From Chloranthus sessilifolius (lineage: Eukaryota > Streptophyta > Magnoliopsida > Chloranthales > Chloranthaceae), in contig CM037598.1 in assembly GCA_021018995.1 (NCBI GenBank), positions 72,124,671 through 72,188,670 on the forward strand: a stretch of 64,000 nt of DNA, given 5' to 3'. The notes beneath the pieces were generated by a model. The model did not search any database, was not told where the DNA came from, and saw nothing but the letters and a program-made list of their open reading frames with translations. Shown here piece after piece: positions 1 to 64,000 of the stretch. The translations under genes were made by a program, and so were the position numbers. Every line of letters begins with the position of its first letter. Within the stretch, counting starts at the first letter, position 1.

Positions 1-1029
1 AACCTTAAGCAAAAATACACAATTGTAACTGCTATGGCCACAAGCCTAGCTGTACCAACACAGGCTGAAACAATAGCACAGGCTGAAACAATAGCTGCTA
101 ATCATTGCTTTTTTGGCTTCCCAATGCCTTCAGCTTAAGATGCATGGCGTAAAGGTTGGAACTTGGAACAGCCAGATCCCCATCAACTATTGCTGCTGCT
201 TGAAAAATCTACAGCATAAAGAAGGCTAAAAGCTTTCAATGGAGAGGGCGTGGAATCACGAGCTGACAAACTAAAGATTCCACTATGTGGACAAGAATGC
301 AGTTACCTGCAACCAGTGGAACAATGATACCATGATTCAAATTACAATGAATCAAAACAAATAAAAAAACATAAGTCTGAAAAACCCAAGACTGCTTGAA
401 ACTAAGAATATTGTGGATTGATTATGACTAACCAATAAAATTAGCTCGTAAATTTACTTATATAATTACTTTTTAAATTCTCATAAATTATGTGTGTTTA
501 ATCTTCCCATTTCAAACTTAGACACATATGACGAGAATGAGGTAAAGAAATGAAATATGTTACAGAAACACCTACATGGTAATGTCTGCTTAACATAACA
601 TGGCATGACAGTGGAAACAACAACCCATTCATATTGGATTGTCGCATTATTAGTCATATCTCTTTATGCTAAGAAAACAAGTGAGAAGAGTTACTGATTG
701 TAGAATTGTCAGCAATACCCTATGGTATGCATAGATCAAATAACAATTAAGATGTGCTACTTGACATTAACTGGGCCAAGTCTAATTGGAAATGAGTCTG
801 CAAGTCAAATCCGAGTTTTTGGAAATTTTGTCTACAACCATCCAAAAAGTAGCTCAACCTAAGAGAAAAAATGTAACAGAGCACATATGAAAGTAGGCAC
901 TCTTTAACACCTCAGGAGAATCTTCCCCTTCAAACAGTTATAAACTAATCATCTGCACCAAAAAGTAGAATAGAAAACTAAATATATGAACAGGGTTTTC
1001 ATACTGTGTAGTAATTCAGGCAAAAGTGT
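1..1029. other. AT-rich DNA, no gene recognised
   Basis: No open frame or family motif is recognisable on either strand. Positions 57-95 hold a short direct repeat (CAGGCTGAAACAATAGC twice). This stretch lies downstream of the copia gag remnant in that element's orientation, so it could be eroded copia sequence, but nothing in it supports that. Confidence 0.5.
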
Positions 1030-1313
1030 CAGGTCTACAGCCGGCTCTATAAACCCCTGTTAACCTATTGGCAAGACATATCTCCGAAGCTGGATGATGG
1101 GATTAAGGTACTGGAAACTATGATGAATGATTATAGTAATTTGGAGAAAATAACCAAAAACGTCGGGAAGAGAAGTGGGCATAGCAACCAATGCTTGAGA
1201 GTTGTCCGTTGAGCCAGGTGCTTGGTAGCTAAGGTCTGCACGATGCCAACATTCTGGTGCTGTGTGATTGAATTTACCACAAATTTGGCAGGTAATACGC
1301 GGCATAGAGCGGC

Positions 1314-1455
1314 CACCATGACCTCCACGAAAGAAATTGTAGGAATGAGATCCAGAATGTCCTCTGAAAAGAGCTGCCACCACGACCTCCACGAAAGAAA
1401 TTGTAGGAACGAGATCCAGAACGACCTCTGAAAAGAGCTGCCACCACGACCTCCA
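1314..1455 (-). repeat. 64-bp tandem repeat in the copia gag Gly/Arg-rich tract
   Basis: Two full units and the start of a third are spaced exactly 64 bp apart (starts at 1321, 1385, 1449). In element orientation they encode a Phe-Arg-Gly-Gly-rich tract just before the zinc knuckle. The repeat is a late slippage-type expansion inside a dead gag. Confidence 0.8.
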
Positions 1456-2055
1456 TGAGTATTAACATTGTTACTGCAATGGCCACAACGGCCATTGAAA
1501 TATTTTCTGTGAGATGTAGCCGAGAGAGCTGTGTGAATCTGTTGAGTCGAAATTTCAGATTGATTTGTTTGAACATGAAGTTCTTCTGATGAGTAAAAAA
1601 TTGAGGTCTACTAGTGATATTGCTGAGGCCCTTGTCCGAATTGAAGTGGTGAGGCTCTTGTTCGAATTGAGGTGTTGAAAGCATTATATGCCAATGAAAG
1701 GCCCTGTAAAGTATAAAAGACCAGATCCTCTTCCAAGAGAGAAGTACCAGCTGCCATGAGTTGATCTGCATGACTTTGGATTTGATCAAGATAGGTAGTC
1801 ATCTTTTGATCGTTTTTCTTTAACGGAAAGGGCTCCGATTTGATAGTGATAAAGATGCAAATCGAGAAGCGAGAGTGCTCCAGAGATCAGAAGGGTGCTC
1901 AAGATGTATAACATACAGTAAAACCGAGGGAGAAAGAGTTGCAGAAAGTGTGATCAGTAAGAAGCTATAGTGGATTCAGTTTTATTGTGATTAGGGAGTG
2001 AAGATTCGAAATGAAAAAAAAGAAGAGGTAGGAGGAGGAGGAGTCTCTAATGCCA

Positions 2056-2360
2056 TGATAAAACTAGCAACTCATCATCATGGTACAGATCCTCTTTAAA
2101 AAGATTTTACAAGGAATATCCAACAACTACTTTTATAGCTAATCTACCAACAGAATGCTTTTGATTGGTTAATTTACAACTATCAATTAACAGAGTATTC
2201 TTGATTTGTCTAATATATAACTAATCTACTAACAGAGTGCTTTTAATTGGCTGCAGCTGTTAAGCTTGAACTGTTTGAACCACCTGATATTCTATCTTGG
2301 TGGTTGAAGATGTCTTCTGGATCCTTCTAGAAGCCTGAGATTGTGATTCGGTGTATCACA
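2056..2360 (-). repeat. Putative copia 5' LTR
   Basis: On the minus strand it begins TGTGATACACC, ends TATCA and is followed directly by a primer-binding-like TGGCATTAGAGAC, as expected for a copia 5' LTR of about 300 bp. It sits just upstream of recognisable copia gag. No second LTR is in the window, so the limits rest on TG...CA and the primer site alone. Confidence 0.55.
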
Positions 2361-2830
2361 GTTCACTTATCACTATGAACAAAGTGAAAAAGTTCCACCA
2401 AAGAATCTGATATATTCAAAGCATATCTAGGACTTTAAAATTATTGTTTTATATTGAAAAGTCTTTATCATACTTCATGTATGTGAACCATCAAACAAAT
2501 TAAGAATTGGAATAATTTATGTTTGTGCATCTATTTAAGTGATCCTTCATACACATAAATAGCTTTTAATTAGTAAAAAAAATCTGACAAATGATAATCC
2601 AAGCATTTCATTAGAAAAAAAGTTGCTAAAAAATTTTCTATCAAAAAAGTAAACAAATGGGTATTGAAGGGGTCAAAGTATCGAATTTCTGAGACATCTT
2701 GTCCATGGCAAAGTCTGAGATGACTCGAGATATAGCAAGACAACATGATACGTGAAATTATAAAAAGCAATTATTTAGAATCATTTTAAAAATAAATATA
2801 GGAAAAAAAGGGAGGGAAAACAAAAAACTA
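2361..2830. other. AT-rich spacer, nothing recognised
   Basis: About 70% A+T by eye, with no open frame showing family motifs and no RNA gene signature. Confidence 0.5.
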
Positions 2831-2839
2831 ATATTAAAT

Positions 2840-3800
2840 AAAAGGCCTTTCAATAGGCACAACCAGTTGAACTAGAGCAATATACAATTTCTATGTAATT
2901 ATATAGTTACATAGAAATTATATAATTAGTATGAATTAAATTTATTAAAATACTGCATACTAATTAAAAAGTAGAAAAAGAAAGAAAGAAAACCTCTACA
3001 TAATTATCATTTATTTTTTTCGGAAAATTCTTGCAATTAACTCTGATGTAGTATAAATTAACATGATTATTAGTTTATTCATTACAAATAAAGTCAGGAT
3101 TGGCTAATCCCATGCTAACAACAAAGAATTGAGATCATAATATGGGTGAAAGGTAATTTCTCATTAGTTTCATCTAACAGGGCTTTTTGTTAGGCCCAAC
3201 CAGTTAAATTTCACCAGAATACAATGTTTATGTAATTAGGTAGTTACATAGAAACTATATAATTAGTATATATCTAAATCTATTAAATAGTAAATAATAT
3301 ATCAATTAAAAAATAATGAAACTAATTATATATCCACCTATAAAATTAGATGATAGATTCATTCAAAATTTTCAAAAAAAAAAAATTACACATTTCAATA
3401 GCAACCAAAATGAAAAAAAAAAAAAAAAAAATCTTTATTCACCTTAAAAACCAATTTTTTGTAAAAAAACTTAATCTCATAATTAATCCGATGTAATTCT
3501 ACACAATTATCATATTTTTTTCTTTGCAAAAAGCTTGTTATTAACCCTAATGCATTGTAAATTAAGATGGGTGAAATGTATTTTTCATCATTTTTCTCTA
3601 AATTTTTTAGGTCAAAAGAACAATACTAGCTGTCCATAATTTTTTTTAGGTTATAAAAATAACTTTGAGATTAGCATTGGACTAATCTCATAATTAATTA
3701 AGGGTAAAGTCTTGAGGTCACAGATAAAGTGAAGATTGGCCGAATTCAATCATAACCACAGAAAATTGTAATCACATGAAAGTAAAAGGCATTTCTTTCT
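2840..3800. repeat. Degenerate direct repeats in AT-rich DNA
   Basis: Two diverged copies about 335 bp apart share a CAACCAGTT block (near 2862 and 3198), then ATGTAATTA and AGTTACATAGAAA. Further downstream a shared TAAAGTnAnGATTGGC string occurs near 3091 and 3725. A TTTC-type microsatellite lies near 3790-3810. The family is not recognised. It is probably an old tandemly duplicated non-coding repeat lying downstream of the resistance pseudogene. Confidence 0.5.
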
Positions 3801-4145
3801 TTCTTTCTTTTATCTTCTTTTTTAAAATATATATATTGGGTTGTTCTATATTTTTTTATTTATTTAAAACTAGGTATTTAATGGTAATACTCATGGTTTT
3901 CTCCAATTAATTAAAAAAAAAAAAAAGAATAAGAGAAACGATTGTAAGTGAAAATACAAAGAAGGAATAGGAGAATCTAAAGAAATCATGATACGATTAT
4001 GGAGGCTGAAAAATCATAAAGAGTTTGTGCAATGAAAAAGGAAAAGAAGAATTAAGTGGTGGGTGGTACCTGGAAACTGCTTTCTTTCTCTCCCTAGTTT
4101 TGCTCTTCAATCAACTTTGCTAAAAGGGTGTTAATCCATTGGAAA
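3801..4145. other. 3' flank of the resistance pseudogene
   Basis: This sequence follows directly after the resistance-gene stop codon in that gene's minus-strand orientation, so it should contain its 3' UTR. No clear polyadenylation signal could be singled out from the A/T-rich background. Confidence 0.45.
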
Positions 4146-4237
4146 TCAATACGAATGATGGGAATGTGTGATATTTTGGACCAATCTTGGCCACTGCCCT
4201 TTTTGGCACCGCTCACTTAGCAATGGACATCTAGTAA
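4146..4237 (-). pseudogene. C-terminal end of the CC-NBS-LRR pseudogene, cut off by a retrotransposon
   Basis: Read on the minus strand from the target duplication, the frame continues as RCPLLSERCQKGQWPRLVQN and ends in a TGA at 4146-4148, after 28 codons downstream of the duplication. The CP-L--RC-----W--- pattern is the usual C-terminal signature of RGA-type NBS-LRR proteins. The right-hand part of the gene stops in the same codon phase at 16120 (LQTLSIT), so one target copy joins both parts without a frame change. This shows that the chromovirus at 4238-16119 landed in the last LRR of this gene. The short ORF escapes simple ORF calling because no start codon lies in it. Confidence 0.88.
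4233..4237. repeat. Target-site duplication (AGTAA), left copy
   Basis: AGTAA immediately precedes the LTR start TGTCACG at 4238. The same five bases follow the other LTR's end (CTCACA) at 16120-16124. Five bases is the Ty3/gypsy norm. Confidence 0.88.
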
Positions 4238-5331
4238 TGTCACGCCCCAAAATTCTATAGTCCGTGAACTTCGGAGCGTGAGCAAATTCAATAATCAAAA
4301 CATAATTAAAGTAAGACAAAACGCGTTAGACACTTCATTTATGATCACAAAAATAAGGGTACATCATTATTACAGTTCATTGCTCATCGTAAATACAATT
4401 ACAATTCAAAAGTCCCCTACAACCATCTCAAGATCTGACTAATTCCTTGGCTCTAATTTAGGAGGTCCTCTAATGTCTCCTCCTGTGAAGTCTGATGATT
4501 AACTCGATCCGCCGCTGTAATATTAACAACGGGAGTGAGATAAACTCAACAAGTGGCCCCCCTAATAATATCTATTAAACTACGTCTTAACAATAAGATG
4601 AGAGACAATTCATAGATGAACATTCCTTCGATTTCAGCAGGAGTTGCATATATATAAATAGTTTCGCCATTTATTCTCAATACATTGCATGTGCACTATC
4701 ATCAAGTATGAATGAGGTGTATGCGTCAAAAACGTGAAATTTTTCTTTGAAAGGAAAACAAAAGAAAATAACTTAACATCAGCGGCTACACGATTATAAG
4801 TGTAGGTGCTACTACTATAGTACCGGATCCATGGTACAGCCACATGTGACCCCTTTTGGACTTCACCTCCGTCCAGGTCGTCCTTACCACATCACATTAC
4901 ATATGTGAATCTCACACCTTACCGTGGCAGGTCGGTAGACAATGTATACATATCTTCCTCATATGAGGAAGCACTAATCATGGACATTCGTCCCAACCCA
5001 TGCATGCCCAATGGGGGATCCACACAAGAAATATCATATACTTATATCAATGCACAACATATACAGTAGAGAAACCATTTGTTCAACAATTGATGTTTTC
5101 TATAATCAAGATGGTATTCATGATGCTTTTCGAAAAGATGTGAATACTATGGTCAATCCAGTTTCCTAATCACTTCCTCTTCCTATTAGTTCATGATAAC
5201 TCATGCAATAACTATGCTTGCTCGTATGTTCAAATATATGACATGCCATCAAGGAGTCGACTACAATTACTTCATGCAGAATTCCAATTATCAGTCATAA
5301 ATGGTAGAGATAAAAGAGCAAGTCCTTAATT
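4238..5331 (-). repeat. Partial extra LTR copy (outer part of the left LTR)
   Basis: This stretch is homologous to the first 1.1 kb (plus-strand reading) of both full LTRs. It is joined to a second copy of the same segment near 5331 at a short shared TTA/ATT-TATACAC sequence. It differs by about 5% from that second copy, whereas the second copy and the right LTR differ by under 1%. It carries the genuine outer end, since AGTAA directly abuts it. Confidence 0.82.
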
Positions 5332-7260
5332 TATACACTGCGAACTTCGGAGCATGAGCAAATTCAATAATCAAAACAGAACTAAAGTGGAACAAAACAC
5401 GCAATTGGATACTTCATTTATGATCACAAAAATAAGGGTACATCATTATTACAGTTCATTGTTCATTGTAAATACAATTATAATTCAAAAGTCCCCTACA
5501 ACCATCTCAAGATCTGACTAACTCCTTGGCTTTAATTTAGGAGGTCCTTTAACGTCTCCTCCTGTGAAGTCTGATGATTAACTCGATCCGCCGCTGCAAT
5601 GTTAACAACGGGAGTGAGATAAACTCAACAAGTGCCCCCCCTAATAATATCTATTAAACTAAGTCTTAAAAACAAGATGAGAGAAAATTCATAGATGAAC
5701 ATTCCTTCGATTTCAGCAGGAGTTGCATATATATAAACAGTTTCGCCATTTATTCTCAATACATTGCATGTGCACTATCATCAAGTATGAATGAGGTGTA
5801 TGCGTGAAAAACGTGAAATTTTTCTTTGAAAGGAAAACAAAAGAAAATAACTTAACATCAACGATTACACGGTTATAAGTGTAAGTGCTACTACTATAGT
5901 ACCAGATCCATGGTACAGCCACATGTGACCCCTTTTGGACTTCACCTCCGTCCAGGTCGTCCTTACCACATCACATTACATATGTGAATCTCACACCTTA
6001 TCGTGGCAGGTCGGTAGGCAATGTATATATATCTTCTTCATATGAGGAAGCATTAATCACGGACATTCGTCCCAACCCATGCCTGCCCGATGGGGGATCC
6101 ACACAAGGAATATCATATACTTATATCAATGAACGACATATGCAGTAGAGAAATCATTTGTTCAACAATTGATGTCTTCCATAATCAAGATGGTATTCAT
6201 GATGATTTTTGAAAAGATGTGAATACTATGGTCAATCCAGTTTCCTAATCACTTCCTCTTCCTATTAGTTCATGATAACTCATGCAATAACTATGCTTGC
6301 TCGTATGTTCAAATACATGACCTGCCATCAAGGAGTCGACTACAATTACTGCATGCAGAATTCCAATTATCAGTCATAAATGTTAGAGATAAAAGAGCAA
6401 GTCCGTACATGATTATTCTAGCATATTTATAATATCATCACCCCATGATGTCTCGCAGATGTATCACACTACCTAAGGGTTTCAGTTCATAATTATAGGG
6501 TTGTGCATAATCGCATATATATACACTGTATTTACTTAGTACTAATTATTTGAACAAAGTCGAGTGATAAGGGTAGGTCACTTGCCTTGATGCGGCTTCC
6601 TTGGTGATCACGATGAGGGTGGTTGAAGTTCGGGTTGCTCAACGTGTTGCCTGTATAATAACGAGGTGTGTTAGTGCCAAGTGACGACTCGATCAAGAGT
6701 TGAATGAGTATGTGGGAAATATGAGTTAGGAGTCGAATCGGTTCACGAAATGGCTAGCCAATAGGGTATCGCTTGGGATAGGTTGGGTTTCGAGATCGAA
6801 TGGGATCATGATATGCCGATAGGATATGACAATCGAGTAGGGTCATAATACCGGAATATTACGAAAGGTAAACACACAACCTTACCTCGATAACCCATGA
6901 TAGGGCATATACTTTTGTAAATACTAAAATCTATTCTATACTAATTTGGATGATATTAAACCTAGTAAATAGACATATCCGAAAAATATTATATAAAGTA
7001 GGTTAATAATAAAAATACTCTAACAGCCTATAGGTTATAAACCTTAATATTTTTAATAGTAAAAATAAATAAATAACAATATGGGTCTTAAAAATATAGT
7101 AAATATAATAGATATATACATATAGGAATAAATATATATCGGTTCATAATATATATGGGCATATAAAATAAAAAATACAAATGAGATGAGAGGGTTTACA
7201 TGGACACAGATCTGAGTCAAAACAAGGAAAGTAGCTTGTATAACCCTTATACCTTATATG

Positions 7261-7303
<43 letters not shown>

Positions 7304-7968
7304 TAGAAGTAAAAAGGCATTTAAGTGTCACTGTATGTGGCAAAGCAGAGAAAAAGAAGGGTTGTTGGATTGATGTTGGCGTGGGAGAAAGAAAATGGTG
7401 GGATTGACAGAAAAGAGGGAGATACACAGAGGGAGTGAAGACTGCATTGCGGGATTGGTACTGCCGTTAGATGGCGCCGATCGCAGCCGTAGAGATGGAA
7501 ATGATCACTAAGTGTAAAAGATCATGACGGCCGTAGGGGTATCAAAATGGGTGATAACGATCGCTCCGATGATCGTGGCTGGAGGTTGAGGCAGCCAAAA
7601 GAAAATAAAAGATGAAGAGCAGAGGAAGGAGAAGAAGAAGAAGAAGAAGACCTTACTAGTTAATAGTTGGTGGAGAAGAAGGGGGTCGATTCCTATTTAT
7701 AGCCAGAGAGGGTTGGTGGTGACGTGAAGGAGAGTGGTGACGTGTGCAGGCGAGCCTGCCGTCGAACGGCGCCGGACAACCGGCCATGCCGAGCACCATG
7801 CCTCCGTAGCGAGGTTCTCGCTTCAGCCTCTGGGTCGACAGATCGGGGTAGGTGGGAGAAAATTTGGGTGTTAAGTAGAATAGCAAAATTTGGGGTTTTA
7901 GGTTGGGTCTGGCCTGGGCCTGAGTTGGGCCATGGGAATGGGTCGGTCAAACGGGTTGGGTCCTCACA
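5332..7968 (-). repeat. 3' LTR of the chromovirus (left)
   Basis: Aligned with 13511-16119 on the right. The end toward the interior is TGTGAGGACCC on the minus strand, and it is preceded by a purine tract (AAGGAGGGGAGAA). A TATAAATAGG box on the minus strand lies at 7692-7701. It contains a (TA)n run at 7263-7299 that is much shorter in the right LTR. Confidence 0.88.
7263..7299. repeat. (TA)n microsatellite in the left LTR
   Basis: About 18 TA units. The matching place in the right LTR (about 15430-15446) has about 8 units, so the tract has expanded or shrunk since the insertion. Confidence 0.9.
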
Positions 7969-8036
7969 TTCTCCCCTCCTTATAAAAATTTTGTCATCGA
8001 AATTTACCTAGTGTCGTTAAACAAGTGTGGGTGCTC

Positions 8037-8645
8037 TTAACGCATCTCATCCTCGTGTTCCCATGTCGTCTCGTCTCTCGTGTTATGCTTCCAAAGGACC
8101 TTTACCCGTGGTACTCTTTTCGATCTCACGCGATGACTTTGCCAGTCGAAGATTTGCACAGGTGATTCGACGTACGATAGGTTTTCTTGGATGTTGAGCT
8201 GTTTGAGGTCTAACACGCGAGTAGGGTCTAGAATATGTGAGGGATCGAACTTATATTGCCGCAACATGGATACGTGGAATACGTCGTGTACATTGGAGAG
8301 GGGTAGGGCTAATTGATATGCAACTTTTCCAACTTTTCGTAGGATTTCGAATGGTCCGATGAATCTAGGGCTAAGCTTTCCTTTCTTCCCAAATCTAAAC
8401 ACTCCCTTGGTTGGTGACACTTTGAGAAGTACACGATCTCCTACATCGAACTCGCGTTCCTTTCGTTTATGATCAGCAAGGCTTTTCTGTCTACTCTGAG
8501 CGGTGAGTAGACGTTCGTGAATGAGCTTGATATTCTCCGTGGTTTGTTGCACTAGCTCTGGTTCGAGTAGACTTCGTTCTTCGACTTTGCTCCAACATAC
8601 AGGCGATCGACAGGGTCTCCCGTAGATGGCTTCAAAAGGTGCCAT
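8037..8645 (-). CDS. Chromovirus fossil: integrase C-terminus with chromodomain-like tail
   Basis: The frame starts in the GPY/F region (MAPFEAIYGRPCRSPVCW; later GPFEILRKVGKVAYQL) and runs into a chromodomain-like tail (VPRVKVLWKHN, ETTWEHEDEM). In chromoviruses this tail directs integration to particular chromatin. It is part of the broken 4238-16119 element. Confidence 0.88.
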   Translation of the reverse strand: MAPFEAIYGRPCRSPVCWSKVEERSLLEPELVQQTTENIKLIHERLLTAQSRQKSLADHKRKEREFDVGDRVLLKVSPTKGVFRFGKKGKLSPRFIGPFEILRKVGKVAYQLALPLSNVHDVFHVSMLRQYKFDPSHILDPTRVLDLKQLNIQENLSYVESPVQIFDWQSHRVRSKRVPRVKVLWKHNTRDETTWEHEDEMR

Positions 8646-8705
8646 CTGTATACTTGCTTGGCAGCTATTGTTGTAGGCGAACTCGATTAAGGGTAAGTGG
8701 TCCTC

Positions 8706-9806
8706 CTAGCTTCCTTTGCAGTTCAATATACATGCTCGTAGCATATCCTCCAGCATCTGAATCGTCCTTTCTGCTTGCTCATCTGTTTGCGGGTGGAAAG
8801 CGGTGCTGAAACATAACTTCGTGCCCAATTTATCTTGAACTTTCTTCCAAATCCCTGAGGTAAATTTGGAGTCTTGATCAGATACAGTTATCACAGGTAC
8901 ACCATGCAATCGAACAATCTCTTTGATGTATAGTTTCGCAAGACTCTCCGTCGTCTGAGTAACCTTGACGGGAAGAAAGTGTGCATGCTTGGTGAGTCCA
9001 TCTATTATCACCCAAATTGAATCGTAGCCGTTCCTCGTCTTTGGTAGTCCGGTGATGAAGTCCATGTTGATGCGCTCCCACTTCCATTCTGGTATCGGCA
9101 ATGGCTATAACAGTCCTGAAGGTTTCATATGCTCGACTTTAATCTGTTGACACGTGAGGCATCTTAAGACATACTCGGCGATCTCCCTTTTCATGTTATT
9201 CCATCAGAAGTGGCACTTTAGATCATGGTACATCTTGGTGCTGCCTGGATGCACAACGTATCTGGACTTGTGCGCCTCGTCTAGCAGCTCTCTCTTCACT
9301 TCTACAGTGGCTGGTACACACAATCGATCTCGATACCTCAGCAAGCCATTCGAGGTCATCGTGAACTCTAGTCTTTCTCCTTTTTTGACTTCCTCCAGCA
9401 TCTTTAAGATTTCTGGGTCCTCGCGTTGCCCCTCCTTTATCTTTTCGACTATCGTGGATTGCATGCTCAGATTTGCACACATGAACTTGGGTTCTACTTC
9501 TTGAATAGACGTGCTCAAATTTCCAAAATCTTCATGTAACTTCCACTTCTTCATCATCAGTGCGGCGAGGGTTCCTGCAAATTTCTGACTCAACGCGTCT
9601 GCTACCGTATTCACTTTACCAGGATGATATTGAATGGTGCAATCGTAGTCCTTCAGACACTCTATCCAACGCCTTTGTCGCATGTTCAACTCCTTTTGTG
9701 TGAAAATATACTTCAAGCTTTTGTGATCAGTGAAGATGTCGAACTTTTCCCCATACAGGTGGTGTTTCCAAATCTTTAATGCGAAGATGACTCCTGCTAG
9801 TTCCAA
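8706..9806 (-). CDS. Chromovirus fossil: RNase H end, integrase zinc finger and core
   Basis: Minus-strand frames show the RNase H C-terminal part ([34 protein letters not shown]). A connecting region leads to the HHCC-type region ([20 protein letters not shown]) and the integrase core ([39 protein letters not shown]). The order and wording match Tekay-type chromoviruses. It is broken as part of the parent element. Confidence 0.88.
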
Positions 9807-9902
9807 ATCGTGGGTGGGGTAATTCTCTTCATGAGGCTTTAGTTGTCTGGACGCGTAGGCGACGACTTTCTTGTGCTACATAAGTACACAGCCTAATCCT
9901 CT

Positions 9903-10793
9903 TCACGAAGCATCGCTATAGACTTCGAATCCTCCACTTCCAGATGGAATCATCAGTACTGGTGCTGTTGTCAACTTTTCCTTCAACTCTTGAAAGCTTT
10001 GTTCACAGTCGTCACCCCATTCAAATTTAGCACCTTTCCTTGTGAGCTTTGTCATTGGAGTTGCTATCCTGGAGAAATCCTTTACGAAGCGTCGGTAATA
10101 TCCAGTTAGTCCTAAGAAGCTTCTCACCTCCGTTGTGTTTCTTGGTCTCTCCCAGTTTACTACATCTTTAATCTTGGTTGGATCAACAGATACTCATTTC
10201 CCCGAGATTATGTGTCCTAGGAAAGATACTTCGTCTAGCCAAAACTCACACTTTTTCAGCTTCCCATACAATTGGTGCTCTCTTAAGATTTGCAGAACTA
10301 TCCTTAGATGGTCCTCGTGTTCGGTTCGATTCTTGGAGTAGATTAAAATATCATCAACGAACACCACTACAAACTTATCTAAGAAGGGTTTGAAAACTCT
10401 ATTCATCATGTCCATGAATGCGGCTGGAGCGTTTGTCAAGACAAAGGGTATCACTAGAAACTCGTAGTGGCCATAACGGGTTCGAAACCCCGTCTTTGCT
10501 ACGTCGCCTTCCTTGATTCTTAGTTGGTGGTAGCCCGTCCTCAAGTCAATCTTTGAGAAAACCATTGTGCCTTTTAGTTGATCGAAGAAATCATTGACTC
10601 TAGGTAATGGATACTTGTTCTTGATGGTGGCTTGATTCAACTGCCGGTAGTTGATGCATAGCCTCATGGATCCGTCTTTCTTTTTCACAAACAAGACCGG
10701 TGCACCCCAAGGTGACACACTTGGGCGGATGAGTCCTTTCTCTAGTAGTTCTTCCAACTGCTTCTTGAGCTCTTGGAGTTCCGTTGGTGCCAT
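9903..10793 (-). CDS. Chromovirus fossil: reverse transcriptase and start of RNase H
   Basis: Shows the RT motifs ([44 protein letters not shown], the active-site [13 protein letters not shown]) and then the connection region ([20 protein letters not shown]) and the RNase H entry ([10 protein letters not shown]). Part of the broken parent element. Confidence 0.9.
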
Positions 10794-10856
10794 GCGATAA
10801 GGAGCCTTCGAGATGGGATGTGTCTCAGGGAGTAAGTCTATTGTGAACTCGATCTC

Positions 10857-11444
10857 TCAGATGGGAGGCAGTCCAGGTAAGCCGTTCGGAAAGACATCAA
10901 CGAATTCATTGACAATGGGGATTGACTCTATTCCGGGCTCACTCTTATCCTTGCTAATGACATACGCTAGGTAACCCTGACAACCTTTTGAAAGAAATCG
11001 TCTAGCCTTAATGGCTGAAATAATGGGTGAATTAGGAGTCCTAACAATACCCTGAAATGAAAACCTTTGTTGACCCGAGATACGAAAACTAACTCGCTTT
11101 CGAAGGCAATCAATACTTGCATGGTGAGAGGTAAGCCAATCCATGCCTAAAATAACATCGAAGTCTATCATATCGAGCATAATTAAATTGGCGGCCAATT
11201 GCCGACCATCTATTTCTACGGCGCAATCTTTGTACACAGTATTAGTAATTAGGGAATCTCCAATCGGGTTAGAGAAGGTGAGTGTAAAGTCTAAAGGTTG
11301 AGGTTTGGATTTCAAGGATGGTGATACAAAGGAGTGTGTGGCTCCAGAGTCAAATAAAATTTTCGCTGCGGTTTCGAAGATTAGAACATTACCTTGGATT
11401 ACAGCTTCCGAGGTTTCGGCATCTCGTTGAGTCATGGCAAACAC
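10857..11444 (-). CDS. Chromovirus fossil: aspartic protease
   Basis: The retropepsin signature DSGATHSFVSPSL is near residue 33 and the VILGMDWL flap-side motif near residue 95, as in plant Ty3/gypsy RVP_2 proteases. It leads into the RT spacer (SIPIVNEFVDVFPNGLPGLP). It belongs to the minus-strand chromovirus fossil. Confidence 0.88.
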   Translation of the reverse strand: MFAMTQRDAETSEAVIQGNVLIFETAAKILFDSGATHSFVSPSLKSKPQPLDFTLTFSNPIGDSLITNTVYKDCAVEIDGRQLAANLIMLDMIDFDVILGMDWLTSHHASIDCLRKRVSFRISGQQRFSFQGIVRTPNSPIISAIKARRFLSKGCQGYLAYVISKDKSEPGIESIPIVNEFVDVFPNGLPGLPPI

Positions 11445-11543
11445 TCGCCCTTACGCATTATGGTGTGGTTGCTATCCTTGCTGTGGTCGCTGCTAGGTAG
11501 GTCGTCTTGCATGAAACTGAGCCGGTTGTGGATGTTGTTGTTG

Positions 11544-12585
11544 CTAATGAGATGAAAATGGTTGTCTAAACTGTTGGGGATTTCTTGATGCTTGGCAGTC
11601 CTTTACCATGTGTCCTGTCCTTCCACACCCGAAGCAGTGTCTCAGCGGCTTGGAGCAAGCTCGTGATACATGTCCTGGTTCTCCACAGTTATAACAGGTA
11701 GCCGTTGTGTATCGACATGGTGTGTTGCCATTGTTCCTTCCACATATCGTGTATGACAGCCTCGTAAATCCAACTCGTGTATCTTCGAATCGGGTCCGTT
11801 TTGATGCTACGTGTTGGGAGGAAGGTGCTCGCCAGTCTTCGCCTACCAGGTCCTTACGCTTCTCATGAGTTGGGCGATTTCGTTTGATATCTTCTTCTGC
11901 CTTCAAGGCTCTTCTAATAGATAGCTTGTAGTCTTCAGAGAATAACACGGAGAGGCGTTCTCGGATATCAGGTTTAAGGCCATATTCGAATTTCTGCGCC
12001 CTTTCTCCATCTGAGTTGGTGTCTGTAGAATCGTTCTAGGTCGACGAACTTGGCCTCATACTCGGCCACAGTCATGCTGCCTTGCTCAAGTTTAGCAAAT
12101 TCAGCTCCTTTATGCTCTCGGACATGTCGGGGAAAATACTTTTCGAAAAATATTCGTACGAATCTATCCCAAACAATGACTTCTCCTGCTGCTAACTCTG
12201 ATCTTTCCACCAATTGCCACCAACGGTGTGCCTCTCCAGCCAACAGGAAGATGGCAAATCTAGTCTTTTGCTCTTCTGTGTATCTCATTGCTTCAAGTAT
12301 CTTTTCAATATCCTCAATCCATCGCCCGACCACCAAAGGATCGGTGGTGCCTCTAAAGGTTGGGGGGTTCAATTTCTTGAATCTTTTCAAATCGCCTCCA
12401 CAGTCAGTGTGATTCGTGCCAGCTGATGTCGCGCCATTCCCATTAGGGACCAAGTGGGTTAGGGCAACAGCAATGGCTTCCAGGGCCCGAGCGGTAGTAT
12501 CAGATGTAGGTGGAACATGTGAGTTGTTTGCAGGTGTTACGGGTCTCCTAGTGCGTGGCGTCCTGATGCCTCGTCCTCGTACCAT
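11544..12585 (-). CDS. Chromovirus fossil: gag with zinc knuckles
   Basis: The first part starts MVRGRGIRTPRTRRPVTP and contains the retrotrans_gag core (FRGTTDPLVVGRWIEDIEKI, FLLAGEAHRWWQL, FFEKYFPRHVREHKGAEF). The distal part has CCHC knuckles (CYNCGEPGHVSRAC and CFGCGRTGHMVKDC). Capsid and RNA-binding roles follow from the family. Broken. Confidence 0.88.
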
Positions 12586-13481
12586 CTATAAATAAAATAA
12601 AATATAGTCTAGTCACTTTCCCTTATTTACGAGAATATTATTATTACTATGCTATGTCCATGACTCAATCGTATAAAACAAGAGGAAACAGTTCATTTCA
12701 TTCATAGATTGGCAATTACACAAGCATGATTGATACAAAAAGAACTTTCATAGTTTAAGACTTCATCTGAGTAGTCGCTACATAAGAGTTCACACCTATT
12801 CTAAACCTTAACAAAAAGGGACCATACGCTACAAGTCTAGTTCCTATCCTAAAGACCTTGAGATTTTTCCTTCCTTAGATCATTACAGTTCCTTACAAAT
12901 TTCCTATCTATCGTAGTTTAATTCTGGCCAAACAGGTATCCTTATCCCTAGAGTGTTCTTCCTCGGTCATCTCTGATCCAATGTAGTCAGAGATTTGGAT
13001 GGGTCATGCTCAGTGGCGTTTTCTTCATCATTGGCCAATTCTTCCGCATCGTCCAACTCTTCTGCATCGTCTAATTCTTCCGCATCGTCCAACTCTTCCG
13101 TATCTCGTTCGTCCTCACTTGGGTCGCTCATCTCTCCTTCGCTGAGATGGTATGTCTCCTCTTCAGGGTCATCAAAGTTGTCTGCCACTTCCTCCTTGGA
13201 GGGTCAATTTTTGGGTAAGGTAGGTGGAGGAAGAACGCGTTCTACGTGACGTCCCTGATATACGTTGTCGTAGATGATTTCGGACGCCCCCTGAGGTACA
13301 TGATGGCTGGCCATCCTATAATAGTAGGATTGGGGCAGTCCAGTTGTTTTTCTCGCTGTCCTTTTCGCCGTCATTTCCTGAACACTAAGGACACAATGTC
13401 ATAATCGGATAGTGGTTACTCATTCTAATCCTAGCCTATGGGTCCACTCCCTAAGGCCTCCTAAGGTTTCATTAAACCTAT
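12586..13481 (-). other. Untranslated leader of the chromovirus
   Basis: This stretch separates the primer site (13482-13493) from the gag start. Apart from the small acidic ORF at 12967-13188 no coding signal is seen. Leaders of this length are usual for Tekay-type elements. Confidence 0.6.
12967..13188 (-). CDS. Small acidic ORF with 6-residue repeats in the chromovirus leader
   Basis: A 73-residue frame between the primer site and gag, starting MADNFDDPEEETYHLSEGEM and containing a fourfold ELDDAE-type repeat from an 18-bp tandem unit. More than a third of its residues are Asp or Glu. No family is recognised. It may be a leader ORF or just an in-frame microsatellite, and its position before gag means it could affect gag translation. 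Confidence that it was ever expressed is low. Confidence 0.35.
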   Translation of the reverse strand: MADNFDDPEEETYHLSEGEMSDPSEDERDTEELDDAEELDDAEELDDAEELANDEENATEHDPSKSLTTLDQR

Positions 13482-13493
13482 GCTTTGATACCA
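13482..13493 (-). promoter_or_regulatory. Primer-binding site (tRNA-Met type)
   Basis: Minus-strand TGGTATCAAAGC, two to three bases inside the 5' LTR end at 13497. It closely matches the plant initiator tRNA-Met complement TGGTATCAGAGC and fixes the right LTR as the 5' LTR. Confidence 0.85.
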
Positions 13494-13496
13494 AAC

Positions 13497-16119
13497 TGTC
13501 ACGCGCCAAAATTCTATACACTGCGAACTTCGGAGCATGAGCAAATTCAATAATCAAAACAGAACTAAAGTGGAACAAAACACGCAATTGGATACTTCAT
13601 TTATGATCACAAAAATAAGGGTACATCATTATTACAGTTCATTGTTCATTGTAAATACAATTATAATTCAAAAGTCCCCTACAACCATCTCAAGATCTGA
13701 CTAACTCCTTGGCTTTAATTTAGGAGGTCCTTTAACGTCTCCTCCTGTGAAGTCTGATGATTAACTCGATCCGCCGCTGCAATGTTAACAACGGGAGTGA
13801 GATAAACTCAACAAGTGCCCCCCCTAATAATATCTATTAAACTAAGTCTTAAAAACAAGATGAGAGAAAATTCATAGATGAACATTCCTTCGATTTCAGC
13901 AGGAGTTGCATATATATAAACGGTTTAGCCATTTATTCTCAATACATTGCATGTGCACTATCATCAAGTATGAATGAGGTGTATGCGTGAAAAACGTGAA
14001 ATTTTTCTTTGAAAGGAAAACAAAAGAAAATAACTTAACATCAACGATTACACGGTTATAAGTGTAAGTGCTACTACTATAGTACCAGATCCATGGTACA
14101 GCCACATGTGACCCCTTTTGGACTTCACCTCCGTCCAGGTCGTCCTTACCACATCACATTACATATGTGAATCTCACACCTTATCGTGGCAGGTCGGTAG
14201 GCAATGTATATATATCTTCTTCATATGAGGAAGCATTAATCACGGACATTCGTCCCAACCCATGCCTGCCCGATGGGGGATCCACACAAGGAATATCATA
14301 TACTTATATCAATGAACGACATATGCAGTAGAGAAATCATTTGTTCAACAATTGATGTCTTCCATAATCAAGATGGTATTCATGATGCTTTTTGAAAAGA
14401 TGTGAATACTATGGTCAATCCAGTTTCCTAATCACTTCCTCTTCCTATTAGTTCATGATAACTCATGCAATAACTATGCTTGCTCGTATGTTCAAATACA
14501 TGACCTGCCATCAAGGAGTCGACTACAATTACTTCATGCAGAATTCCAATTATAAGTCATAAATGTTAGAGATAAAAGAGCAAGTCCTTACATGATTATT
14601 CTAGCATATTTATAATATCATCACCCCATGATGTCTCGCAGATGTATCACACTACCTAAGGGTTTCAGTTCATAATTATAGGGTTGTGCATAATCGCATA
14701 TATATACACTGTATTTACTTAGTACTAATTATTTGAACGAAGTCGAGTGATAAGGGTAGGTCACTTGCCTTGATGCATGCTTCCTTGATGATCACAATGA
14801 GGGTGGTTGAAGCTCGGGTTGCTCAACGTGTTGCCTGTATAATAATAAGGTGTGTTAGTGCCAAGTGACGACTCGATCAAGAGTTGAATGACTACGTGGG
14901 AAATATGAGTTAGGAGTCGAATCGGTTCACGAAAGGGCTAGCCGATAGGGTATCGCTTGGGATGGGTTGAGTTTCGAGATCGAATGGGATCATGATATGC
15001 CGATAGGGTATGACGATCGAGTAGGTCATAATACCGGAATATTACGAAAGGTAAACACAACCTTACCTCGATAACCCATGATAGGGCATATACTTTTGTA
15101 AATATTAAAATCTATTCTATATGATATTAAACCTAGTAAATAGACATATTCGGAAAATGTTATATAAAGTAGGTTAATAATAAAATACTCTAACAGCCTA
15201 TAGGTTATAAACCCTAATATTTTTAATAGTAAAAATAAATAAATAATAATATGGGTCTTAAAAATATAGTAAATATAATAGATATATACATATACGAATA
15301 AATATATACCGGTTCATAATATATATGGGCATATAAAATAGAAAATACAAATGAGATGACAGGGTTTACATGGACATAGATATGAGTCAAAATAAGGAAA
15401 ATAGCTTGTATAACCCTTATACCTTATATGTCATATATATATATATACATCTAGAAGTAAAAAGACATTTAAGTGTCACTGTTATGTGACAAAGCAGAGA
15501 AAAAGAAGGGTTGCTGGATTGATGTTGGCGTGCGAGAAAGAAAATGGTGGGATTGACAGAAAAGAGGGAGATACACAGAGGGAGTGAAGACTGCATTGCG
15601 GGGATCGGTACTATCGTTAGATGGCACCGATCGCAGCCGTAGAGATGGAAATGATCACTAAGTGTAAACGATCGTGACGGCCGCAGGGGCATCAAAATGG
15701 GCGATAACGATCGCTCCGATGATCGTGGCTGGAGGTTGAGCCGGCCAAAAGAAAATAAAAGATGAAGAGCAGAGGAAGGAGAAGAAGAAGAAGAAGAAGA
15801 CCTTACCAGTTGAATAGTTGGTGGAGAAGAAGGGGGTCGATTCCTATTTATAGCCAGAGAGGGTTGGTGGTGGCGTGAAGGAGAGTGGTGATGTGTGCAG
15901 GCGAGCCTGCCGTCGAACGGCGCTGGACAACCGGCCATGCCGAGCACCATGCCTCCGTAGCGAGGTTCTCGCTTCAGCCTCTAGGTCGACAGATGGGGGT
16001 AGGTGGGAGAAAATTTGGGTGTTAAGCAGAATAGCAAAATTTGGGGTTTTAGGTTGGGTCTGGCCTGGGCCTGAGTTGGGCCATGGGAATGGGTCGGTCA
16101 GACGGGTTGGGTCCTCACA
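13497..16119 (-). repeat. 5' LTR of the chromovirus (right)
   Basis: 2623 bp bounded by TGTCACG at the plus-strand start and CTCACA at the end. It is followed by the AGTAA duplication. A TATAAATAGG box on the minus strand at 15843-15852 lies where transcription toward gag would start. It is nearly identical to 5332-about 6560 and then about 5-6% different from the rest of the left LTR. Confidence 0.9.
15843..15852 (-). promoter_or_regulatory. TATA box of the chromovirus 5' LTR
   Basis: TATAAATAGG on the minus strand, in the promoter position of the 5' LTR. The matching box in the 3' LTR is at 7692-7701. Confidence 0.7.
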
Positions 16120-16124
16120 AGTAA
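16120..16124. repeat. Target-site duplication (AGTAA), right copy
   Basis: AGTAA directly follows the LTR end CTCACA and matches 4233-4237. Confidence 0.88.
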
Positions 16125-17040
16125 TGGACAGAGTTTGAAGCATGGGGGGCAATCTCTCCACTGGAATGGTTGCGAGTTTAGGACAATTATAGAGAGATAA
16201 AGATAGTAGGGAGGTGAGGTTTTGGAAACCCTCTGGCAAGGACGCGAGTTTAGGAATATCTTGAATATCTAACTCTTTAAGACATGGGAAGTCACCTTCT
16301 TCAACACCACACCACTCCTCTAAATTTCCCATTCCCTTAATGGTAAGTTTTGTAAGGAAAGGTAGCTGCCCAAGAGGAGGGAGGATTTTGCATGATTTAC
16401 AATCACCTAATTCAATAGCTACCAGTTTGGAGAAGGATGGATCCGACATCCAACTTGGAAAGCTGTCACCACCATAACCCCATATTAATAGCTTTTTGAG
16501 GTTGCTACTATTAGGTTGGAGGCTTTCAAGTGTTTCCTCATCAACAACCTTTACATCTCTTCCATATCCTCGTCCCCAATTCAACTCTAACCTGTCAATA
16601 TATTGCTTATTCTTCAATTCAGCGTCTTTTGCATTCACCACATTCTCCAGTAGTGAGATGCCTAGTTTACCTCTCAGATTGTTCAATTCTTTAGCTCTCC
16701 TATCTCTCCTCCACTGCTCTCTTTACCAACAATGAAATTGGAGTGTGTTTGGAGACATGTTAATTTTCCAATCCCTTGCGGCATCCAACGCACTCTAGAA
16801 TATTTATCAAAAGCAAGATGTCGAAGGCTTATAAGGTTTCTCATATCCTTGGGTAACTCACACAGTTGATGATTGTCAATGACATCAAGTGTTTGTAGGT
16901 TATAAAGGTTACACACCGAGTCAGGAAATCTTTCAATAAGAGTACGAGAGAGGTCAAGGGATCGCAGATGTTTCAAATCACCAATTGAATCAGGCAGCTC
17001 TTTAATTCTTGTACCACTCAAATTCAACACTCGAAAGCAT

Positions 17041-17100
17041 CTATATCCTTGGAAGAATATATTATGAGGGTTCCAACTATATCCTTGGAAGAATATATTA
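17041..17100 (-). repeat. 36-bp tandem duplication in the LRR start of the resistance pseudogene
   Basis: The string CTATATCCTTGGAAGAATAT occurs at 17041 and 17077. It adds 12 residues in frame (NIFFQGY seen twice) just before the CFRVLNLSGT repeat, which is the normal entry into the LRR of this family. Confidence 0.85.
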
Positions 17101-18725
17101 ATGGTTCCAAAGTTATTTTGATTTATCAATACAAATGTGGGTAGGCTTTTGCATTTGTAAAAGCTCTCAGGGATTGTTTGAGAATATTTTGTATAAACCA
17201 ATGATGAATAACGAACTTTTTCCGAAAAATGAAATTCTCTCTCATCCTCCATTCTAAAACATTGGCCTTTTGAAACTGATTGTGCTACATCATGAATCAT
17301 GGCGTGCATTTTGTATGCGTAACTTGGTCCATAATACCTATCAATTCCTTCATATTGAAAAATGACCTCCACAACAGGTCATCAAAATACCCGCGACCTA
17401 TATCTTCCATTTCCATTCGCCCATCACATCTAATAAAACCCTCCCTCATCCACATTTTGACTAATTTCTCCTTATCAAATTCGAAATCCTTGGGGAATAA
17501 AGAGCAATACTCGAAACATTGTTTCAAATGAGATGGAAAATGATGATAGCTCAATCTTAGAATAGGCAAAATATCATTTTTTTCTTGTGGTAATTCCCAT
17601 ATTTCACTTTCCAAGATATCATTCCATTCTTTTTCTTCTCTCTTAAATAGTAAGAGACCTCCAAGTGTCTTGGCAGCCAAAGGCACACCTTTGCACTTCT
17701 TAACAATGTTCACACCAATTGCATCTAGATTTGGATGTTTATAATAACTTTCATTTGCCAATGCCCTTTTTCTGATTCTAAACAATTTTCATCGGACAAA
17801 ATCCCTAATTGAAAAGAAGGAATTGTGCCCATGATCCTTGAAACTTTCTCGCTTCGAGTGGTAACTATAATTTTACTTCCTTTTGCCCCACATCTTAAGG
17901 GAGCTTTTAGTACATCCCAATCGTTGGGATCCTCGCTCCACATATCATCTAATACAAGTAGAAATTTCTTCCCCTCCAATTCCGCTTGAAGATGTTCTAC
18001 AAGTGCGCTTAGGTGATCAAAACTAGGTGTTTCCTTGAAAGCTGACACTATAATTTCTTTTACTAGCCTCTTCAAGTTAAAATCTTCAGACACACAAGTC
18101 CAAGCTCTTGTGGGGAATTGCTTGCGTACAGTCTCGTCATTATAAATAAGCTGTGCAAGGGTCGTCTTCCCTAAGCCTCCCATGCCAACTATGGGAATAA
18201 CAGAGACGTCCGACTCACTAGACCCATCGAACATCAACAGATTTATTAACTTCTCCTTCTCCTTTTCTCTACTGAAAATATCTAATTCCTTTATGAAAGA
18301 GATATTTTCCAATCTCTCTCTTCTCCCAGGTCGGCAGCCTCCATCTCCCTCAGGAAAAGAATGAAGATGGAGATCATTCTTTTCCTTTGAAATATTATCT
18401 AATCTTTTGATTACATCCTTAATCTTATGTGCTTCCACTTGCTAGTTTGAATTTTGAGGCGTAAACTTTTCGTTGAAAACTCATCCAGCACGTCATCAAC
18501 ATCGAATAAGACATCTTTAAGCTTCATTAGCCAATCTTCTACTTCTTTCGATTGGACTTGCTTTTCCTTAGCATCTCCGATCACAACTTGAATTATTGTT
18601 AACAAATTCGATAGCTTTTCCAAATCTTCGTTAACACCCCACACCAATCCCAACTCTTTAACCATTTTTGAGCCTAGCGTTTGAAAGGCTGGCTTAAACA
18701 AAGCTGACATAACTGACTCAGCCAT

Positions 18726-18860
18726 GCCTTTAATTTTTGTTTTAGAGAAGGTGAATCTTCAAGTACGAGATGTTAGATTATAAATTGGGAAAAGATAACG
18801 ATGAAATTGGTTTGTAGACTAGATTCTAGTTCTTCCTTTGTGTGTACGTTGACTTCACAA
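18726..18860 (-). other. 5' flank of the resistance pseudogene
   Basis: About 135 bp between the start codon and the (TA)n run. It should hold the 5' UTR and core promoter. I see no clear TATA box separate from the microsatellite. Confidence 0.4.
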
Positions 18861-18880
18861 TATGTATATATATATGTATA

Positions 18881-18940
<60 letters not shown>
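18861..18940. repeat. (TA)n microsatellite with TATG/TGTA interruptions
   Basis: About 80 bp of TA repeats sit between the resistance-gene promoter and the DNA element on the right. Long TA tracts are favoured targets for some plant DNA elements, so it may mark an insertion point, but no matching end was found. Confidence 0.9.
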
Positions 18941-18942
<2 letters not shown>

Positions 18943-19220
18943 GCCCGGGGATATGTGCTCGGGCGTAGAGATATCTCTGCGCATATTGATAGGTGCTTGA
19001 CATGTAGCGCCTCTGTCTCTGATGCGATAGTCCCTCATTTTTCTAATTTCACCACGTTTTAACCATGGTTACCACTGACACTGACAAAATCAGAATAACA
19101 AAAATGTGGCGAGGCGCTGGGAGTCCATGCCTGACATCCTGATTTTGTCTGATGTAATATCATTAATTAAAAGCGGCGCATGATATCGTGGTTTTTAATG
19201 GTGGACATTACAATTCGAAA
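18941..19220. other. Left border zone of the motif-rich DNA element
   Basis: No gene. It contains GGCCCGGGGATATGTGCTCG and an AGAGATATCTCT palindrome near 18976-18987. From about 19150 it shows the first of three related blocks that recur near 19838 and 20179. The exact element end could not be placed because I found no inverted terminal repeat or 9-bp duplication. Confidence 0.4.
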
Positions 19221-19224
19221 TTAC

Positions 19225-19340
19225 GCTTCGGTACGAAGCGAAAATGCTTCCGAACGAAGCGTTTAACGCTACTAACCGAAGTGTTTGCGCTTCGTAACGA
19301 AGAGTTTGCGCTAGTAACCAAGGCGTTTGCGCTCCCTATG
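19225..19340. repeat. Motif cluster 1: five GAAGCG...GCGCTTC-type units, 21-22 bp apart
   Basis: Units begin near 19235, 19256, 19278, 19299 and 19320 (GAAGCG or variants followed by a TTTGCGCT or AACGCT half). The preceding CGCTTCG-GTA-CGAAGCG at 19224-19240 is a perfect inverted repeat. This is the first cluster of the element. Confidence 0.8.
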
Positions 19341-19412
19341 TGAGATGAAAGACGATTTCCTTCTGACACGTAGCACGTCTGGCCTTGCTTCATTTATTAC
19401 TGTCGTCAGAAC

Positions 19413-19832
19413 CAAGGGTTAAAATATTGGATTTTCGATACATATCGTCCGATACATTCAATATATCGGGGATACATTGAATGTATCGGTTCAATACATT
19501 TTTTTTTTTCAAAAAATCTAAAAAATCAAATTATCGTCCGTATCGTTCGATATGTATCGCGTATCGGCGATACATTGAATGTATCGTTTTGATACATTAA
19601 AAAAAAAAAAATTTAAAAATCAAATTATCGGATGATAATTTGAAATTATCACCCGATAATTTCAAAGTATCGTCCGTATCATTCGATACGGGCAGTACAT
19701 TGCCCGTATCGGACGATAATTACCCTATTTTTTAGGGGGTACGATACATAGGCAATGTACCGTACCGCTCAGGTCCAAAACCGATACGTATCAAGCGATA
19801 CGTATCGGTATCTGACAATTTCTTGACCCATG
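19413..19832. mobile_element. hAT-type MITE (420 bp) with 8-bp target duplication
   Basis: The ends are CAAGGGTTAAAATATTGG and, reversed, CATGGGTCAAGAAATTG, which are imperfect terminal inverted repeats of the hAT CA-GGG type. GTCAGAAC occurs on both sides (19405-19412 and 19833-19840), the 8-bp duplication expected of hAT elements. No coding sequence. The interior is built from repeated CGATACGTATCG/TATCGTCCGTATCG strings that can fold on themselves. It sits inside the left end of the motif-rich element and is therefore younger than it. Confidence 0.82.
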
Positions 19833-19840
19833 GTCAGAAC

Positions 19841-20299
19841 ATTAAATGAGAAGTGGGGCACGACTTCGTGTTCTCAATGGTAATCATTACCATTTTAATT
19901 GAATGTCTGAGAGACTCCTTCGGGCACCCCTTTGGGGAGTCCATTAATTGGCAGAATATTTAACATTTATTGGTCGAATGCTGAAAATTAATAGCCCTTC
20001 TATCAGAGGAAGTTTCGCTCCCCATGATAAGCGTTGACGCTATCTCCTGTTAGTGAATACGCTACGACAAGGAAGCGTTAGCGCTTCATACATGATACGA
20101 AGCGCCCCAAAATTTGACACGTTGCACCATTATGTGCAAAGCAACCTCCGAACACATTTCAGTTATTACTATTGTTAGAACATTAAATAAGGAGCGGGGC
20201 GAGATAGACGAGATTATGGCCCGTGACATCGTGGTGTGCAATGGTCATCATTCCCATTCGAGAAAAATATTTAAGGGCGTGAAAAATATTTGGGAAATA
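19841..20299 (+). promoter_or_regulatory. Repeated 5' region of the DUF1985/Ulp1 gene
   Basis: Blocks starting AACATTAAAT at 19838 and 20179 share a following GAGAAG/GGAGCGGGGC and CGTGnTnTnnAATGGT. A third, more diverged block lies near 19158; it is about 250 bp away once the MITE is removed, and the other two are about 340 bp apart. Motif copies AAGCGTTGACGC (20029) and GAAGCGTTAGCGCTTC (20072-20087) lie within. Given its position it is likely the promoter region. A possible TATA-like ATATTTAAGG is near 20266. Confidence 0.45.
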
Positions 20300-20880
20300 T
20301 CTGCTCAATGATTTGGTCTTTCGTGTATTCTTTGTGGCTCCAAAGGGCGTGAAAAACATCAACAACCTCCTGGACGCAATCATCAAGTTCTGGGACATGA
20401 CAACGTCTGAAATTTTGGGACTGCCAAGTCTGACATTATCAAATTTCGGGCCCCTGATTTTGCCTTGATAACTGGTCTTCAAATGACCGACTTTGTCATT
20501 TACCTTGCGAGGTTGGAGATTCCTGAAGAACGAACCATTAGATATAGGTTTTTCAAGGGCTTTCAAGAGGTTAAAAGGTCACACATCGAAGCGGCGATTA
20601 TGAGAGTCGAGCAGGATGCTGACGACGACTTTCTGAAGCTCTGTCTGTTGTTCGTCCTTGCAACCGTCCTCTTTCCAAACTCACATTACAACCTCGACAA
20701 CTCTCACCTCCGCCTAGTTGATGATCTCTCCAATTTCAACTTATATCCATGGGGTTCGTCACGCGTACACTCATCTTCTAGGGTACTGAAGAAAGTGAAG
20801 ATGATGAGGGGTAGAGCTGAGAAAGTAAAGGCAGGACAGCAATACAATATTTATGACTGCACTATTTCCCTGTAGGCAAA
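20300..20880 (+). CDS. DUF1985 exon
   Basis: An upstream part reads LNDLVFRVFFVAPKGVKN. After a frame change the exon continues KFRAPDFALITGLQMTD, then LKLCLLFVLATVLF and LVDDLSNFNLYPWGSSRVHS. The F-F-LITGL block, the LCLLF--ATVLF helix and the DDL--FN-YPWG block are what I know from plant DUF1985 proteins, which occur almost only in transposon-linked genes. In Arabidopsis VANDAL elements, DUF1985-type proteins (VANC) are, as I recall, the DNA-binding anti-silencing factors. Confidence 0.75.
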
Positions 20881-20968
20881 TGCCGTCTCTCAAAGAATGT
20901 CCTGTTTTATTTCCTATGAAGCGCTGACGATTACGAAAGTCATCTAATATTTATTTTATTTTTCTCAG
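20881..20968 (+). other. Short intron with one motif copy
   Basis: Contains GAAGCGCTGACGA at 20918-20930 and a pyrimidine-rich acceptor. The 5' splice site is not clear. Confidence 0.4.
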
Positions 20969-21100
20969 ATATGGGCATACGAGATTAACGATAGGTGCGC
21001 CCCACACAAGGTTACTGGCACCGTCAGTTTCGCAAGGCTGCTGAAGGAGGAAGCAAATGACCAAAGGAGGCTTTCCTACATTGCAAAATTCGAGCACAAG
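20969..21100 (+). CDS. Second exon (IWAYE segment)
   Basis: Open frame IWAYEINDRCAPHKVTGTVS between a TTTTTCTCAG acceptor and an AAG/GTAAAT donor. A W-A-Y/F-E segment following the YPWG block is typical of this gene family, which supports the exon. Confidence 0.7.
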
Positions 21101-21372
21101 GTAAATTCGAAATGAGGCGATATCGTATCTAAATATAGGCGCTATCGCTATAATGTAGAAGTGCAACCACTTCCAAATGAAGTGAGGGCGCCCCTAACAG
21201 GAGCACAATCGCTACGAAATAAAGCGATGGCCCCTTTAATACGAGTGCAATCGCTATTATATAAAGTGATGCCGCCTCTATAACAAGCGCAATTGCTTCT
21301 TAAAGAAGCAGTCACGCATTCCCAAATTCTTAATCAGTAAAAAATAATATGAAATATCTATCATCTTGTTAG
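21101..21372 (+). other. Intron with scattered motif halves
   Basis: Contains GCGCTATCGC near 21132, GCGCCCCTAAC near 21189, AAAGCGATGGC near 21222 and GCAATTGCTTCTTAAAGAAGC near 21288 as diverged motif copies. Confidence 0.5.
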
Positions 21373-21785
21373 CCGCTCGCATCCAGCAACTGGAGGCTAC
21401 AAGCGATGAAAGTGTCATCCTTGTGGTAGCAGGCGCAGTGAAAGCAGGGCAGAGACCTGCGAAATCGGGTGAAAGATAATCGGTCCCTCTCATTACTGTG
21501 CACAGGAAAAGAATGGACATTGATGTGATTAGCTCCTCGAACGAGGAAGAGGCAGAGGAGGAAGAAGAAGAAGAGGCAGCAGAGGAAGAAGAAGAAGAAC
21601 TCATTCTTCGTAAGTTTGCGAAACTGCGGATTGATGAAAAATGGAAGCAGTCTGTCGATTCAAGAATTGCAGACTGTGAGAGGTCAATCGACGACCTCCG
21701 TATAAAGATTGTTCAACTAGAACAAGAGAACCAACAACTAAAAGCAAAGGTTCTTCAACTGGAAAAAGAGAACCAGCAATTGAAG
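21373..21785 (+). CDS. Acidic and coiled-coil exon
   Basis: Starts AARIQQLEATSDESVILVV and ends in a heptad coiled coil (IDDLRIKIVQLEQENQQLKA, then VLQLEKENQQLK) just before a GTATGC donor. A run of about 20 Glu/Ala residues precedes it (about 21540-21600). The coil suggests a dimer, which would suit recognition of a palindromic DNA site. One in-frame stop near 21477 argues that either this exon starts later or the copy is dead. Confidence 0.65.
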
Positions 21786-21844
21786 GTATGCTTCTAAACT
21801 ATGTTGGATAAATGTTGAGCTTGCGGAAATCCAATGACGAAACA

Positions 21845-21935
21845 ATGACGCTTCCATATGAAGCGTCGACGCTTTTCTGTGATGCATCGACGCTTTTCTG
21901 TGATGCATCGACGCTTTTTTGTGACACGTCGATGC
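21845..21935. repeat. Motif cluster 2: four units at 21-bp spacing in an intron
   Basis: GAAGCGTCGACGCTT at 21860-21874 is followed by ATCGACGCTTTT at 21-bp steps (about 21887 and 21908) and GTCGATGCTTTG. The intervening sequence TCTGTGATGC is shared by the units. Confidence 0.85.
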
Positions 21936-22011
21936 TTTGTATATGAATCTTGAATGCTTCTACAAGTTCACTATTGTTTAAACATAACCTGATATTCTTA
22001 TCATATTCTAG

Positions 22012-22912
22012 GCCCGTAGTGTGTCTAAAAGTCTGTTGTGACCGGCTGGGGATAATCAGACATTTGTCTCCCAACACCATAGGCCTACCTCCTCCCAAAT
22101 CCTAGCCATACCCTAATCCCAACCCCAAGGCAAAGTCCAAGTTCAAGCCGTAGCCCAAGGCCAAACCCCTGCCCCAGCCTTAGCACAAGCTGAAGTCTAA
22201 GCCCCAGCCCAAACCCTAGCGCATGACCCTGCCCAAATCCTAGCCCATAACCTAGCCCAATCCTCAGCACAAGCTAAAGCCGAAGCCGAAGCCCCAACCT
22301 AAGACCCACCCAAAGCCCCACCCCAAGCCTCATCAGAAGCCGAAGCCCTAGCCCAAGACCCACCCATAGCCCTAGCCCTAGACTCAACCCAAGCCCCAGC
22401 TCAAGCCGAAGCCGAAGCCCCAGCCCCAACCACAATCAGACTTCGCGCCCCACCTAAACTCCATACTCCCTCCCAAATCGAACCCCTTACCCAATCGAAA
22501 GTCCTGCCTCTACTACCACTGTGGTCCACCCAACCCCTATAAAGGAGAAACACCAATGACAGCCACCATCTCTGCCTCTACCACCACCACCACCACCACC
22601 GCCTACTCCATCTCATGACGAACAGCCTGAGAAGCCCCTTACGCAACCATGCACTGAGGAGGGGTCTTCTGTGGGAGAAGAAGAAGAAGTGGAGGACCAA
22701 GTCCCATTATCTTTCAGGAGAAGTCAGAGGGTCTGGGCTAAAGGCCTCACGATTCCTCTCTCGTAAACTCACTCTAAAAGAAAGGGAGAACTGGTCTCCC
22801 AAACCCGCAAAAAGAAGGCCAGAATAAAAGCGGTGGCTTTACTACCGATTGCTGATGCACCACCTCAGATCTATATAAATGCTATTTAAGCATTGCCCAA
22901 CAGATGGAACGA
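22012..22912 (+). CDS. Ala/Pro/Gln-rich linker exon
   Basis: Low-complexity repeats of CC(C/T)-AGCC-CAA type encode AQ-PA-AL-AQAE-type peptide for about 180 codons, interrupted by frame changes and stops. More ordinary sequence follows (PTPSHDEQPEKPLTQPCTEE, VPLSFRRSQRVWAKG, then basic RKKKARIKAVALLPIADAPP). The basic RRSQR block resembles the region before Ulp1 domains in related plant proteins. The exon is degenerate. Confidence 0.5.
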
Positions 22913-23260
22913 GTAAGTATATTCCCTCCATACAACATTTAACAAGCCTTTCGAAGCGTCAACGCGTCGTTGTCGAAGCGTTGTCGCCTTTACGTGAGAG
23001 CGTCAGCGCTTTGTAAACTGAGTGCTAACGCACCTACTTCGAAGTGCTAGAGACTGATCCACTTATGTTTTAATTTGAACCTAGGACTCTCATCTCGACC
23101 GTTGGATCCCAATGTATTACCGTCGAGATGATGCGCTACCTGCGATCCAAATAGGAAATAAAAGACTCAGTAAATATTAGTCCCTATTCAACCCTTTCGC
23201 TTCCCTGATTCTATATTGATATTTATACTTTTGTATGCTGATAGTGACCGCATACTTTAG
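22913..23260 (+). other. Intron with motif cluster 3
   Basis: Four units at exact 22-bp steps: GTCAACGC at 22958, GTTGTCGC at 22980, GTCAGCGC at 23002 and GCTAACGC at 23024. The rest has no recognisable coding signal apart from a short open stretch near 23090-23150. Confidence 0.7.
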
Positions 23261-24233
23261 GGTCATGGACAAGCGAAAAGACATTGAGAAGAAGAGGAAG
23301 AGTTTTTGCATGGCCGCCGTTGGACTCACATGCATGAGCATGAATTTTAGAGATTTTGAGAATTATATTAATACGAGTGGTCCACATGTGCCCCCCAACA
23401 TGGCGGGACGGAGCACATACTACGACTATAGTTTTTTCACGCAACAAGGCACGCTGCGTTACTGCCGTTCTTCATAAATAAAAATCGCGCCTTGAATGAG
23501 ATTGAGCGTAAAATTTTTTTTATTCCGATTCACATCCCGAAGCCATCACACAGTGCGCTTGGTATGGCGACCCCCTCAGCTCATAAAATTGATGTCCTTG
23601 ACCCCGTCCTAGGTCGTTCTGCGATAAAGAAATTTATCGAGGCGATAAAGACACTGGTAAGCTACGCTATAATACTCTCAAAAGTAATGCTGGAATCACT
23701 TTATTGCTCTTAGCAGAAGCATTAGCGCGTTTAATATGGGGTGTAATCGCTTTGATAATTGAGCGCCACCGCTTTGATAATGGGGCGTCAACGCTTTTAA
23801 AATAGGGCGTCAGTGCTTCCAAAATGGGTCGTTAGTGCTTTGACATTTTGCTGTCAGCACTTTCACAATGAGGCATCAGCGCTCATTATATGTCAACAAA
23901 TGTGTAACTAATATTTTATTTTATTTTTATTGACAGACACATTACCTCTCAGCCCTATTACATATGTATGGCGCCCCGACTTTCGTTTTTGACAAATGGC
24001 CTTGGGACAGTAAGGTTGTCGACGCGCCGATCCAAAAAAATGATTCTGACTGCGGGGTTTTCGTGATGAAATACGTAGATTATTTGAGTAGAGAACTCCA
24101 GCCAAATTTCAAACAGGAAGACATCGAAACTTTCAGGGCAGAGATTGGGCATGCCATCGGTACCCATAAGAAAGATAATTGGGATGGCAGTGATGATGTC
24201 GATTTTCTTTTACAAATTTTTTGTTTTACATAA
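23261..24233 (+). CDS. Ulp1 (C48) protease exons
   Basis: The first exon (23261-23656) reads MDKRKDIEKKRKSFCMAAVG and, after a frame change, KIFFIPIHIPKPSHSALGMA, with His in the place of the catalytic HW, although the usual Trp is Ser here. KIDVLDPVLGRSAIKKFIEA follows. The second exon (23937-24233) holds WPWDSKVVDAPIQKNDSDCG and VFVMKYVDYLSREL, with the catalytic Gln and Cys (Q-x5-DCGVF). So the triad residues are present although the frame is interrupted. C48 proteases cut SUMO or related modifiers; transposon-borne copies have unknown targets. Confidence 0.82.
23715..23890. repeat. Motif cluster 4: eight units at 22-bp spacing in the last intron
   Basis: Core positions step by 22 bp from 23721: 23743, 23765, 23787, 23809, 23831, 23853 and 23875. 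The consensus here is GGGGCGTCAACGCTTTGATAA. The copies differ from one another by several bases but keep the spacing. Confidence 0.88.
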
Positions 24234-24409
24234 ATATACATTCACATTTGTTGACATACATAACATTGTACTGAAGATTATATGTACATTCATATTTTTT
24301 ATTTTACGTAGAATAGATATACAATGTACACTGACTATAGTACACAAGAATTTTTTAATATACGGGATTTATTTACAGGATATATTATTAATCTCTCAAA
24401 AGTTATGCT

Positions 24410-24505
24410 TCAATTGAGGCGTCAACGCTTTGACAATGGGGCGTTAGCTCTTTGATAATGGGGTGTCAGTGCTCTCACTACTGGGGCATCACAGCCTCTA
24501 TTTTC
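24410..24505. repeat. Motif cluster 5: four units at 22-bp spacing
   Basis: GTCAACGC at 24421, GTTAGCTC at 24443, GTCAGTGC at 24465 and CATCACAGC at 24487, each set in an AATGGGG-type linker as in cluster 4. It lies just past the end of the Ulp1 reading frame. Confidence 0.85.
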
Positions 24506-24584
24506 TAAATGCATTTGTAACTTATATTTTAAATATTTTTTAAAAGACGTGTTATCCTATTAGTGAAATTAAATGAAAGAGTTT

Positions 24585-24725
24585 TAAAACTCAAAGCGTC
24601 ATGGGAAAGGGTTAACGCTTCAATTTAAGAGCATTGACGCTTGTTATAATTAACGTCTTATTCGAGCGCTGACGCTTGTAATAATAAATTTCTTATTCGA
24701 GCGTTGACACTTAAATGCCTTTGGC
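24585..24725. repeat. Motif copies at wider spacing
   Basis: GTTAACGCTTCAA near 24610, GAGCATTGACGCTTG near 24633, GAGCGCTGACGCTTG near 24664 and GAGCGTTGACACTT near 24699. They lie between TTATTCGAG linkers. Confidence 0.75.
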
Positions 24726-25094
24726 GACAGTGCGTGCACCATGATGACTATGACTATCTGTGGTGCTGCTGCTTCTAACAGCTAGCGAAATGATTGAAAA
24801 TACAACACAATCCACAATTACATTTAAGCAATGACGCGTCAACATGAGGCACGCTGAATAATAAGGCCTACATTTTTTATTAGCTTACGTCAAGAAGTGA
24901 CCTCCCCATCAACCGAAGCGCCTATGCTTCAATTAGATAAGGTAACAAATTTCTTTTTGTGTATATTATCCAAAAGATAACTGATTTGTAAATATTAAGG
25001 TCTGCTTTTTAGTAGGATACGAAAATCCACTGCAATGAATAATGTTTCAAATTTTCTGAGAAAAAATACTTTTATATTGTATAAGAGCAATAAT

Positions 25095-25275
25095 TATAAG
25101 CAATGACGCTTCGAATTAGACGTGATGATGCTTCGTATTAGAAGCGATGACGCTTCGAATTTTCAACGATGAGGCGTCGAATTTGCAACGATGAGGTTTA
25201 GACATAAGCGATGACGCTCCACATTAGAGGCGAAGACGCTTCCTATAAGAAGCGATGACGCTTGTTATTAGAGCT
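25095..25275. repeat. Motif cluster 6: eight units, 22-bp phasing
   Basis: TGACGC-type cores at 25104, 25126, 25148, 25170, 25192, 25212, 25234 and 25256, that is, steps of 22, 22, 22, 22, 20, 22 and 22. GAAGCGATGACGCTTC at 25141-25156 matches the consensus exactly. Each unit ends in an AATTAG-type linker. Confidence 0.92.
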
Positions 25276-25439
25276 AGGCTCTTCAACCTAAAGGTATTAT
25301 TATTACCTTCATGATTATTAGGACTACTAGCACATCGGAAAGCACATATTGTATTAATTTAAATGACAAACGTAAAGTTTGTATTAATGTATTCATACAT
25401 TAAAAAAAAAAAGTATAACAAGGAAGAGAATTGGGATGC

Positions 25440-25885
25440 CAGTTACTATATGGATTTCGAAGTGATGTTTCAAACCCTAGCCTTTTTCCCTATAAAGCCA
25501 CTGCTCGTCACAAACCCTTCCCATTCTAAACTCATCGTCTTTCTCCGTCTCCAACCCTAACCCTAACCCCATAGCGGAAGTACCATTCCATGACGAGTTA
25601 AGTAGGAGGCTTGATCAAATCCTTGAAATGCAAAGGGTCGAGCTTCTGGCTGAAATAAAAAATTAGAAAAGTTGAAGCGTAGACAGTCATTCCATACGCT
25701 GGATGGTCTACCGAGACCCCTCGACCCTTCTTTTCAACTTCTCACATTCCCTCACTTTTTCACAATCTCACCATCAAACTCCTTCTTCAGTGCGAGTTCC
25801 TCTATGAAATTCCTTCCTCAGTGCGAGTTCCTCCACGAAGACGGCAGGTTGGAAATTTTTACGCCACCCTTGGCTGTGAATTTAT
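25440..25885 (+). pseudogene. Small repeated ORF unit, copy 1 (promoter plus short coiled-coil reading frame)
   Basis: CCCTATAAAGCCAC near 25488 is followed by CAAACCCTTCC and a degenerate frame related to copies at 27535-27740 and 33484-33820. The stretch at about 25590-25690 corresponds to the L-x-QILEKQRAKLLAAI segment of copy 3 but is interrupted, and FLPQCEFLHEDGRLEIFTPP matches RRCEFFYQDGGLKIYNKREP of copy 3. No family is recognised. Confidence 0.5.
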
Positions 25886-25971
25886 AACCAGTCTCCCAGC
25901 TAGAGGGAGCCATCTCTCTCAATGAAACCATATCCCTTGGCTGTAATCTTTGCTCTGATGGATCCTTGCGA

Positions 25972-25996
25972 TCACCTCATCAATGGTTGAATTAGG
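25972..25996. repeat. CACCTCATCAAnGGTTGAAT module, copy 1 of 5
   Basis: Related copies lie near 28145, 30680, 31258 and 33962. On the minus strand each reads through a conserved D-E-V peptide (for instance STLDEVTASI at the second copy). Whether it is coding or a binding site is unknown. Confidence 0.55.
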
Positions 25997-26599
25997 GATC
26001 CATCTCTATATGAGGAAAGAGTAATTTAGAAGGTTTAGAAGTGAAGATAACCATTCTTTCCAAAATCTTTGCTCTCTGCAGCAAAAACTTCAAAAGCTTG
26101 AGCTTGTCTTCAGAGCCTCCGAAGTCTCGGGGTCTTTACTTTCTTTTGATGGTTTGACGGATTTATCATTAATGTAATCAGTTTATTGGTTAATCTCTGT
26201 AAATATATCTTTCAATATTAATAAAAATTTTCTTTTTCTGTATATTAGTTTCTTTTCTGTATAATTTTCTTATATCCGGTGCACTTGCCACTATGATATT
26301 TATAGGGTATCCCCTTGTTTTATTATTTTTTGAGTATTACAAATGTAGCTCCATACTCAATAAAGTGACAGCGCCCTGAATATTAGGGTCAGATCTTCGA
26401 CCAAGCGGCATGAACGTTAAGGCTAGCTGAGGCGCTGTCCCTTTTAATGATGCGGAAAATAAAAGAAAGGATATGGTTACAAAATTAAACTGACGGAAGG
26501 CTAAAAGGTTATTTCATATTTTATAAGAAGAAAGATATTTTTATTGTGATACGAGCAATAATTAATATTAGATAAGACCGCGCAAAACTACAACACAAT

Positions 26600-26725
26600 C
26601 CGCTTCCAATTAGAAGCGATATCGCTTCGAATTTGTAACGATAGCGGGTCAAATATCAAGTGATGACGCTTCAAATTAGAATCGAAGATGCTTCCTATAT
26701 AAAGCGATAACGCTTGTATTTAGAA
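26600..26725. repeat. Motif cluster 7: five units at 22-bp spacing
   Basis: Cores at 26620, 26642, 26664, 26686 and 26708. The first is a perfect 16-bp palindrome, GAAGCGATATCGCTTC at 26613-26628. Confidence 0.9.
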
Positions 26726-26869
26726 ATAGGGCTTTAACTTAGAGGCATTATTATTTTCAGAATGTTAAAAGGCATTTTCATATTTTCTAAGAAAAAAAAT
26801 ATTTTTATTGTGATATGAGCAATAATTAATATTAGATAAGATCGTGTGAAAATACAACACAATCTGCTT

Positions 26870-27160
26870 CGAAAAAGAAGCGATGACGCGCCGTATTTAC
26901 AACGATGAAACTTCCAACATAAGAGATGATGCTAGAAATGAGAAGCGAAAGGGTATGGTCAAAAGAATAAACTGACGGAATGCTAAAAGGCATTTTCAAA
27001 TTTTCTAAGAAAAAATGCTTTTTTATTGTGATACGAGCAATAATTAATGTTATAAGACGACATGAAAATACAAAATAATCTGCCTCAAATTTAGAAGCAA
27101 TGACGCGTTGAATTTACAACGATGACGCTTCGAACATAAGCGACGACGCTTAGAAAGCAC
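26870..27160. repeat. Diverged motif copies flanking two TTTTTATTG-type boxes
   Basis: AAGCGATGACGCG near 26879, AGCAATGACGCG near 27096, CGATGACGCTTCG near 27119 and AGCGACGACGCTT near 27138 are spread between two copies of the box ATTGTGATACGAGCAATAAT. Confidence 0.7.
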
Positions 27161-27433
27161 AGATTGTATTAAATTAACCACAACAACAAAGTTTGTATTA
27201 ATATATTCATATATTAAAAAAAAATACAACAAAATCTATTGGGATACGAACAATCGCTGGAATAATTAATGTTAGATAAGACTGGGCGAAAATAGAAACC
27301 CATGTCCCATCACAAACCCTATAAAGCCACGTCCTGTCCCGTCCATGGCGGAAGAAGGCAAGAATCGCATTAAAAAATTTCCCCTTGCCAACTACCCAAG
27401 CCTTAATACCTACATCTCGATATTCAATTCGAA

Positions 27434-27742
27434 GTGACGGTTCAGAATCGTTCCCTTCCCTATAAAACCAGACCTTCACCATTCCAAGTACCAATCTCTT
27501 TCATTTTCCTAAGATCCATAACCATAAACCCTATGACGAAAGAGCGTCACCCAAGTGATTTCAGCAAGAGACTTGATAGAATCCTGAAAAAAAATAGAGC
27601 CGAACTCCTAGCTGCAATCTCGAAAGTAGAAGATCTGAAGTGTCAGCGACCTATACCTGATGCTGAATCATCCATCGAAACTAGCCTTCACCCTAAACCT
27701 AACCCAAAACTGAACCATATATCAAGAACTCATCTTCCCTGA
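27434..27742 (+). CDS. Small repeated ORF unit, copy 2
   Basis: TATAAAACC at 27461 precedes an ATG at 27533 giving MTKERHPSDFSKRLDRILKK, then NRAELLAAISKVEDLKCQRP and IPDAESSIETSLHP. The start at 27533 is preferred over upstream ones because it matches the other copies in position. About 70 residues, with a charged amphipathic helix. A second TATAAAGCCACGTCCTGTC lies at 27320, a partial copy of the same promoter. Function unknown. Confidence 0.5.
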   Translation: MTVQNRSLPYKTRPSPFQVPISFIFLRSITINPMTKERHPSDFSKRLDRILKKNRAELLAAISKVEDLKCQRPIPDAESSIETSLHPKPNPKLNHISRTHLP

Positions 27743-27844
27743 CTTCCTAACATATCACCCATCAAAACCTAGCCAGAATGCGACTTCCTATACAGTGAGG
27801 ATGGGTTGTAATTTTCAAGGTCACCCTCCATCCCAAGGGTAGTA

Positions 27845-28170
27845 GTGAGGATGCAAGATAAAGAAGGGCACAGAGGAGTGTTTGACAACTCTTGGAGGAG
27901 TGATCCTTTCTCCTCCCTTTCTCCGAAGATGCTCCTCCCTTCATTCCCTTCTCCTTCTTCCGCCTCGGCCTCAACCTCCTTGCCTCCACTGTCTCGGCCC
28001 ACTTTGGATTTAGATGACAAGTGGTTTATGATACTTTCAAATGTCTACATAGAAAAAGAAGAAGGTAGATGCACTAGTACTAAAGCCTACTTTCAAAAAT
28101 TTCATAGGAAAAGTACTGTCCTTGCTCCTACTGATACTTGCGGTGACCTCATCAAGGGTTGAATCAAGGT
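27845..28170 (+). CDS. Short repeated frame, copy 1 (RPTLDLDDKWFMILSN)
   Basis: An open frame with a Ser/Pro-rich start (MLLPSFPSPSSASASTSLPP) and then RPTLDLDDKWFMILSNVYIE and STKAYFQKFHRKST. The second half recurs at about 31095-31220 with a similar frame (PTLDLNDTWFVVLSNAYMEK), so it is conserved at the protein level between copies 3.1 kb apart. Family not recognised. Confidence 0.45.
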
Positions 28171-28286
28171 TCACTAGATCGTTTAATGTATCAGAATCAT
28201 CATGAATTTCATATGACCAATTTATGATAAATAGAGACATTGTAAAGAAAATGTGTTAAGAAAGATGACGTAAAGAAATAGTTTTG

Positions 28287-28590
28287 AGTTATGAATGAAG
28301 CCTTCGAATGCATGATTTGTACTTTTATTTTTTATTTCATCTTATTTTATTTAGTGATGGTACAAGTAGTCTAACGCAAGCGCTAGCAATATTAATAAGA
28401 AGCGATTGCACCATGAATATTAGGGCTAGTGCTTCGACCTGCGCTTTAGGCCCTTGACGGTTCGACTCAAGAGCGTTAACGCTTCAATTTAGAAGCGTTG
28501 ACGCTTTAATAAATGTCTAATTTGAGCGCTGCCGCTTGTAACTTGATGCACAGTCGCTCTCTGTGGCTGAGTCAGTGCTTCGTAATGAGG
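28287..28590. repeat. GAGTTATGAATGAA block with motif copies, copy 1 of 3
   Basis: Starts GAGTTATGAATGAAGCCTT and contains GCAAGCGCTAGCAATATT and GAATATTAGGGCTAGTGCTTC. Two motif units follow 22 bp apart (GAGCGTTAACGCTTC at 28471 and GAAGCGTTGACGCTTT at 28492). Related blocks start at 29412 and 31397. Confidence 0.8.
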
Positions 28591-29205
28591 TGTAAGTGTC
28601 AACGTTCACTTGTACGTTTATTGGGATACGAACATCCACTAGAATAATTAATGTTGGATAAGTCCGGGCAAAATTTCATCACAATCCTTGATTTAGAAGC
28701 GATTTCGTATTGATAACGCTTCGATTTGGAAGCAATGGCGCATCTTACTTGAGGATTTGTTGCGGTCGACACTAAATCTCCAACAAAAATAAAACCTTGG
28801 AAAAATTCTAACTGTATGATGGTTGGCCCATGATCTCAAGATCCATCATGTGAAAGATTGGGAGGATAAACGATCTCCATCATCTGATTCTACCAAGTCA
28901 ATGTGTTTCATCATGGGTGAGGTCAAAGATTTGGTGAGTGGATTTAAAGGTACTCAAATCTAAAGATAGACATGAAAGGCATTTTTTATTGGGATACGAA
29001 CCGCCGCTTCGCACAGAAAGGTGCTACGTGTCATATCGCACAAAATAGGTACTACGTGTTAATACTTTGATGATGGTAATAAATGACAGGGAGATGACGT
29101 GCCAAAATAAAGCGAGCTGAATATTAAGGCTTGCTTTTTTATTAGCGATATCGCCCGGGATTAGTAATAAATGAAACGTCACTTGCGTCAAGAAGAGCCC
29201 TCGCC
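28591..29205. other. Spacer between repeated blocks
   Basis: Contains two GGGATACGAAC boxes (28623 and 28987) and a diverged motif pair near 28700-28740. A stretch at about 28760-28970 (CTCCAACAAAAATAAAACC to AGATAGACATG) shows no repeat relation that I could find and no coding signal. Confidence 0.5.
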
Positions 29206-29209
29206 ATCA

Positions 29210-29305
29210 ACCGAAGCGCCAACGCTTTAATTAAAAGTGATGACGCTTCCAATTAGAAGCTATGACGCTTCCATTTAGAAAAGATAATGCTTCTAATTAT
29301 TAGGT
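29210..29305. repeat. Motif cluster 8: four units, 21-22-bp spacing
   Basis: Cores at 29220 (CCAACGC), 29241 and 29263 (TGACGC) and 29285 (TAATGC), each with an AATTAG or ATTTAG linker. The preceding CAAGAAGAGnCCTCGCCATCA is also found at the start of cluster 12 (about 34698), so the two clusters are duplicates. Confidence 0.88.
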
Positions 29306-29411
29306 CATTATTATTAGCGGCATGATTATTAGCGAAATGATTATTAGGTGATACGGTTCGAATCGTGAGCATTAACACTTCAATTTAGAGGCATTGACGC
29401 TTTAATAAACG

Positions 29412-29600
29412 ACTTATTTGAGTTATGAATGAAACCTTAGAATGCATGATTTGTAAAGTTTTTTATATTTTATTTTATTTTATTCAGTGAGCACACAAGT
29501 AGTCCAACGGAAGCGCTAGCGCTATTAATAAGAAGCGACTGCGCCCTGAATATTAGGGCTAGCGCTTCGACCTAGCGCCTTGAGGCCCTTGAATATTAGT
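29412..29600. repeat. GAGTTATGAATGAA block, copy 2 of 3
   Basis: Contains GGAAGCGCTAGCGCTATTAA at about 29509 and GGGCTAGCGCTTCGACC near 29560. A near-palindrome of AGCGCTAGCGCT is visible. Closely related to 28287-28450 and 31397-31560. Confidence 0.8.
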
Positions 29601-29754
29601 GGTAGCTAAGGCAGAGATTGTATTGATATGAAAGATAAAATCTGTGTGATGTTCATATAAATTTTTATGGAATTATCCTGAGAAGCAAGAATTATCCCTC
29701 TTCATGAAATTAAATGAAAGTGTTTATTTTTATATAAACTAAGAAAATCGTAAC

Positions 29755-29860
29755 GCCAGTGACGCTTCAGTTTAAAGTGATGACACTTCAATTTAAAAGC
29801 GATGACGCTTTGACTCTGGAGCATTAACGCTTCAATTTAAAAGCGTTGATGCTTTAATAA
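29755..29860. repeat. Motif cluster 9: five units at 21-22-bp spacing
   Basis: Cores at 29760, 29781, 29803, 29825 and 29847. Linkers are CAATTTAA-type. A final GAGAGCTGACGCTAG lies near 29873. Confidence 0.88.
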
Positions 29861-29984
29861 ATGTCTTATTTGAGAGCTGACGCTAGTAACTAGAAGCGCA
29901 ATCGCTCTTTGTGACCGCGTCAATGCTTCGATAGAGTCAGTTTTTATTGGATAGCTGAGACGGAAGTCTAAACGATGCTTTATA

Positions 29985-30355
29985 TTAAAATACGAATAAC
30001 ACAGAGAGATGACGTGTCAAACCGAAGTCCGCGGGAAGAGACAGCACAACACCCCTCAAAAATCGTAACGCCACTGACACGCCACTTAGAAGCGATGACA
30101 CGCCACTTGGAATATGAACAACACAGGAGATGACGTGTCAACCGAAGTCTGCGGGAAAAGATGGCACACCCCTTGAAAATCGTATCGCCACTGACACGCC
30201 GCTTAGAAGCGATGACATGCTACTTGGAATATGAACAACACAGGAGATGACGTGTCGACTGAAGTTCGCAGGAAAAGACAGCACACCCCTTGAAAATCGT
30301 ATCACCACTGACACGTCGCTTAGAAGCGATGACACGCCACTTAGAATACGAATAG
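29985..30355. repeat. Tandem repeat of about 117-121 bp, three copies
   Basis: The string GATGACGTGTC recurs at 30008, 30129 and 30246. Each unit contains CACTGACACGCC, CTTAGAAGCGATGACA and ACTTGGAATATGAACAACAC. A fourth, isolated start of the unit is near 35095-35135. The units carry motif variants, so this is a higher-order expansion of the same sequence. Confidence 0.85.
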
Positions 30356-30479
30356 CTGTATGTAATAAATATGAAGCGGCAGTGCACCACAACAGTCTAT
30401 TTAATGAGATTGCATGAAAAAATTTCTATTGAAAGGATCTCAAAGCGTTCACTCTTTTTCTTCTTATGTATCTCCTTAG

Positions 30480-31100
30480 ATTAGCAGTTCATCTTCTTCA
30501 GCCCAAGGGGAAATGCGGCTCACCCGTTTGCGGATGAGCCACCGTCTTGCGCATCGTCGTTGTATTAGTTCATATGATTTTTCGGTTCTCGACATCCCTG
30601 ATGACAAAGAGCTAGCTGTCGTCCCCAATGATCCTCCACTTCTTCCTCTTCCACCACAGCCACAACCTCTACTTACAATGACCTCATCAAGGGTTAAATC
30701 AGGGTCTGCTAGATCGTCCAATGCATCACCTCCCTTCATTATCTTTCCTTCTTACCCTTGCTCCTCCCTTTCTCTGAGGATGCTCCTCCACCCGATGCTC
30801 CTCCTCCCTTCTTTCTCTTTCCTGCTTACCCTTGCGCAATAGTTGCTCCTTCCCCTCTTTATCTTTCCTGCTTTCCCATCGTTAATTCTTTCACTTCTCC
30901 TTCTTGCCATTTCTCAATTCTTCACTTCTCCTGCTTTACCTTCCTCAATTTTTCACTTCTCCTTCTTGCCCTTTTTTAATTCTTCACTTTTCCTTCTTAC
31001 CATTGCTCCTCCCTTTTCTCTAACGATGCTCCTTCCTTCATTCCCTTTTTCATGCTCCCTTCATTCCCATCTTCATGCTACCTCGGCTCCTCTGTCTTAG
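30480..31100 (+). other. CT-rich low-complexity stretch with short open frames
   Basis: Repeats of TCTCCTTCTTnCC, TTTCCTGCTTACCC and CTCCTCCC give Leu/Pro/Phe-rich frames on the plus strand. None has a recognisable domain. It contains the third CCTCATCAAGGGTT module (30682) and grades into the repeated PTLDLND frame near 31095. Confidence 0.45.
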
Positions 31101-31280
31101 CCCACTCTGGATTTAAATGACACGTGGTTTGTAGTTCTTTCAAATGCCTACATGGAAAAAGAAGGTCGATACACTAGTACTAAAGCCTACTTTCAGAAAT
31201 TTCATAAGAAAAGTACTGAATCTTTGGAAAGACCTTGCTCATATGAATACTTGTGGTGATCTCATCAAGGGCTGAATCAG
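31095..31280 (+). pseudogene. Short repeated frame, copy 2
   Basis: PTLDLNDTWFVVLSNAYMEK and then STKAYFQKFHKKST match copy 1 at about 27995-28110 with several substitutions. The module TCTCATCAAGGGCTGAAT follows at 31258, as in copy 1. The duplication distance is 3.1 kb. Confidence 0.5.
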
Positions 31281-31396
31281 GGCACTAGATCTTCAATGCA
31301 TCAGAACCATTATGAATTTCGTCAGACCCATTTACAATAAATAGAGACAATGTAAAGAAAGATGTGTAAAGAAAGAAGATGTAAAGAAATAGTTTT

Positions 31397-31570
31397 GAGT
31401 TATGAATGAAACCTTCAAATGCATAATTTGTAAATTTTTTATTTTATCTTATTTTATTCAGCGATATCACAAGTAGTCCAGCGGAAGCGTTTGCGCTATT
31501 AATAAGAAGCGACTATGCTATGAATATTAGGGCTAACGCTTCGACCTGTGCCTTGAGGCAGAGATTGTAT
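31397..31570. repeat. GAGTTATGAATGAA block, copy 3 of 3
   Basis: Contains GGAAGCGTTTGCGCTATTAA (31483) and GGGCTAACGCTTCGACC (31527). It lies 3.11 kb from copy 1. Confidence 0.8.
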
Positions 31571-31759
31571 TGATATGAACGGAGCATTTCTTGTATAGTT
31601 TGTTGTTATTTTTTTTAATATATGAATACATTAAAAGAATCTCTGCTTTTGTATTACTAGCGCTTTGCTGATGTCTCTCCTTTCTCTTTCCGAAGTGATG
31701 ATAACTTTAATATATGAATACATTAATAATCATGCCGCTAATAATAATGCCGCTAAGAT

Positions 31760-31875
31760 GGAGCGCTTGTCCTAAATAGAAGCATCATTGCTTTTAAATG
31801 GAAGCATCATCCCTTCTAATTGGAACCGCCATCGCCTCTAAATGGAAGCACCATCGCCTCAAATTTTGTAGAATT
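31760..31875. repeat. Motif cluster 10: four diverged units at exact 22-bp spacing
   Basis: GCATCATTGCTT at 31782, GCATCATCCCTT at 31804, CCGCCATCGCCT at 31826 and GCACCATCGCCT at 31848. The spacing is kept although the palindrome is eroded. Confidence 0.82.
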
Positions 31876-32490
31876 ATCCTGAGAAGCTGAAATTATCCGT
31901 CTTCATGAAATGAATAAAATTATTTATATTCATATAAATTGAGACTAATTACAGAACATCACTATATAAGAAAGAGAAGTAAATTCGACGATAAAGGAGT
32001 TTTGAAGATGGAAGCTACTACACTTATGATGTAAGCGCTGACGCTTCAGTTAATGAGCGTGTTAAAATGAATTCTGCAGAAACAGACAACACACCGCTTA
32101 GAGGCGATGACATGGTGCTTGGAATATGAATAGTCACTGCAATAAATTATGTTGGACAAGATTGCACAAAAGGAGCACTGCTAAACTCAAGAAGCGTCCC
32201 CGCCCGTAATTTGAAACGATGACGCTTCAAATTTGAAGCGCCCATGGCAAACTTTACCGTATCAGTCATTGACTAGATTTTTCTTAAATTAATCTTTTAT
32301 TTAATCAACTTCTTTGTTAATCTCTGTAAATATTAACTTTCATATTAATCTTTGTAAATATTAACTTTCAAAAAATAAAGAAATCATATAAACGAGAAAA
32401 GCTCTGTGATGGCCTTCTCCCTTTCATTTAAACGAAAAACTGTGAGATCGAATTCATATAAATGAAAGATATTTTATTCTTATAAAGTAC
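31876..32490. other. Spacer with scattered motif copies
   Basis: Contains GTAAGCGCTGACGCTTC near 32031, GGCGATGACATGG near 32103 and ACGATGACGCTTCAAATTTG near 32216. Two TTAATCTTTTATnTAATCAAC-type strings follow (one here near 32290, the other at 34260). Confidence 0.5.
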
Positions 32491-32541
32491 TACTTACAAA
32501 AATACAGAGTAGAAGAAAGAAGAAGAAAAGCTAAGAAAAAT

Positions 32542-32868
32542 CTACAGAGACAGACATACACCAACACAACTCAGCCACCTGAGACATAATTCGTGCAGTC
32601 GATCCTCCAAAATGGGTGGAGAGGTAGACGACTCCCCCTTCGGACTGCATCGTAATTTGCGTAGCCGATCCTCGAAAATGGGAGAAACCATTTCAATTGT
32701 GGCCATAAAGGGTTTAATCACATCCATCAAACTTTGAAACCTCCTTTTCTTTTGGGCAAGAAGGGCGAGAAGTTCCTCAGTATCCCCGGTCGTTAAACTT
32801 AGAAAGGTTCGATCAAGAAGACAAAACGCTTCCATAATCTCGGACGAAAACTCGAGTTGTTCTATCAT
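32542..32868 (-). CDS. Unknown 108-residue ORF on the minus strand
   Basis: Starts at ATG 32868 (MIEQLEFSSEIMEAFCLLDR) and ends at 32542. It is predicted to be mostly helical, with LLALLAQKKRRFQSLMDVIK and an internal repeat (SPIFEDRLRKLRC and PPILEDRLHELC). A related but eroded stretch lies near 34570-34690 (GGATAGATGACTCCCCCTC in both). No family is recognised. It is the only clear minus-strand frame in this element, so it could be a separate small gene of the element. Confidence 0.45.
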   Translation of the reverse strand: MIEQLEFSSEIMEAFCLLDRTFLSLTTGDTEELLALLAQKKRRFQSLMDVIKPFMATIEMVSPIFEDRLRKLRCSPKGESSTSPPILEDRLHELCLRWLSCVGVCLSL

Positions 32869-33039
32869 GGTGAAGGGAGTTTGGTTTGGGGACGGAGGCA
32901 AAAGAAAGGATATGGAATAAAGATAAAGGTGTGGCAGGGTAAAAGGTATTTTTTTTGGGATACGAAAAGTTGCTGTAATAAATAATGTTTCAAATTTTTT
33001 GAGAAAAAAGGTTTTTTTATTGTGATAGAGCAATAATTA

Positions 33040-33130
33040 GGACGCTTTGAATTAGACGCGATGATGCTCCACATTAGAGGTGAAGACGCTTCCTATAAGA
33101 AGCGATGACGCTTGTTATTAGAGCTAGTTC
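33040..33130. repeat. Motif cluster 11: four units at about 22-bp spacing
   Basis: GACGCTTTGAATTAG, GATGATGCTCC, GAAGACGCTTCC and GCGATGACGCTTG. This is a duplicate of the 25104-25275 cluster lying 7.9 kb away, with internal units lost. Confidence 0.85.
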
Positions 33131-33349
33131 TTTAACCTAGAGGCATTATTATTACTTACCTTCATGATTATTAGGGATACCAGCACATCGAAAAGCACAT
33201 ATTGTATTAATTATGTTGGAAAAGACTGCATGAAAAGACAATCTGTGCTTTTCGATGTGCTGGTGGCCCTAATAATCATGAAGTATTGACTTTGCTATGA
33301 ACAAGTGCCATGGGTAACATCAAACAGTGGCTCGATATTCGAGAGAAGT

Positions 33350-33820
33350 TCCTCCATCGACCCTCAAAATTTATTTCAAAGTGACGTTCAAACCCTAGCC
33401 GTTTTTCCTATAAAGCCACGTCCTGTCACAAACTCTTTTCATTTCAAACCCATCGTCTTTCTCCGTCTCCTAGCCCTAATCCCATGGCAAAAACCAGATG
33501 ATGACGAACTAAGTAGTATGCTTAATCAAATTCTTGAAAAGCAAAGAGCCAAACTTCTGGCTGCAATAAAGAGATTAGAAAAGTTGAAGCACCAACGACC
33601 CATTCCAGTCTCTGAATCCTCTACTGAGACCCCCCGTTGCCATAAATCTCGTCTCAAACTGACCATTTTTTCCAACTTCTCTCCTTCCCCCACTTCTTCA
33701 CGATGTCACCAACCTCACCATCAAATGTTGCATCGTCGGTGTGAGTTCTTCTACCAGGATGGTGGGTTGAAAATTTATAACAAGAGGGAGCCATCTCTCT
33801 TGATGGAGCCAAAATTGTAA
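33350..33820 (+). CDS. Small repeated ORF unit, copy 3 (best preserved)
   Basis: CCTATAAAGCCACGTCCTGTC at 33408 gives a TATA box. About 75 bp on, the frame runs WQKPDDDELSSMLNQILEKQ, RAKLLAAIKRLEKLKHQRPI and PVSESSTETPRCHKSRLKLT, ending near 33820. The helix LNQILEKQRAKLLAAIKRLE looks like a coiled coil. The matching segment in copy 2 (LDRILKKNRAELLAAISKVE) keeps 10 or more positions, so the peptide seems constrained. Function unknown. Confidence 0.5.
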   Translation, partial: SSIDPQNLFQSDVQTLAVFPIKPRPVTNSFHFKPIVFLRLLALIPWQKPDDDELSSMLNQILEKQRAKLLAAIKRLEKLKHQRPIPVSESSTETPRCHKSRLKLTIFSNFSPSPTSSRCHQPHHQMLHRRCEFFYQDGGLKIYNKREPSLLMEPKL

Positions 33821-34700
33821 GACCCCTTCCTTGCTCCTCCTCCCTTCATTCTCTTTTCTTAACCCATCCTCCTCCTCAGCCTACTCATCTCTAGTTTCTT
33901 AGCGAATCTTTGGTTATAAGTCGTTGAAAGTGTAATCCTCGCTCTTATGGATCCTTGCGATCACCTCATCAATGGTTGAATGAGGGAGCCATATTTCTTG
34001 ACGGAGTAACAAATTTACAGCAAACTATGAGGATGGTGGGTTGGAAATTTACAGCAAGAGGGAGCCATCTCTCTTGACGGAGTAAAAAATTTGAAGACCC
34101 CGAGACAGATCTCCATTGCAATCGTTACCGTGTCAGGAAGGATAACGCTCCAATTTAGATGCGTTGACGCTTTAATAAACGTATTAATCGAGCGCTGGCA
34201 CTTGTAACTTGAAGCGCAGTCGCTCTTTGAGTCGGTCCTTGTCTAGATTTTTCCTAAGTTAATCTTTTATGTAATCAACTGCTTTGTTAATCTCTGTAAA
34301 TATTAACTTCCATATTAATAGAGAATTTCTTTTTGTGTATATTATCCCAAAAGTTAAGATTTGTGAATATACTATAAAGCTCGAGTTAAAAGCGATAATG
34401 CTTCAAGTTAGAAGCCATGACGCGTCAAAATGAAAGCGAGCTGAATATTAATTAGAGGTATGATTATTAGGGCTACCAGTACATCAAACAGTAGAGATTG
34501 TATCAATTTAAATGACAAAATCAGAGATTGTATTAATGTATTTATATACTAAAAAAAATGAACAACAAACCGTACAAGACAAAAAAAAGAAAACATAGAA
34601 AAGAAGAAGAAGAGACATAAGCAAAGCTGCTGGAGAAGCCATCATTTAGGGATAGATGACTCCCCCTCAAACTTGCTAGAAATGTCTTCAATCACGTCAA
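33821..34700. other. Non-coding duplicated sequence with motif copies
   Basis: Contains the fifth CACCTCATCAATGGTTGAAT module (33962), a duplicated GAGGGAGCCATCTCTCTTGA (33786 and 34058), motif copies at about 34150-34220 and AAGCGATAATGCTTC at 34382. No gene recognised. Confidence 0.5.
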
Positions 34701-34719
34701 GAAGAGACCTCGCCATCAA

Positions 34720-34815
34720 CCGAAGCGCCAATGCTTGATTAAAAGCGATGACGCTTCTAATTAGAAGCATTGACGCTTCCATTTAGAAAAGATGACGCTT
34801 CTAATTATTAGGGCA
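34720..34815. repeat. Motif cluster 12: four units at 22-bp spacing
   Basis: GCCAATGC near 34728 is followed by TGACGC cores at 34749, 34771 and 34793. It is the duplicate of cluster 8 and among the best-kept arrays. Confidence 0.9.
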
Positions 34816-34959
34816 TTATTATTAGCGGCATGATTATTAGGGCTACTAGCACGTTGAAAAGCAGAGATTGTATTTATTTATTTATATATTAAAAAATGAA
34901 CAACAAATCGTACAATTAAGAAACATTGTATTAATTTAAATTTGATACGATTCGACTTA

Positions 34960-35255
34960 TTTGAGTGCTGACGCTTGTAACTTGAAGCGCAGTCGTTCTT
35001 TGTGGCCGCGTCAGTGCTTTGCTTCGTTATGAGTCGGTTTTTATTGGATAGCTGAGAGCCTGAGACGAAAGTCTAAATGGCACTTTATATTGGAATACGA
35101 ACAACACAGGGAGATGACGTGTCGAACTGAAGTTCGCGAGAACTTTTAATATACGGGATTTATTAAATTATGCTTCAATTGAGGGGTGAGCGCTTTTGTA
35201 GCAAGGCGTCAGTGCTATGGTAATGGGGCGTCAGCGCTTCAAACTAGAGGCATTA
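34960..35255. repeat. Last motif copies at the right end of the element
   Basis: GTGCTGACGCTTG near 34964, GAAGCGCAGTCGTTC near 34984, GAGCGCTTTTGTAG near 35188 and GGGGCGTCAGCGCTTC near 35226, with an AATTGAGG or AATGGGG linker as in clusters 4 and 5. No copy is seen to the right of 35255. Confidence 0.8.
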
Positions 35256-35355
35256 TTATTATCGACGTGATTATTAGGATACTTGCATATATGTTAATAG
35301 TGAAAAATACCAATTTTCACCTCGTAACCTGACCTTTGATGGACCTTTAAGTTGA
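35256..35355. other. Right border zone of the motif-rich element
   Basis: No motif and no gene. It ends at the CTAAT target duplication of the next chromovirus. The true element end is somewhere in these 100 bp or was lost. Confidence 0.4.
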
Positions 35356-35360
35356 CTAAT
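35356..35360. repeat. Target-site duplication (CTAAT), left copy
   Basis: CTAAT precedes the LTR at 35361. The same five bases follow the 3' LTR end at 63774-63778. Confidence 0.85.
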
Positions 35361-37818
35361 TATAACGTCCCCGAAAATTGGGCGTTGAATAGTGACCTCG
35401 GGATGCATGCCAGACTAGTCATGAGTTTGACCAAGTAAAAGTCAACACGATGACTATGATTCAACTAGGTTGATGTGAATGAACACGTATGCGTAGCATC
35501 GGATCTTGTTAGAGATCACATGCACCTATCTTTAGTGTATGTGCTTTACACCAAAGCTAGAGAGGGTTAAAAAGGAACAAATGACTAAGAGAATTTACTT
35601 CTCTTTGAAGGTTGGTGTAGAGAGTTAAGAAGAGAGAGAGAGAGAGTAAGGGGTGGAGTAAATGCTAGAGGAGTTAATGTGGATTCCGAATTGAAGACGG
35701 GTTTGAGCAATTACTCCAGATATGACGCGTTGGAACTCATGGGAGTCGGAGCTAGGAGCCCTAGCGTTTGAGCCAAACCATTAAATCATCCAAGGGTTGA
35801 TTTGAGGTGAGTTTTGTTGGATTTAATGAAAATGTTGTTGTGCATTAGCTCTAGGATAGATTGGTTAAATGCCAAATTAAAAATGTAGAAAATAAAGGAG
35901 AAATGAAAGAGAGGAAAGCTGGAGGAAATGTTTGCAAAGGACTGGATTTCTGACCAAATCGATTGATCGATTTTGATTCAGAAGTAAGCTGGGCAAAAAT
36001 GCCCGAAATCGATTGATTGATTTAAAATCAATCAATCAATTTTTGGAGTTCGATTAATCGATTTAAAATCGATTAATCGTCTGAGCACTCCCTGTGGCTA
36101 GAAAATCATGAGCCAGGGAAAATCGATTGATCGATTTGAAAATAGATCAATCGATTTTTGGAGTTCGATTAATTGATTTAAAATCGATTAACCGTCTGAG
36201 CACTCCCAATGGCTAGAAAATCATGAGCCAGGGAAAATCGATTGATCGATTTGAAAATCGATCAATCGATTTTGGAAGTTCGATTAATCGATTTGGGATC
36301 GATTAATCAATTTTGGGAATTCGATTGATCGATTTTGGAGATCGATCAATCGATTTGAGCAGTTTCTGTTGACTTTTGTTTTGGCCTTTGAGGTTCTAGG
36401 AGGGTCTTGTACCTTCTTTTATGCATCTTTCTTGATGCATTACTTATGTTATGATGTACCATAGGTTATACAAGTGAGTGTAAGCTTGGGAAAATGCATT
36501 GGACCTTGACGTTGAGCATTAACACGCGTGAGGTAGGGAATGCTTTGAACATATATTTTAATTGCAAGAGCATGTATGTAGTGATATAGAAATGAGTACT
36601 TATGTATTAAAAATGTGAATCTTAAGTGTGTGTGTGTGGACACAAAGTAAAGAAATGAGTATGTGACGTCCCCAGGGGATGTGAATATGATAAAGGCATC
36701 TGTGTGATGCATTGAGTGGACATCCTAGGGATGTATGTGAAAGATATGTAAAGCAAAGTGAATGAGAATTGATAAGGCCTAATATAATATAATTAGCACA
36801 ATCATACGGTGAATAACTATATGTAGTGCACTTTCGATTTAAGGTTTTAGAGAATACCCCACCGACGTGACGGGATACCCATGACTGACTCGATAGGATA
36901 TCCGTGACTATGCGGAGCCAATCCAGACACCGCACATCCTGAGGATGTATGTATCGAAATTAAACCCGGAAAGAGACTTGGGTAGTATTGAAGGGATGAA
37001 ATAAAGGAAATGAAAACTGTCTAATTAGACAACGATGGGGGGTATTCCGTCGGGCGCTCGATGCTATAGTAAATCGAGGAATATTTAAGTTACGATTTAA
37101 GTGTTTAGGCCTATCTTTGTCTCAAGTGAGCAAGTTGAGAACAAGTAAAACATGTAAAGTAACAGTTGCATTCTATTCAATCTTTTTTGCCATTAAAACT
37201 ATTTTCCAGCTATTTCATTGATAAATCATGCTTCTAAAATATCATGGAATATATGTGAGAGATTAACTTATATGCTCACTCAGTTGTTTCCCTATTGAGC
37301 TATGATGTAGCTCACCCCTTTAGACTATACGTCGCAGGTTCGATGCTTGCTACTGCCACTACTTCGGGAGGCGTAGATTCGGAAGATTCGGATTACGTGC
37401 TTGAGGAGGATTCGGAGCCCCCTCCTAAAGAGTTCTTCTAGAGGACCCCAGTGTACTTTGAGAGTGATTTTGAGATAGATACTATACGGCTTGGTATGTC
37501 CAGCCTATTTTGTATGAAACAATGTATATTTAGGACATTCATTTTGGCGAACCATCTAGGGTGACCTTATTTTGTCACCGATGGTTCGTGGCGGTTCTTC
37601 AGCTCATGCAGTGGCATGGGTTTAGAATTGTCTTTTGAGCTTTCATTATAAATATCAATAATGCATGGGGGATTTAGTTTGGTAACAGTTCTTATGCTTT
37701 TAACATTGCCTTATTGTTGCTTGGTCATACCAATGTTCCGCGCAGGCTTATTAGGGCATGACCTCGAGGGTCGTACTGATGGCATGGGTTTCGAGGTGTC
37801 AAAATTCAGGCTGTCACA
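35361..37818 (+). repeat. 5' LTR of the second chromovirus
   Basis: 2458 bp, ending in CTGTCACA just before the primer site. It contains the CGAT palindrome array (35955-36365). A TATA-like ATTATAAATATC lies near 37645, which would put transcription start near the LTR's 3' end. Confidence 0.88.
35955..36365. repeat. CGAT palindrome array in the 5' LTR
   Basis: About 14 copies of ATCGATTGATCGATTT or ATCGATTAATCGATTT and their reverse complements, so neighbouring copies can pair as hairpins. A 117-118-bp unit that includes CTGAGCACTCCC and TGGCTAGAAAATCATGAGCC is tandemly repeated at 36080 and 36197. The 3' LTR has a shorter array with one such unit. Confidence 0.9.
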
Positions 37819-37820
37819 AT

Positions 37821-37832
37821 TGGTATCAGAGC
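37821..37832 (+). promoter_or_regulatory. Primer-binding site (tRNA-Met)
   Basis: TGGTATCAGAGC, a perfect match to the complement of plant initiator tRNA-Met, two bases after the LTR end. Confidence 0.9.
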
Positions 37833-37891
37833 TTTTTTTTTTAGAATTTATGATAAATCTTATTTTTGTCAGAGCATAGGACCTTCTGCTA

Positions 37892-39387
37892 ATGAAACTA
37901 TGGTTTCATGTGCAGAGCATTATGTCTTCTAGAGGAAGAGGACGACCTCGTGGTGGCCATGAGAGAAATTTGCGGACCAGAGACGATTTTGTCTCGGCTA
38001 CGAATCGAGGGCCAATGGGAGATAGAGGGGCTTCAGGAAGTGGTGGTCAAGAGAATCAAGACCAAGAAGAGAGGATTCGTCAGGATAGAGAATAGAGAGA
38101 ACAAGAAAGAGTAAGAGAAAGAAACGAAGAGAGGGAGGAGCGTCAGAGGATGATGCATACTATGGAAACCATGGTAAATGCCATGGCTCAGCAAGCAACA
38201 TCCTTGGCAGCTCATAATGCCAACGACTAGCATCAGCCACCTACACCTCCAATAGGCCCTACGCAGGCATTGCCCTCAGCATTTACAGAGTTTAAGAGGA
38301 TGCGTCCTCCAAGCTTTTCAGGGCAAGCGGAGCCAATGGATGTAAAAAATTGGCTGAGCAAAATGGAGAAGTTTTTTAGCGTGCTTACATGGACGAAAGA
38401 TGAGAGTATCCGTTGGGCAGCTTACATGCTAGATGGGGAGGCAGGCCCTTGGTGGAAGTCCGTCTCTAGGAATAGGGCTCAGGAGACCCCAGGATTGCCC
38501 TGGACATGGGAGGAATTTGTAGAAGAGTTCAACAAACAGTACTTTCTCGAGGTAGTGAGAAATCAAATGAAAGTCAAATTTCTTTAGCTCGTGCAAGGAA
38601 GAATGACGGTAAGGGAATATGGAGTGAAGTTTATGAGTCTTGCTTGCTTCGCTCCTGATTATGTGATTATCGACTTGATGAGGGCTAAGAGATTTCAACG
38701 CGGCTTGAGGCTGGATATTAGAGGGGGAGTAGCACCATTTCAGTTGAAGACTTATAGAGAGGTCATGAGTAAAGCTTTGGTCATTGAGGAGGAAAATGAA
38801 GATTGATATCACCGGAGGGATCAACATGGTAGAGGAAATAAAGATCAAAGTAAGGTTGGGAACTACGAGCCCGTGAACAAAAAGTCGAGATTCGTAGCAC
38901 TTATTCAGAGGCAACCATCCAAACTGGTTATGTTAGACCGACGCAGCAAACAAACTATCAGAGGTTACCTGTGCTTGCGTAAGGGAGGCCAATCAGATAC
39001 AAGAACCCTATTACCAACACTGGAGTAGCAGTTACATAGGGTTTCTCGCGGGCAGCATCTACCACGGTTGAGACTTGTGTCAAGTGTAGCAAGTCTCATA
39101 AGAAAGTAGATTGCAGGCAGGGAACTAGGGGTTGTTACAAATGTGGGAAGATAAGCCACGTGATTCAAAATTTCCCCGAGATGAACAAAGAAAAGATGAC
39201 TTCAGCTTCTATGCCAAGACTGATACAAACAAGGAAGCCGGTTGTGCAAGGAAGAGCCTATGCAGTTACTGCCCAAGAAGCACTGAACGCACATGATGTT
39301 ATCCAAGGTGAAATTCCTTTTAAATTAAAATTTCAATTATTCAAAATTTTAGATAGAGAAGGTGCATCCATTTGGAAAATAGTATAA
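37892..39387 (+). CDS. Second chromovirus fossil: gag with zinc knuckle
   Basis: Frames show an Arg/Gly-rich start (MSSRGRGRPRGGHERNLRTR), the retrotrans_gag core (FSGQAEPMDVKNWLSKMEKF, YMLDGEAGPWWKSV, EEFVEEFNKQYF) and cysteine knuckles near 39070-39180 (CYKCGKISHVIQNF). Broken. Confidence 0.85.
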
Positions 39388-39505
39388 AATCCTTGTGCAT
39401 TAATTTTGATATGTGAGCATACGTTATATATATATATATATGTATGTATAATAGAGGTACCTTACAAGTATTTGAGAAGGGAGTGATGTAGCACGTGAGG
39501 CTCGA

Positions 39506-39835
39506 GTGTTGATAGACCCGGGGTCTACCCATTCATTTGTCACCCCGCGGTTTGTAAAGAAAATGAATATTATTCTTGAGACGATGGATTTTGTCTTTGA
39601 GATATCCATTCCGATAGGGGAATCCGTCGATACAGAAAGGGTTTGTAAATCGGTGATAGTGACCATCAGAGATGGAGATGTCTTTCAGCTATCGACAAAT
39701 TAAATTTTGTTGGACATGCAAGGATTCAACGCGATCCTTGGCATGGACTGGTTGTCACAACATTGTGCAACGGTAGATTGTAAAAACAAAGTCATCATCT
39801 TCAGACCCAATACAAGGAGATCGTTCTGATTTTGG
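39506..39835 (+). CDS. Second chromovirus fossil: aspartic protease
   Basis: The signature [15 protein letters not shown] and the later ILGMDWL region mark a retropepsin of the plant RVP_2 type. It belongs to the broken parent element. Confidence 0.82.
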
Positions 39836-39838
39836 GGA

Positions 39839-41309
39839 ATGCAATCGACATTTATGCCACTTATATTCACAGTCAGGGCCGAACGCTTTATCAGAAAGGG
39901 GTGTAGCGGTTACTTTGCATTTTTGAAGGAAGATAAGGAAGGGAAGAACGTCATTTCAGAGATCGCAGTAGCGCGAGAGTTCGAAGATGTCTTTCTGGAG
40001 GAATTACCAGGCTTACCTCCTGATAGAGAGGTAGAATTCGCTTTTGACTTAGCACCTGGAATGGAGCCTGTTTCCAAAGAACCATATAGAATGGCTCTCG
40101 CTGAGTTGCAAGAACTGAAAAAGCAGCTGCAAGAGCTCTTAGATAAGGGATTTGTAAGACCGAGCATATTTCCTTGGGGAGCACCGGTCTTATTTGTAAA
40201 GAAAGATGGGTCGATGAGGCTATGCATCGACTACCGACAACTAAACAAACTCACTATAAAGAACCGGTATCCTTTGCCTAGGATTGACGACTTATTTGAT
40301 TAGCTGCAAGGAGCAAGGTATTTTTCCAAGATCGATCTGAGATCGGGATACCATTAGCTGAGAGTCAAGGCGGAGGATATCCAGAAGATAGCGTTCAGGA
40401 CGCAAAACAGACACTACGAGTTCTTAGTGATGTCATTTGGTTTGATAAATGCACCGACATCATTTATGGATTTGATGAATCAGGTGTTTAAACCACACCT
40501 GGACACTTGCGTCGTAGTATTGATTGACGACATCCTGATATATTCAAAATCAGAGAAGGAGCATGAGGAGCATTTGAGAATCGCCCTACAGACTCTACGT
40601 AAACACCAACTGTATGCCAAACTAAGTGCGAGTTTTGGTTAGAGGAAGTTAGCTTTTTGGGACATATTGTCTCAAAGGATGGTGTCACAGTAGATTCGAC
40701 TAAGATTGAAGTAGTGGTAAACTAGGAACAGCCAAAGACGGTGACTGACGTCTGTAGTTTCTTTGGCTAGCTGGCTACTATTGGCATTTTGTAGAGGAAT
40801 TTTCTAAAATATCGGGACCTCTTACGAGACTTGTAAGAAAGGATGCAAGATTCGAGTGGAATGAAGCATACGAAAAGAGTCTTCAAGAACTGGAGAAGAG
40901 ACTCACTTCAGCTCCAGTGCTAGTAATTCCTTCAGGCAGTGGAGGGTTCGCGGTATATAGTGATGTTTTGCATAATGGTTTGGGTTGCGTGCTCAACCAA
41001 CACAAGAAGGTGATAGCTTACGGGTCGAGGCAGCTGAAAGAGCATGAGAAGAACTATCCGACATATGACTTGGAACTAGCAGCGGTCATATTTACATTGA
41101 AGATCTGGTGACATTATTTGTACAGTGAGACATTTGAGATCTTCACAGACCACAAGAGCCTTAGGTACCCGTTTACACAGAAGGAGTTGAATATGAGGCA
41201 GCGCAGATGGATAGAATTACTCAAGGACTATGACTGCTCCATACAATACCATCCAGGCAAGGCTAATATGGTAGCTGATGAGTCGGAAGGGTTCAACTCA
41301 GTTGGCTAA
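39839..41309 (+). CDS. Second chromovirus fossil: reverse transcriptase and RNase H
   Basis: RT motifs [40 protein letters not shown] and the active-site [20 protein letters not shown]. RNase H follows ([47 protein letters not shown]). Broken. Confidence 0.88.
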
Positions 41310-41486
41310 TTTAATTATGGGGATGCACAGATGGAAGTTGTTTGAAGATCTTTCACTGTATGACGCAAACATTGAGGTGCAAGCTACAGAAGCTTTCTTG
41401 GCTAACATATCATGAGACCAGTGATCTTTGAGCATATTCATGAGCTACAAATGAAAGACTCGGAGTTAACCAAGATTCGCTAAGAT

Positions 41487-42860
41487 GTGATTAAAGACAT
41501 TAAATCAGAATTCTCAGTGAAAGAGGATGGTTCCTTACTATTTAAAGGACGCCTTTGTATTCCAGATGATGCCGATCTGCTACAAACTATCCTTGATGAA
41601 GCTCACAAGTTGAAGTATGCTATCTACCCCGGTAGCACTAAAATGTATCAAGAATTAAGGAAGAATTACTGGTGGAGAGGTCTTAAGCAAGACGTAGCCA
41701 AGTACGTGTCACAGTATTTGACATGTCAGCAGGTGAAAGTTGATCATACGCATCTTGCTAGATTATTACAACCTCTGCCTATACCAAAGTGAAAGTGGGA
41801 ATCAATCTCCATGGACTTCATTGTTGGATTACCGCATACAACGAAGAGATACAACGCCATTTGGGTAGTCGTGATCGACTAACCAAGTTAGCACACTTCT
41901 TGCCTTATAACACGATGTACACGACAGGAAGACTCGTGGAGCTATATATGAATGAGATCGTACGTTTGCATGAGAATCCTACTAGCATTGTCTCTGATCG
42001 TGACCCATTATATACTTCAAAGTTTTGGAAGAAGTTTCAGGAAGGCATGGGTACGCGATTGGATTTTAGTTCGGCTTTCCATCCGCAGACCGATGGGTAA
42101 ACAGAGCAGGTAAACCAAGTGATAGAAGAGATGGTCAGAGCATGTATGCTTAAAACTATAAGGATCATGAGATCAACACCTACCATTGATCTAATTTTCA
42201 TACAATAATAACTTCCAAGCGAGCATTGGAATGGCACCGTATGAAGCTCTTTATGGAAGGCGATGTAGATCGCCTATCAAATGGGAAGAAGCCAGTGAAA
42301 AGTTTGTTTTGAGACCGAAATTGCTTGAGGATAACTCTATCGTCGTCCGTATGATCAGAGAAAGACTTAAGTCAGCACAGAGCAGACAGAAAAGCTACGC
42401 CGATATCAAGAGGACGAGTGTAGACTACACCGTTGGTGAGCACGTGTTTTTGAAGGTATCACCTATGAAAGGCGTGATGAGGTTTGGAAAGAGAGGCAAG
42501 TTGAGTCCCCGTTACCTTGGACCCTTTGAGGTTTTGGGTCGTGTAGGCAAGGTCGCATATTGCGTCGGATTACCACCATTGTTTGATCGGGTACACAATG
42601 GCTTCCATGTCTCTATACCCAGAAAGTATGTGAATGATCCTTCCCATATCTTGAGAGGTCAACCGTTGGAAATGCATGAAGATATGAGCATGATCAAGGA
42701 ACCGACCGAGATATTGGATAGAAAGGAGCAAGTGTTGCGTACGAAAGTAATTCCTTTAGCACTTGTTTGATGGAAGAATCATCCGGTCGAAGAAGCTACA
42801 TGGGAATGAGAGACGGATGTGAAAGAGCAATACCCTGACTTGTTTACAGAGAGTTAAGAG
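41487..42860 (+). CDS. Second chromovirus fossil: integrase and chromodomain-like tail
   Basis: Zinc-finger region (EAHKLKYAIYPGSTKMYQEL, LTCQQVKVDH), core (IVSDRDPLYTSKFWKKF, FHPQTDG), the MAPYEALYGRRCRSP block and GPFEVLGRVGKVAY, then a tail with HPVEEATWE near 42785. These match Tekay-type integrases. Broken. Confidence 0.87.
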
Positions 42861-43159
42861 CCAAATTGTATCATCGCATGTATGTTTGTAGGTTTAAACC
42901 ATTGGTGTAATCAAAAGTTATACGTTATGTCGACTTATGTAAGGAACGAGAAGAACGAATGTGGGTTGTAAAGGGACTGAGTGTGCAATTAGAAACGTGT
43001 GGCTTAATGGTCATTGCGTCATGAGAAATAGATGGCCAATGGGTGCTAAGGAGTCAAAGTAGGGTCAGCAAGTGACTTACCTAAAAGCCAAAGACAAATG
43101 GACAAAGAAACAAAAAGGAACTGAAGGAAAAACGAAATGCAAATTTTTTTTAAAAATCT

Positions 43160-43400
43160 ATCAAAACCGATTAATCGATTTCCAAATCGATCAATCAATT
43201 TGTGGATTTCGATTAATCAATTTCGATCGATCGAACGACTGGCACACACCAGTGAGGTGAAAAACCTGGAAAAATATTATAGTGAATTTTGATTAACTGA
43301 GTTAAATTCAATTAATCGATTTTGCAAATCGATTAATTGATTTTTGAAAATTGATCAATCGATTTAGCGTGCCTGAGGTTAAGTTATGAAAATCGATCAA
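43160..43400. repeat. CGAT palindrome array upstream of the extra ORF
   Basis: Copies of CCGATTAATCGATTT, AAATCGATCAATCAATTT, AATCGATTAATTGATTT and GATCAATCGATTT, of the same type as the LTR arrays. It ends about 15 bp before a TATATAAG box. Confidence 0.85.
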
Positions 43401-43410
43401 TAAATTTTTG

Positions 43411-43420
43411 CCTATATAAG
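43411..43420 (+). promoter_or_regulatory. TATA box for the extra ORF
   Basis: CCTATATAAG about 250 bp upstream of the ATG at 43667. It sits directly after the internal CGAT array, which resembles the array in the LTR promoter, so the ORF may have its own transcript. Confidence 0.5.
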
Positions 43421-43666
43421 CCAGTTTTGGGATTTTTTTTCCATCCTAAAGTCAGTTTGTTTTTTTTTTTCATTTGGGCGCCAATTTTTTTCTCCTTCCT
43501 TTAGCTACCATAACGGCTAGGATTTGAGGCTTTTGTGGATCGAATTCGGATCAAAACCCTACCTATTCGGATCAAATATGAAAGGTAAACTCTAATTTTG
43601 CCTTTTCCTTTCATTTTCAGTGATTAAAGCCCTAGGTTTTGTAAAATTTTTGCTTTTAAACCTACG

Positions 43667-45040
43667 ATGCCATCTAGAACTAGGTTATCTTCGAAGCAAG
43701 CGGCTTCTAAGCTACCGGTACGGCGTAAGAACGCTACGCCACCACAGCCACCACCTTCACCTACACCTTCTTCATCAGCATCATCTAAATCGTCTAATTC
43801 GATGGACGCGTCATCATGCGACTCATCACCGCCACCATCGCAGCCCTGCCAATTACCCCAACTAAATGAATGGTGGGTTGTAAAAGAGTTTGAATTTGAG
43901 TACATAATAGACCCAACTCTTTTTGACGACCCGGAGGTTGAGGGCGAAACAAAGTGGGCTCGACAATACCTCGTGAATGCGGGCCTTGGAAATCTTTTGA
44001 AACCATTGCATGAATATTACTACCCTAGGCTTGTTAGGTTTTTTTGACCAAAACCTAAAAGCGGTCGAGTTGAGGATACAGTCAAGACCGAGATTGACTG
44101 TCGCACCTACATTTTTACCCTACGTCACGTCCATGAATCCTTAGAGTGTTATCTCAATCATGTACCAGAGACCAACCTTTTTCCTCCTTTCCCTCAACCC
44201 GTAGAGGTTGAGGAGATTAGAACTGAAATGACCAAGGGAAACAGGGGGTCCGGGACATCCATCAGGCGGGTTGACTTACCCCCTCATTTGTGGATGCTGG
44301 ATTCAATTATCAAATGCAACCTTTACCCTATGCGCCACGACGCTGAGCGGGTGGAGTTGGTCCAACAGGCCTTATACGCGGCATACCGCGGCCGTTGGTT
44401 CGACACTACCAAGATAGTCTTTAAGGGGATGATTTATATAAAAGGGAAAATGATGCAAGGACCTTTGAGACCTAAGGAGCGTATGCCATACGCTCGGCTC
44501 ATCTCTAGTATGTTAGAGTGCTACTCTGATACCCCAGAGTACGCAAGTTCTCCCGAGAGCGGAAGGCCACTGACCATGTGAAGCACTACTCCATTGCTTC
44601 GTGGGGCCGCAGTTATCAGATGTTAGCAAAGGCTCTGTCAGTTGAGGGGCCCGTACCTGCCCAGGCTGGCGATGCCCCACCATAGCAGGACCAGCCAGCC
44701 GAGGGAGAGCAACCTGTGGACCCGACACAGCTTGTGGCGCAGCCTATTGTACCACTTGCTGTTCCACCTACGCAGTCACCTTCAGCTACTCCTACGTCAT
44801 CTCACCGCCAGCGTGCGGCTCGGGCCACACTACTATAGAAGACGTCTTGACCCGGACGGAGGCCAACAACCAACAGATGAACCATCGCATGGATTTTCTG
44901 ATGTACCACACTATGCGGTACATGTATCCCGATGATTACCAGCAGTGCATAGCGGCGGAGTGGACTTGGACTCCAAGCACATGTAGTTCGGGTACACAGG
45001 AGCAGGGCGGGGCGGATCAGCTAGGAGATGAGATTGCATG
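43667..45040 (+). CDS. Extra 3' ORF: Ser/Pro-rich start plus plant-transposon-protein-like domain (fossil)
   Basis: Starts MPSRTRLSSKQAASKLPVRR, continues with a Pro/Ser-rich stretch and then EFEYIIDPTLFDDPEVEG and LKPLHEYYYPRLVRFF. A second stretch shows LPPHLWMLDSIIKCNLYPMR, LYAAYRGRWFDTTKIVFKGM and KERMPYARLISSMLECY. The YPRLVR-F and the later ML---I---LYP pattern resemble the putative plant transposon protein domain (PF20167 as I recall it), found in many plant gypsy elements and transposon genes. It is unusual in a chromovirus at this position. It looks broken. Confidence 0.6.
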
Positions 45041-45360
45041 ACTTTTAGCTTGTGGCATTTCCTTTTGGGTTGTAATTATTTTTGGGGATTGTAATTATGT
45101 TGAAATTATTATGTATCGAACTATCTGGCATGGATGCCATTACTTTTGAGAATGTACTTATTTTGGGGTGCGGGTAACCGCTAATTGATCGAATGAAACT
45201 TACTTTTAGCTTGTGCTAAATTACTCCAAATTGTTTCAAATGTAATTTCGTCTCCATGTAGAATGTATTGTGATTATGATAGAATGAAACTACATTTATC
45301 TGTGTGTGTGGTTTTTCCCCAGGGAAGCCCTTGGGTACATTTTCGAGGATGAAAATTCCC

Positions 45361-45373
45361 AAGGTGGGGAGAA
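45361..45373 (+). promoter_or_regulatory. Polypurine tract of the second chromovirus
   Basis: AAGGTGGGGAGAA immediately before the 3' LTR start TGTAACATCCCC at 45374. Confidence 0.85.
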
Positions 45374-45879
45374 TGTAACATCCCCGAAAATTGAGCGAAC
45401 AGTGACCTCGAGATGTGTGCCCGACTGGTCATGAGTTTGACCAAGTGAAAGTCAACACGATGACATGATTCAACTAGGTTGATGTGAATGAACACGTATG
45501 CGTAGCGTAGGATCTTGTTAGAGATCACATGCACCTATCTTTGGTGTATGTACTTTACACCAAAGCCAGAGAGAGTAAAAAGGGAACAAATGACTAAGAG
45601 AATTTACTTCTCTTTGAAGGTTGGTGTAGAGAGTTAAGAAGAGAGAGAGAGAGAGAGAGAGTAAGGGGTGGAGTAAATGCTAGAGGAGTTAATGTGGATT
45701 TTGAATTGAAGACGGGTTTGAGCAATTACTCCGGATACGACATGCTGGAATTCGTGGGAGTCGGAGCTAGGAGTCCTACTCTTTGAGCCAAACCATTAAA
45801 TTAACAAAGGGTTGATTTGAGGTGAGTTTTGTTGGATTTTAATAAAAATGTTGTTATGCATTAGCTCTAGGATATATTG
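45374..45879 (+). repeat. 3' LTR of the second chromovirus, first part
   Basis: Aligned to 35361-35866 with about 6% difference. Interrupted at 45880 by the nested element and continued at 61877. Confidence 0.88.
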
Positions 45880-46250
45880 TGTAGACACCTAAATTCGGCC
45901 CAAGGCCCGATCAGAATATATTTCGAGAGAGGTGCACTTTCGAGCTTTTGATGGCATGTATCCTTAGGAACCTTCCCAAACACTTAGGAACCTTCCCAAA
46001 CCCTTAGAAATCAACCCCAACCTTTCCAAACCCATTAAAACCCTTTCCTGGACCAATGTCAAACCCTCTCGAGTAGTGGTTGGAAAGAAGAGTGCCAAAA
46101 TTTACATAGACCTCTTAAAGATTTGAGTTATATATCATTAGAAAGAGGACTTCTCCAGATTTCCAACAAGCTAAAAATCACTTCAATCAGAGTTATATAT
46201 CAAAAGTTATGACCATTTAAAAATTGGGCTATTTTGGAGGAATTTTTGCC

Positions 46251-46469
46251 TGACGCAACTAATAGTTGCGCCAAGCCAATTTCCCTCAGAAATTGCCTGG
46301 TGCGACTATTAGTTGTGCCAGACTTTTTTTCTCCCAGAAATGGCCTGGCGCAACTAATAGTTGCGCCAAGTATAAATAGGTCCCCCTGCTCCTGCGGGCT
46401 TGCAACCTCTAAGAAATCTCGCCCATAGTTTTACTGTACATTTGCCTAGCGCAACTAATAGTTGCGCCA
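46251..46469. repeat. Four 23-bp palindromes round the TATA box of the nested element
   Basis: Copies at 46251-46273, 46298-46320, 46346-46368 and 46447-46469. The consensus is TGGCGCAACTA, one A, then its exact reverse complement. The third copy is perfect and abuts the TATA box with only two bases between. Confidence 0.93.
46371..46380 (+). promoter_or_regulatory. TATA box 1 of the nested element 5' LTR
   Basis: TATAAATAGG, two bases after a palindrome copy. A second TATAAATA at 46753-46760 lies nearly 400 bp on. Both are kept in the 3' LTR (60765 and 61148), so either could be the real promoter. Confidence 0.7.
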
Positions 46470-47485
46470 GGCATATGAACAGTAATTGAGCTTTTTTTGC
46501 CTCGAATTTCGAAGCTAGGGTTTGACTTGTTAACCACCTTATTCCTTGGAGTGTATTTTAATAACTTTGTTGCACCCTTTTAACACCTATTTGCAATCCA
46601 TAAGTGATCTAAACCATTAACCCATCATCCACCATTAAAGCCCATCTTCACACTTCTCTAAACGCTTGAAACCCTAGGAAACCTTAGATGTTAGATTACC
46701 TAATTTTTAACCTTGATTAGCATCTAAACACTCTCCTAAGCCACCATTTTCCTATAAATAGAGCCCCCCTCCCTTTGGTTTAAGGGTTTAGAGTTTTTGC
46801 CTAAGAGAGAAAGAGCTTAAGTGAGAAGATCTTTCTCCCTTTGGTACACATTTCCCATACAAAAACCAGAATTCCAAACCTCTTTCCCACCCTTATTTTT
46901 CATGCAAAACCTCTAGGTTAGGTGTGTGTTCTATCCTAGCACCCTCCCTCTACCTCTTAACTATCTCTCTTAAAGAGTTAGAACTCATTCTCAAGCTTTA
47001 CAAGCCATCAAGAACTCATCAAAAGCAACCCACGCAAGGCTCTCCTACGGTGCTACAACGGCCCGAGAGCTCCGGCTCTCCCCTTTCTTCTCCTATCTCT
47101 TTTTAGTTCTTCTCATCCTTGCATTTGTGCCGTTATGTTGCCGAATTTTCGGTAGGAGCGGAGGGGCACAAATAGGATTTTAGCACCCCTTTGGGCAAGA
47201 AGAAGCTCTCTTTTATTCTTGTTATTCCTTTTTGTTTTGGCCATAAGTAGAGACCACGTTAAGCGGATTGATCGGGTGCCTAACACCTTTCCGATTAATA
47301 ACCGAAGCCCCTACCCAAGAGCCTTTAGCATAGACCGGATTCAGAGTCATATTTTTAGCACTTCGGTGCTCATAAAAATAAACTAGATTTCTCGGGACAC
47401 TAAAAGCTCCAGGTGGTGACTCTATGCTTTTATAAGCGAGCGCAACGCCGCGACGGGATCGTCACAAATCCCATGGTTGCACAGA

Positions 47486-47502
47486 TGGTGACTCTGCTGG
47501 GG
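47486..47502 (+). promoter_or_regulatory. Primer-binding site of the nested element
   Basis: TGGTGACTCTGCTGGGG, starting two bases after the LTR end. It matches the pattern TGGCGACTCTGCTGGGG that I associate with Tat/Ogre elements (tRNA-Arg type), with one difference. Confidence 0.75.
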
Positions 47503-48966
47503 AGTAGTTAGTAGAGCTTCCCCTTGAACTTGGCCCATTTATTTTTTTATTTTACTAACCTCTTTATTATTGTTATTATTTTTTTTTTTTACTCACCCCT
47601 CCGATTACGTTATTTACTTTTACGTCATTTACATGCCTTAGCCGATCGGCGGGCCTACTTACGCATCGTTCTTATTTTCTTTACATTTCCATCATTTTAG
47701 GTGCCTTAGCCGATTGGCGGGCCTACTTGAGCATTGTCTTTCAATTTCTTTAATTTTTCGTCATTTAAAGTGCCTTAGCTAATTGGTGGGCCTACTTGCG
47801 CAAACATATTCTGACAGTGGACGCTGGCCCGTAGTGGCGGCACGGGGTCATCACCCCCGCTTTTGGACTAAAGAAAATTTTCATAAAAAAAATTATTTTT
47901 TAAAAAAGAAATTAAAATTGAATCAAGAATAGGGAGCTTAATTAACTTGTTTTTACAGGATAGATTTTCAAAGGATTGGGTTTAGGCACACATACAACCA
48001 CCTGGGTCTTAGTATGGCGGCAACCCCTAGTGGTGATGATCTAGAAAAGTCTCAGCCCACCTACTATCTGAGAAGGCACTTGCGCTGGAGGTATATCGGG
48101 TGGGTTCCCATTCCAAAGCTTAAAACCCTTGGGGAGCACGCTAGCGAGTTATACCGGACTCAAACCCTTTAGGTGCGGTGAGGAGAGAATCGATCATAAA
48201 AAAATAGCTCAGTTTCCGGAAGCCTAGCTTTCAGAAAACCCAAAAACAAGACCCACCTTCAGGCTGCTGTTCCCTGCTGTTTTAGAATCTGGAGCATCAT
48301 TTTTGCCTGGCGCAAGTATTAGTTGCGCCAATGTAAAAATTAGGAATTTAAAACTGACGCAACTATTAGTTGCGCCAGCTTTAAATCCTCCACTTTTTCC
48401 TTGGCGTAACTAATAGTTGCGCCAGTGTAAAAAAGAGGCCTGCTACCTTGGCGCATGTATTAGTTGTGCCAAGTCTACCTGGACAGCAGTAGCCCGAAAT
48501 CTAAGGCTTTCTCACCTCCCGAGTCCCCCAATTAGTGTGCTTAGTACCTCTGTTTGGGCCCCGCCATCTCTGACACCCAATACGCCCCCGCCGGTGAAAC
48601 GAAGGCAACTTCTTTTTGACTCATTCCGAGGGATCGGGTTGTTTGCCTTGATTTCCATACCTTCAATAGATCAGAGGTCCTCTTTCGATTCTTCCGAAGT
48701 GAGTCGGAATCGTCGCTGCGGGTCTTGAATTAAGGTATGAGAGCCACCCAAAAAGGAAATTCTAAGGCCTCGGAACCTTTATTTTTTTTCAAAAACTTTT
48801 TCCAAAACTCAAAAAAATAAAAAAGCAAATCAAAACCTAAAAAAAATATAGTTTGTGGTGTAGGCACGACGGCATCATCTTGCTTTCCATCATCCCGTAG
48901 GGGAAGGAGGAGGATTTTTGGGCCTTATCCAAGGCACCCTTACCCAACTCGTTCCCGTAGAATGTC
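47503..48966 (+). other. Leader of the nested element
   Basis: No long frame with a known domain. Four more copies of the 23-bp palindrome lie at 48308-48330, 48355-48377, 48402-48424 and 48449-48471, spaced exactly 47 bp start to start. Three repeats of TGCCTTAGCCGATyGGCGGGCC-like sequence occur at about 47636, 47702 and 47771. Confidence 0.75.
48308..48471. repeat. Four 23-bp palindromes in the leader, 47 bp apart
   Basis: Starts at 48308, 48355, 48402 and 48449. Their intervals are all 47 bp although the spacers between them differ in sequence. Confidence 0.9.
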
Positions 48967-50450
48967 GTGGGTAGTGGACCTGACTTACGCCGATCCCGAC
49001 TCATCCCCGCCACATTCTCCAACCCACTCCCATTCGGGAGAAGTTTTTTCCACCATCCCCCTCACCCAATCACCCTTTGCCGTCATCCGCCCGTTTGGAG
49101 CCCCCATTTTCCTCACCACTACCTCCCAAAACATCTAAAATCCAACCCCCCATTCCCCATCTCTTTCCCAAGCTACCTTTCCTCCCATGTCCATGCCAAG
49201 CCAACCACCCATTCCATCCACATCCCCTCAAAACCCAACACATTTCCCACCCCCATCCATGATAAACCCAACCCAAATTTCCACATCCACACTCATGCCC
49301 CATTTTCCGTCTTCCCCATATAGACCCAATCCACCATCCTTCACCTATGTCACCTCCACCATATACAATCCCCCCACAAGTCCCCCCATCTACCCGGGTC
49401 ATGCCCATTTTTACCGGGGCCATACCTGATTTTTCCCAAACACCCACACTTTACCCTTCATCATCCCCATTTTCCAATGCCCCATCCCATTCCTTCAATC
49501 CATCATATCCCATCACTTACCATGGCCATGCCCATTTCCCAAACCCTCACCCAAGGGCCCATGGCCCAAACACATCTACGGCCCAAACCATTTGGCCCAA
49601 GCCCAAACCCTCCAAGGGCCCATGGCCCATACCCACCAATGGCCCACGACCCATACCCCTCAAAACCCAGTGGGCCAAGTCCACATACCCCAAGGGCCCA
49701 TGGCCCAAACCCATTTGGCCCAAGCCCACACCCTCCAAGGGCCCATGGCCCATACCCTCAAAACCTAGTGGGCCAGGCCCACATACCCCAAGGGCCCACA
49801 GCCCAGACCAATCTGGCCCAAGTTCATGCCCACCAATGGTCCATGGCCCAAGCCCTCCAAAGTCCAATGGGCCATACCCATCAAGGCCTAATAGGCCAAG
49901 ATCCCCCGAATCCCATGCCCTTTTCCCAAACTCAACCTGATCAAGGCCTTATGACCCAAACCTACCCCGGGCCTATGGCCCAAGCCCCATACTCATACCC
50001 TCCACATTACCCCCAAAATTTCACCCACCCCCAACCTTCACAACTGGGTCAAACCCATGCCATACCTCATACCAAATTTTCTCATGGCCCCATACCCCAA
50101 GACCATCTCCAAACCTTCCCTCATGTTCAATGGCCTCATCAGGCCCCACCCTTAAACCAACTACCACTCACCCCATCACCCCACAACACTTCCCTTACAC
50201 CCAAGGGGCTCATTTAACCCACATCCAGTTCAATCCCATCCAATCCATACATCAACATGAAAATCTCACCCTCACTGCACCCTATGTAGATCCGCAATAT
50301 GAGGAGGACGAGATCAGAAATAGTGGGGCCTATGTCGGGGCAGTGACCAATGTTAATCCTCCACCTGTAATTACCCCATCCCTGGCAGCCCAAAGTGAGT
50401 CCAGGCTAATAATTGAGAAGACGACCCCCATGTCCAAGGAGTTAGAATAG
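48967..50450 (+). CDS. Nested element fossil: Pro-rich ORF ahead of gag
   Basis: Very Pro-, His- and Ser-rich frames, with a repeated GPWP/PKGPWPKP-type peptide from a tandem unit including CCAAGGGCCCATGGCCCA (49540-49930). No known domain. Ogre-type elements are known to carry an extra ORF ahead of gag. This may be such an ORF or the N-terminal part of gag. Broken. Confidence 0.55.
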
Positions 50451-50492
50451 CTGAAAGAACAGTTGGATAAAATTCAGAAGTAATTACAGAAG

Positions 50493-51703
50493 ATGGGTGG
50501 TGCTGAAATCCACGCCACAGACTTCACGGATTTATGCCTATTCGCCGAGGTCCCCCTGCCCCCTAAATTTAAAATGCCAGTATTTGACAAGTACAATGGC
50601 ATGGGTAACCCGATTGCACACCTCAAGTCCTATTGTGGGGACATGTGCCAGTACGGAGGGGACGAGAGACTGCTAATAAAAGTCTTTCAGAAGAGTTTGA
50701 CTGGCCCGACCCTGAGGTGGTTCACGTCTCTTGAACTATCCATGATAAAGATATGGAAGGATTTGACAAATTTGTTCAAGGAACACTATGTCTACAATAC
50801 TGATATTGAACCGCGCAAGTCTGATTTGGCATATTTGAAATAGAATCCCAATGAGACCTTCGGCGACTATTTAGGGCATTGGAGAGCACTGACAGCTCAA
50901 GTCAGAAATAGAATACCAGACAATGAGCAGATAGAGATGATTTCAAAGAACACTTTGCCAGTGATTTCTGATTTTCTTGTCTTCCAATAACTGTCTAGTT
51001 TTGTTGATTTGGTAAGAAACACCAACCACAATGAGGATGCCGTCAGGGAAGGACGGCTCAGCAAGAATGCTTCAGGGGGACCTGGCGGGGTTAGGAGGTT
51101 TTCCAAGCAGAGATATGATAGAAGAACAGGGACAGAGATACAGAATATTGCAAACACCTGGCCCAACAATAACAATGTAGCCCCCTTCCAATTTAAAGCA
51201 GCGCAATCAGCTCCCGTCAGGACAGGGCCAATACAGAAAGCTGGGAATGGGCAGGAAATGCAAATGACCCCAGAAAGGAGAGCCCGTTGTGATCGTGTTT
51301 TTACGCCCTTAGGGCAATCTTTAAGTGTGCTTTTACCTTTATTAATTGAAAAGAGATTAGTAACTGCGCTCCAACCACGACCTCTTCCCAATCCGATTCC
51401 ATATAACTTTGACCCGAATACTCATTGTAACTTCCACCAGGCCCGGGTCACCCGACTGATCGCTGCTTCCCTTTGAAGCACGCGATCCAAGATTTAATCG
51501 ATGCTAGAAAGATCATTCCCCCTGCACCCACCCAAGCAAACCAGCATGCGAATATTCACCAGGTGCCTTTGCCACCACACCCTATCGGAATAGCAGGTCC
51601 CAGACCCACCATAGGGATGGTAGAGGAAATTAAGGAAGAGTATAAATTTGACCCCTCTGATCACATCAGTAACAGAGAAAATTTTGTGGTCCCAAGACAA
51701 TGA
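50493..51703 (+). CDS. Nested element fossil: gag
   Basis: The gag core is visible as FKMPVFDKYNGMGNPIAHLK, MCQYGGDERLLIKVFQKSLT, GPTLRWFTSL and FKEHYVYNTDIEPRKSDL, followed by a polar region and a YNFDPNTHCNFHQ block near 51405. The wording is that of Tat-type gag. Broken. Confidence 0.8.
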
Positions 51704-51727
51704 GACCAAGAAGAAAGAACCATTGGG

Positions 51728-53283
51728 GTGATTGAGCCCCTGAATCTAGCAGATTATTTTCCTACCCCTACACTAGCAGTGGAGCCCCTAGATCTTAGGG
51801 CCTATTTCCCATCACCCACCCCCATCAACTACGTACAAATAAATGCATATCAATCATATTCCACCACCCCCTTGAATTACCCCATAACCCATCAAACCCC
51901 CAATCCTCCGCTCGCACCCATTAACTACCAATGGCCTACGCCCACCCCATTACCCCCTGTACAAACAACGTTAAGCTTCACAACCCCTACCTGGCCCAAT
52001 TTTTCCACCCACCCATCCATCACCGAGGTAAGCCAGGTCTTACCTATCATCTTAGAGCCATCGGTACATGCACTTCAGATATCGGTAGCCATACCTTTCC
52101 AACTCTCGGGACCAACCTATGATCCACATCAGGTCCCGCTGAGCTATGAACAAACCAATGCTAATGCCGACAGTAGCAACAGGGAGGGGGCAGCGGACTT
52201 CATTACCGGATCAGGAAGAATCTCAAAACAGCCCGAGGCAACAACAACAACACCAGCACTAGTACGGCCAGAGGGAAAGAAGGACAGTACAGTGAACCCA
52301 TTCGAGAAAATGAATCGAGAGCATATACTAGAGACTCAGCTGAGAAGAAAGCCTGCCCATATAACTATATGGGATCTGTTGATGATGTCCCTACTCCATT
52401 TCCAAGCATTAATGGGAACATTAAGAATGCGCATGTGTCCCAACAGGTGAGCCCAGACGAGGTTGGGCAAATAATTAGACAAATGATGGCACCCAATGCC
52501 ATTTCATTTTCTGACACAGATCTGTCGGAGGAGGGAAACAGTCAAGCTAAATCCCTCAACATTACTGTCGAATCTGGGAACATGATAATTCCCTTAGTTC
52601 TAATTGATAACGGGTCGGCTCTGAATGTGTGCCCATTGAGGACTGCCACCAAGATCGGTGTGGACCCCTGTATGCTAAGGTCGACAAGGACTAGTGCTCA
52701 GGGATTTGATAATACAAGAAGAGAAATAATGGGGGAGGTTGATCTGGAATTAGTAATTGGGCCCATGACCTTCTCTATACCTTTTCAAGTTACGGATATC
52801 AAATCTTCTTTTAATTTACAGATAGGACGCCCGTGGTTACATGAGGTTGGGGCGATACCTTCTACCCTTCATCAAAAGCTAAACTTCATATCCGGATTGA
52901 AGGTGATCACCATCATTGATGAAGGGCATGATGAGAAAGACAAGGCCACTCACAACATTGAAAATCCTAAAGTAATGGATGTGCCATATATTGAGGAAGA
53001 CACCGACCTCCACAGTTTCGAGTATGAGGTGTCAGCAGTAGGCCCAGAACCCCCGAGAAACATCACTTCTATAATCAGCGACGGAATGGAAGCAACGGTG
53101 GCCATGCTCCAGAAATGGGGCTATCAGAAAGGCAGAGGACTAGGGCCCAGATTACAGGGCAGAAGAGAGTCAGTCATCGCCAAGGGACAAAAAGTTCGTT
53201 TCGGGTTAGGTTACAAGCCCACGGAGGAGGAGGTTCGAGAGGCTAAAGAGAAAGCCAGGGTTGCCGCAGCTGTGAGAACTTGA
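51728..53283 (+). CDS. Nested element fossil: protease and G-patch
   Basis: After a Pro-rich linker the frame shows the retropepsin core (VLIDNGSALNVCPL, then LQIGRPWLHEVGAI and STLHQKLNFISG). A G-patch-like motif near the end reads MLQKWGYQKGRGLGPRLQGR. The GRPWLHEAGA-type motif is typical of Tat/Ogre proteases. Broken. Confidence 0.85.
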
Positions 53284-54084
53284 GGAATCACCATTAAAGA
53301 GAAACCTCGCCCTAGGTCGCACATCAGGGATTCCTTTGTCAGCGTTGGGGTCGTAAAGATCGATCAAAATGGAGTAACCCATTTGACCCCACGCAAACCC
53401 ATAGCCCCTGTCCATCCCACCAATCCCCACATTACCCTTCCTAGGTTGGAGATAGATTTGGCCGCGTTGTCCCTTTTCAAAGAATGACGACCAGTACCCG
53501 AACAAACTCCCCCTGTGATAAATCACCACAAAACTATGTTAATATTTGAAGACATGATCTCAAACGAAATGGGGATCAATATGATGGAGGCTGACTCCAA
53601 AGAGCCATATCAGTCGGCCCCCTCCATCCAAACAGGTAAAGGAGCAGCCCCTCAGGTACGCAATTGGGTATCTTTACCCCAAACCATGGAAACGGGGAGT
53701 GGCCTAACATTTGGCACCTATTTCTAAAAAAAAACAACATATAAAAAGTAAGACAAGCCCTTGGCAGACCATACCTTATATATATATAGCAACCCACTTT
53801 GCCAAGGGTCCGTCTCCGAAGAAAACAAAAATCTCAAAAACATTGGAAAAATATAAAATCTCAAAAACATTGGAAAAATACAAAATCTCAAAAACATTGA
53901 AAAAATACAAAATCTCAAAACAATTGAAAAAATACAAAACCCAAAAAATTTATCTTTTAAAATTCCAGATAAAATTTCACAAAAAGATGCCTTAATTGAA
54001 ATTCCCGTCGCACGTAAGATCGACCTCTTTCCTGTAGAAATACGAGAAGAGGTAGGAGTTACGAGTCTGGATGATGATATCCCC
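53284..54084 (+). other. Spacer between protease and RT, with 27-bp tandem repeat
   Basis: Ogre-type elements are known to have an intron in this place, and the spacer may include one. It holds four copies of a 27-bp unit at about 53826-53935 (ATCTCAAAAACATTGGAAAA-like; reads ISKTLEKYK in one frame). No other signal. Confidence 0.55.
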
Positions 54085-54852
54085 TTGGAGGAGCCCCCCA
54101 ATGAGCTCCTTGACCGGTTTGCCGAATTTGAGCATGGCCCTACCCCCATTGCCGAAGAGACCGAAGACGTTAATCTAGGAACTGAGGAGATTCCCCAAAT
54201 TACCAAAATCAAAATATCGCTGTCTCCCGAAGAAAGAAAAAGTATGATTGTCTTCCTTCGGTCATATCAAGACGTTCTTGCCTGGTCATACGAGGACATT
54301 CCTTGTCTGGACACCGATTTAGTCGAGCATGAGTTGCCTTTCTACCCTGATATGAAGCCGGTTAAGCAGAAGCTGAGACATCTCCCACCTGAGTGGAGGT
54401 TAAAAGTTAAAGATGAGGTCATCAAGCAGTATGATGCGGGGTTTCTCATGGTATCCAAGTACCCGCAGTGGCTAGCCAATGTTGTGCCTGTGCCGAAGAA
54501 GGATGGAAAGGTCTGCATGTGCTTTAATTTCCCCAATTTGAACAGGGCGAGCCCAAAGGGTGATTTCCCAGTACCACACATCGACATCTTGGTCGATAAT
54601 ACTGCCAAGCATGGGATGCTTTCTTTCATGGATGGATTTTCAAGATATAATCAGATTAAGATGGCAGAGGTTGACCGAGAGAAGACAACGTTCATTACCC
54701 CCTGGGGAACCTTTTACTATCGAGTCATGCCATTTAGGCTAAAGAATGCCGGTGCAACATACCAAAGAGCCATGACTGCACTGTTTCACGACATAATGCA
54801 TCGAGAAATTGAAGTATACGTCGATGATATGATAGCCAAGTCATCGAAGTGA
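54085..54852 (+). CDS. Nested element fossil: reverse transcriptase
   Basis: RT motifs in order: LPFYPDMKPVKQKLRHLPPE, ANVVPVPKKDGKVCMCFNFP, FSRYNQIKMAEVDREKTTFI and the active-site YVDDMIAKS. Typical of Tat. Part of the broken parent. Confidence 0.9.
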   Translation: MEEPPNELLDRFAEFEHGPTPIAEETEDVNLGTEEIPQITKIKISLSPEERKSMIVFLRSYQDVLAWSYEDIPCLDTDLVEHELPFYPDMKPVKQKLRHLPPEWRLKVKDEVIKQYDAGFLMVSKYPQWLANVVPVPKKDGKVCMCFNFPNLNRASPKGDFPVPHIDILVDNTAKHGMLSFMDGFSRYNQIKMAEVDREKTTFITPWGTFYYRVMPFRLKNAGATYQRAMTALFHDIMHREIEVYVDDMIAKSSK

Positions 54853-54942
54853 GGCGATCACTTGGTAAACCTTCAGAAACTGTTTGAGAGGTTGAGAAAG
54901 TATCGACTACGTCTAAATCCATAAAAGTGCGAGTTTGGTGCT

Positions 54943-56328
54943 ATGTCTGGAAAGCTGTTGGGGTTCATCGCCAGCAAGAGAGGGATCGAGGTCGACCTAG
55001 TCAAAGTTAAAGCTATCACAAAAATGCCACCACCATCTACTGAGAAAGAGGTCAGAGGGTTCCTGGGCAGAATACAATATATCAGTCGGTTCATTGCACA
55101 GCTAACTCCAGTCTGCACGCCAATCTTCAAACTACTAAGGAAGAGCTCGCCTATTGAATGGAATGATGATTGTCAGGCAACTTTCGATAAAATCAAAAGC
55201 TTCCTCCTTAACCCACCTATGTTGGTACCACCTGAGTCGGGGAGACCACTCTTAATGTATCTCTCCATGACGGATGTCCCAATGGGATGCGTCTTAGGGC
55301 AGCATGATGAGACAGGAAGAAGCGAGCAGGCCATCTACTATCTGAGAAAGAAATTTACTGATTATGAGACACACTATTCTCATCTGGAGAAAGTGTGCCT
55401 AGCTCTTGTATGGGCAACTCAGAGGCTCCACCATTACTTACTATCTCAAGCTGTTCTACTTTTGGCTCGAATGAACCAGTTGAAATACTTATTCGAGAAG
55501 CCGGCCCTCACTGGGCGGACTGCGCATTGGCAACTTTTATTGTCTGAGTTCGACATCATGTATATCACTCAGAAGTTGATTATGGGGCAGACACACATTA
55601 ATCATCTTGCCGATAATCTTTTACCTGATTATGAACCTTTGAGAACTGAGTTCCCCAATGAGGACATCCTGTTCATGATAGAAGACGATATAGAAGAAGC
55701 AGAAGAATCATGGGTAATGCACTTTGATGGGGCACCAAATGTCAATGGTCAGGGAGTTGGTGCCATCCTGATTTCAACAAAAGGATCCCACGTACCTATC
55801 TCTATCAAGCTCAACTTTCCTTGCACTAACAACATGGCTGAGTATGAAGCTTGTGTCGCTGGTCTGCAGGCGGCTCTTGATCTGAATATAACTCACCTCC
55901 GAGTATTTGGCGATTCACAGTTAATCATATGCCAAACGAACGGTGACTGGAAGACGAAAGATGAGAAATTGATCCCTTACCATGAGCACCTCGAGGACCT
56001 GATAGCTTGCTTCCAAGATGTGACATTCTCATATGTCCCCCAAATAAGGAATCGCTTTGCTGATGCACTAGCAACTTTGGCATCAATGATAGAAATCCCA
56101 TACGGTGCTGAGATGAAGTCGATCATGATCGAGCAGAGGAATGAGCCGGCCTTCTTCCTCCAGATTGAGGAACCTATGAAGCCTGATGATGAGCCACATT
56201 GGTTCTCAGATATCAAGAATTTTCTCGAGACCCTAACTTTCCCTGAGGGTACATCCAAGACGGATCGACGAACCATTCAACGCCTAGCAGTAAGCTACGT
56301 CGTTTGCGGGGAGTGCCTTTATAAGTGA
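54943..56328 (+). CDS. Nested element fossil: classical and archaeal-like RNase H
   Basis: A 461-residue frame. The first half has the connection (GFLGRIQYISRFIAQLTPVC) and a classical RNase H domain (YLSMTDVPMGCVLGQHD, EKVCLALVWATQRLHHYLL). The second half is an RNase H of archaeal type with all four acidic residues in view: HFDGAPN, NNMAEYEA, FGDSQLII and RFADALATLA. A second RNase H is the hallmark of the Tat lineage. Confidence 0.9.
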   Translation: MSGKLLGFIASKRGIEVDLVKVKAITKMPPPSTEKEVRGFLGRIQYISRFIAQLTPVCTPIFKLLRKSSPIEWNDDCQATFDKIKSFLLNPPMLVPPESGRPLLMYLSMTDVPMGCVLGQHDETGRSEQAIYYLRKKFTDYETHYSHLEKVCLALVWATQRLHHYLLSQAVLLLARMNQLKYLFEKPALTGRTAHWQLLLSEFDIMYITQKLIMGQTHINHLADNLLPDYEPLRTEFPNEDILFMIEDDIEEAEESWVMHFDGAPNVNGQGVGAILISTKGSHVPISIKLNFPCTNNMAEYEACVAGLQAALDLNITHLRVFGDSQLIICQTNGDWKTKDEKLIPYHEHLEDLIACFQDVTFSYVPQIRNRFADALATLASMIEIPYGAEMKSIMIEQRNEPAFFLQIEEPMKPDDEPHWFSDIKNFLETLTFPEGTSKTDRRTIQRLAVSYVVCGECLYK

Positions 56329-57437
56329 TCCTATAATAACATTTTGCTCAGGTGTCTTACAGAAGGTGAAGCGATCAATATTATGAAGGAGATCCACGAG
56401 GGAGTATGCAGAGCCCACGTCAGCGGTCACATACTTGCGAAGAAAATTCTACGGTAGGGATACTTTTAGACCACTATGGAATCAGATTGCTGTAAATATG
56501 TTCAAAAATGCTACAAGTGTCCAGAACACTCCAGTATAATACATGCTCCTGCCATTGATCTACATTGCATGGCCACTCCTTGGCCATTTGCTACCTGGGG
56601 ACTTGATGTCGTCGGAGTGATTAATCCAAAAGCATCAAATGGACATCGGTTCATCCTTGTCGCCATTAAATACTTCACCAACTGCGTAGAAGCGACGTCA
56701 TATGCCAACATCACGGCCAGTCACGTCGAGAAGTTTCTCAAGAATAATATTGTGTGTTGATTTGGAGTCCCCAAAGATATCATCATGGACAATGGCACAA
56801 ACTTTACAAATAAGCACATCCAAGCCTTCTGTGAGTAATACAAAATCAAGCACCATCGCTCGTCACCTTATCAGCCTCAAACTAATGGAGCCGTGGAAGC
56901 TGCGAACAAGACGGTCATCCGCATCCTTGAGAAAATGGTCACCACTTATCGAGATTGGAGTGAAATGCTACCATTTTCCTTATGGGCCTACAGAACGTCG
57001 ATCCGTACCGCTACAGGGGCAACACCATTCTCCCTTGTATACGGAACTGAGGCCGTCCTACCGGTTGAGGTTGAAGTACCCTCGCTTCGAATCCTTATAG
57101 AATCAGGCCTACTTGAAGCAGAGAGAGAGAGATTCTGCTTCGAACAATTGAACTTATTGGATGAGAAGAGACTCTTAGCCTTGTGCCATACTCAAGTTTA
57201 CCAGGGGCGAATCGCACATGCTTACAATAAACATGTCCGCGGTCGAGATCTAAAGATAGGAGATATTGTGTTGAAGAAGATCTTCCCATCCCTCCACGCC
57301 AATCCGAGAGGGAAGTTCAAGCCGAACTGGGAAGGACCTTATGTCGTCTGAGAGGTGCTACCGGAATACGCCATCTGCCTCGCCACCATGGACGAAGATC
57401 ATCTTCCTGAGCCCATCAATGCTGGATACGTCTAATG
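56329..57437 (+). CDS. Nested element fossil: integrase
   Basis: The HHCC-type zinc region (CQKCYKCPEH-like near 56505) is followed by the core (WPFATWGLDVVGVI, FGVPKDIIMDNGTNF, YQPQTNGAVEAANKTV) and the C-terminal part (ATGATPFSLVYGTEAVLPVE, FKPNWEGPYVV). Broken. Confidence 0.88.
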
Positions 57438-60252
57438 GTTCTATTCTTAGTCTATCGCGATAAGGTAAGTATTGGTGAAACAGATACGTGACTACTTAAG
57501 AATCACCCAAAATTGGCCATCATTCCAAACACAGTGGCAAAAAAAAATATCCCTAAAAATGATGATATCCTTTGCTACCCCATTCGAGCCTAGGCCTTTC
57601 TTTCAATAACCCCATTCCCCCCCAAAAAAAAATGTGTGTGTATATATACAAAAAAAGAGAGAAGTGAAGTTACCATCAGAATCCAAAAAAATCAGAAAAG
57701 CAAAACCTCAAAGAGATTGCTCGAAATAAAATAAAAAGAACAAAAATCATGGGGCATGTACAGTAAGATCCCCGAGGAGGAAAGTATGTTGAGAAAACTG
57801 AGCCGTATCAAGGAAACCTTTTAGCCCAGCATACCTTCAAACCCTAACCTAACCCATGGTCAAGCTACACATTGAAAAAAGCCCTCTTTTAGGTTTGCAA
57901 GCAGTCATAATATCTGTTAAGTCAATACAAGCCAAGTTGTGAGACGACACAAGAACCCCATCCAGTCGGCTATGACGGAATCGACGTCTATATCGTGGCT
58001 TTTGAAAAAAAAAATAAAAAGAATAAAAAGAATAAAAAAAATAAAATAAAAATAAAATAAAAATACAAGCTTAAAGCAAGATGGATGTGGTGAAAACTCG
58101 AAAGGACGCTATAGGTAAAAACAACGAGTTTGTGCGAACCAGGTGAAAATCCGAAAGGGCACTTGGGGTAAGAGAGCTAAACCTATGGACGTGGTGAAAA
58201 CCCGAAAGGGCACCGCGGGTAAAAAAGGAGATAAAAGGAAAAAAAAGGGGAAAAGAAAAAAAAGAAAGGTTTGGACTGATTGAGAAGATTGATGTTTGAG
58301 GAACCCTTTTGTTACTCTTCCTGTACCCTCTTGTCCGACTGGGCCGCTCATGCTAGGTCGAATTGGGTCCTGACCATAATTGTCTTTGTGAAACCACACC
58401 GTCAAACATATGACCCGAGGCAAGGAGAAAGGTTTGACTCAATCCAAAGGGATCAACGTTCAGGCCTTGGTAAAATCCAAAAACTCTCTCAGGTCTGATT
58501 GCATAAAAGAGTTCGACTATGCTCAAAATGGGACCCGTTACTTCATCTCACTGTCAAGGCATCACAAAAAAAGAGAGAAAGCCAAAAACAAAAAATCAAG
58601 AAAAATCCAAATACCAAAAAATGTGCATATATTTCTACTCATATTTCTAGCATCATATTTCAATCTCAAAATTGAAGAAAAATAACAAAAAATCTTCGAA
58701 CAAAAAAATCCAAAAAAATATATCTTCAAAATAAAAAAAATGTAGGTAGAAATCTACTTTTCCTTCTGTTGTTTAGGATGCATTTTCTTTATATGTATAA
58801 AAAAAAAGGGACTGACATTTTCTCGAGAATATATAGGAACATCACACGGTCCAAAGCCTCAAAGCGGGAAACTTATTAACGATGGACAAATCAGATGAAG
58901 CATCTCACCACTGACGTCAGGTCTATTAAAAAAAAAGAGAGGAAATTATTTTGAAAAAGAAAGAATAAATTTGTATTCCCCCGCAGAGACGCACAAAGCA
59001 TAAGGCGGTAAAATATCAATATTTTATCAACAAGGCAGCTGTGCCATATTAAAGTCCTGAGTCTAAGGTTCGCCTCGAATCTTTGGATCCTGCTTTAAGG
59101 TAGGCGCAACGGTGTTAGTCCCGGCCAAACAGTCAATGTTTCGATCGAGTCGACTCCACTGCTAAATCTTTGCGAAGAACGCTCTATTTTGGATTCATAT
59201 GAACTTAAGTGTCTTACGCTTCAGATTATCCATTGGAAAAGGTCAATCGTTGGTTGAGGCCAACCTATTGAGAATGAGATTACGTATCACTCAAACTATG
59301 TGCAACCATGCATTCAGAGGGGTTCATTTCCCTTTTATTTTCTGCAGTATTAAAACCTGTATGGGTAGTGGTATCCCTATAAAGTGTACATTATGCGTCT
59401 GGGTATCCGTATGATAGTCATTTCTTCCAGTAAATTATACCCTGGCAGGTTCGGGTCAGGGCTTCCATCGCCTTTGTTGCTTATCGCCCCTAATGGGTGC
59501 ATGTTTATGCATAGTTGAATGATGTTTATGATCATTATTGGTAGAAATCAGGATTGGATTTCTCTTTTGGGAGACACCTAATGTTTGGTTGGATCTGTTC
59601 AAGGTCATTAAAGTTGGATGCTCTAGGTCATATTGATCTGGGGCACATTTTTGAAAATGGCACGTACTCCCAAAAAGTATTGCGACGTCTATTCGCTCCG
59701 CTCGGGTAGTCATGCTAAATAAACTTCGAGATTGATGGGTTCGCCCAAAGACCTTGAACCCTACTTTCAGCAGGGGCACCCATGAATAGTCAGATGGGGT
59801 AATCAAAAGCCTCGTAGGATTGGACGCAAACTGTGGAGCCTTGCGTATGTTTACTTCGTGCCTATATTTGAATGTGGGTTGATCACTCCTCTTACTTATG
59901 AAGCTGTTGTATTCAGAATGAATCTTAAATATCAAATACCTTTAAATTATCTTGAGAAGCAGACATTTTTCTTGACTAACAGGCTTTTGTAACTCGATAA
60001 GCGGATATTTTTCTCAGCTATTGGGCTTTTGCAACTCATTTCACCTCGGTTATGCCCAGTAATGTCGCTAAGTGCTTGGGGACCGATTACCTTGAGAAAC
60101 AAATGTTTAGCCTAGCATCTAGGGCTTTCATTTTCTCACCATGTTAATCATTTAATGTTTGAAGTTCGTTCTGAATGCAGCAGACCCGCCAGTAATGCCT
60201 TGGGCCTCTTCGAATGTCTCTTTTCTTTGGCATTTGATCATTAGTGATCGGA
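57438..60252 (+). other. Long non-coding 3' part of the nested element
   Basis: No gene recognised. It includes an A-rich AATAAAAAG/AAAATAAAAT microsatellite (58003-58068), three copies of a TGGTGAAAACCCGAAAGGGCA-type hairpin unit (about 58088, 58143 and 58193), and scattered A-rich runs. Such long tails are common in Tat/Ogre elements. Confidence 0.65.
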
Positions 60253-60269
60253 TACCAAAGAGGGGCATC
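60253..60269 (+). promoter_or_regulatory. Polypurine tract of the nested element
   Basis: ACCAAAGAGGGGCATC just before the 3' LTR start TGTAGACACC at 60270. Confidence 0.75.
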
Positions 60270-61876
60270 TGTAGACACCCAAATTCGACCCAAGGCTCAA
60301 TCGAAATACATTTCGAGAGAGGTGCACTTTCGAGCTTTTAATGTCATGTATGAAACCCTTAGGAAACTTTCCAAATCCTTAGGAACCTTCCCGAACCCTT
60401 AGGAATCAACCTTAACCTTCCTAAACCCATTAGAACCCTTTCCTGGACCAGTGTCAAATCCTCTCGGATAGTGGCTGGAAAAAAGAGTGTCAAAATTTAT
60501 ACAAACCTATTCAAGATCTGAGTTATATACAATTGGAAAGAGGACTTTTCCAGCTTTCCAACAAGCCAAGAATCACCTCAATCAGAGTTATATATTAAAC
60601 ATTATGACCATTTGCAAATCGGGCTATTTTGGAGAAATTTTTGCCTGGCGCAACTAATAGTTGCACCAAGCCATTTTCTCCCAGAATTTGCCTAGCACGA
60701 CTATTAGTTGTGCCAAACTTTTTTCCTCCAGAAATGACCTGGTGTAACTAATAGTTGTGCTAGGTATAAATAGGTCCCCCTGCTCCCTGCGGGCTTGCAA
60801 CCTCTAAGAAATCTCGCCCACTGTTTTACTGTACATTTGCCTGGCGCAACTAATAGTTACGCCAGGAATATGAACAGTAACTGAGCTTTTTTTGCCTTGA
60901 ATTTTGAAGCTAGGGTTTGACTTGTTGACCACCTCAGTCCTTGGGGTGTATTTTAATAACTTTTTTGTACCCTTTTACCACCTATTTGCAACCCATAAGT
61001 GATCTAAACCATTAACCCATCATCCACCATTAAAGCCCATCTTCACACTTCTCTAAACAATTGAAACCCTAGGAAACCTTAGATGCTTGATTACCTAATT
61101 TCTAACCTTGATTAGCATCTAAACACTCTCCTAATCCACCCTTTTCCTATAAATAGAGCTCCCCTCCCTTTGGTTTAAGGGTTGAGAGTTTTTGCCTAAG
61201 AGAGAAAGAGATTAAGTGAGAAGATCTTTCCTCCTTTGGTGCACATTCCCATACAAAAACCAGAATTCCAAAACCTCTTTCCCACCCTTATTTTTCATGA
61301 AAAACCTCTAAGTTAGGTGTGTTCTATTTTGGCACCCTCCCTCTACCTCTTAACTATCTCTCTTAAAGAGTTAGAATCCATTCTTAAGCTTTACAAGCCA
61401 TCAAGAACTCATCAAAAGTAAGCCACGCAAGGCTCTCCTATGATACTACAAAGGCCCGAGAGCTCTGGCTCAACCCTTTCTTCTCCTATATCTTTTTAGC
61501 TCTTCTCATCCATGCATTTGTGCCGTTACACCGGCGACTTTTCGGTAGGAACAGAGGGGCACAAATAGGATTTTAGCCCCCCTTTGGGCAAGAAGAAGCA
61601 CTTTTTTGTTCTTGTTACTCCTTTTTATTTTGGCCATAAGTAGAGACCGCATTAAGCGGATTGATCGGGTGCCTAACACCTTCCCGATTGATAACCGAAG
61701 CCCCTACCCAAGAGCTTGTGGAATAGACCGGATTCAAAGTTATATTTTTAGCACTTCGGTGCTCATAAAAATGAACTAGGTTTCCCGGGACACCAAAATC
61801 TTCGAGTGGCGACTCTATGTTTTTGCAAGCGAGCGCATTGCCGCGACGGGATCGTCACAAATCCCACGGTTGAACA
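60270..61876 (+). repeat. 3' LTR of the nested Tat/Ogre element
   Basis: 1607 bp, partner of 45880-47483. Palindrome copies at 60646-60668, 60693-60715, 60740-60762 and 60842-60864. TATA boxes at 60765 and 61148. The palindromes are slightly more eroded than in the 5' LTR. Confidence 0.9.
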
Positions 61877-63773
61877 GATTGATTAAATATCAAATTAAAA
61901 ATGTAGAAAAGAAAGGAGAAATAAAAGAGAGGAAAGTTGGAGGAAATGCCCACAAAGGGCTGGGTTTCTGACCAAATCGATTGATCGATTTGGAAAATCG
62001 ATCAATCGATTTTGACTCAGAAGTAAGCTGGGCAAAAATGCTCGAAATTGATTGATCGATTTAAAATTGATCAATCGATTTTTGAAGTTCGATTAATCGA
62101 TTTAAAATCAATTAATCATCTGAGCCCTCCCTGTGGCTAGAAAATCATGAGCCAAGCAAAACCGATTGATCGATTTGAAAATCGATCAATCATTTTTGGA
62201 AGTTCGATTAATCAATTTGGGATCGATTAATCGATTTTGGGAATTCGATTGATGGATTTTGGAGATCGATCAATTGATTTGAGCCATTTCTGTTGACTTA
62301 TGTTTTGGACTTTAAGGTTCTAAGAGGGTCTTGTACCTTCTTTTATGCATTTTTCTTGATGCTTTGCTTATGTTATGATGTACTATAGGTTATACAAGTG
62401 AGTGCAAGCTTGGGAAAACGCATTGGACCTTGACGTTGAGCATTAACATGCATAAGGTAAGGAACACCTTGAACATGTATTTTAATTGCAAGAGCATGTA
62501 TGTAGTGATATAGAGATGAGTACTTATGTATTAAAAATGTGAATCTTAAGTGTGTGTGTGTGTGTAGACACAAAGTAAAGAAATGAGTATGTGACGTCCC
62601 CAGGGGATGTGAATATGATAAAGCGATCAGTGTGATGCATTGAGTGGACATCCCAGGGATGTATGTGAAAGATATGTAAAGCAAAGTGAATGAGAATTGA
62701 TAAGGCTTAATATACTATAATTAGCACAATCACACGGTGAATAACTATAATATACTATATGTAGTGCACTTTCAATTTAAGATTTTGGAGAATACCCCAC
62801 CGACGTGACGGGATACCCACGACTGACTCAGTAGGATATCCATGACCGGTACGGCAGCCAATCCATACACTAATTGCACATCTCAGGGATGTATGTATGA
62901 GAATTAAACCCCGTCGCCTATGAGAAAGAGACCTGGGTAGTATTGAAGGAATGAAATAAAGGAAATGAAAACTGTCTACTTAGACAACGATGGAGGGTAT
63001 TTCGTCGGGCGCTCGATGCTATTGTAAATCGAGGAATATTTAAGTTACGATTTAAGTGTTTAGGCCGATCATTATCTCGAGTGAGCAAGTTGAGAACAAG
63101 TAAAACATGTAAAGTAACAGTTGCATTCTATTCAATCTTTTCTGTCATTAAAACTATTTTCCAGCTATTTCATTGATAAATCATGCTTCTAAAATATCAT
63201 ACAATATATGTGAGAGATTAACTTATATGTTCACTCAGTTGTTTCCCTATTGAGCTATGATGTAGCTCACCCCTTTAGACTATACATCACAGGTCCGGTG
63301 CTTGCTGTTGCCACTACTTCGGTAGGCGTAGATCCGGAGGATTCGGATTACGTGCCTGGGGAGGATTCAGAGCCCCCTCCTGAAGACTTCTTCTAGAGGA
63401 CCCTTGCATACTTTGAGAGTGATTTTGAGATAGATACTGTACGGCTTGGTATGTCCAGCCTATTTTGTATGAAACAATATATATTTGGGACATCCATTTT
63501 GGTGAACCATCTAGGGTGACCTTATTTTGTCACCGATGGTTCGTGGCGGTTCTTCTGCTCATGCAGTGGCATGGGATTAGAACTATCTTTTGAGTTTTCA
63601 TTATAAATATCATTAATGCATGGGGGATTTAGTTTGGTACCAGTTCTTATGCTTTTAATATTGCCTTATTGTTGCTTGGTCATACCAATGTTTCGTGCAG
63701 CCTTATTGGGGCACGACCTCGAGGGTCGTGCTGATGGCACGAGTTTCAGGGTGTTGAAATCCGAGCTGTCACA
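61877..63773 (+). repeat. 3' LTR of the second chromovirus, second part
   Basis: Continues the LTR after the nested element, aligned with 35863-37818. It ends in GAGCTGTCACA before CTAAT. It contains a shorter CGAT palindrome array at 61976-62282 with a single CTGAGCCCTCCC unit, against two in the 5' LTR. Confidence 0.88.
61976..62282. repeat. CGAT palindrome array in the 3' LTR
   Basis: About ten ATCGATTGATCGATTT-like copies and complements. It is about 100 bp shorter than in the 5' LTR because one 118-bp unit is missing here. Confidence 0.88.
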
Positions 63774-63778
63774 CTAAT
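63774..63778. repeat. Target-site duplication (CTAAT), right copy
   Basis: Matches 35356-35360. Confidence 0.85.
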
Positions 63779-64000
63779 GATGTGTCTTAAGTGTATTTTA
63801 TAGTTAGCAATAAATTGCAGTCATAGTGCAGAAATCTATCTAAAAATGCCAAGAAGAGACCTGCTGCTTCAACATGTGCAAATATAGCTCAAGTAATCAG
63901 CCATTAAGCAAGTTCACAAAGCCTCAAAATTCTACGGCAATGCCATGTGTCCAACTATGTACACATGAGAGCAAACCAGCAGCTGCATTTGATGAAGATT
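63779..64000. other. Flanking DNA, nothing recognised
   Basis: 222 bp with no GAAGCG...CGCTTC motif, no frame and no repeat relation to the rest. It is the continuation of the DNA present before the second chromovirus arrived, so the right end of the motif-rich element lay at or before about 35355. Confidence 0.5.

Follow-up and report, generated by a model that had tools for sequence, protein, structure and literature searches.

A large transposon family in Chloranthus sessilifolius carries, throughout its non-coding DNA, phased copies of a split palindrome, AAGCG-N4-CGCTT. We suggest, with a probability of roughly 60%, that these FAR1-type MULEs encode an Ulp1-bearing, VANC-like system for self-recognition and anti-silencing; here, both binding and demethylation are predictions from sequence. 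The copy that we describe lies in a 64-kb stretch of DNA, hereafter called the window.

The conserved unit has a free spacer and a repeat period of 22 (or 21) bp. A first-pass annotation of this DNA had taken GAAGCGATGACGCTTC as the unit. However, what stays constant is the pair of half-sites with their 4-bp gap, while the central ATGA is variable and occurs in 27 of 82 perfect sites from eight elements. Just 0.4 such sites are expected. At other gaps, in the same elements, the paired half-sites are absent (gaps of 0-3, 5-8, 10, and 11) or number three (gap of 9). Among all 5-mer dyads with gaps of 0-12, AAGCG-N4-CGCTT ranks first in copies W and A91, and joint first in F66 and in L037+L038. 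Across the genome (2.17 Gb), GAAGCG-N4-CGCTTC is found 3456 times, compared with 23 for the reversed pattern, a contrast of ~150-fold. For gaps of 5-8, pooled, the equivalent values are 115 and 72. Information content, for 938 anchored sites, is 0.48 bits in the inner mate columns, against 0.20 in the spacer and 0.10 in the linker. Note that the outer mate is barely above its own linker (0.22 vs 0.17 bits).

Phased palindromic arrays had already been reported in the window, and the effect is real and stronger than claimed. All 29 plus-strand copies of GACGCTT in the 64 kb fall within 19225-35255, where about 28 had been counted by eye. With up to two mismatches allowed, 18938-35300 contains 91 AAGCG-N4-CGCTT sites, and the remainder of the window 12. 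The count for the element is nearer 90 than the ~60 first given. The self-match autocorrelation of 19.0-35.4 kb has the predicted peak at 22 bp, with 21, 44, 42, and 66 also in the top ten. In the flanks, 22 is outside the top ten on both sides; on the right, where there are other arrays, 21 ranks fifth. Successive sites inside 18938-35300 are separated by 22 bp in 27 cases and by 21 bp in 12, so a step of exactly 22 bp is common rather than universal. Tandem Repeats Finder (TRF) detects 22-bp units at the places named previously, including 23736-23843, 25092-25263, 26601-26643, 31772-31864, and 34738-34807. The fourth of these is eroded, with its phase kept, as had been noted for 31782-31848. 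The arrays, listed without strand, are as follows.

19236..19334, dyad array, 5' subterminal (TRF and site count)
21137..21320, dyad array in the intron preceding the coiled-coil exon (site count)
21840..21938, dyad array 3' of the coiled-coil exon, 21-bp steps (TRF and site count)
22954..23012, dyad array in a presumed intron (site count)
23717..23843, dyad array in a presumed intron inside the Ulp1 part (TRF and site count)
24411..24712, dyad arrays directly downstream of the DUF1985/Ulp1 gene (TRF and site count)
25092..25263, dyad array, 22-bp unit x7.9 (TRF)
26601..26716, dyad array (TRF and site count)
29214..29299, dyad array (TRF and site count)
29760..29858, dyad array (TRF and site count)
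31772..31864, dyad array, eroded with phase retained (TRF and site count)
34738..34807, dyad array (TRF and site count)

Dyad sites are concentrated in non-coding DNA, introns included, of this one family. Recognised coding parts contain 1.32 half-sites per kb, compared with 6.87 per kb in the remaining sequence, and none of 88 perfect dyads falls within those parts. Twelve copies were compared, eight picked for motifs and four by DUF1985 alone; in the latter, the parts counted yielded 27-32 half-sites per copy, together with 1-2 perfect dyads. Dyads are also retained in a non-autonomous relative (~1.1 kb, with similar ends) and in the end of a second. At the first eight motif places on contig C1, there are 7-11 dyads within 3 kb at three, and 0-2 at five. 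Separately, many isolated dyad sites elsewhere have no assigned element. Retention of CpGs in motifs was sought as a trace of methylation loss and was not found. In pairwise comparisons of copies, 55.5% of 2326 CpGs in half-sites were retained, compared with 54.0% of 14108 elsewhere. Similarly, change to TG or CA affected 34% of half-site CpGs and 32% of others. The copies compared for CpG decay are mostly dead. Since the motif is unchanged within the family, while DUF1985 falls to ~55% identity, and since six loci from three other DUF1985 subfamilies (4.9-8 kb) contain neither an array of their own nor a replacement motif, co-evolution is not demonstrated. Co-variation of motif and DUF1985, suggested earlier as a check, took the form of presence or absence only, the motif accompanying window-type DUF1985 and lacking at those six loci.

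The first-pass annotation was correct that the element contains DUF1985 and Ulp1 sequences. The parts of this gene are listed below.

20411..20872, plus strand, DUF1985 exon, 154 codons, open, homologous by profile to VANC21 DUF1985 (Pfam PF09331, E 2.2e-13)
20969..21103, plus strand, second exon, IWAYEIND..., limits set by eye, no Pfam match
21480..21794, plus strand, acidic and leucine-rich coiled-coil open stretch, zipper-like without a basic region
22118..22426, plus strand, proline-rich tandem-repeat stretch (TRF, 6-bp unit x51.5)
23549..23686, plus strand, Ulp1 His/Asp segment (HSALGMATPSAHKIDVLDP in the window, HWVLAVATPSAHKIDVLDP in B123)
23934..24230, plus strand, Ulp1 (Peptidase_C48) C-terminal catalytic part, QKNDSDCGVF (Pfam PF02902, E 5.4e-09)

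With a wider DUF1985 profile (A2), the sole PDB match is VANC21 (9LNJ, 9LNK; E 7.7e-07). The narrower profile A1 matches the same entries with E 0.043, and the VANC21 stretch itself matches PF09331 with E 3.8e-22. We conclude, from these profile comparisons, that the family DUF1985 is homologous to this Arabidopsis anti-silencing protein. The coiled-coil stretch aligns with positions 27-60 only of the bZIP_1 profile, below cut-off, and has dN/dS of 0.15-0.42 versus the window copy. DUF287 is absent from some VANCs. Exon 2 of the window copy and of B123 has no Pfam match of any kind at E up to 10, and DUF287, the other domain drawn for VANCs (PMC5735166 Fig. 5), was thus not found there.

The element extends further than the 19225..35255 reported initially. 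Its 5' end is near 18939; at the 3' side, MULE homology stops near 35.3 kb (35.29 kb), close to the original limit, with an LTR retrotransposon right after. Two features mark the 5' end.

18860..18939, no strand, (AT)n microsatellite adjoining the element 5' end, presumed target
18939..18985, plus strand, 5' terminal inverted repeat (TIR), imperfect, GAGGCCCGGGGATATGTGCTCGGGCGTAGAGATATCTCTGCGCA... (alignment with other ends)

This TIR was aligned with seven other 5' ends and the inverted 3' ends of A91, C139, and F66; family TIRs are imperfect and ~40 bp long. A (TA)n run is present at all eight 5' ends located (those of A91, B123, C139, and L035 were not located). The three 3' ends have (TA)n directly in two cases and, in F66, after a ~36-bp CT run. 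Hence, this is a TA-microsatellite-targeting, MuTAnT-like MULE. Target-site duplications, mostly 9-11 bp in the MULE superfamily, are unreadable inside (TA)n. The window copy is defective: its Ulp1 part is degraded and no transposase match was found within the 64 kb.

In the most complete copies, a FAR1-MULE-SWIM transposase gene is convergent with the DUF1985/coiled-coil/Ulp1 gene. Pfam matches are FAR1 in B123 (E 1.6e-19) and MULE in B123 (E 2.1e-17) and F66 (E 7.5e-22), with SWIM in F66 just under cut-off. The pieces keep the order FAR1-MULE-SWIM in F66, B123, C139, and E51, without an unbroken frame. The two genes are linked. Thus, 27 of 150 window-type DUF1985 sequences have a transposase within 60 kb, downstream and on the opposite strand in 25 of the 27, compared with a mean of 1.8 and a maximum of 9 in 1000 random shifts. 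Only 3 of 110 other DUF1985 loci have a transposase nearby. Among the matches listed on contig C1, GATGACGCTTC occurs within 25 kb of six of eight window-type DUF1985 sequences and one of eight others.

These observations alter the class of the element, previously called VANDAL-like. VANDAL transposases are listed in PMC6446971 with SWIM, CCHC, PMD, or DUF domains and without FAR1, which the complete relatives here possess (judged by domains only). Missing or degenerate TIRs are a further VANDAL trait, but TIRs do not decide membership because the same source lists some of that group with TIRs of 46-174 bp. Its Jittery group (group 36) has an N-terminal FAR1, a C-terminal SWIM or CCHC, and TIRs of 39-292 bp. 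The Chloranthus family shares the FAR1...SWIM transposase and TIRs and, with its FAR1, MULE, and SWIM domains, is best described as Jittery/FAR1-type; this placing is by domains only because the source lists FAR1 in part of a second plant-containing group (35) as well.

In our preferred reading, the DUF1985 protein would pair through its leucine-rich coiled coil and bind each dyad as a dimer. Dimers at 22/21-bp phase would line up along one helix face. The bound protein, perhaps via Ulp1, a SUMO protease, would then strip the element of its silencing marks, and would do likewise for non-autonomous relatives that bear this dyad. Several observations above count against this reading: the ordinary decay of motif CpGs, the six array-free loci of other DUF1985 subfamilies, the isolated sites, and the defects of the window copy. 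Alternatively, the dyads could be binding sites of the family's own FAR1-MULE-SWIM transposase, serving transposition and perhaps demethylation. Subterminal repeats are bound by transposase in other DNA transposons. The FAR1 DNA-binding domain, the retention of dyads in non-autonomous relatives, and the presence of GATGACGCTTC within 25 kb of six of eight transposases on C1 (among the matches listed, one being the query itself) all fit this idea, for which MURA and TnpA, cited as hypomethylating factors, are a precedent (PMC10398659). Even so, we consider a transposase reader unlikely; the dyads are spread over 16 kb, including DUF1985-gene introns, rather than clustered at the ends, and VANC21, the DUF1985 relative whose structure has been solved, is known to read a motif (PMC5735166).

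Recruitment of a host factor, driving element transcription, seems improbable. A TGA-type bZIP had been suggested, and 40 of the 88 perfect sites include TGACG, which is also slightly raised outside TGACGCT (319 vs 189 in shuffles); split palindromes are typical of other dimeric plant factors too. However, the TGA part sits in the unconserved spacer and CGCTT without a preceding TGA occurs 801 times, against 234 expected, so the bZIP proposal is disfavoured. Furthermore, sites occur throughout introns and intergenic DNA, not at one promoter. We give least credence to neutral minisatellites that multiplied through slippage and copying and have no protein to read them. Many of the arrays are indeed genuine tandem repeats, with CpGs that decay like others, but an exact 4-bp gap around a free spacer, kept genome-wide, is not expected of such repeats, and nor is an inner mate more informative than spacer and linker. 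Returning to the DUF1985 protein as reader, an anti-silencing module may have moved between MULE clades into a Jittery/FAR1-type TA-microsatellite MULE, with a coiled-coil-dimer reader of a split palindrome, Ulp1-fused unlike VANC21, and tethered deSUMOylation along a one-face dimer array. We offer this scenario tentatively and think it doubtful as a whole.

If the DUF1985-Ulp1 protein is the reader, a means of escaping silencing would have spread among MULE lineages, with recognition following another rule. The gap rule and 21/22-bp phase predict directly what should be bound, and sites are numerous enough to ease methylome tests in Chloranthus sessilifolius. Work by Sasaki and colleagues, in EMBO J in 2022, is said to show that eudicot VANCs have gained and lost DUF1985, DUF287, and Ulp1, that specificity depends on the sequence, density, and helical periodicity of the motif, and that non-autonomous copies are also targets. 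The VANC literature cited here concerns Arabidopsis VANDALs; in Chloranthus, the MULE that carries a distant DUF1985 relative has a transposase of FAR1 type, different insertion sites, and a high-contrast motif.

Among Jittery-type elements, the group entry in PMC6446971 mentions one ORF and no anti-silencing gene, whereas the Chloranthus family carries the DUF1985/Ulp1 gene. Medicago MuTAnT and AutoMuTAnT share (TA)n flanks, TIRs, and small non-autonomous relatives with our family; MuTAnT has TIRs with a mean of 47 bp and distal G's, and a Jittery-like transposase (PMC4486113). However, AutoMuTAnT is autonomous, 4.9 kb long, and has a single ORF, while the Chloranthus family has two genes. 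The text of PMC4486113 on these elements has no words starting DUF or Ulp1.

Two marks of VANC-type systems are found here: the TE encodes a DUF1985 protein, and its family has amplified a short motif in tandem within non-coding DNA. VANC proteins do carry DUF1985, as the first-pass annotation had stated (PMC5735166). In common with the VANC21 and VANC6 systems of Arabidopsis VANDALs, the DUF1985 protein is MULE-encoded and has a variable, tandemly repeated stretch (PMC5735166, PMC10398659), and motifs are mainly non-coding and intronic, like VANC targets (PMC5735166). The motifs themselves differ, being YAGTATTAY for VANC21 and AGTTGTCC/AC for VANC6 (PMC5735166, PMC10398659), whereas the Chloranthus motif is a split palindrome whose 4-bp spacer is free. 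The family also differs from these systems in having Ulp1, no DUF287 found in exon 2, and a FAR1-bearing transposase. Some VANC genes do contain Ulp1, and VANDALs carrying one such gene, KIU, undergo motif-specific hypomethylation (PMC13317346). Hence, KIU/Kaonashi elements and our family share an Ulp1-domain gene in a MULE, the anti-silencing role here being putative. Conversely, KIU/Kaonashi elements are described as non-TIR MULEs (PMC13317346), and the Chloranthus family has imperfect TIRs, sits at TA microsatellites, and encodes a transposase of FAR1 type.

The first-pass annotation had described a phased palindromic motif within a transposable element, and this observation stands. The window spans C15:72124671-72188670 and is plant-like in its gene content. 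GACGCTT, reported as enriched, occurs 29 times on the plus strand, and 29 of 29 occurrences fall inside the interval claimed. Autocorrelation over 19.0-35.4 kb has its peak at 22 bp, the period claimed, and Tandem Repeats Finder independently recovered a row of 21-23 bp arrays in the element. Written as the split dyad AAGCG-N4-CGCTT, and allowing two mismatches, the motif is present 91 times in the element and 12 times in the remainder of the window. Steps between these dyads are 22 bp in 27 cases and 21 bp in 12. Since this is about two helix turns, consecutive dyads would lie on one face of the helix.

We compared the window copy (W) with seven others (A91, B123, C139, D55, E51, F66 and G73; loci L009-L028), which share blocks about 74-90% identical to it. 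Note that the seven were selected by the presence of motif clusters, all on C1 (the contig that heads the list), and hence are not a random sample. Over all eight elements, AAGCG occurs 406 times and CGCTT 435 times (shuffles 107 and 114). Inward-facing half-site pairs have a gap of 4 bp in 82 cases and of 9 bp in three; gaps of 0-3, 5-8, 10 and 11 bp do not occur. From CGCTT to the start of the following AAGCG, 13 bp is the commonest distance, completing the 22-bp repeat. The 4-bp spacer is ATGA in 27 of 82 dyads and varied in the remainder. At 938 anchored half-sites, information is 0.48 bits in the inner mate columns, 0.20 in the spacer and 0.10 in the linker; the outer mate has 0.22 bits, against 0.17 for its own linker. 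We also scanned every 5-mer dyad with gaps of 0-12 bp. AAGCG with gap 4 ranks first in W (13 times) and A91 (17 times). In F66 it occurs six times, as do two shifted readings of this site. Judged from sequence, such a fixed-gap dyad is the signature of a putative two-fold symmetric binding site.

Four further copies (L035-L038), recruited by DUF1985 alone, have 27-32 half-sites and one or two perfect dyads each in the parts counted. In L037 and L038 together, AAGCG with gap 4 is found four times, equal with one frame of the same site and with AATGG at gap 9. Across the genome (2.17 Gb, 32 contigs), there are 3456 instances of GAAGCG-N4-CGCTTC and 23 of the reversed pattern. The versions with gaps of 5 to 8 bp sum to 115 against 72, and GATGACGCTTC occurs 2762 times against 219.

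The dyads lie mainly in non-coding DNA. Taking as coding only those parts that match the window's exons and the transposase, half-sites number 6.87 per kb outside (915 in 133,187 bp) and 1.32 per kb inside (25 in 18,949 bp); none of 88 perfect dyads is in a recognised coding part. Several arrays sit in introns of the DUF1985 gene. An element of about 1.1 kb, nested at E51 23796-24885, has similar ends that lie in (AT)n and contains five dyads at two mismatches (shuffles 0.32, maximum 3). Four more lie in 690 bp at the end of a relative that adjoins D55 (shuffles 0.28, maximum 3). Within the range of 100 listed places on C1, GATGACGCTTC is no more than 25 kb from six of eight window-type DUF1985 matches, from six of eight transposases (the query's own copy included) and from one of eight other DUF1985 matches. 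In eight 3-kb loci, taken where the motif is first listed on C1, dyads at two mismatches number 7-11 in three and 0-2 in five. Isolated dyads with a TCGG spacer are scattered (C1 14331339, 17831431, 26337287, 53407802, 55207704 and others), and may mark a non-autonomous subfamily.

The genes of the family are arranged as follows. In the window copy, four parts are lined up on the plus strand: DUF1985, a coiled coil rich in leucine, a tandem stretch rich in proline, and Ulp1 (PF02902, E 5.4e-09). We infer that these form a single gene. In the window, the first of them is located thus:

20411-20872, plus strand: DUF1985 (PF09331, E 2.2e-13)

A search of a large protein set with DUF1985 gave no match, and the single-sequence predicted fold of its exon has a mean pLDDT of 44. 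Among eight aligned copies, the Ulp1 His-Trp pair is intact in B123, A91, D55 and L038. The catalytic Cys is present in W, B123, D55, G73 and F66; its position holds Tyr in E51, L035 and L038, and Ser in A91. Median dN/dS is 0.65 for DUF1985 (91 pairs, including three loci of other subfamilies), 0.39 for exon 2, 0.41 for the coiled coil and 0.54 for Ulp1, values that, the copies being mostly dead, are valid only as a contrast among gene parts within the same copies. Fast DUF1985 evolution is compatible with an arms race and with decay alike. Two further ORFs recur. One (DELS.RLDQILE.QR.ELLAAIK.LEKLK.QRP) recurs several times in a single element (window 25496-25733, 27407-27739 and 33290-33817; C139 6283-6771; D55 6691-7185), with no convincing Pfam match for the two window copies scanned. 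The other, proline-rich (SYD.SV.DI.DDNELVVVP...; window 30480-30842, B123 13586-14161, D55 19278-19781), matched nothing in Pfam when one copy was scanned.

Towards the 3' end of B123, C139, E51 and F66, the opposite strand carries a transposase. Its best domain matches are E 1.6e-19 for FAR1 and E 7.5e-22 for MULE, and a SWIM motif falls just short of its cut-off (E 0.0009). No unbroken transposase frame was found among the copies examined, and no transposase match in the window. Downstream of the window's DUF1985, 66.7 kb away and on the opposite strand, C15:72211764 holds a transposase ORF that may belong to the same element. Genome-wide, we scored 150 of 5067 first-look candidates for window-type DUF1985, 150 of 4046 for the DUF1985 family and 150 of 1117 for the transposase; linkage counts are therefore lower bounds. 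Among the 150 window-type DUF1985 matches, at least 27 lie within 60 kb of a transposase match from the list of 150 (random shifts: mean 1.8, maximum 9 in 1000). In 25 of these 27 pairs, the transposase is downstream on the opposite strand. The 150 DUF1985 family matches comprise 40 window-type and 110 other; among the matches listed, 3 of the 110 others have a transposase within 60 kb. For one of the three, at C5:21190007, the transposase is on the opposite strand, 11 kb downstream. Some of the 110 may be members of the window's family.

Eight of the 12 copies have a 5' end that could be placed, and all eight align. Their terminal repeat resembles GAGGCCC..GGATATGCGCTCGGG.GTAGAGATATCTCTGCGC, and (TA)n adjoins it in eight of eight, W included. 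Because this aligned end is at about 18939, W reaches further left than the first-pass annotation had claimed. On the right, the homology of W to other copies ends near 35.29 kb. Three 3' ends were located and, when inverted, are similar to the 5' repeat; two adjoin (TA)n, and that of F66 is separated from it by a CT repeat of about 36 bp. A CACTA-type end signature was ruled out (four matches at one mismatch, 4.8 expected). By eye, ORFs resembling an NBS-LRR resistance gene (GMGGLGKTTLAQ) occupy 15417-18441 on the minus strand, near the (AT)n where the element starts. A 117-bp tandem repeat (3.1 copies, 29989-30352) contains half-site variants, and related sequence is found near 35.1 kb.

An apparently complete LTR retrotransposon follows (about 35358-63778), with CTAAT duplicated on both sides; its first LTR is followed by TGGTATCAGAGC, which resembles a primer-binding site (both by eye). 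A second palindromic array, TTCGATTAATCGAA (motif 2), has steps mostly of 19-21 bp. The features are:

about 35.36 kb to about 37818: first LTR
ending at 63773: second LTR, 91% alike over the aligned 1.7 kb
36006-36358 and 62045-62280: motif 2 arrays in the LTRs
43164-43365: motif 2 array between the LTRs
L030 2128-2615, L035 358-839, L036 6124-6687, L009 2726-3358: motif 2 arrays elsewhere

Sequence at 63774-64000, past the second LTR, matches no fetched copy. Related LTR sequence is present in 3 of 10 fetched DUF1985 loci (L030, L035 and L036), which may reflect targeting or simple abundance. In each of these three, 7.5 kb contains 15-18 instances of GATTAATC, against about 0.5 expected. Motif 2 might have been the partner motif of another DUF1985 subfamily. 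We rejected this reading because, in those loci and in the window, motif 2 is inside inserted LTR-retrotransposon sequence. Its architecture is of the same kind as that of the dyad MULE, in a different class of transposable element.

Do motif and protein change together, as the first-pass annotation asked? A difference is seen in whether the motif is there at all. Six loci of other subfamilies (L029-L034, 7.5-8 kb) have 5-11 half-sites and no perfect dyad. Five were aligned, at 25-27% identity to the window's DUF1985 domain; at the DNA level, L030 and L029 are 96% identical. They comprise three subfamilies (L029, L030 and L033; L031 and L032; L034). What did not emerge was divergence inside the family, where two DUF1985 groups have the same motif, or a replacement motif in the other subfamilies. 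The only dyad to exceed the shuffle maximum in the scan there was TCGAT with gap 2; it is similar to motif 2 and occurs four times in L033. CpG retention, as a trace of hypomethylation, gave no signal: half-site CpGs are kept at 55.5%, against 54.0% for other CpGs. In pairwise comparisons that are not independent, the AAG part of half-sites is better kept (80.8% against 71.8%), and among 116 CpG-containing 5-mers none is kept better than AAGCG.

When seven DUF1985 sequences of the family were made into a profile, its best match was VANC21 (PDB 9LNJ, 9LNK; E 0.043), with an unrelated match second (0.078). With a wider profile of 11 sequences (five from other subfamilies added, one family member omitted), VANC21 was the sole PDB match, at E 7.7e-07 across most of the domain. 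The VANC21 stretch itself matches PF09331 at 3.8e-22. According to PMC5735166, the target of VANC21 is YAGTATTAY, and VANC6 binds a region in which AGTTGTCC/AC is dense, these motifs being tandem repeats in non-coding DNA; VANCs are drawn there with DUF1985 and DUF287. PMC13317346 states, citing Sasaki et al. 2022, that Ulp1 is present in some VANC genes (KIU), acting on own-group motifs. DUF287 was not found in the gene pieces scanned here. Sasaki et al. 2022 are reported to have described helical periodicity of the motifs as well. Hence the combination seen here, phased motifs together with a DUF1985-Ulp1 gene, belongs to a kind already described.

Assignment to VANDAL, made in the first-pass annotation, fails on the FAR1 domain of the transposase. 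The ends are a lesser difference. VANDAL terminal inverted repeats are described as lacking or degenerate in PMC10398659 and PMC6446971. A table in the latter lists repeats of 46-174 bp for some of its VANDAL group, and VANDAL is therefore not excluded by the ends on their own. FAR1 sets the element apart more clearly, judged by domains rather than a tree. This leaves the claim of VANC-like working unweakened, and VANC-like recognition is the most likely mechanism (probability roughly 0.6). As far as sequence tells, either of the two encoded proteins may read the dyad. FAR1 in the transposase is shared with Jittery (PMC6446971), and the TA-microsatellite location resembles the TA sites of MuTAnT (PMC4486113). 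Compared with those of the VANCs of PMC5735166, the motif here differs in being a split dyad with a free spacer.
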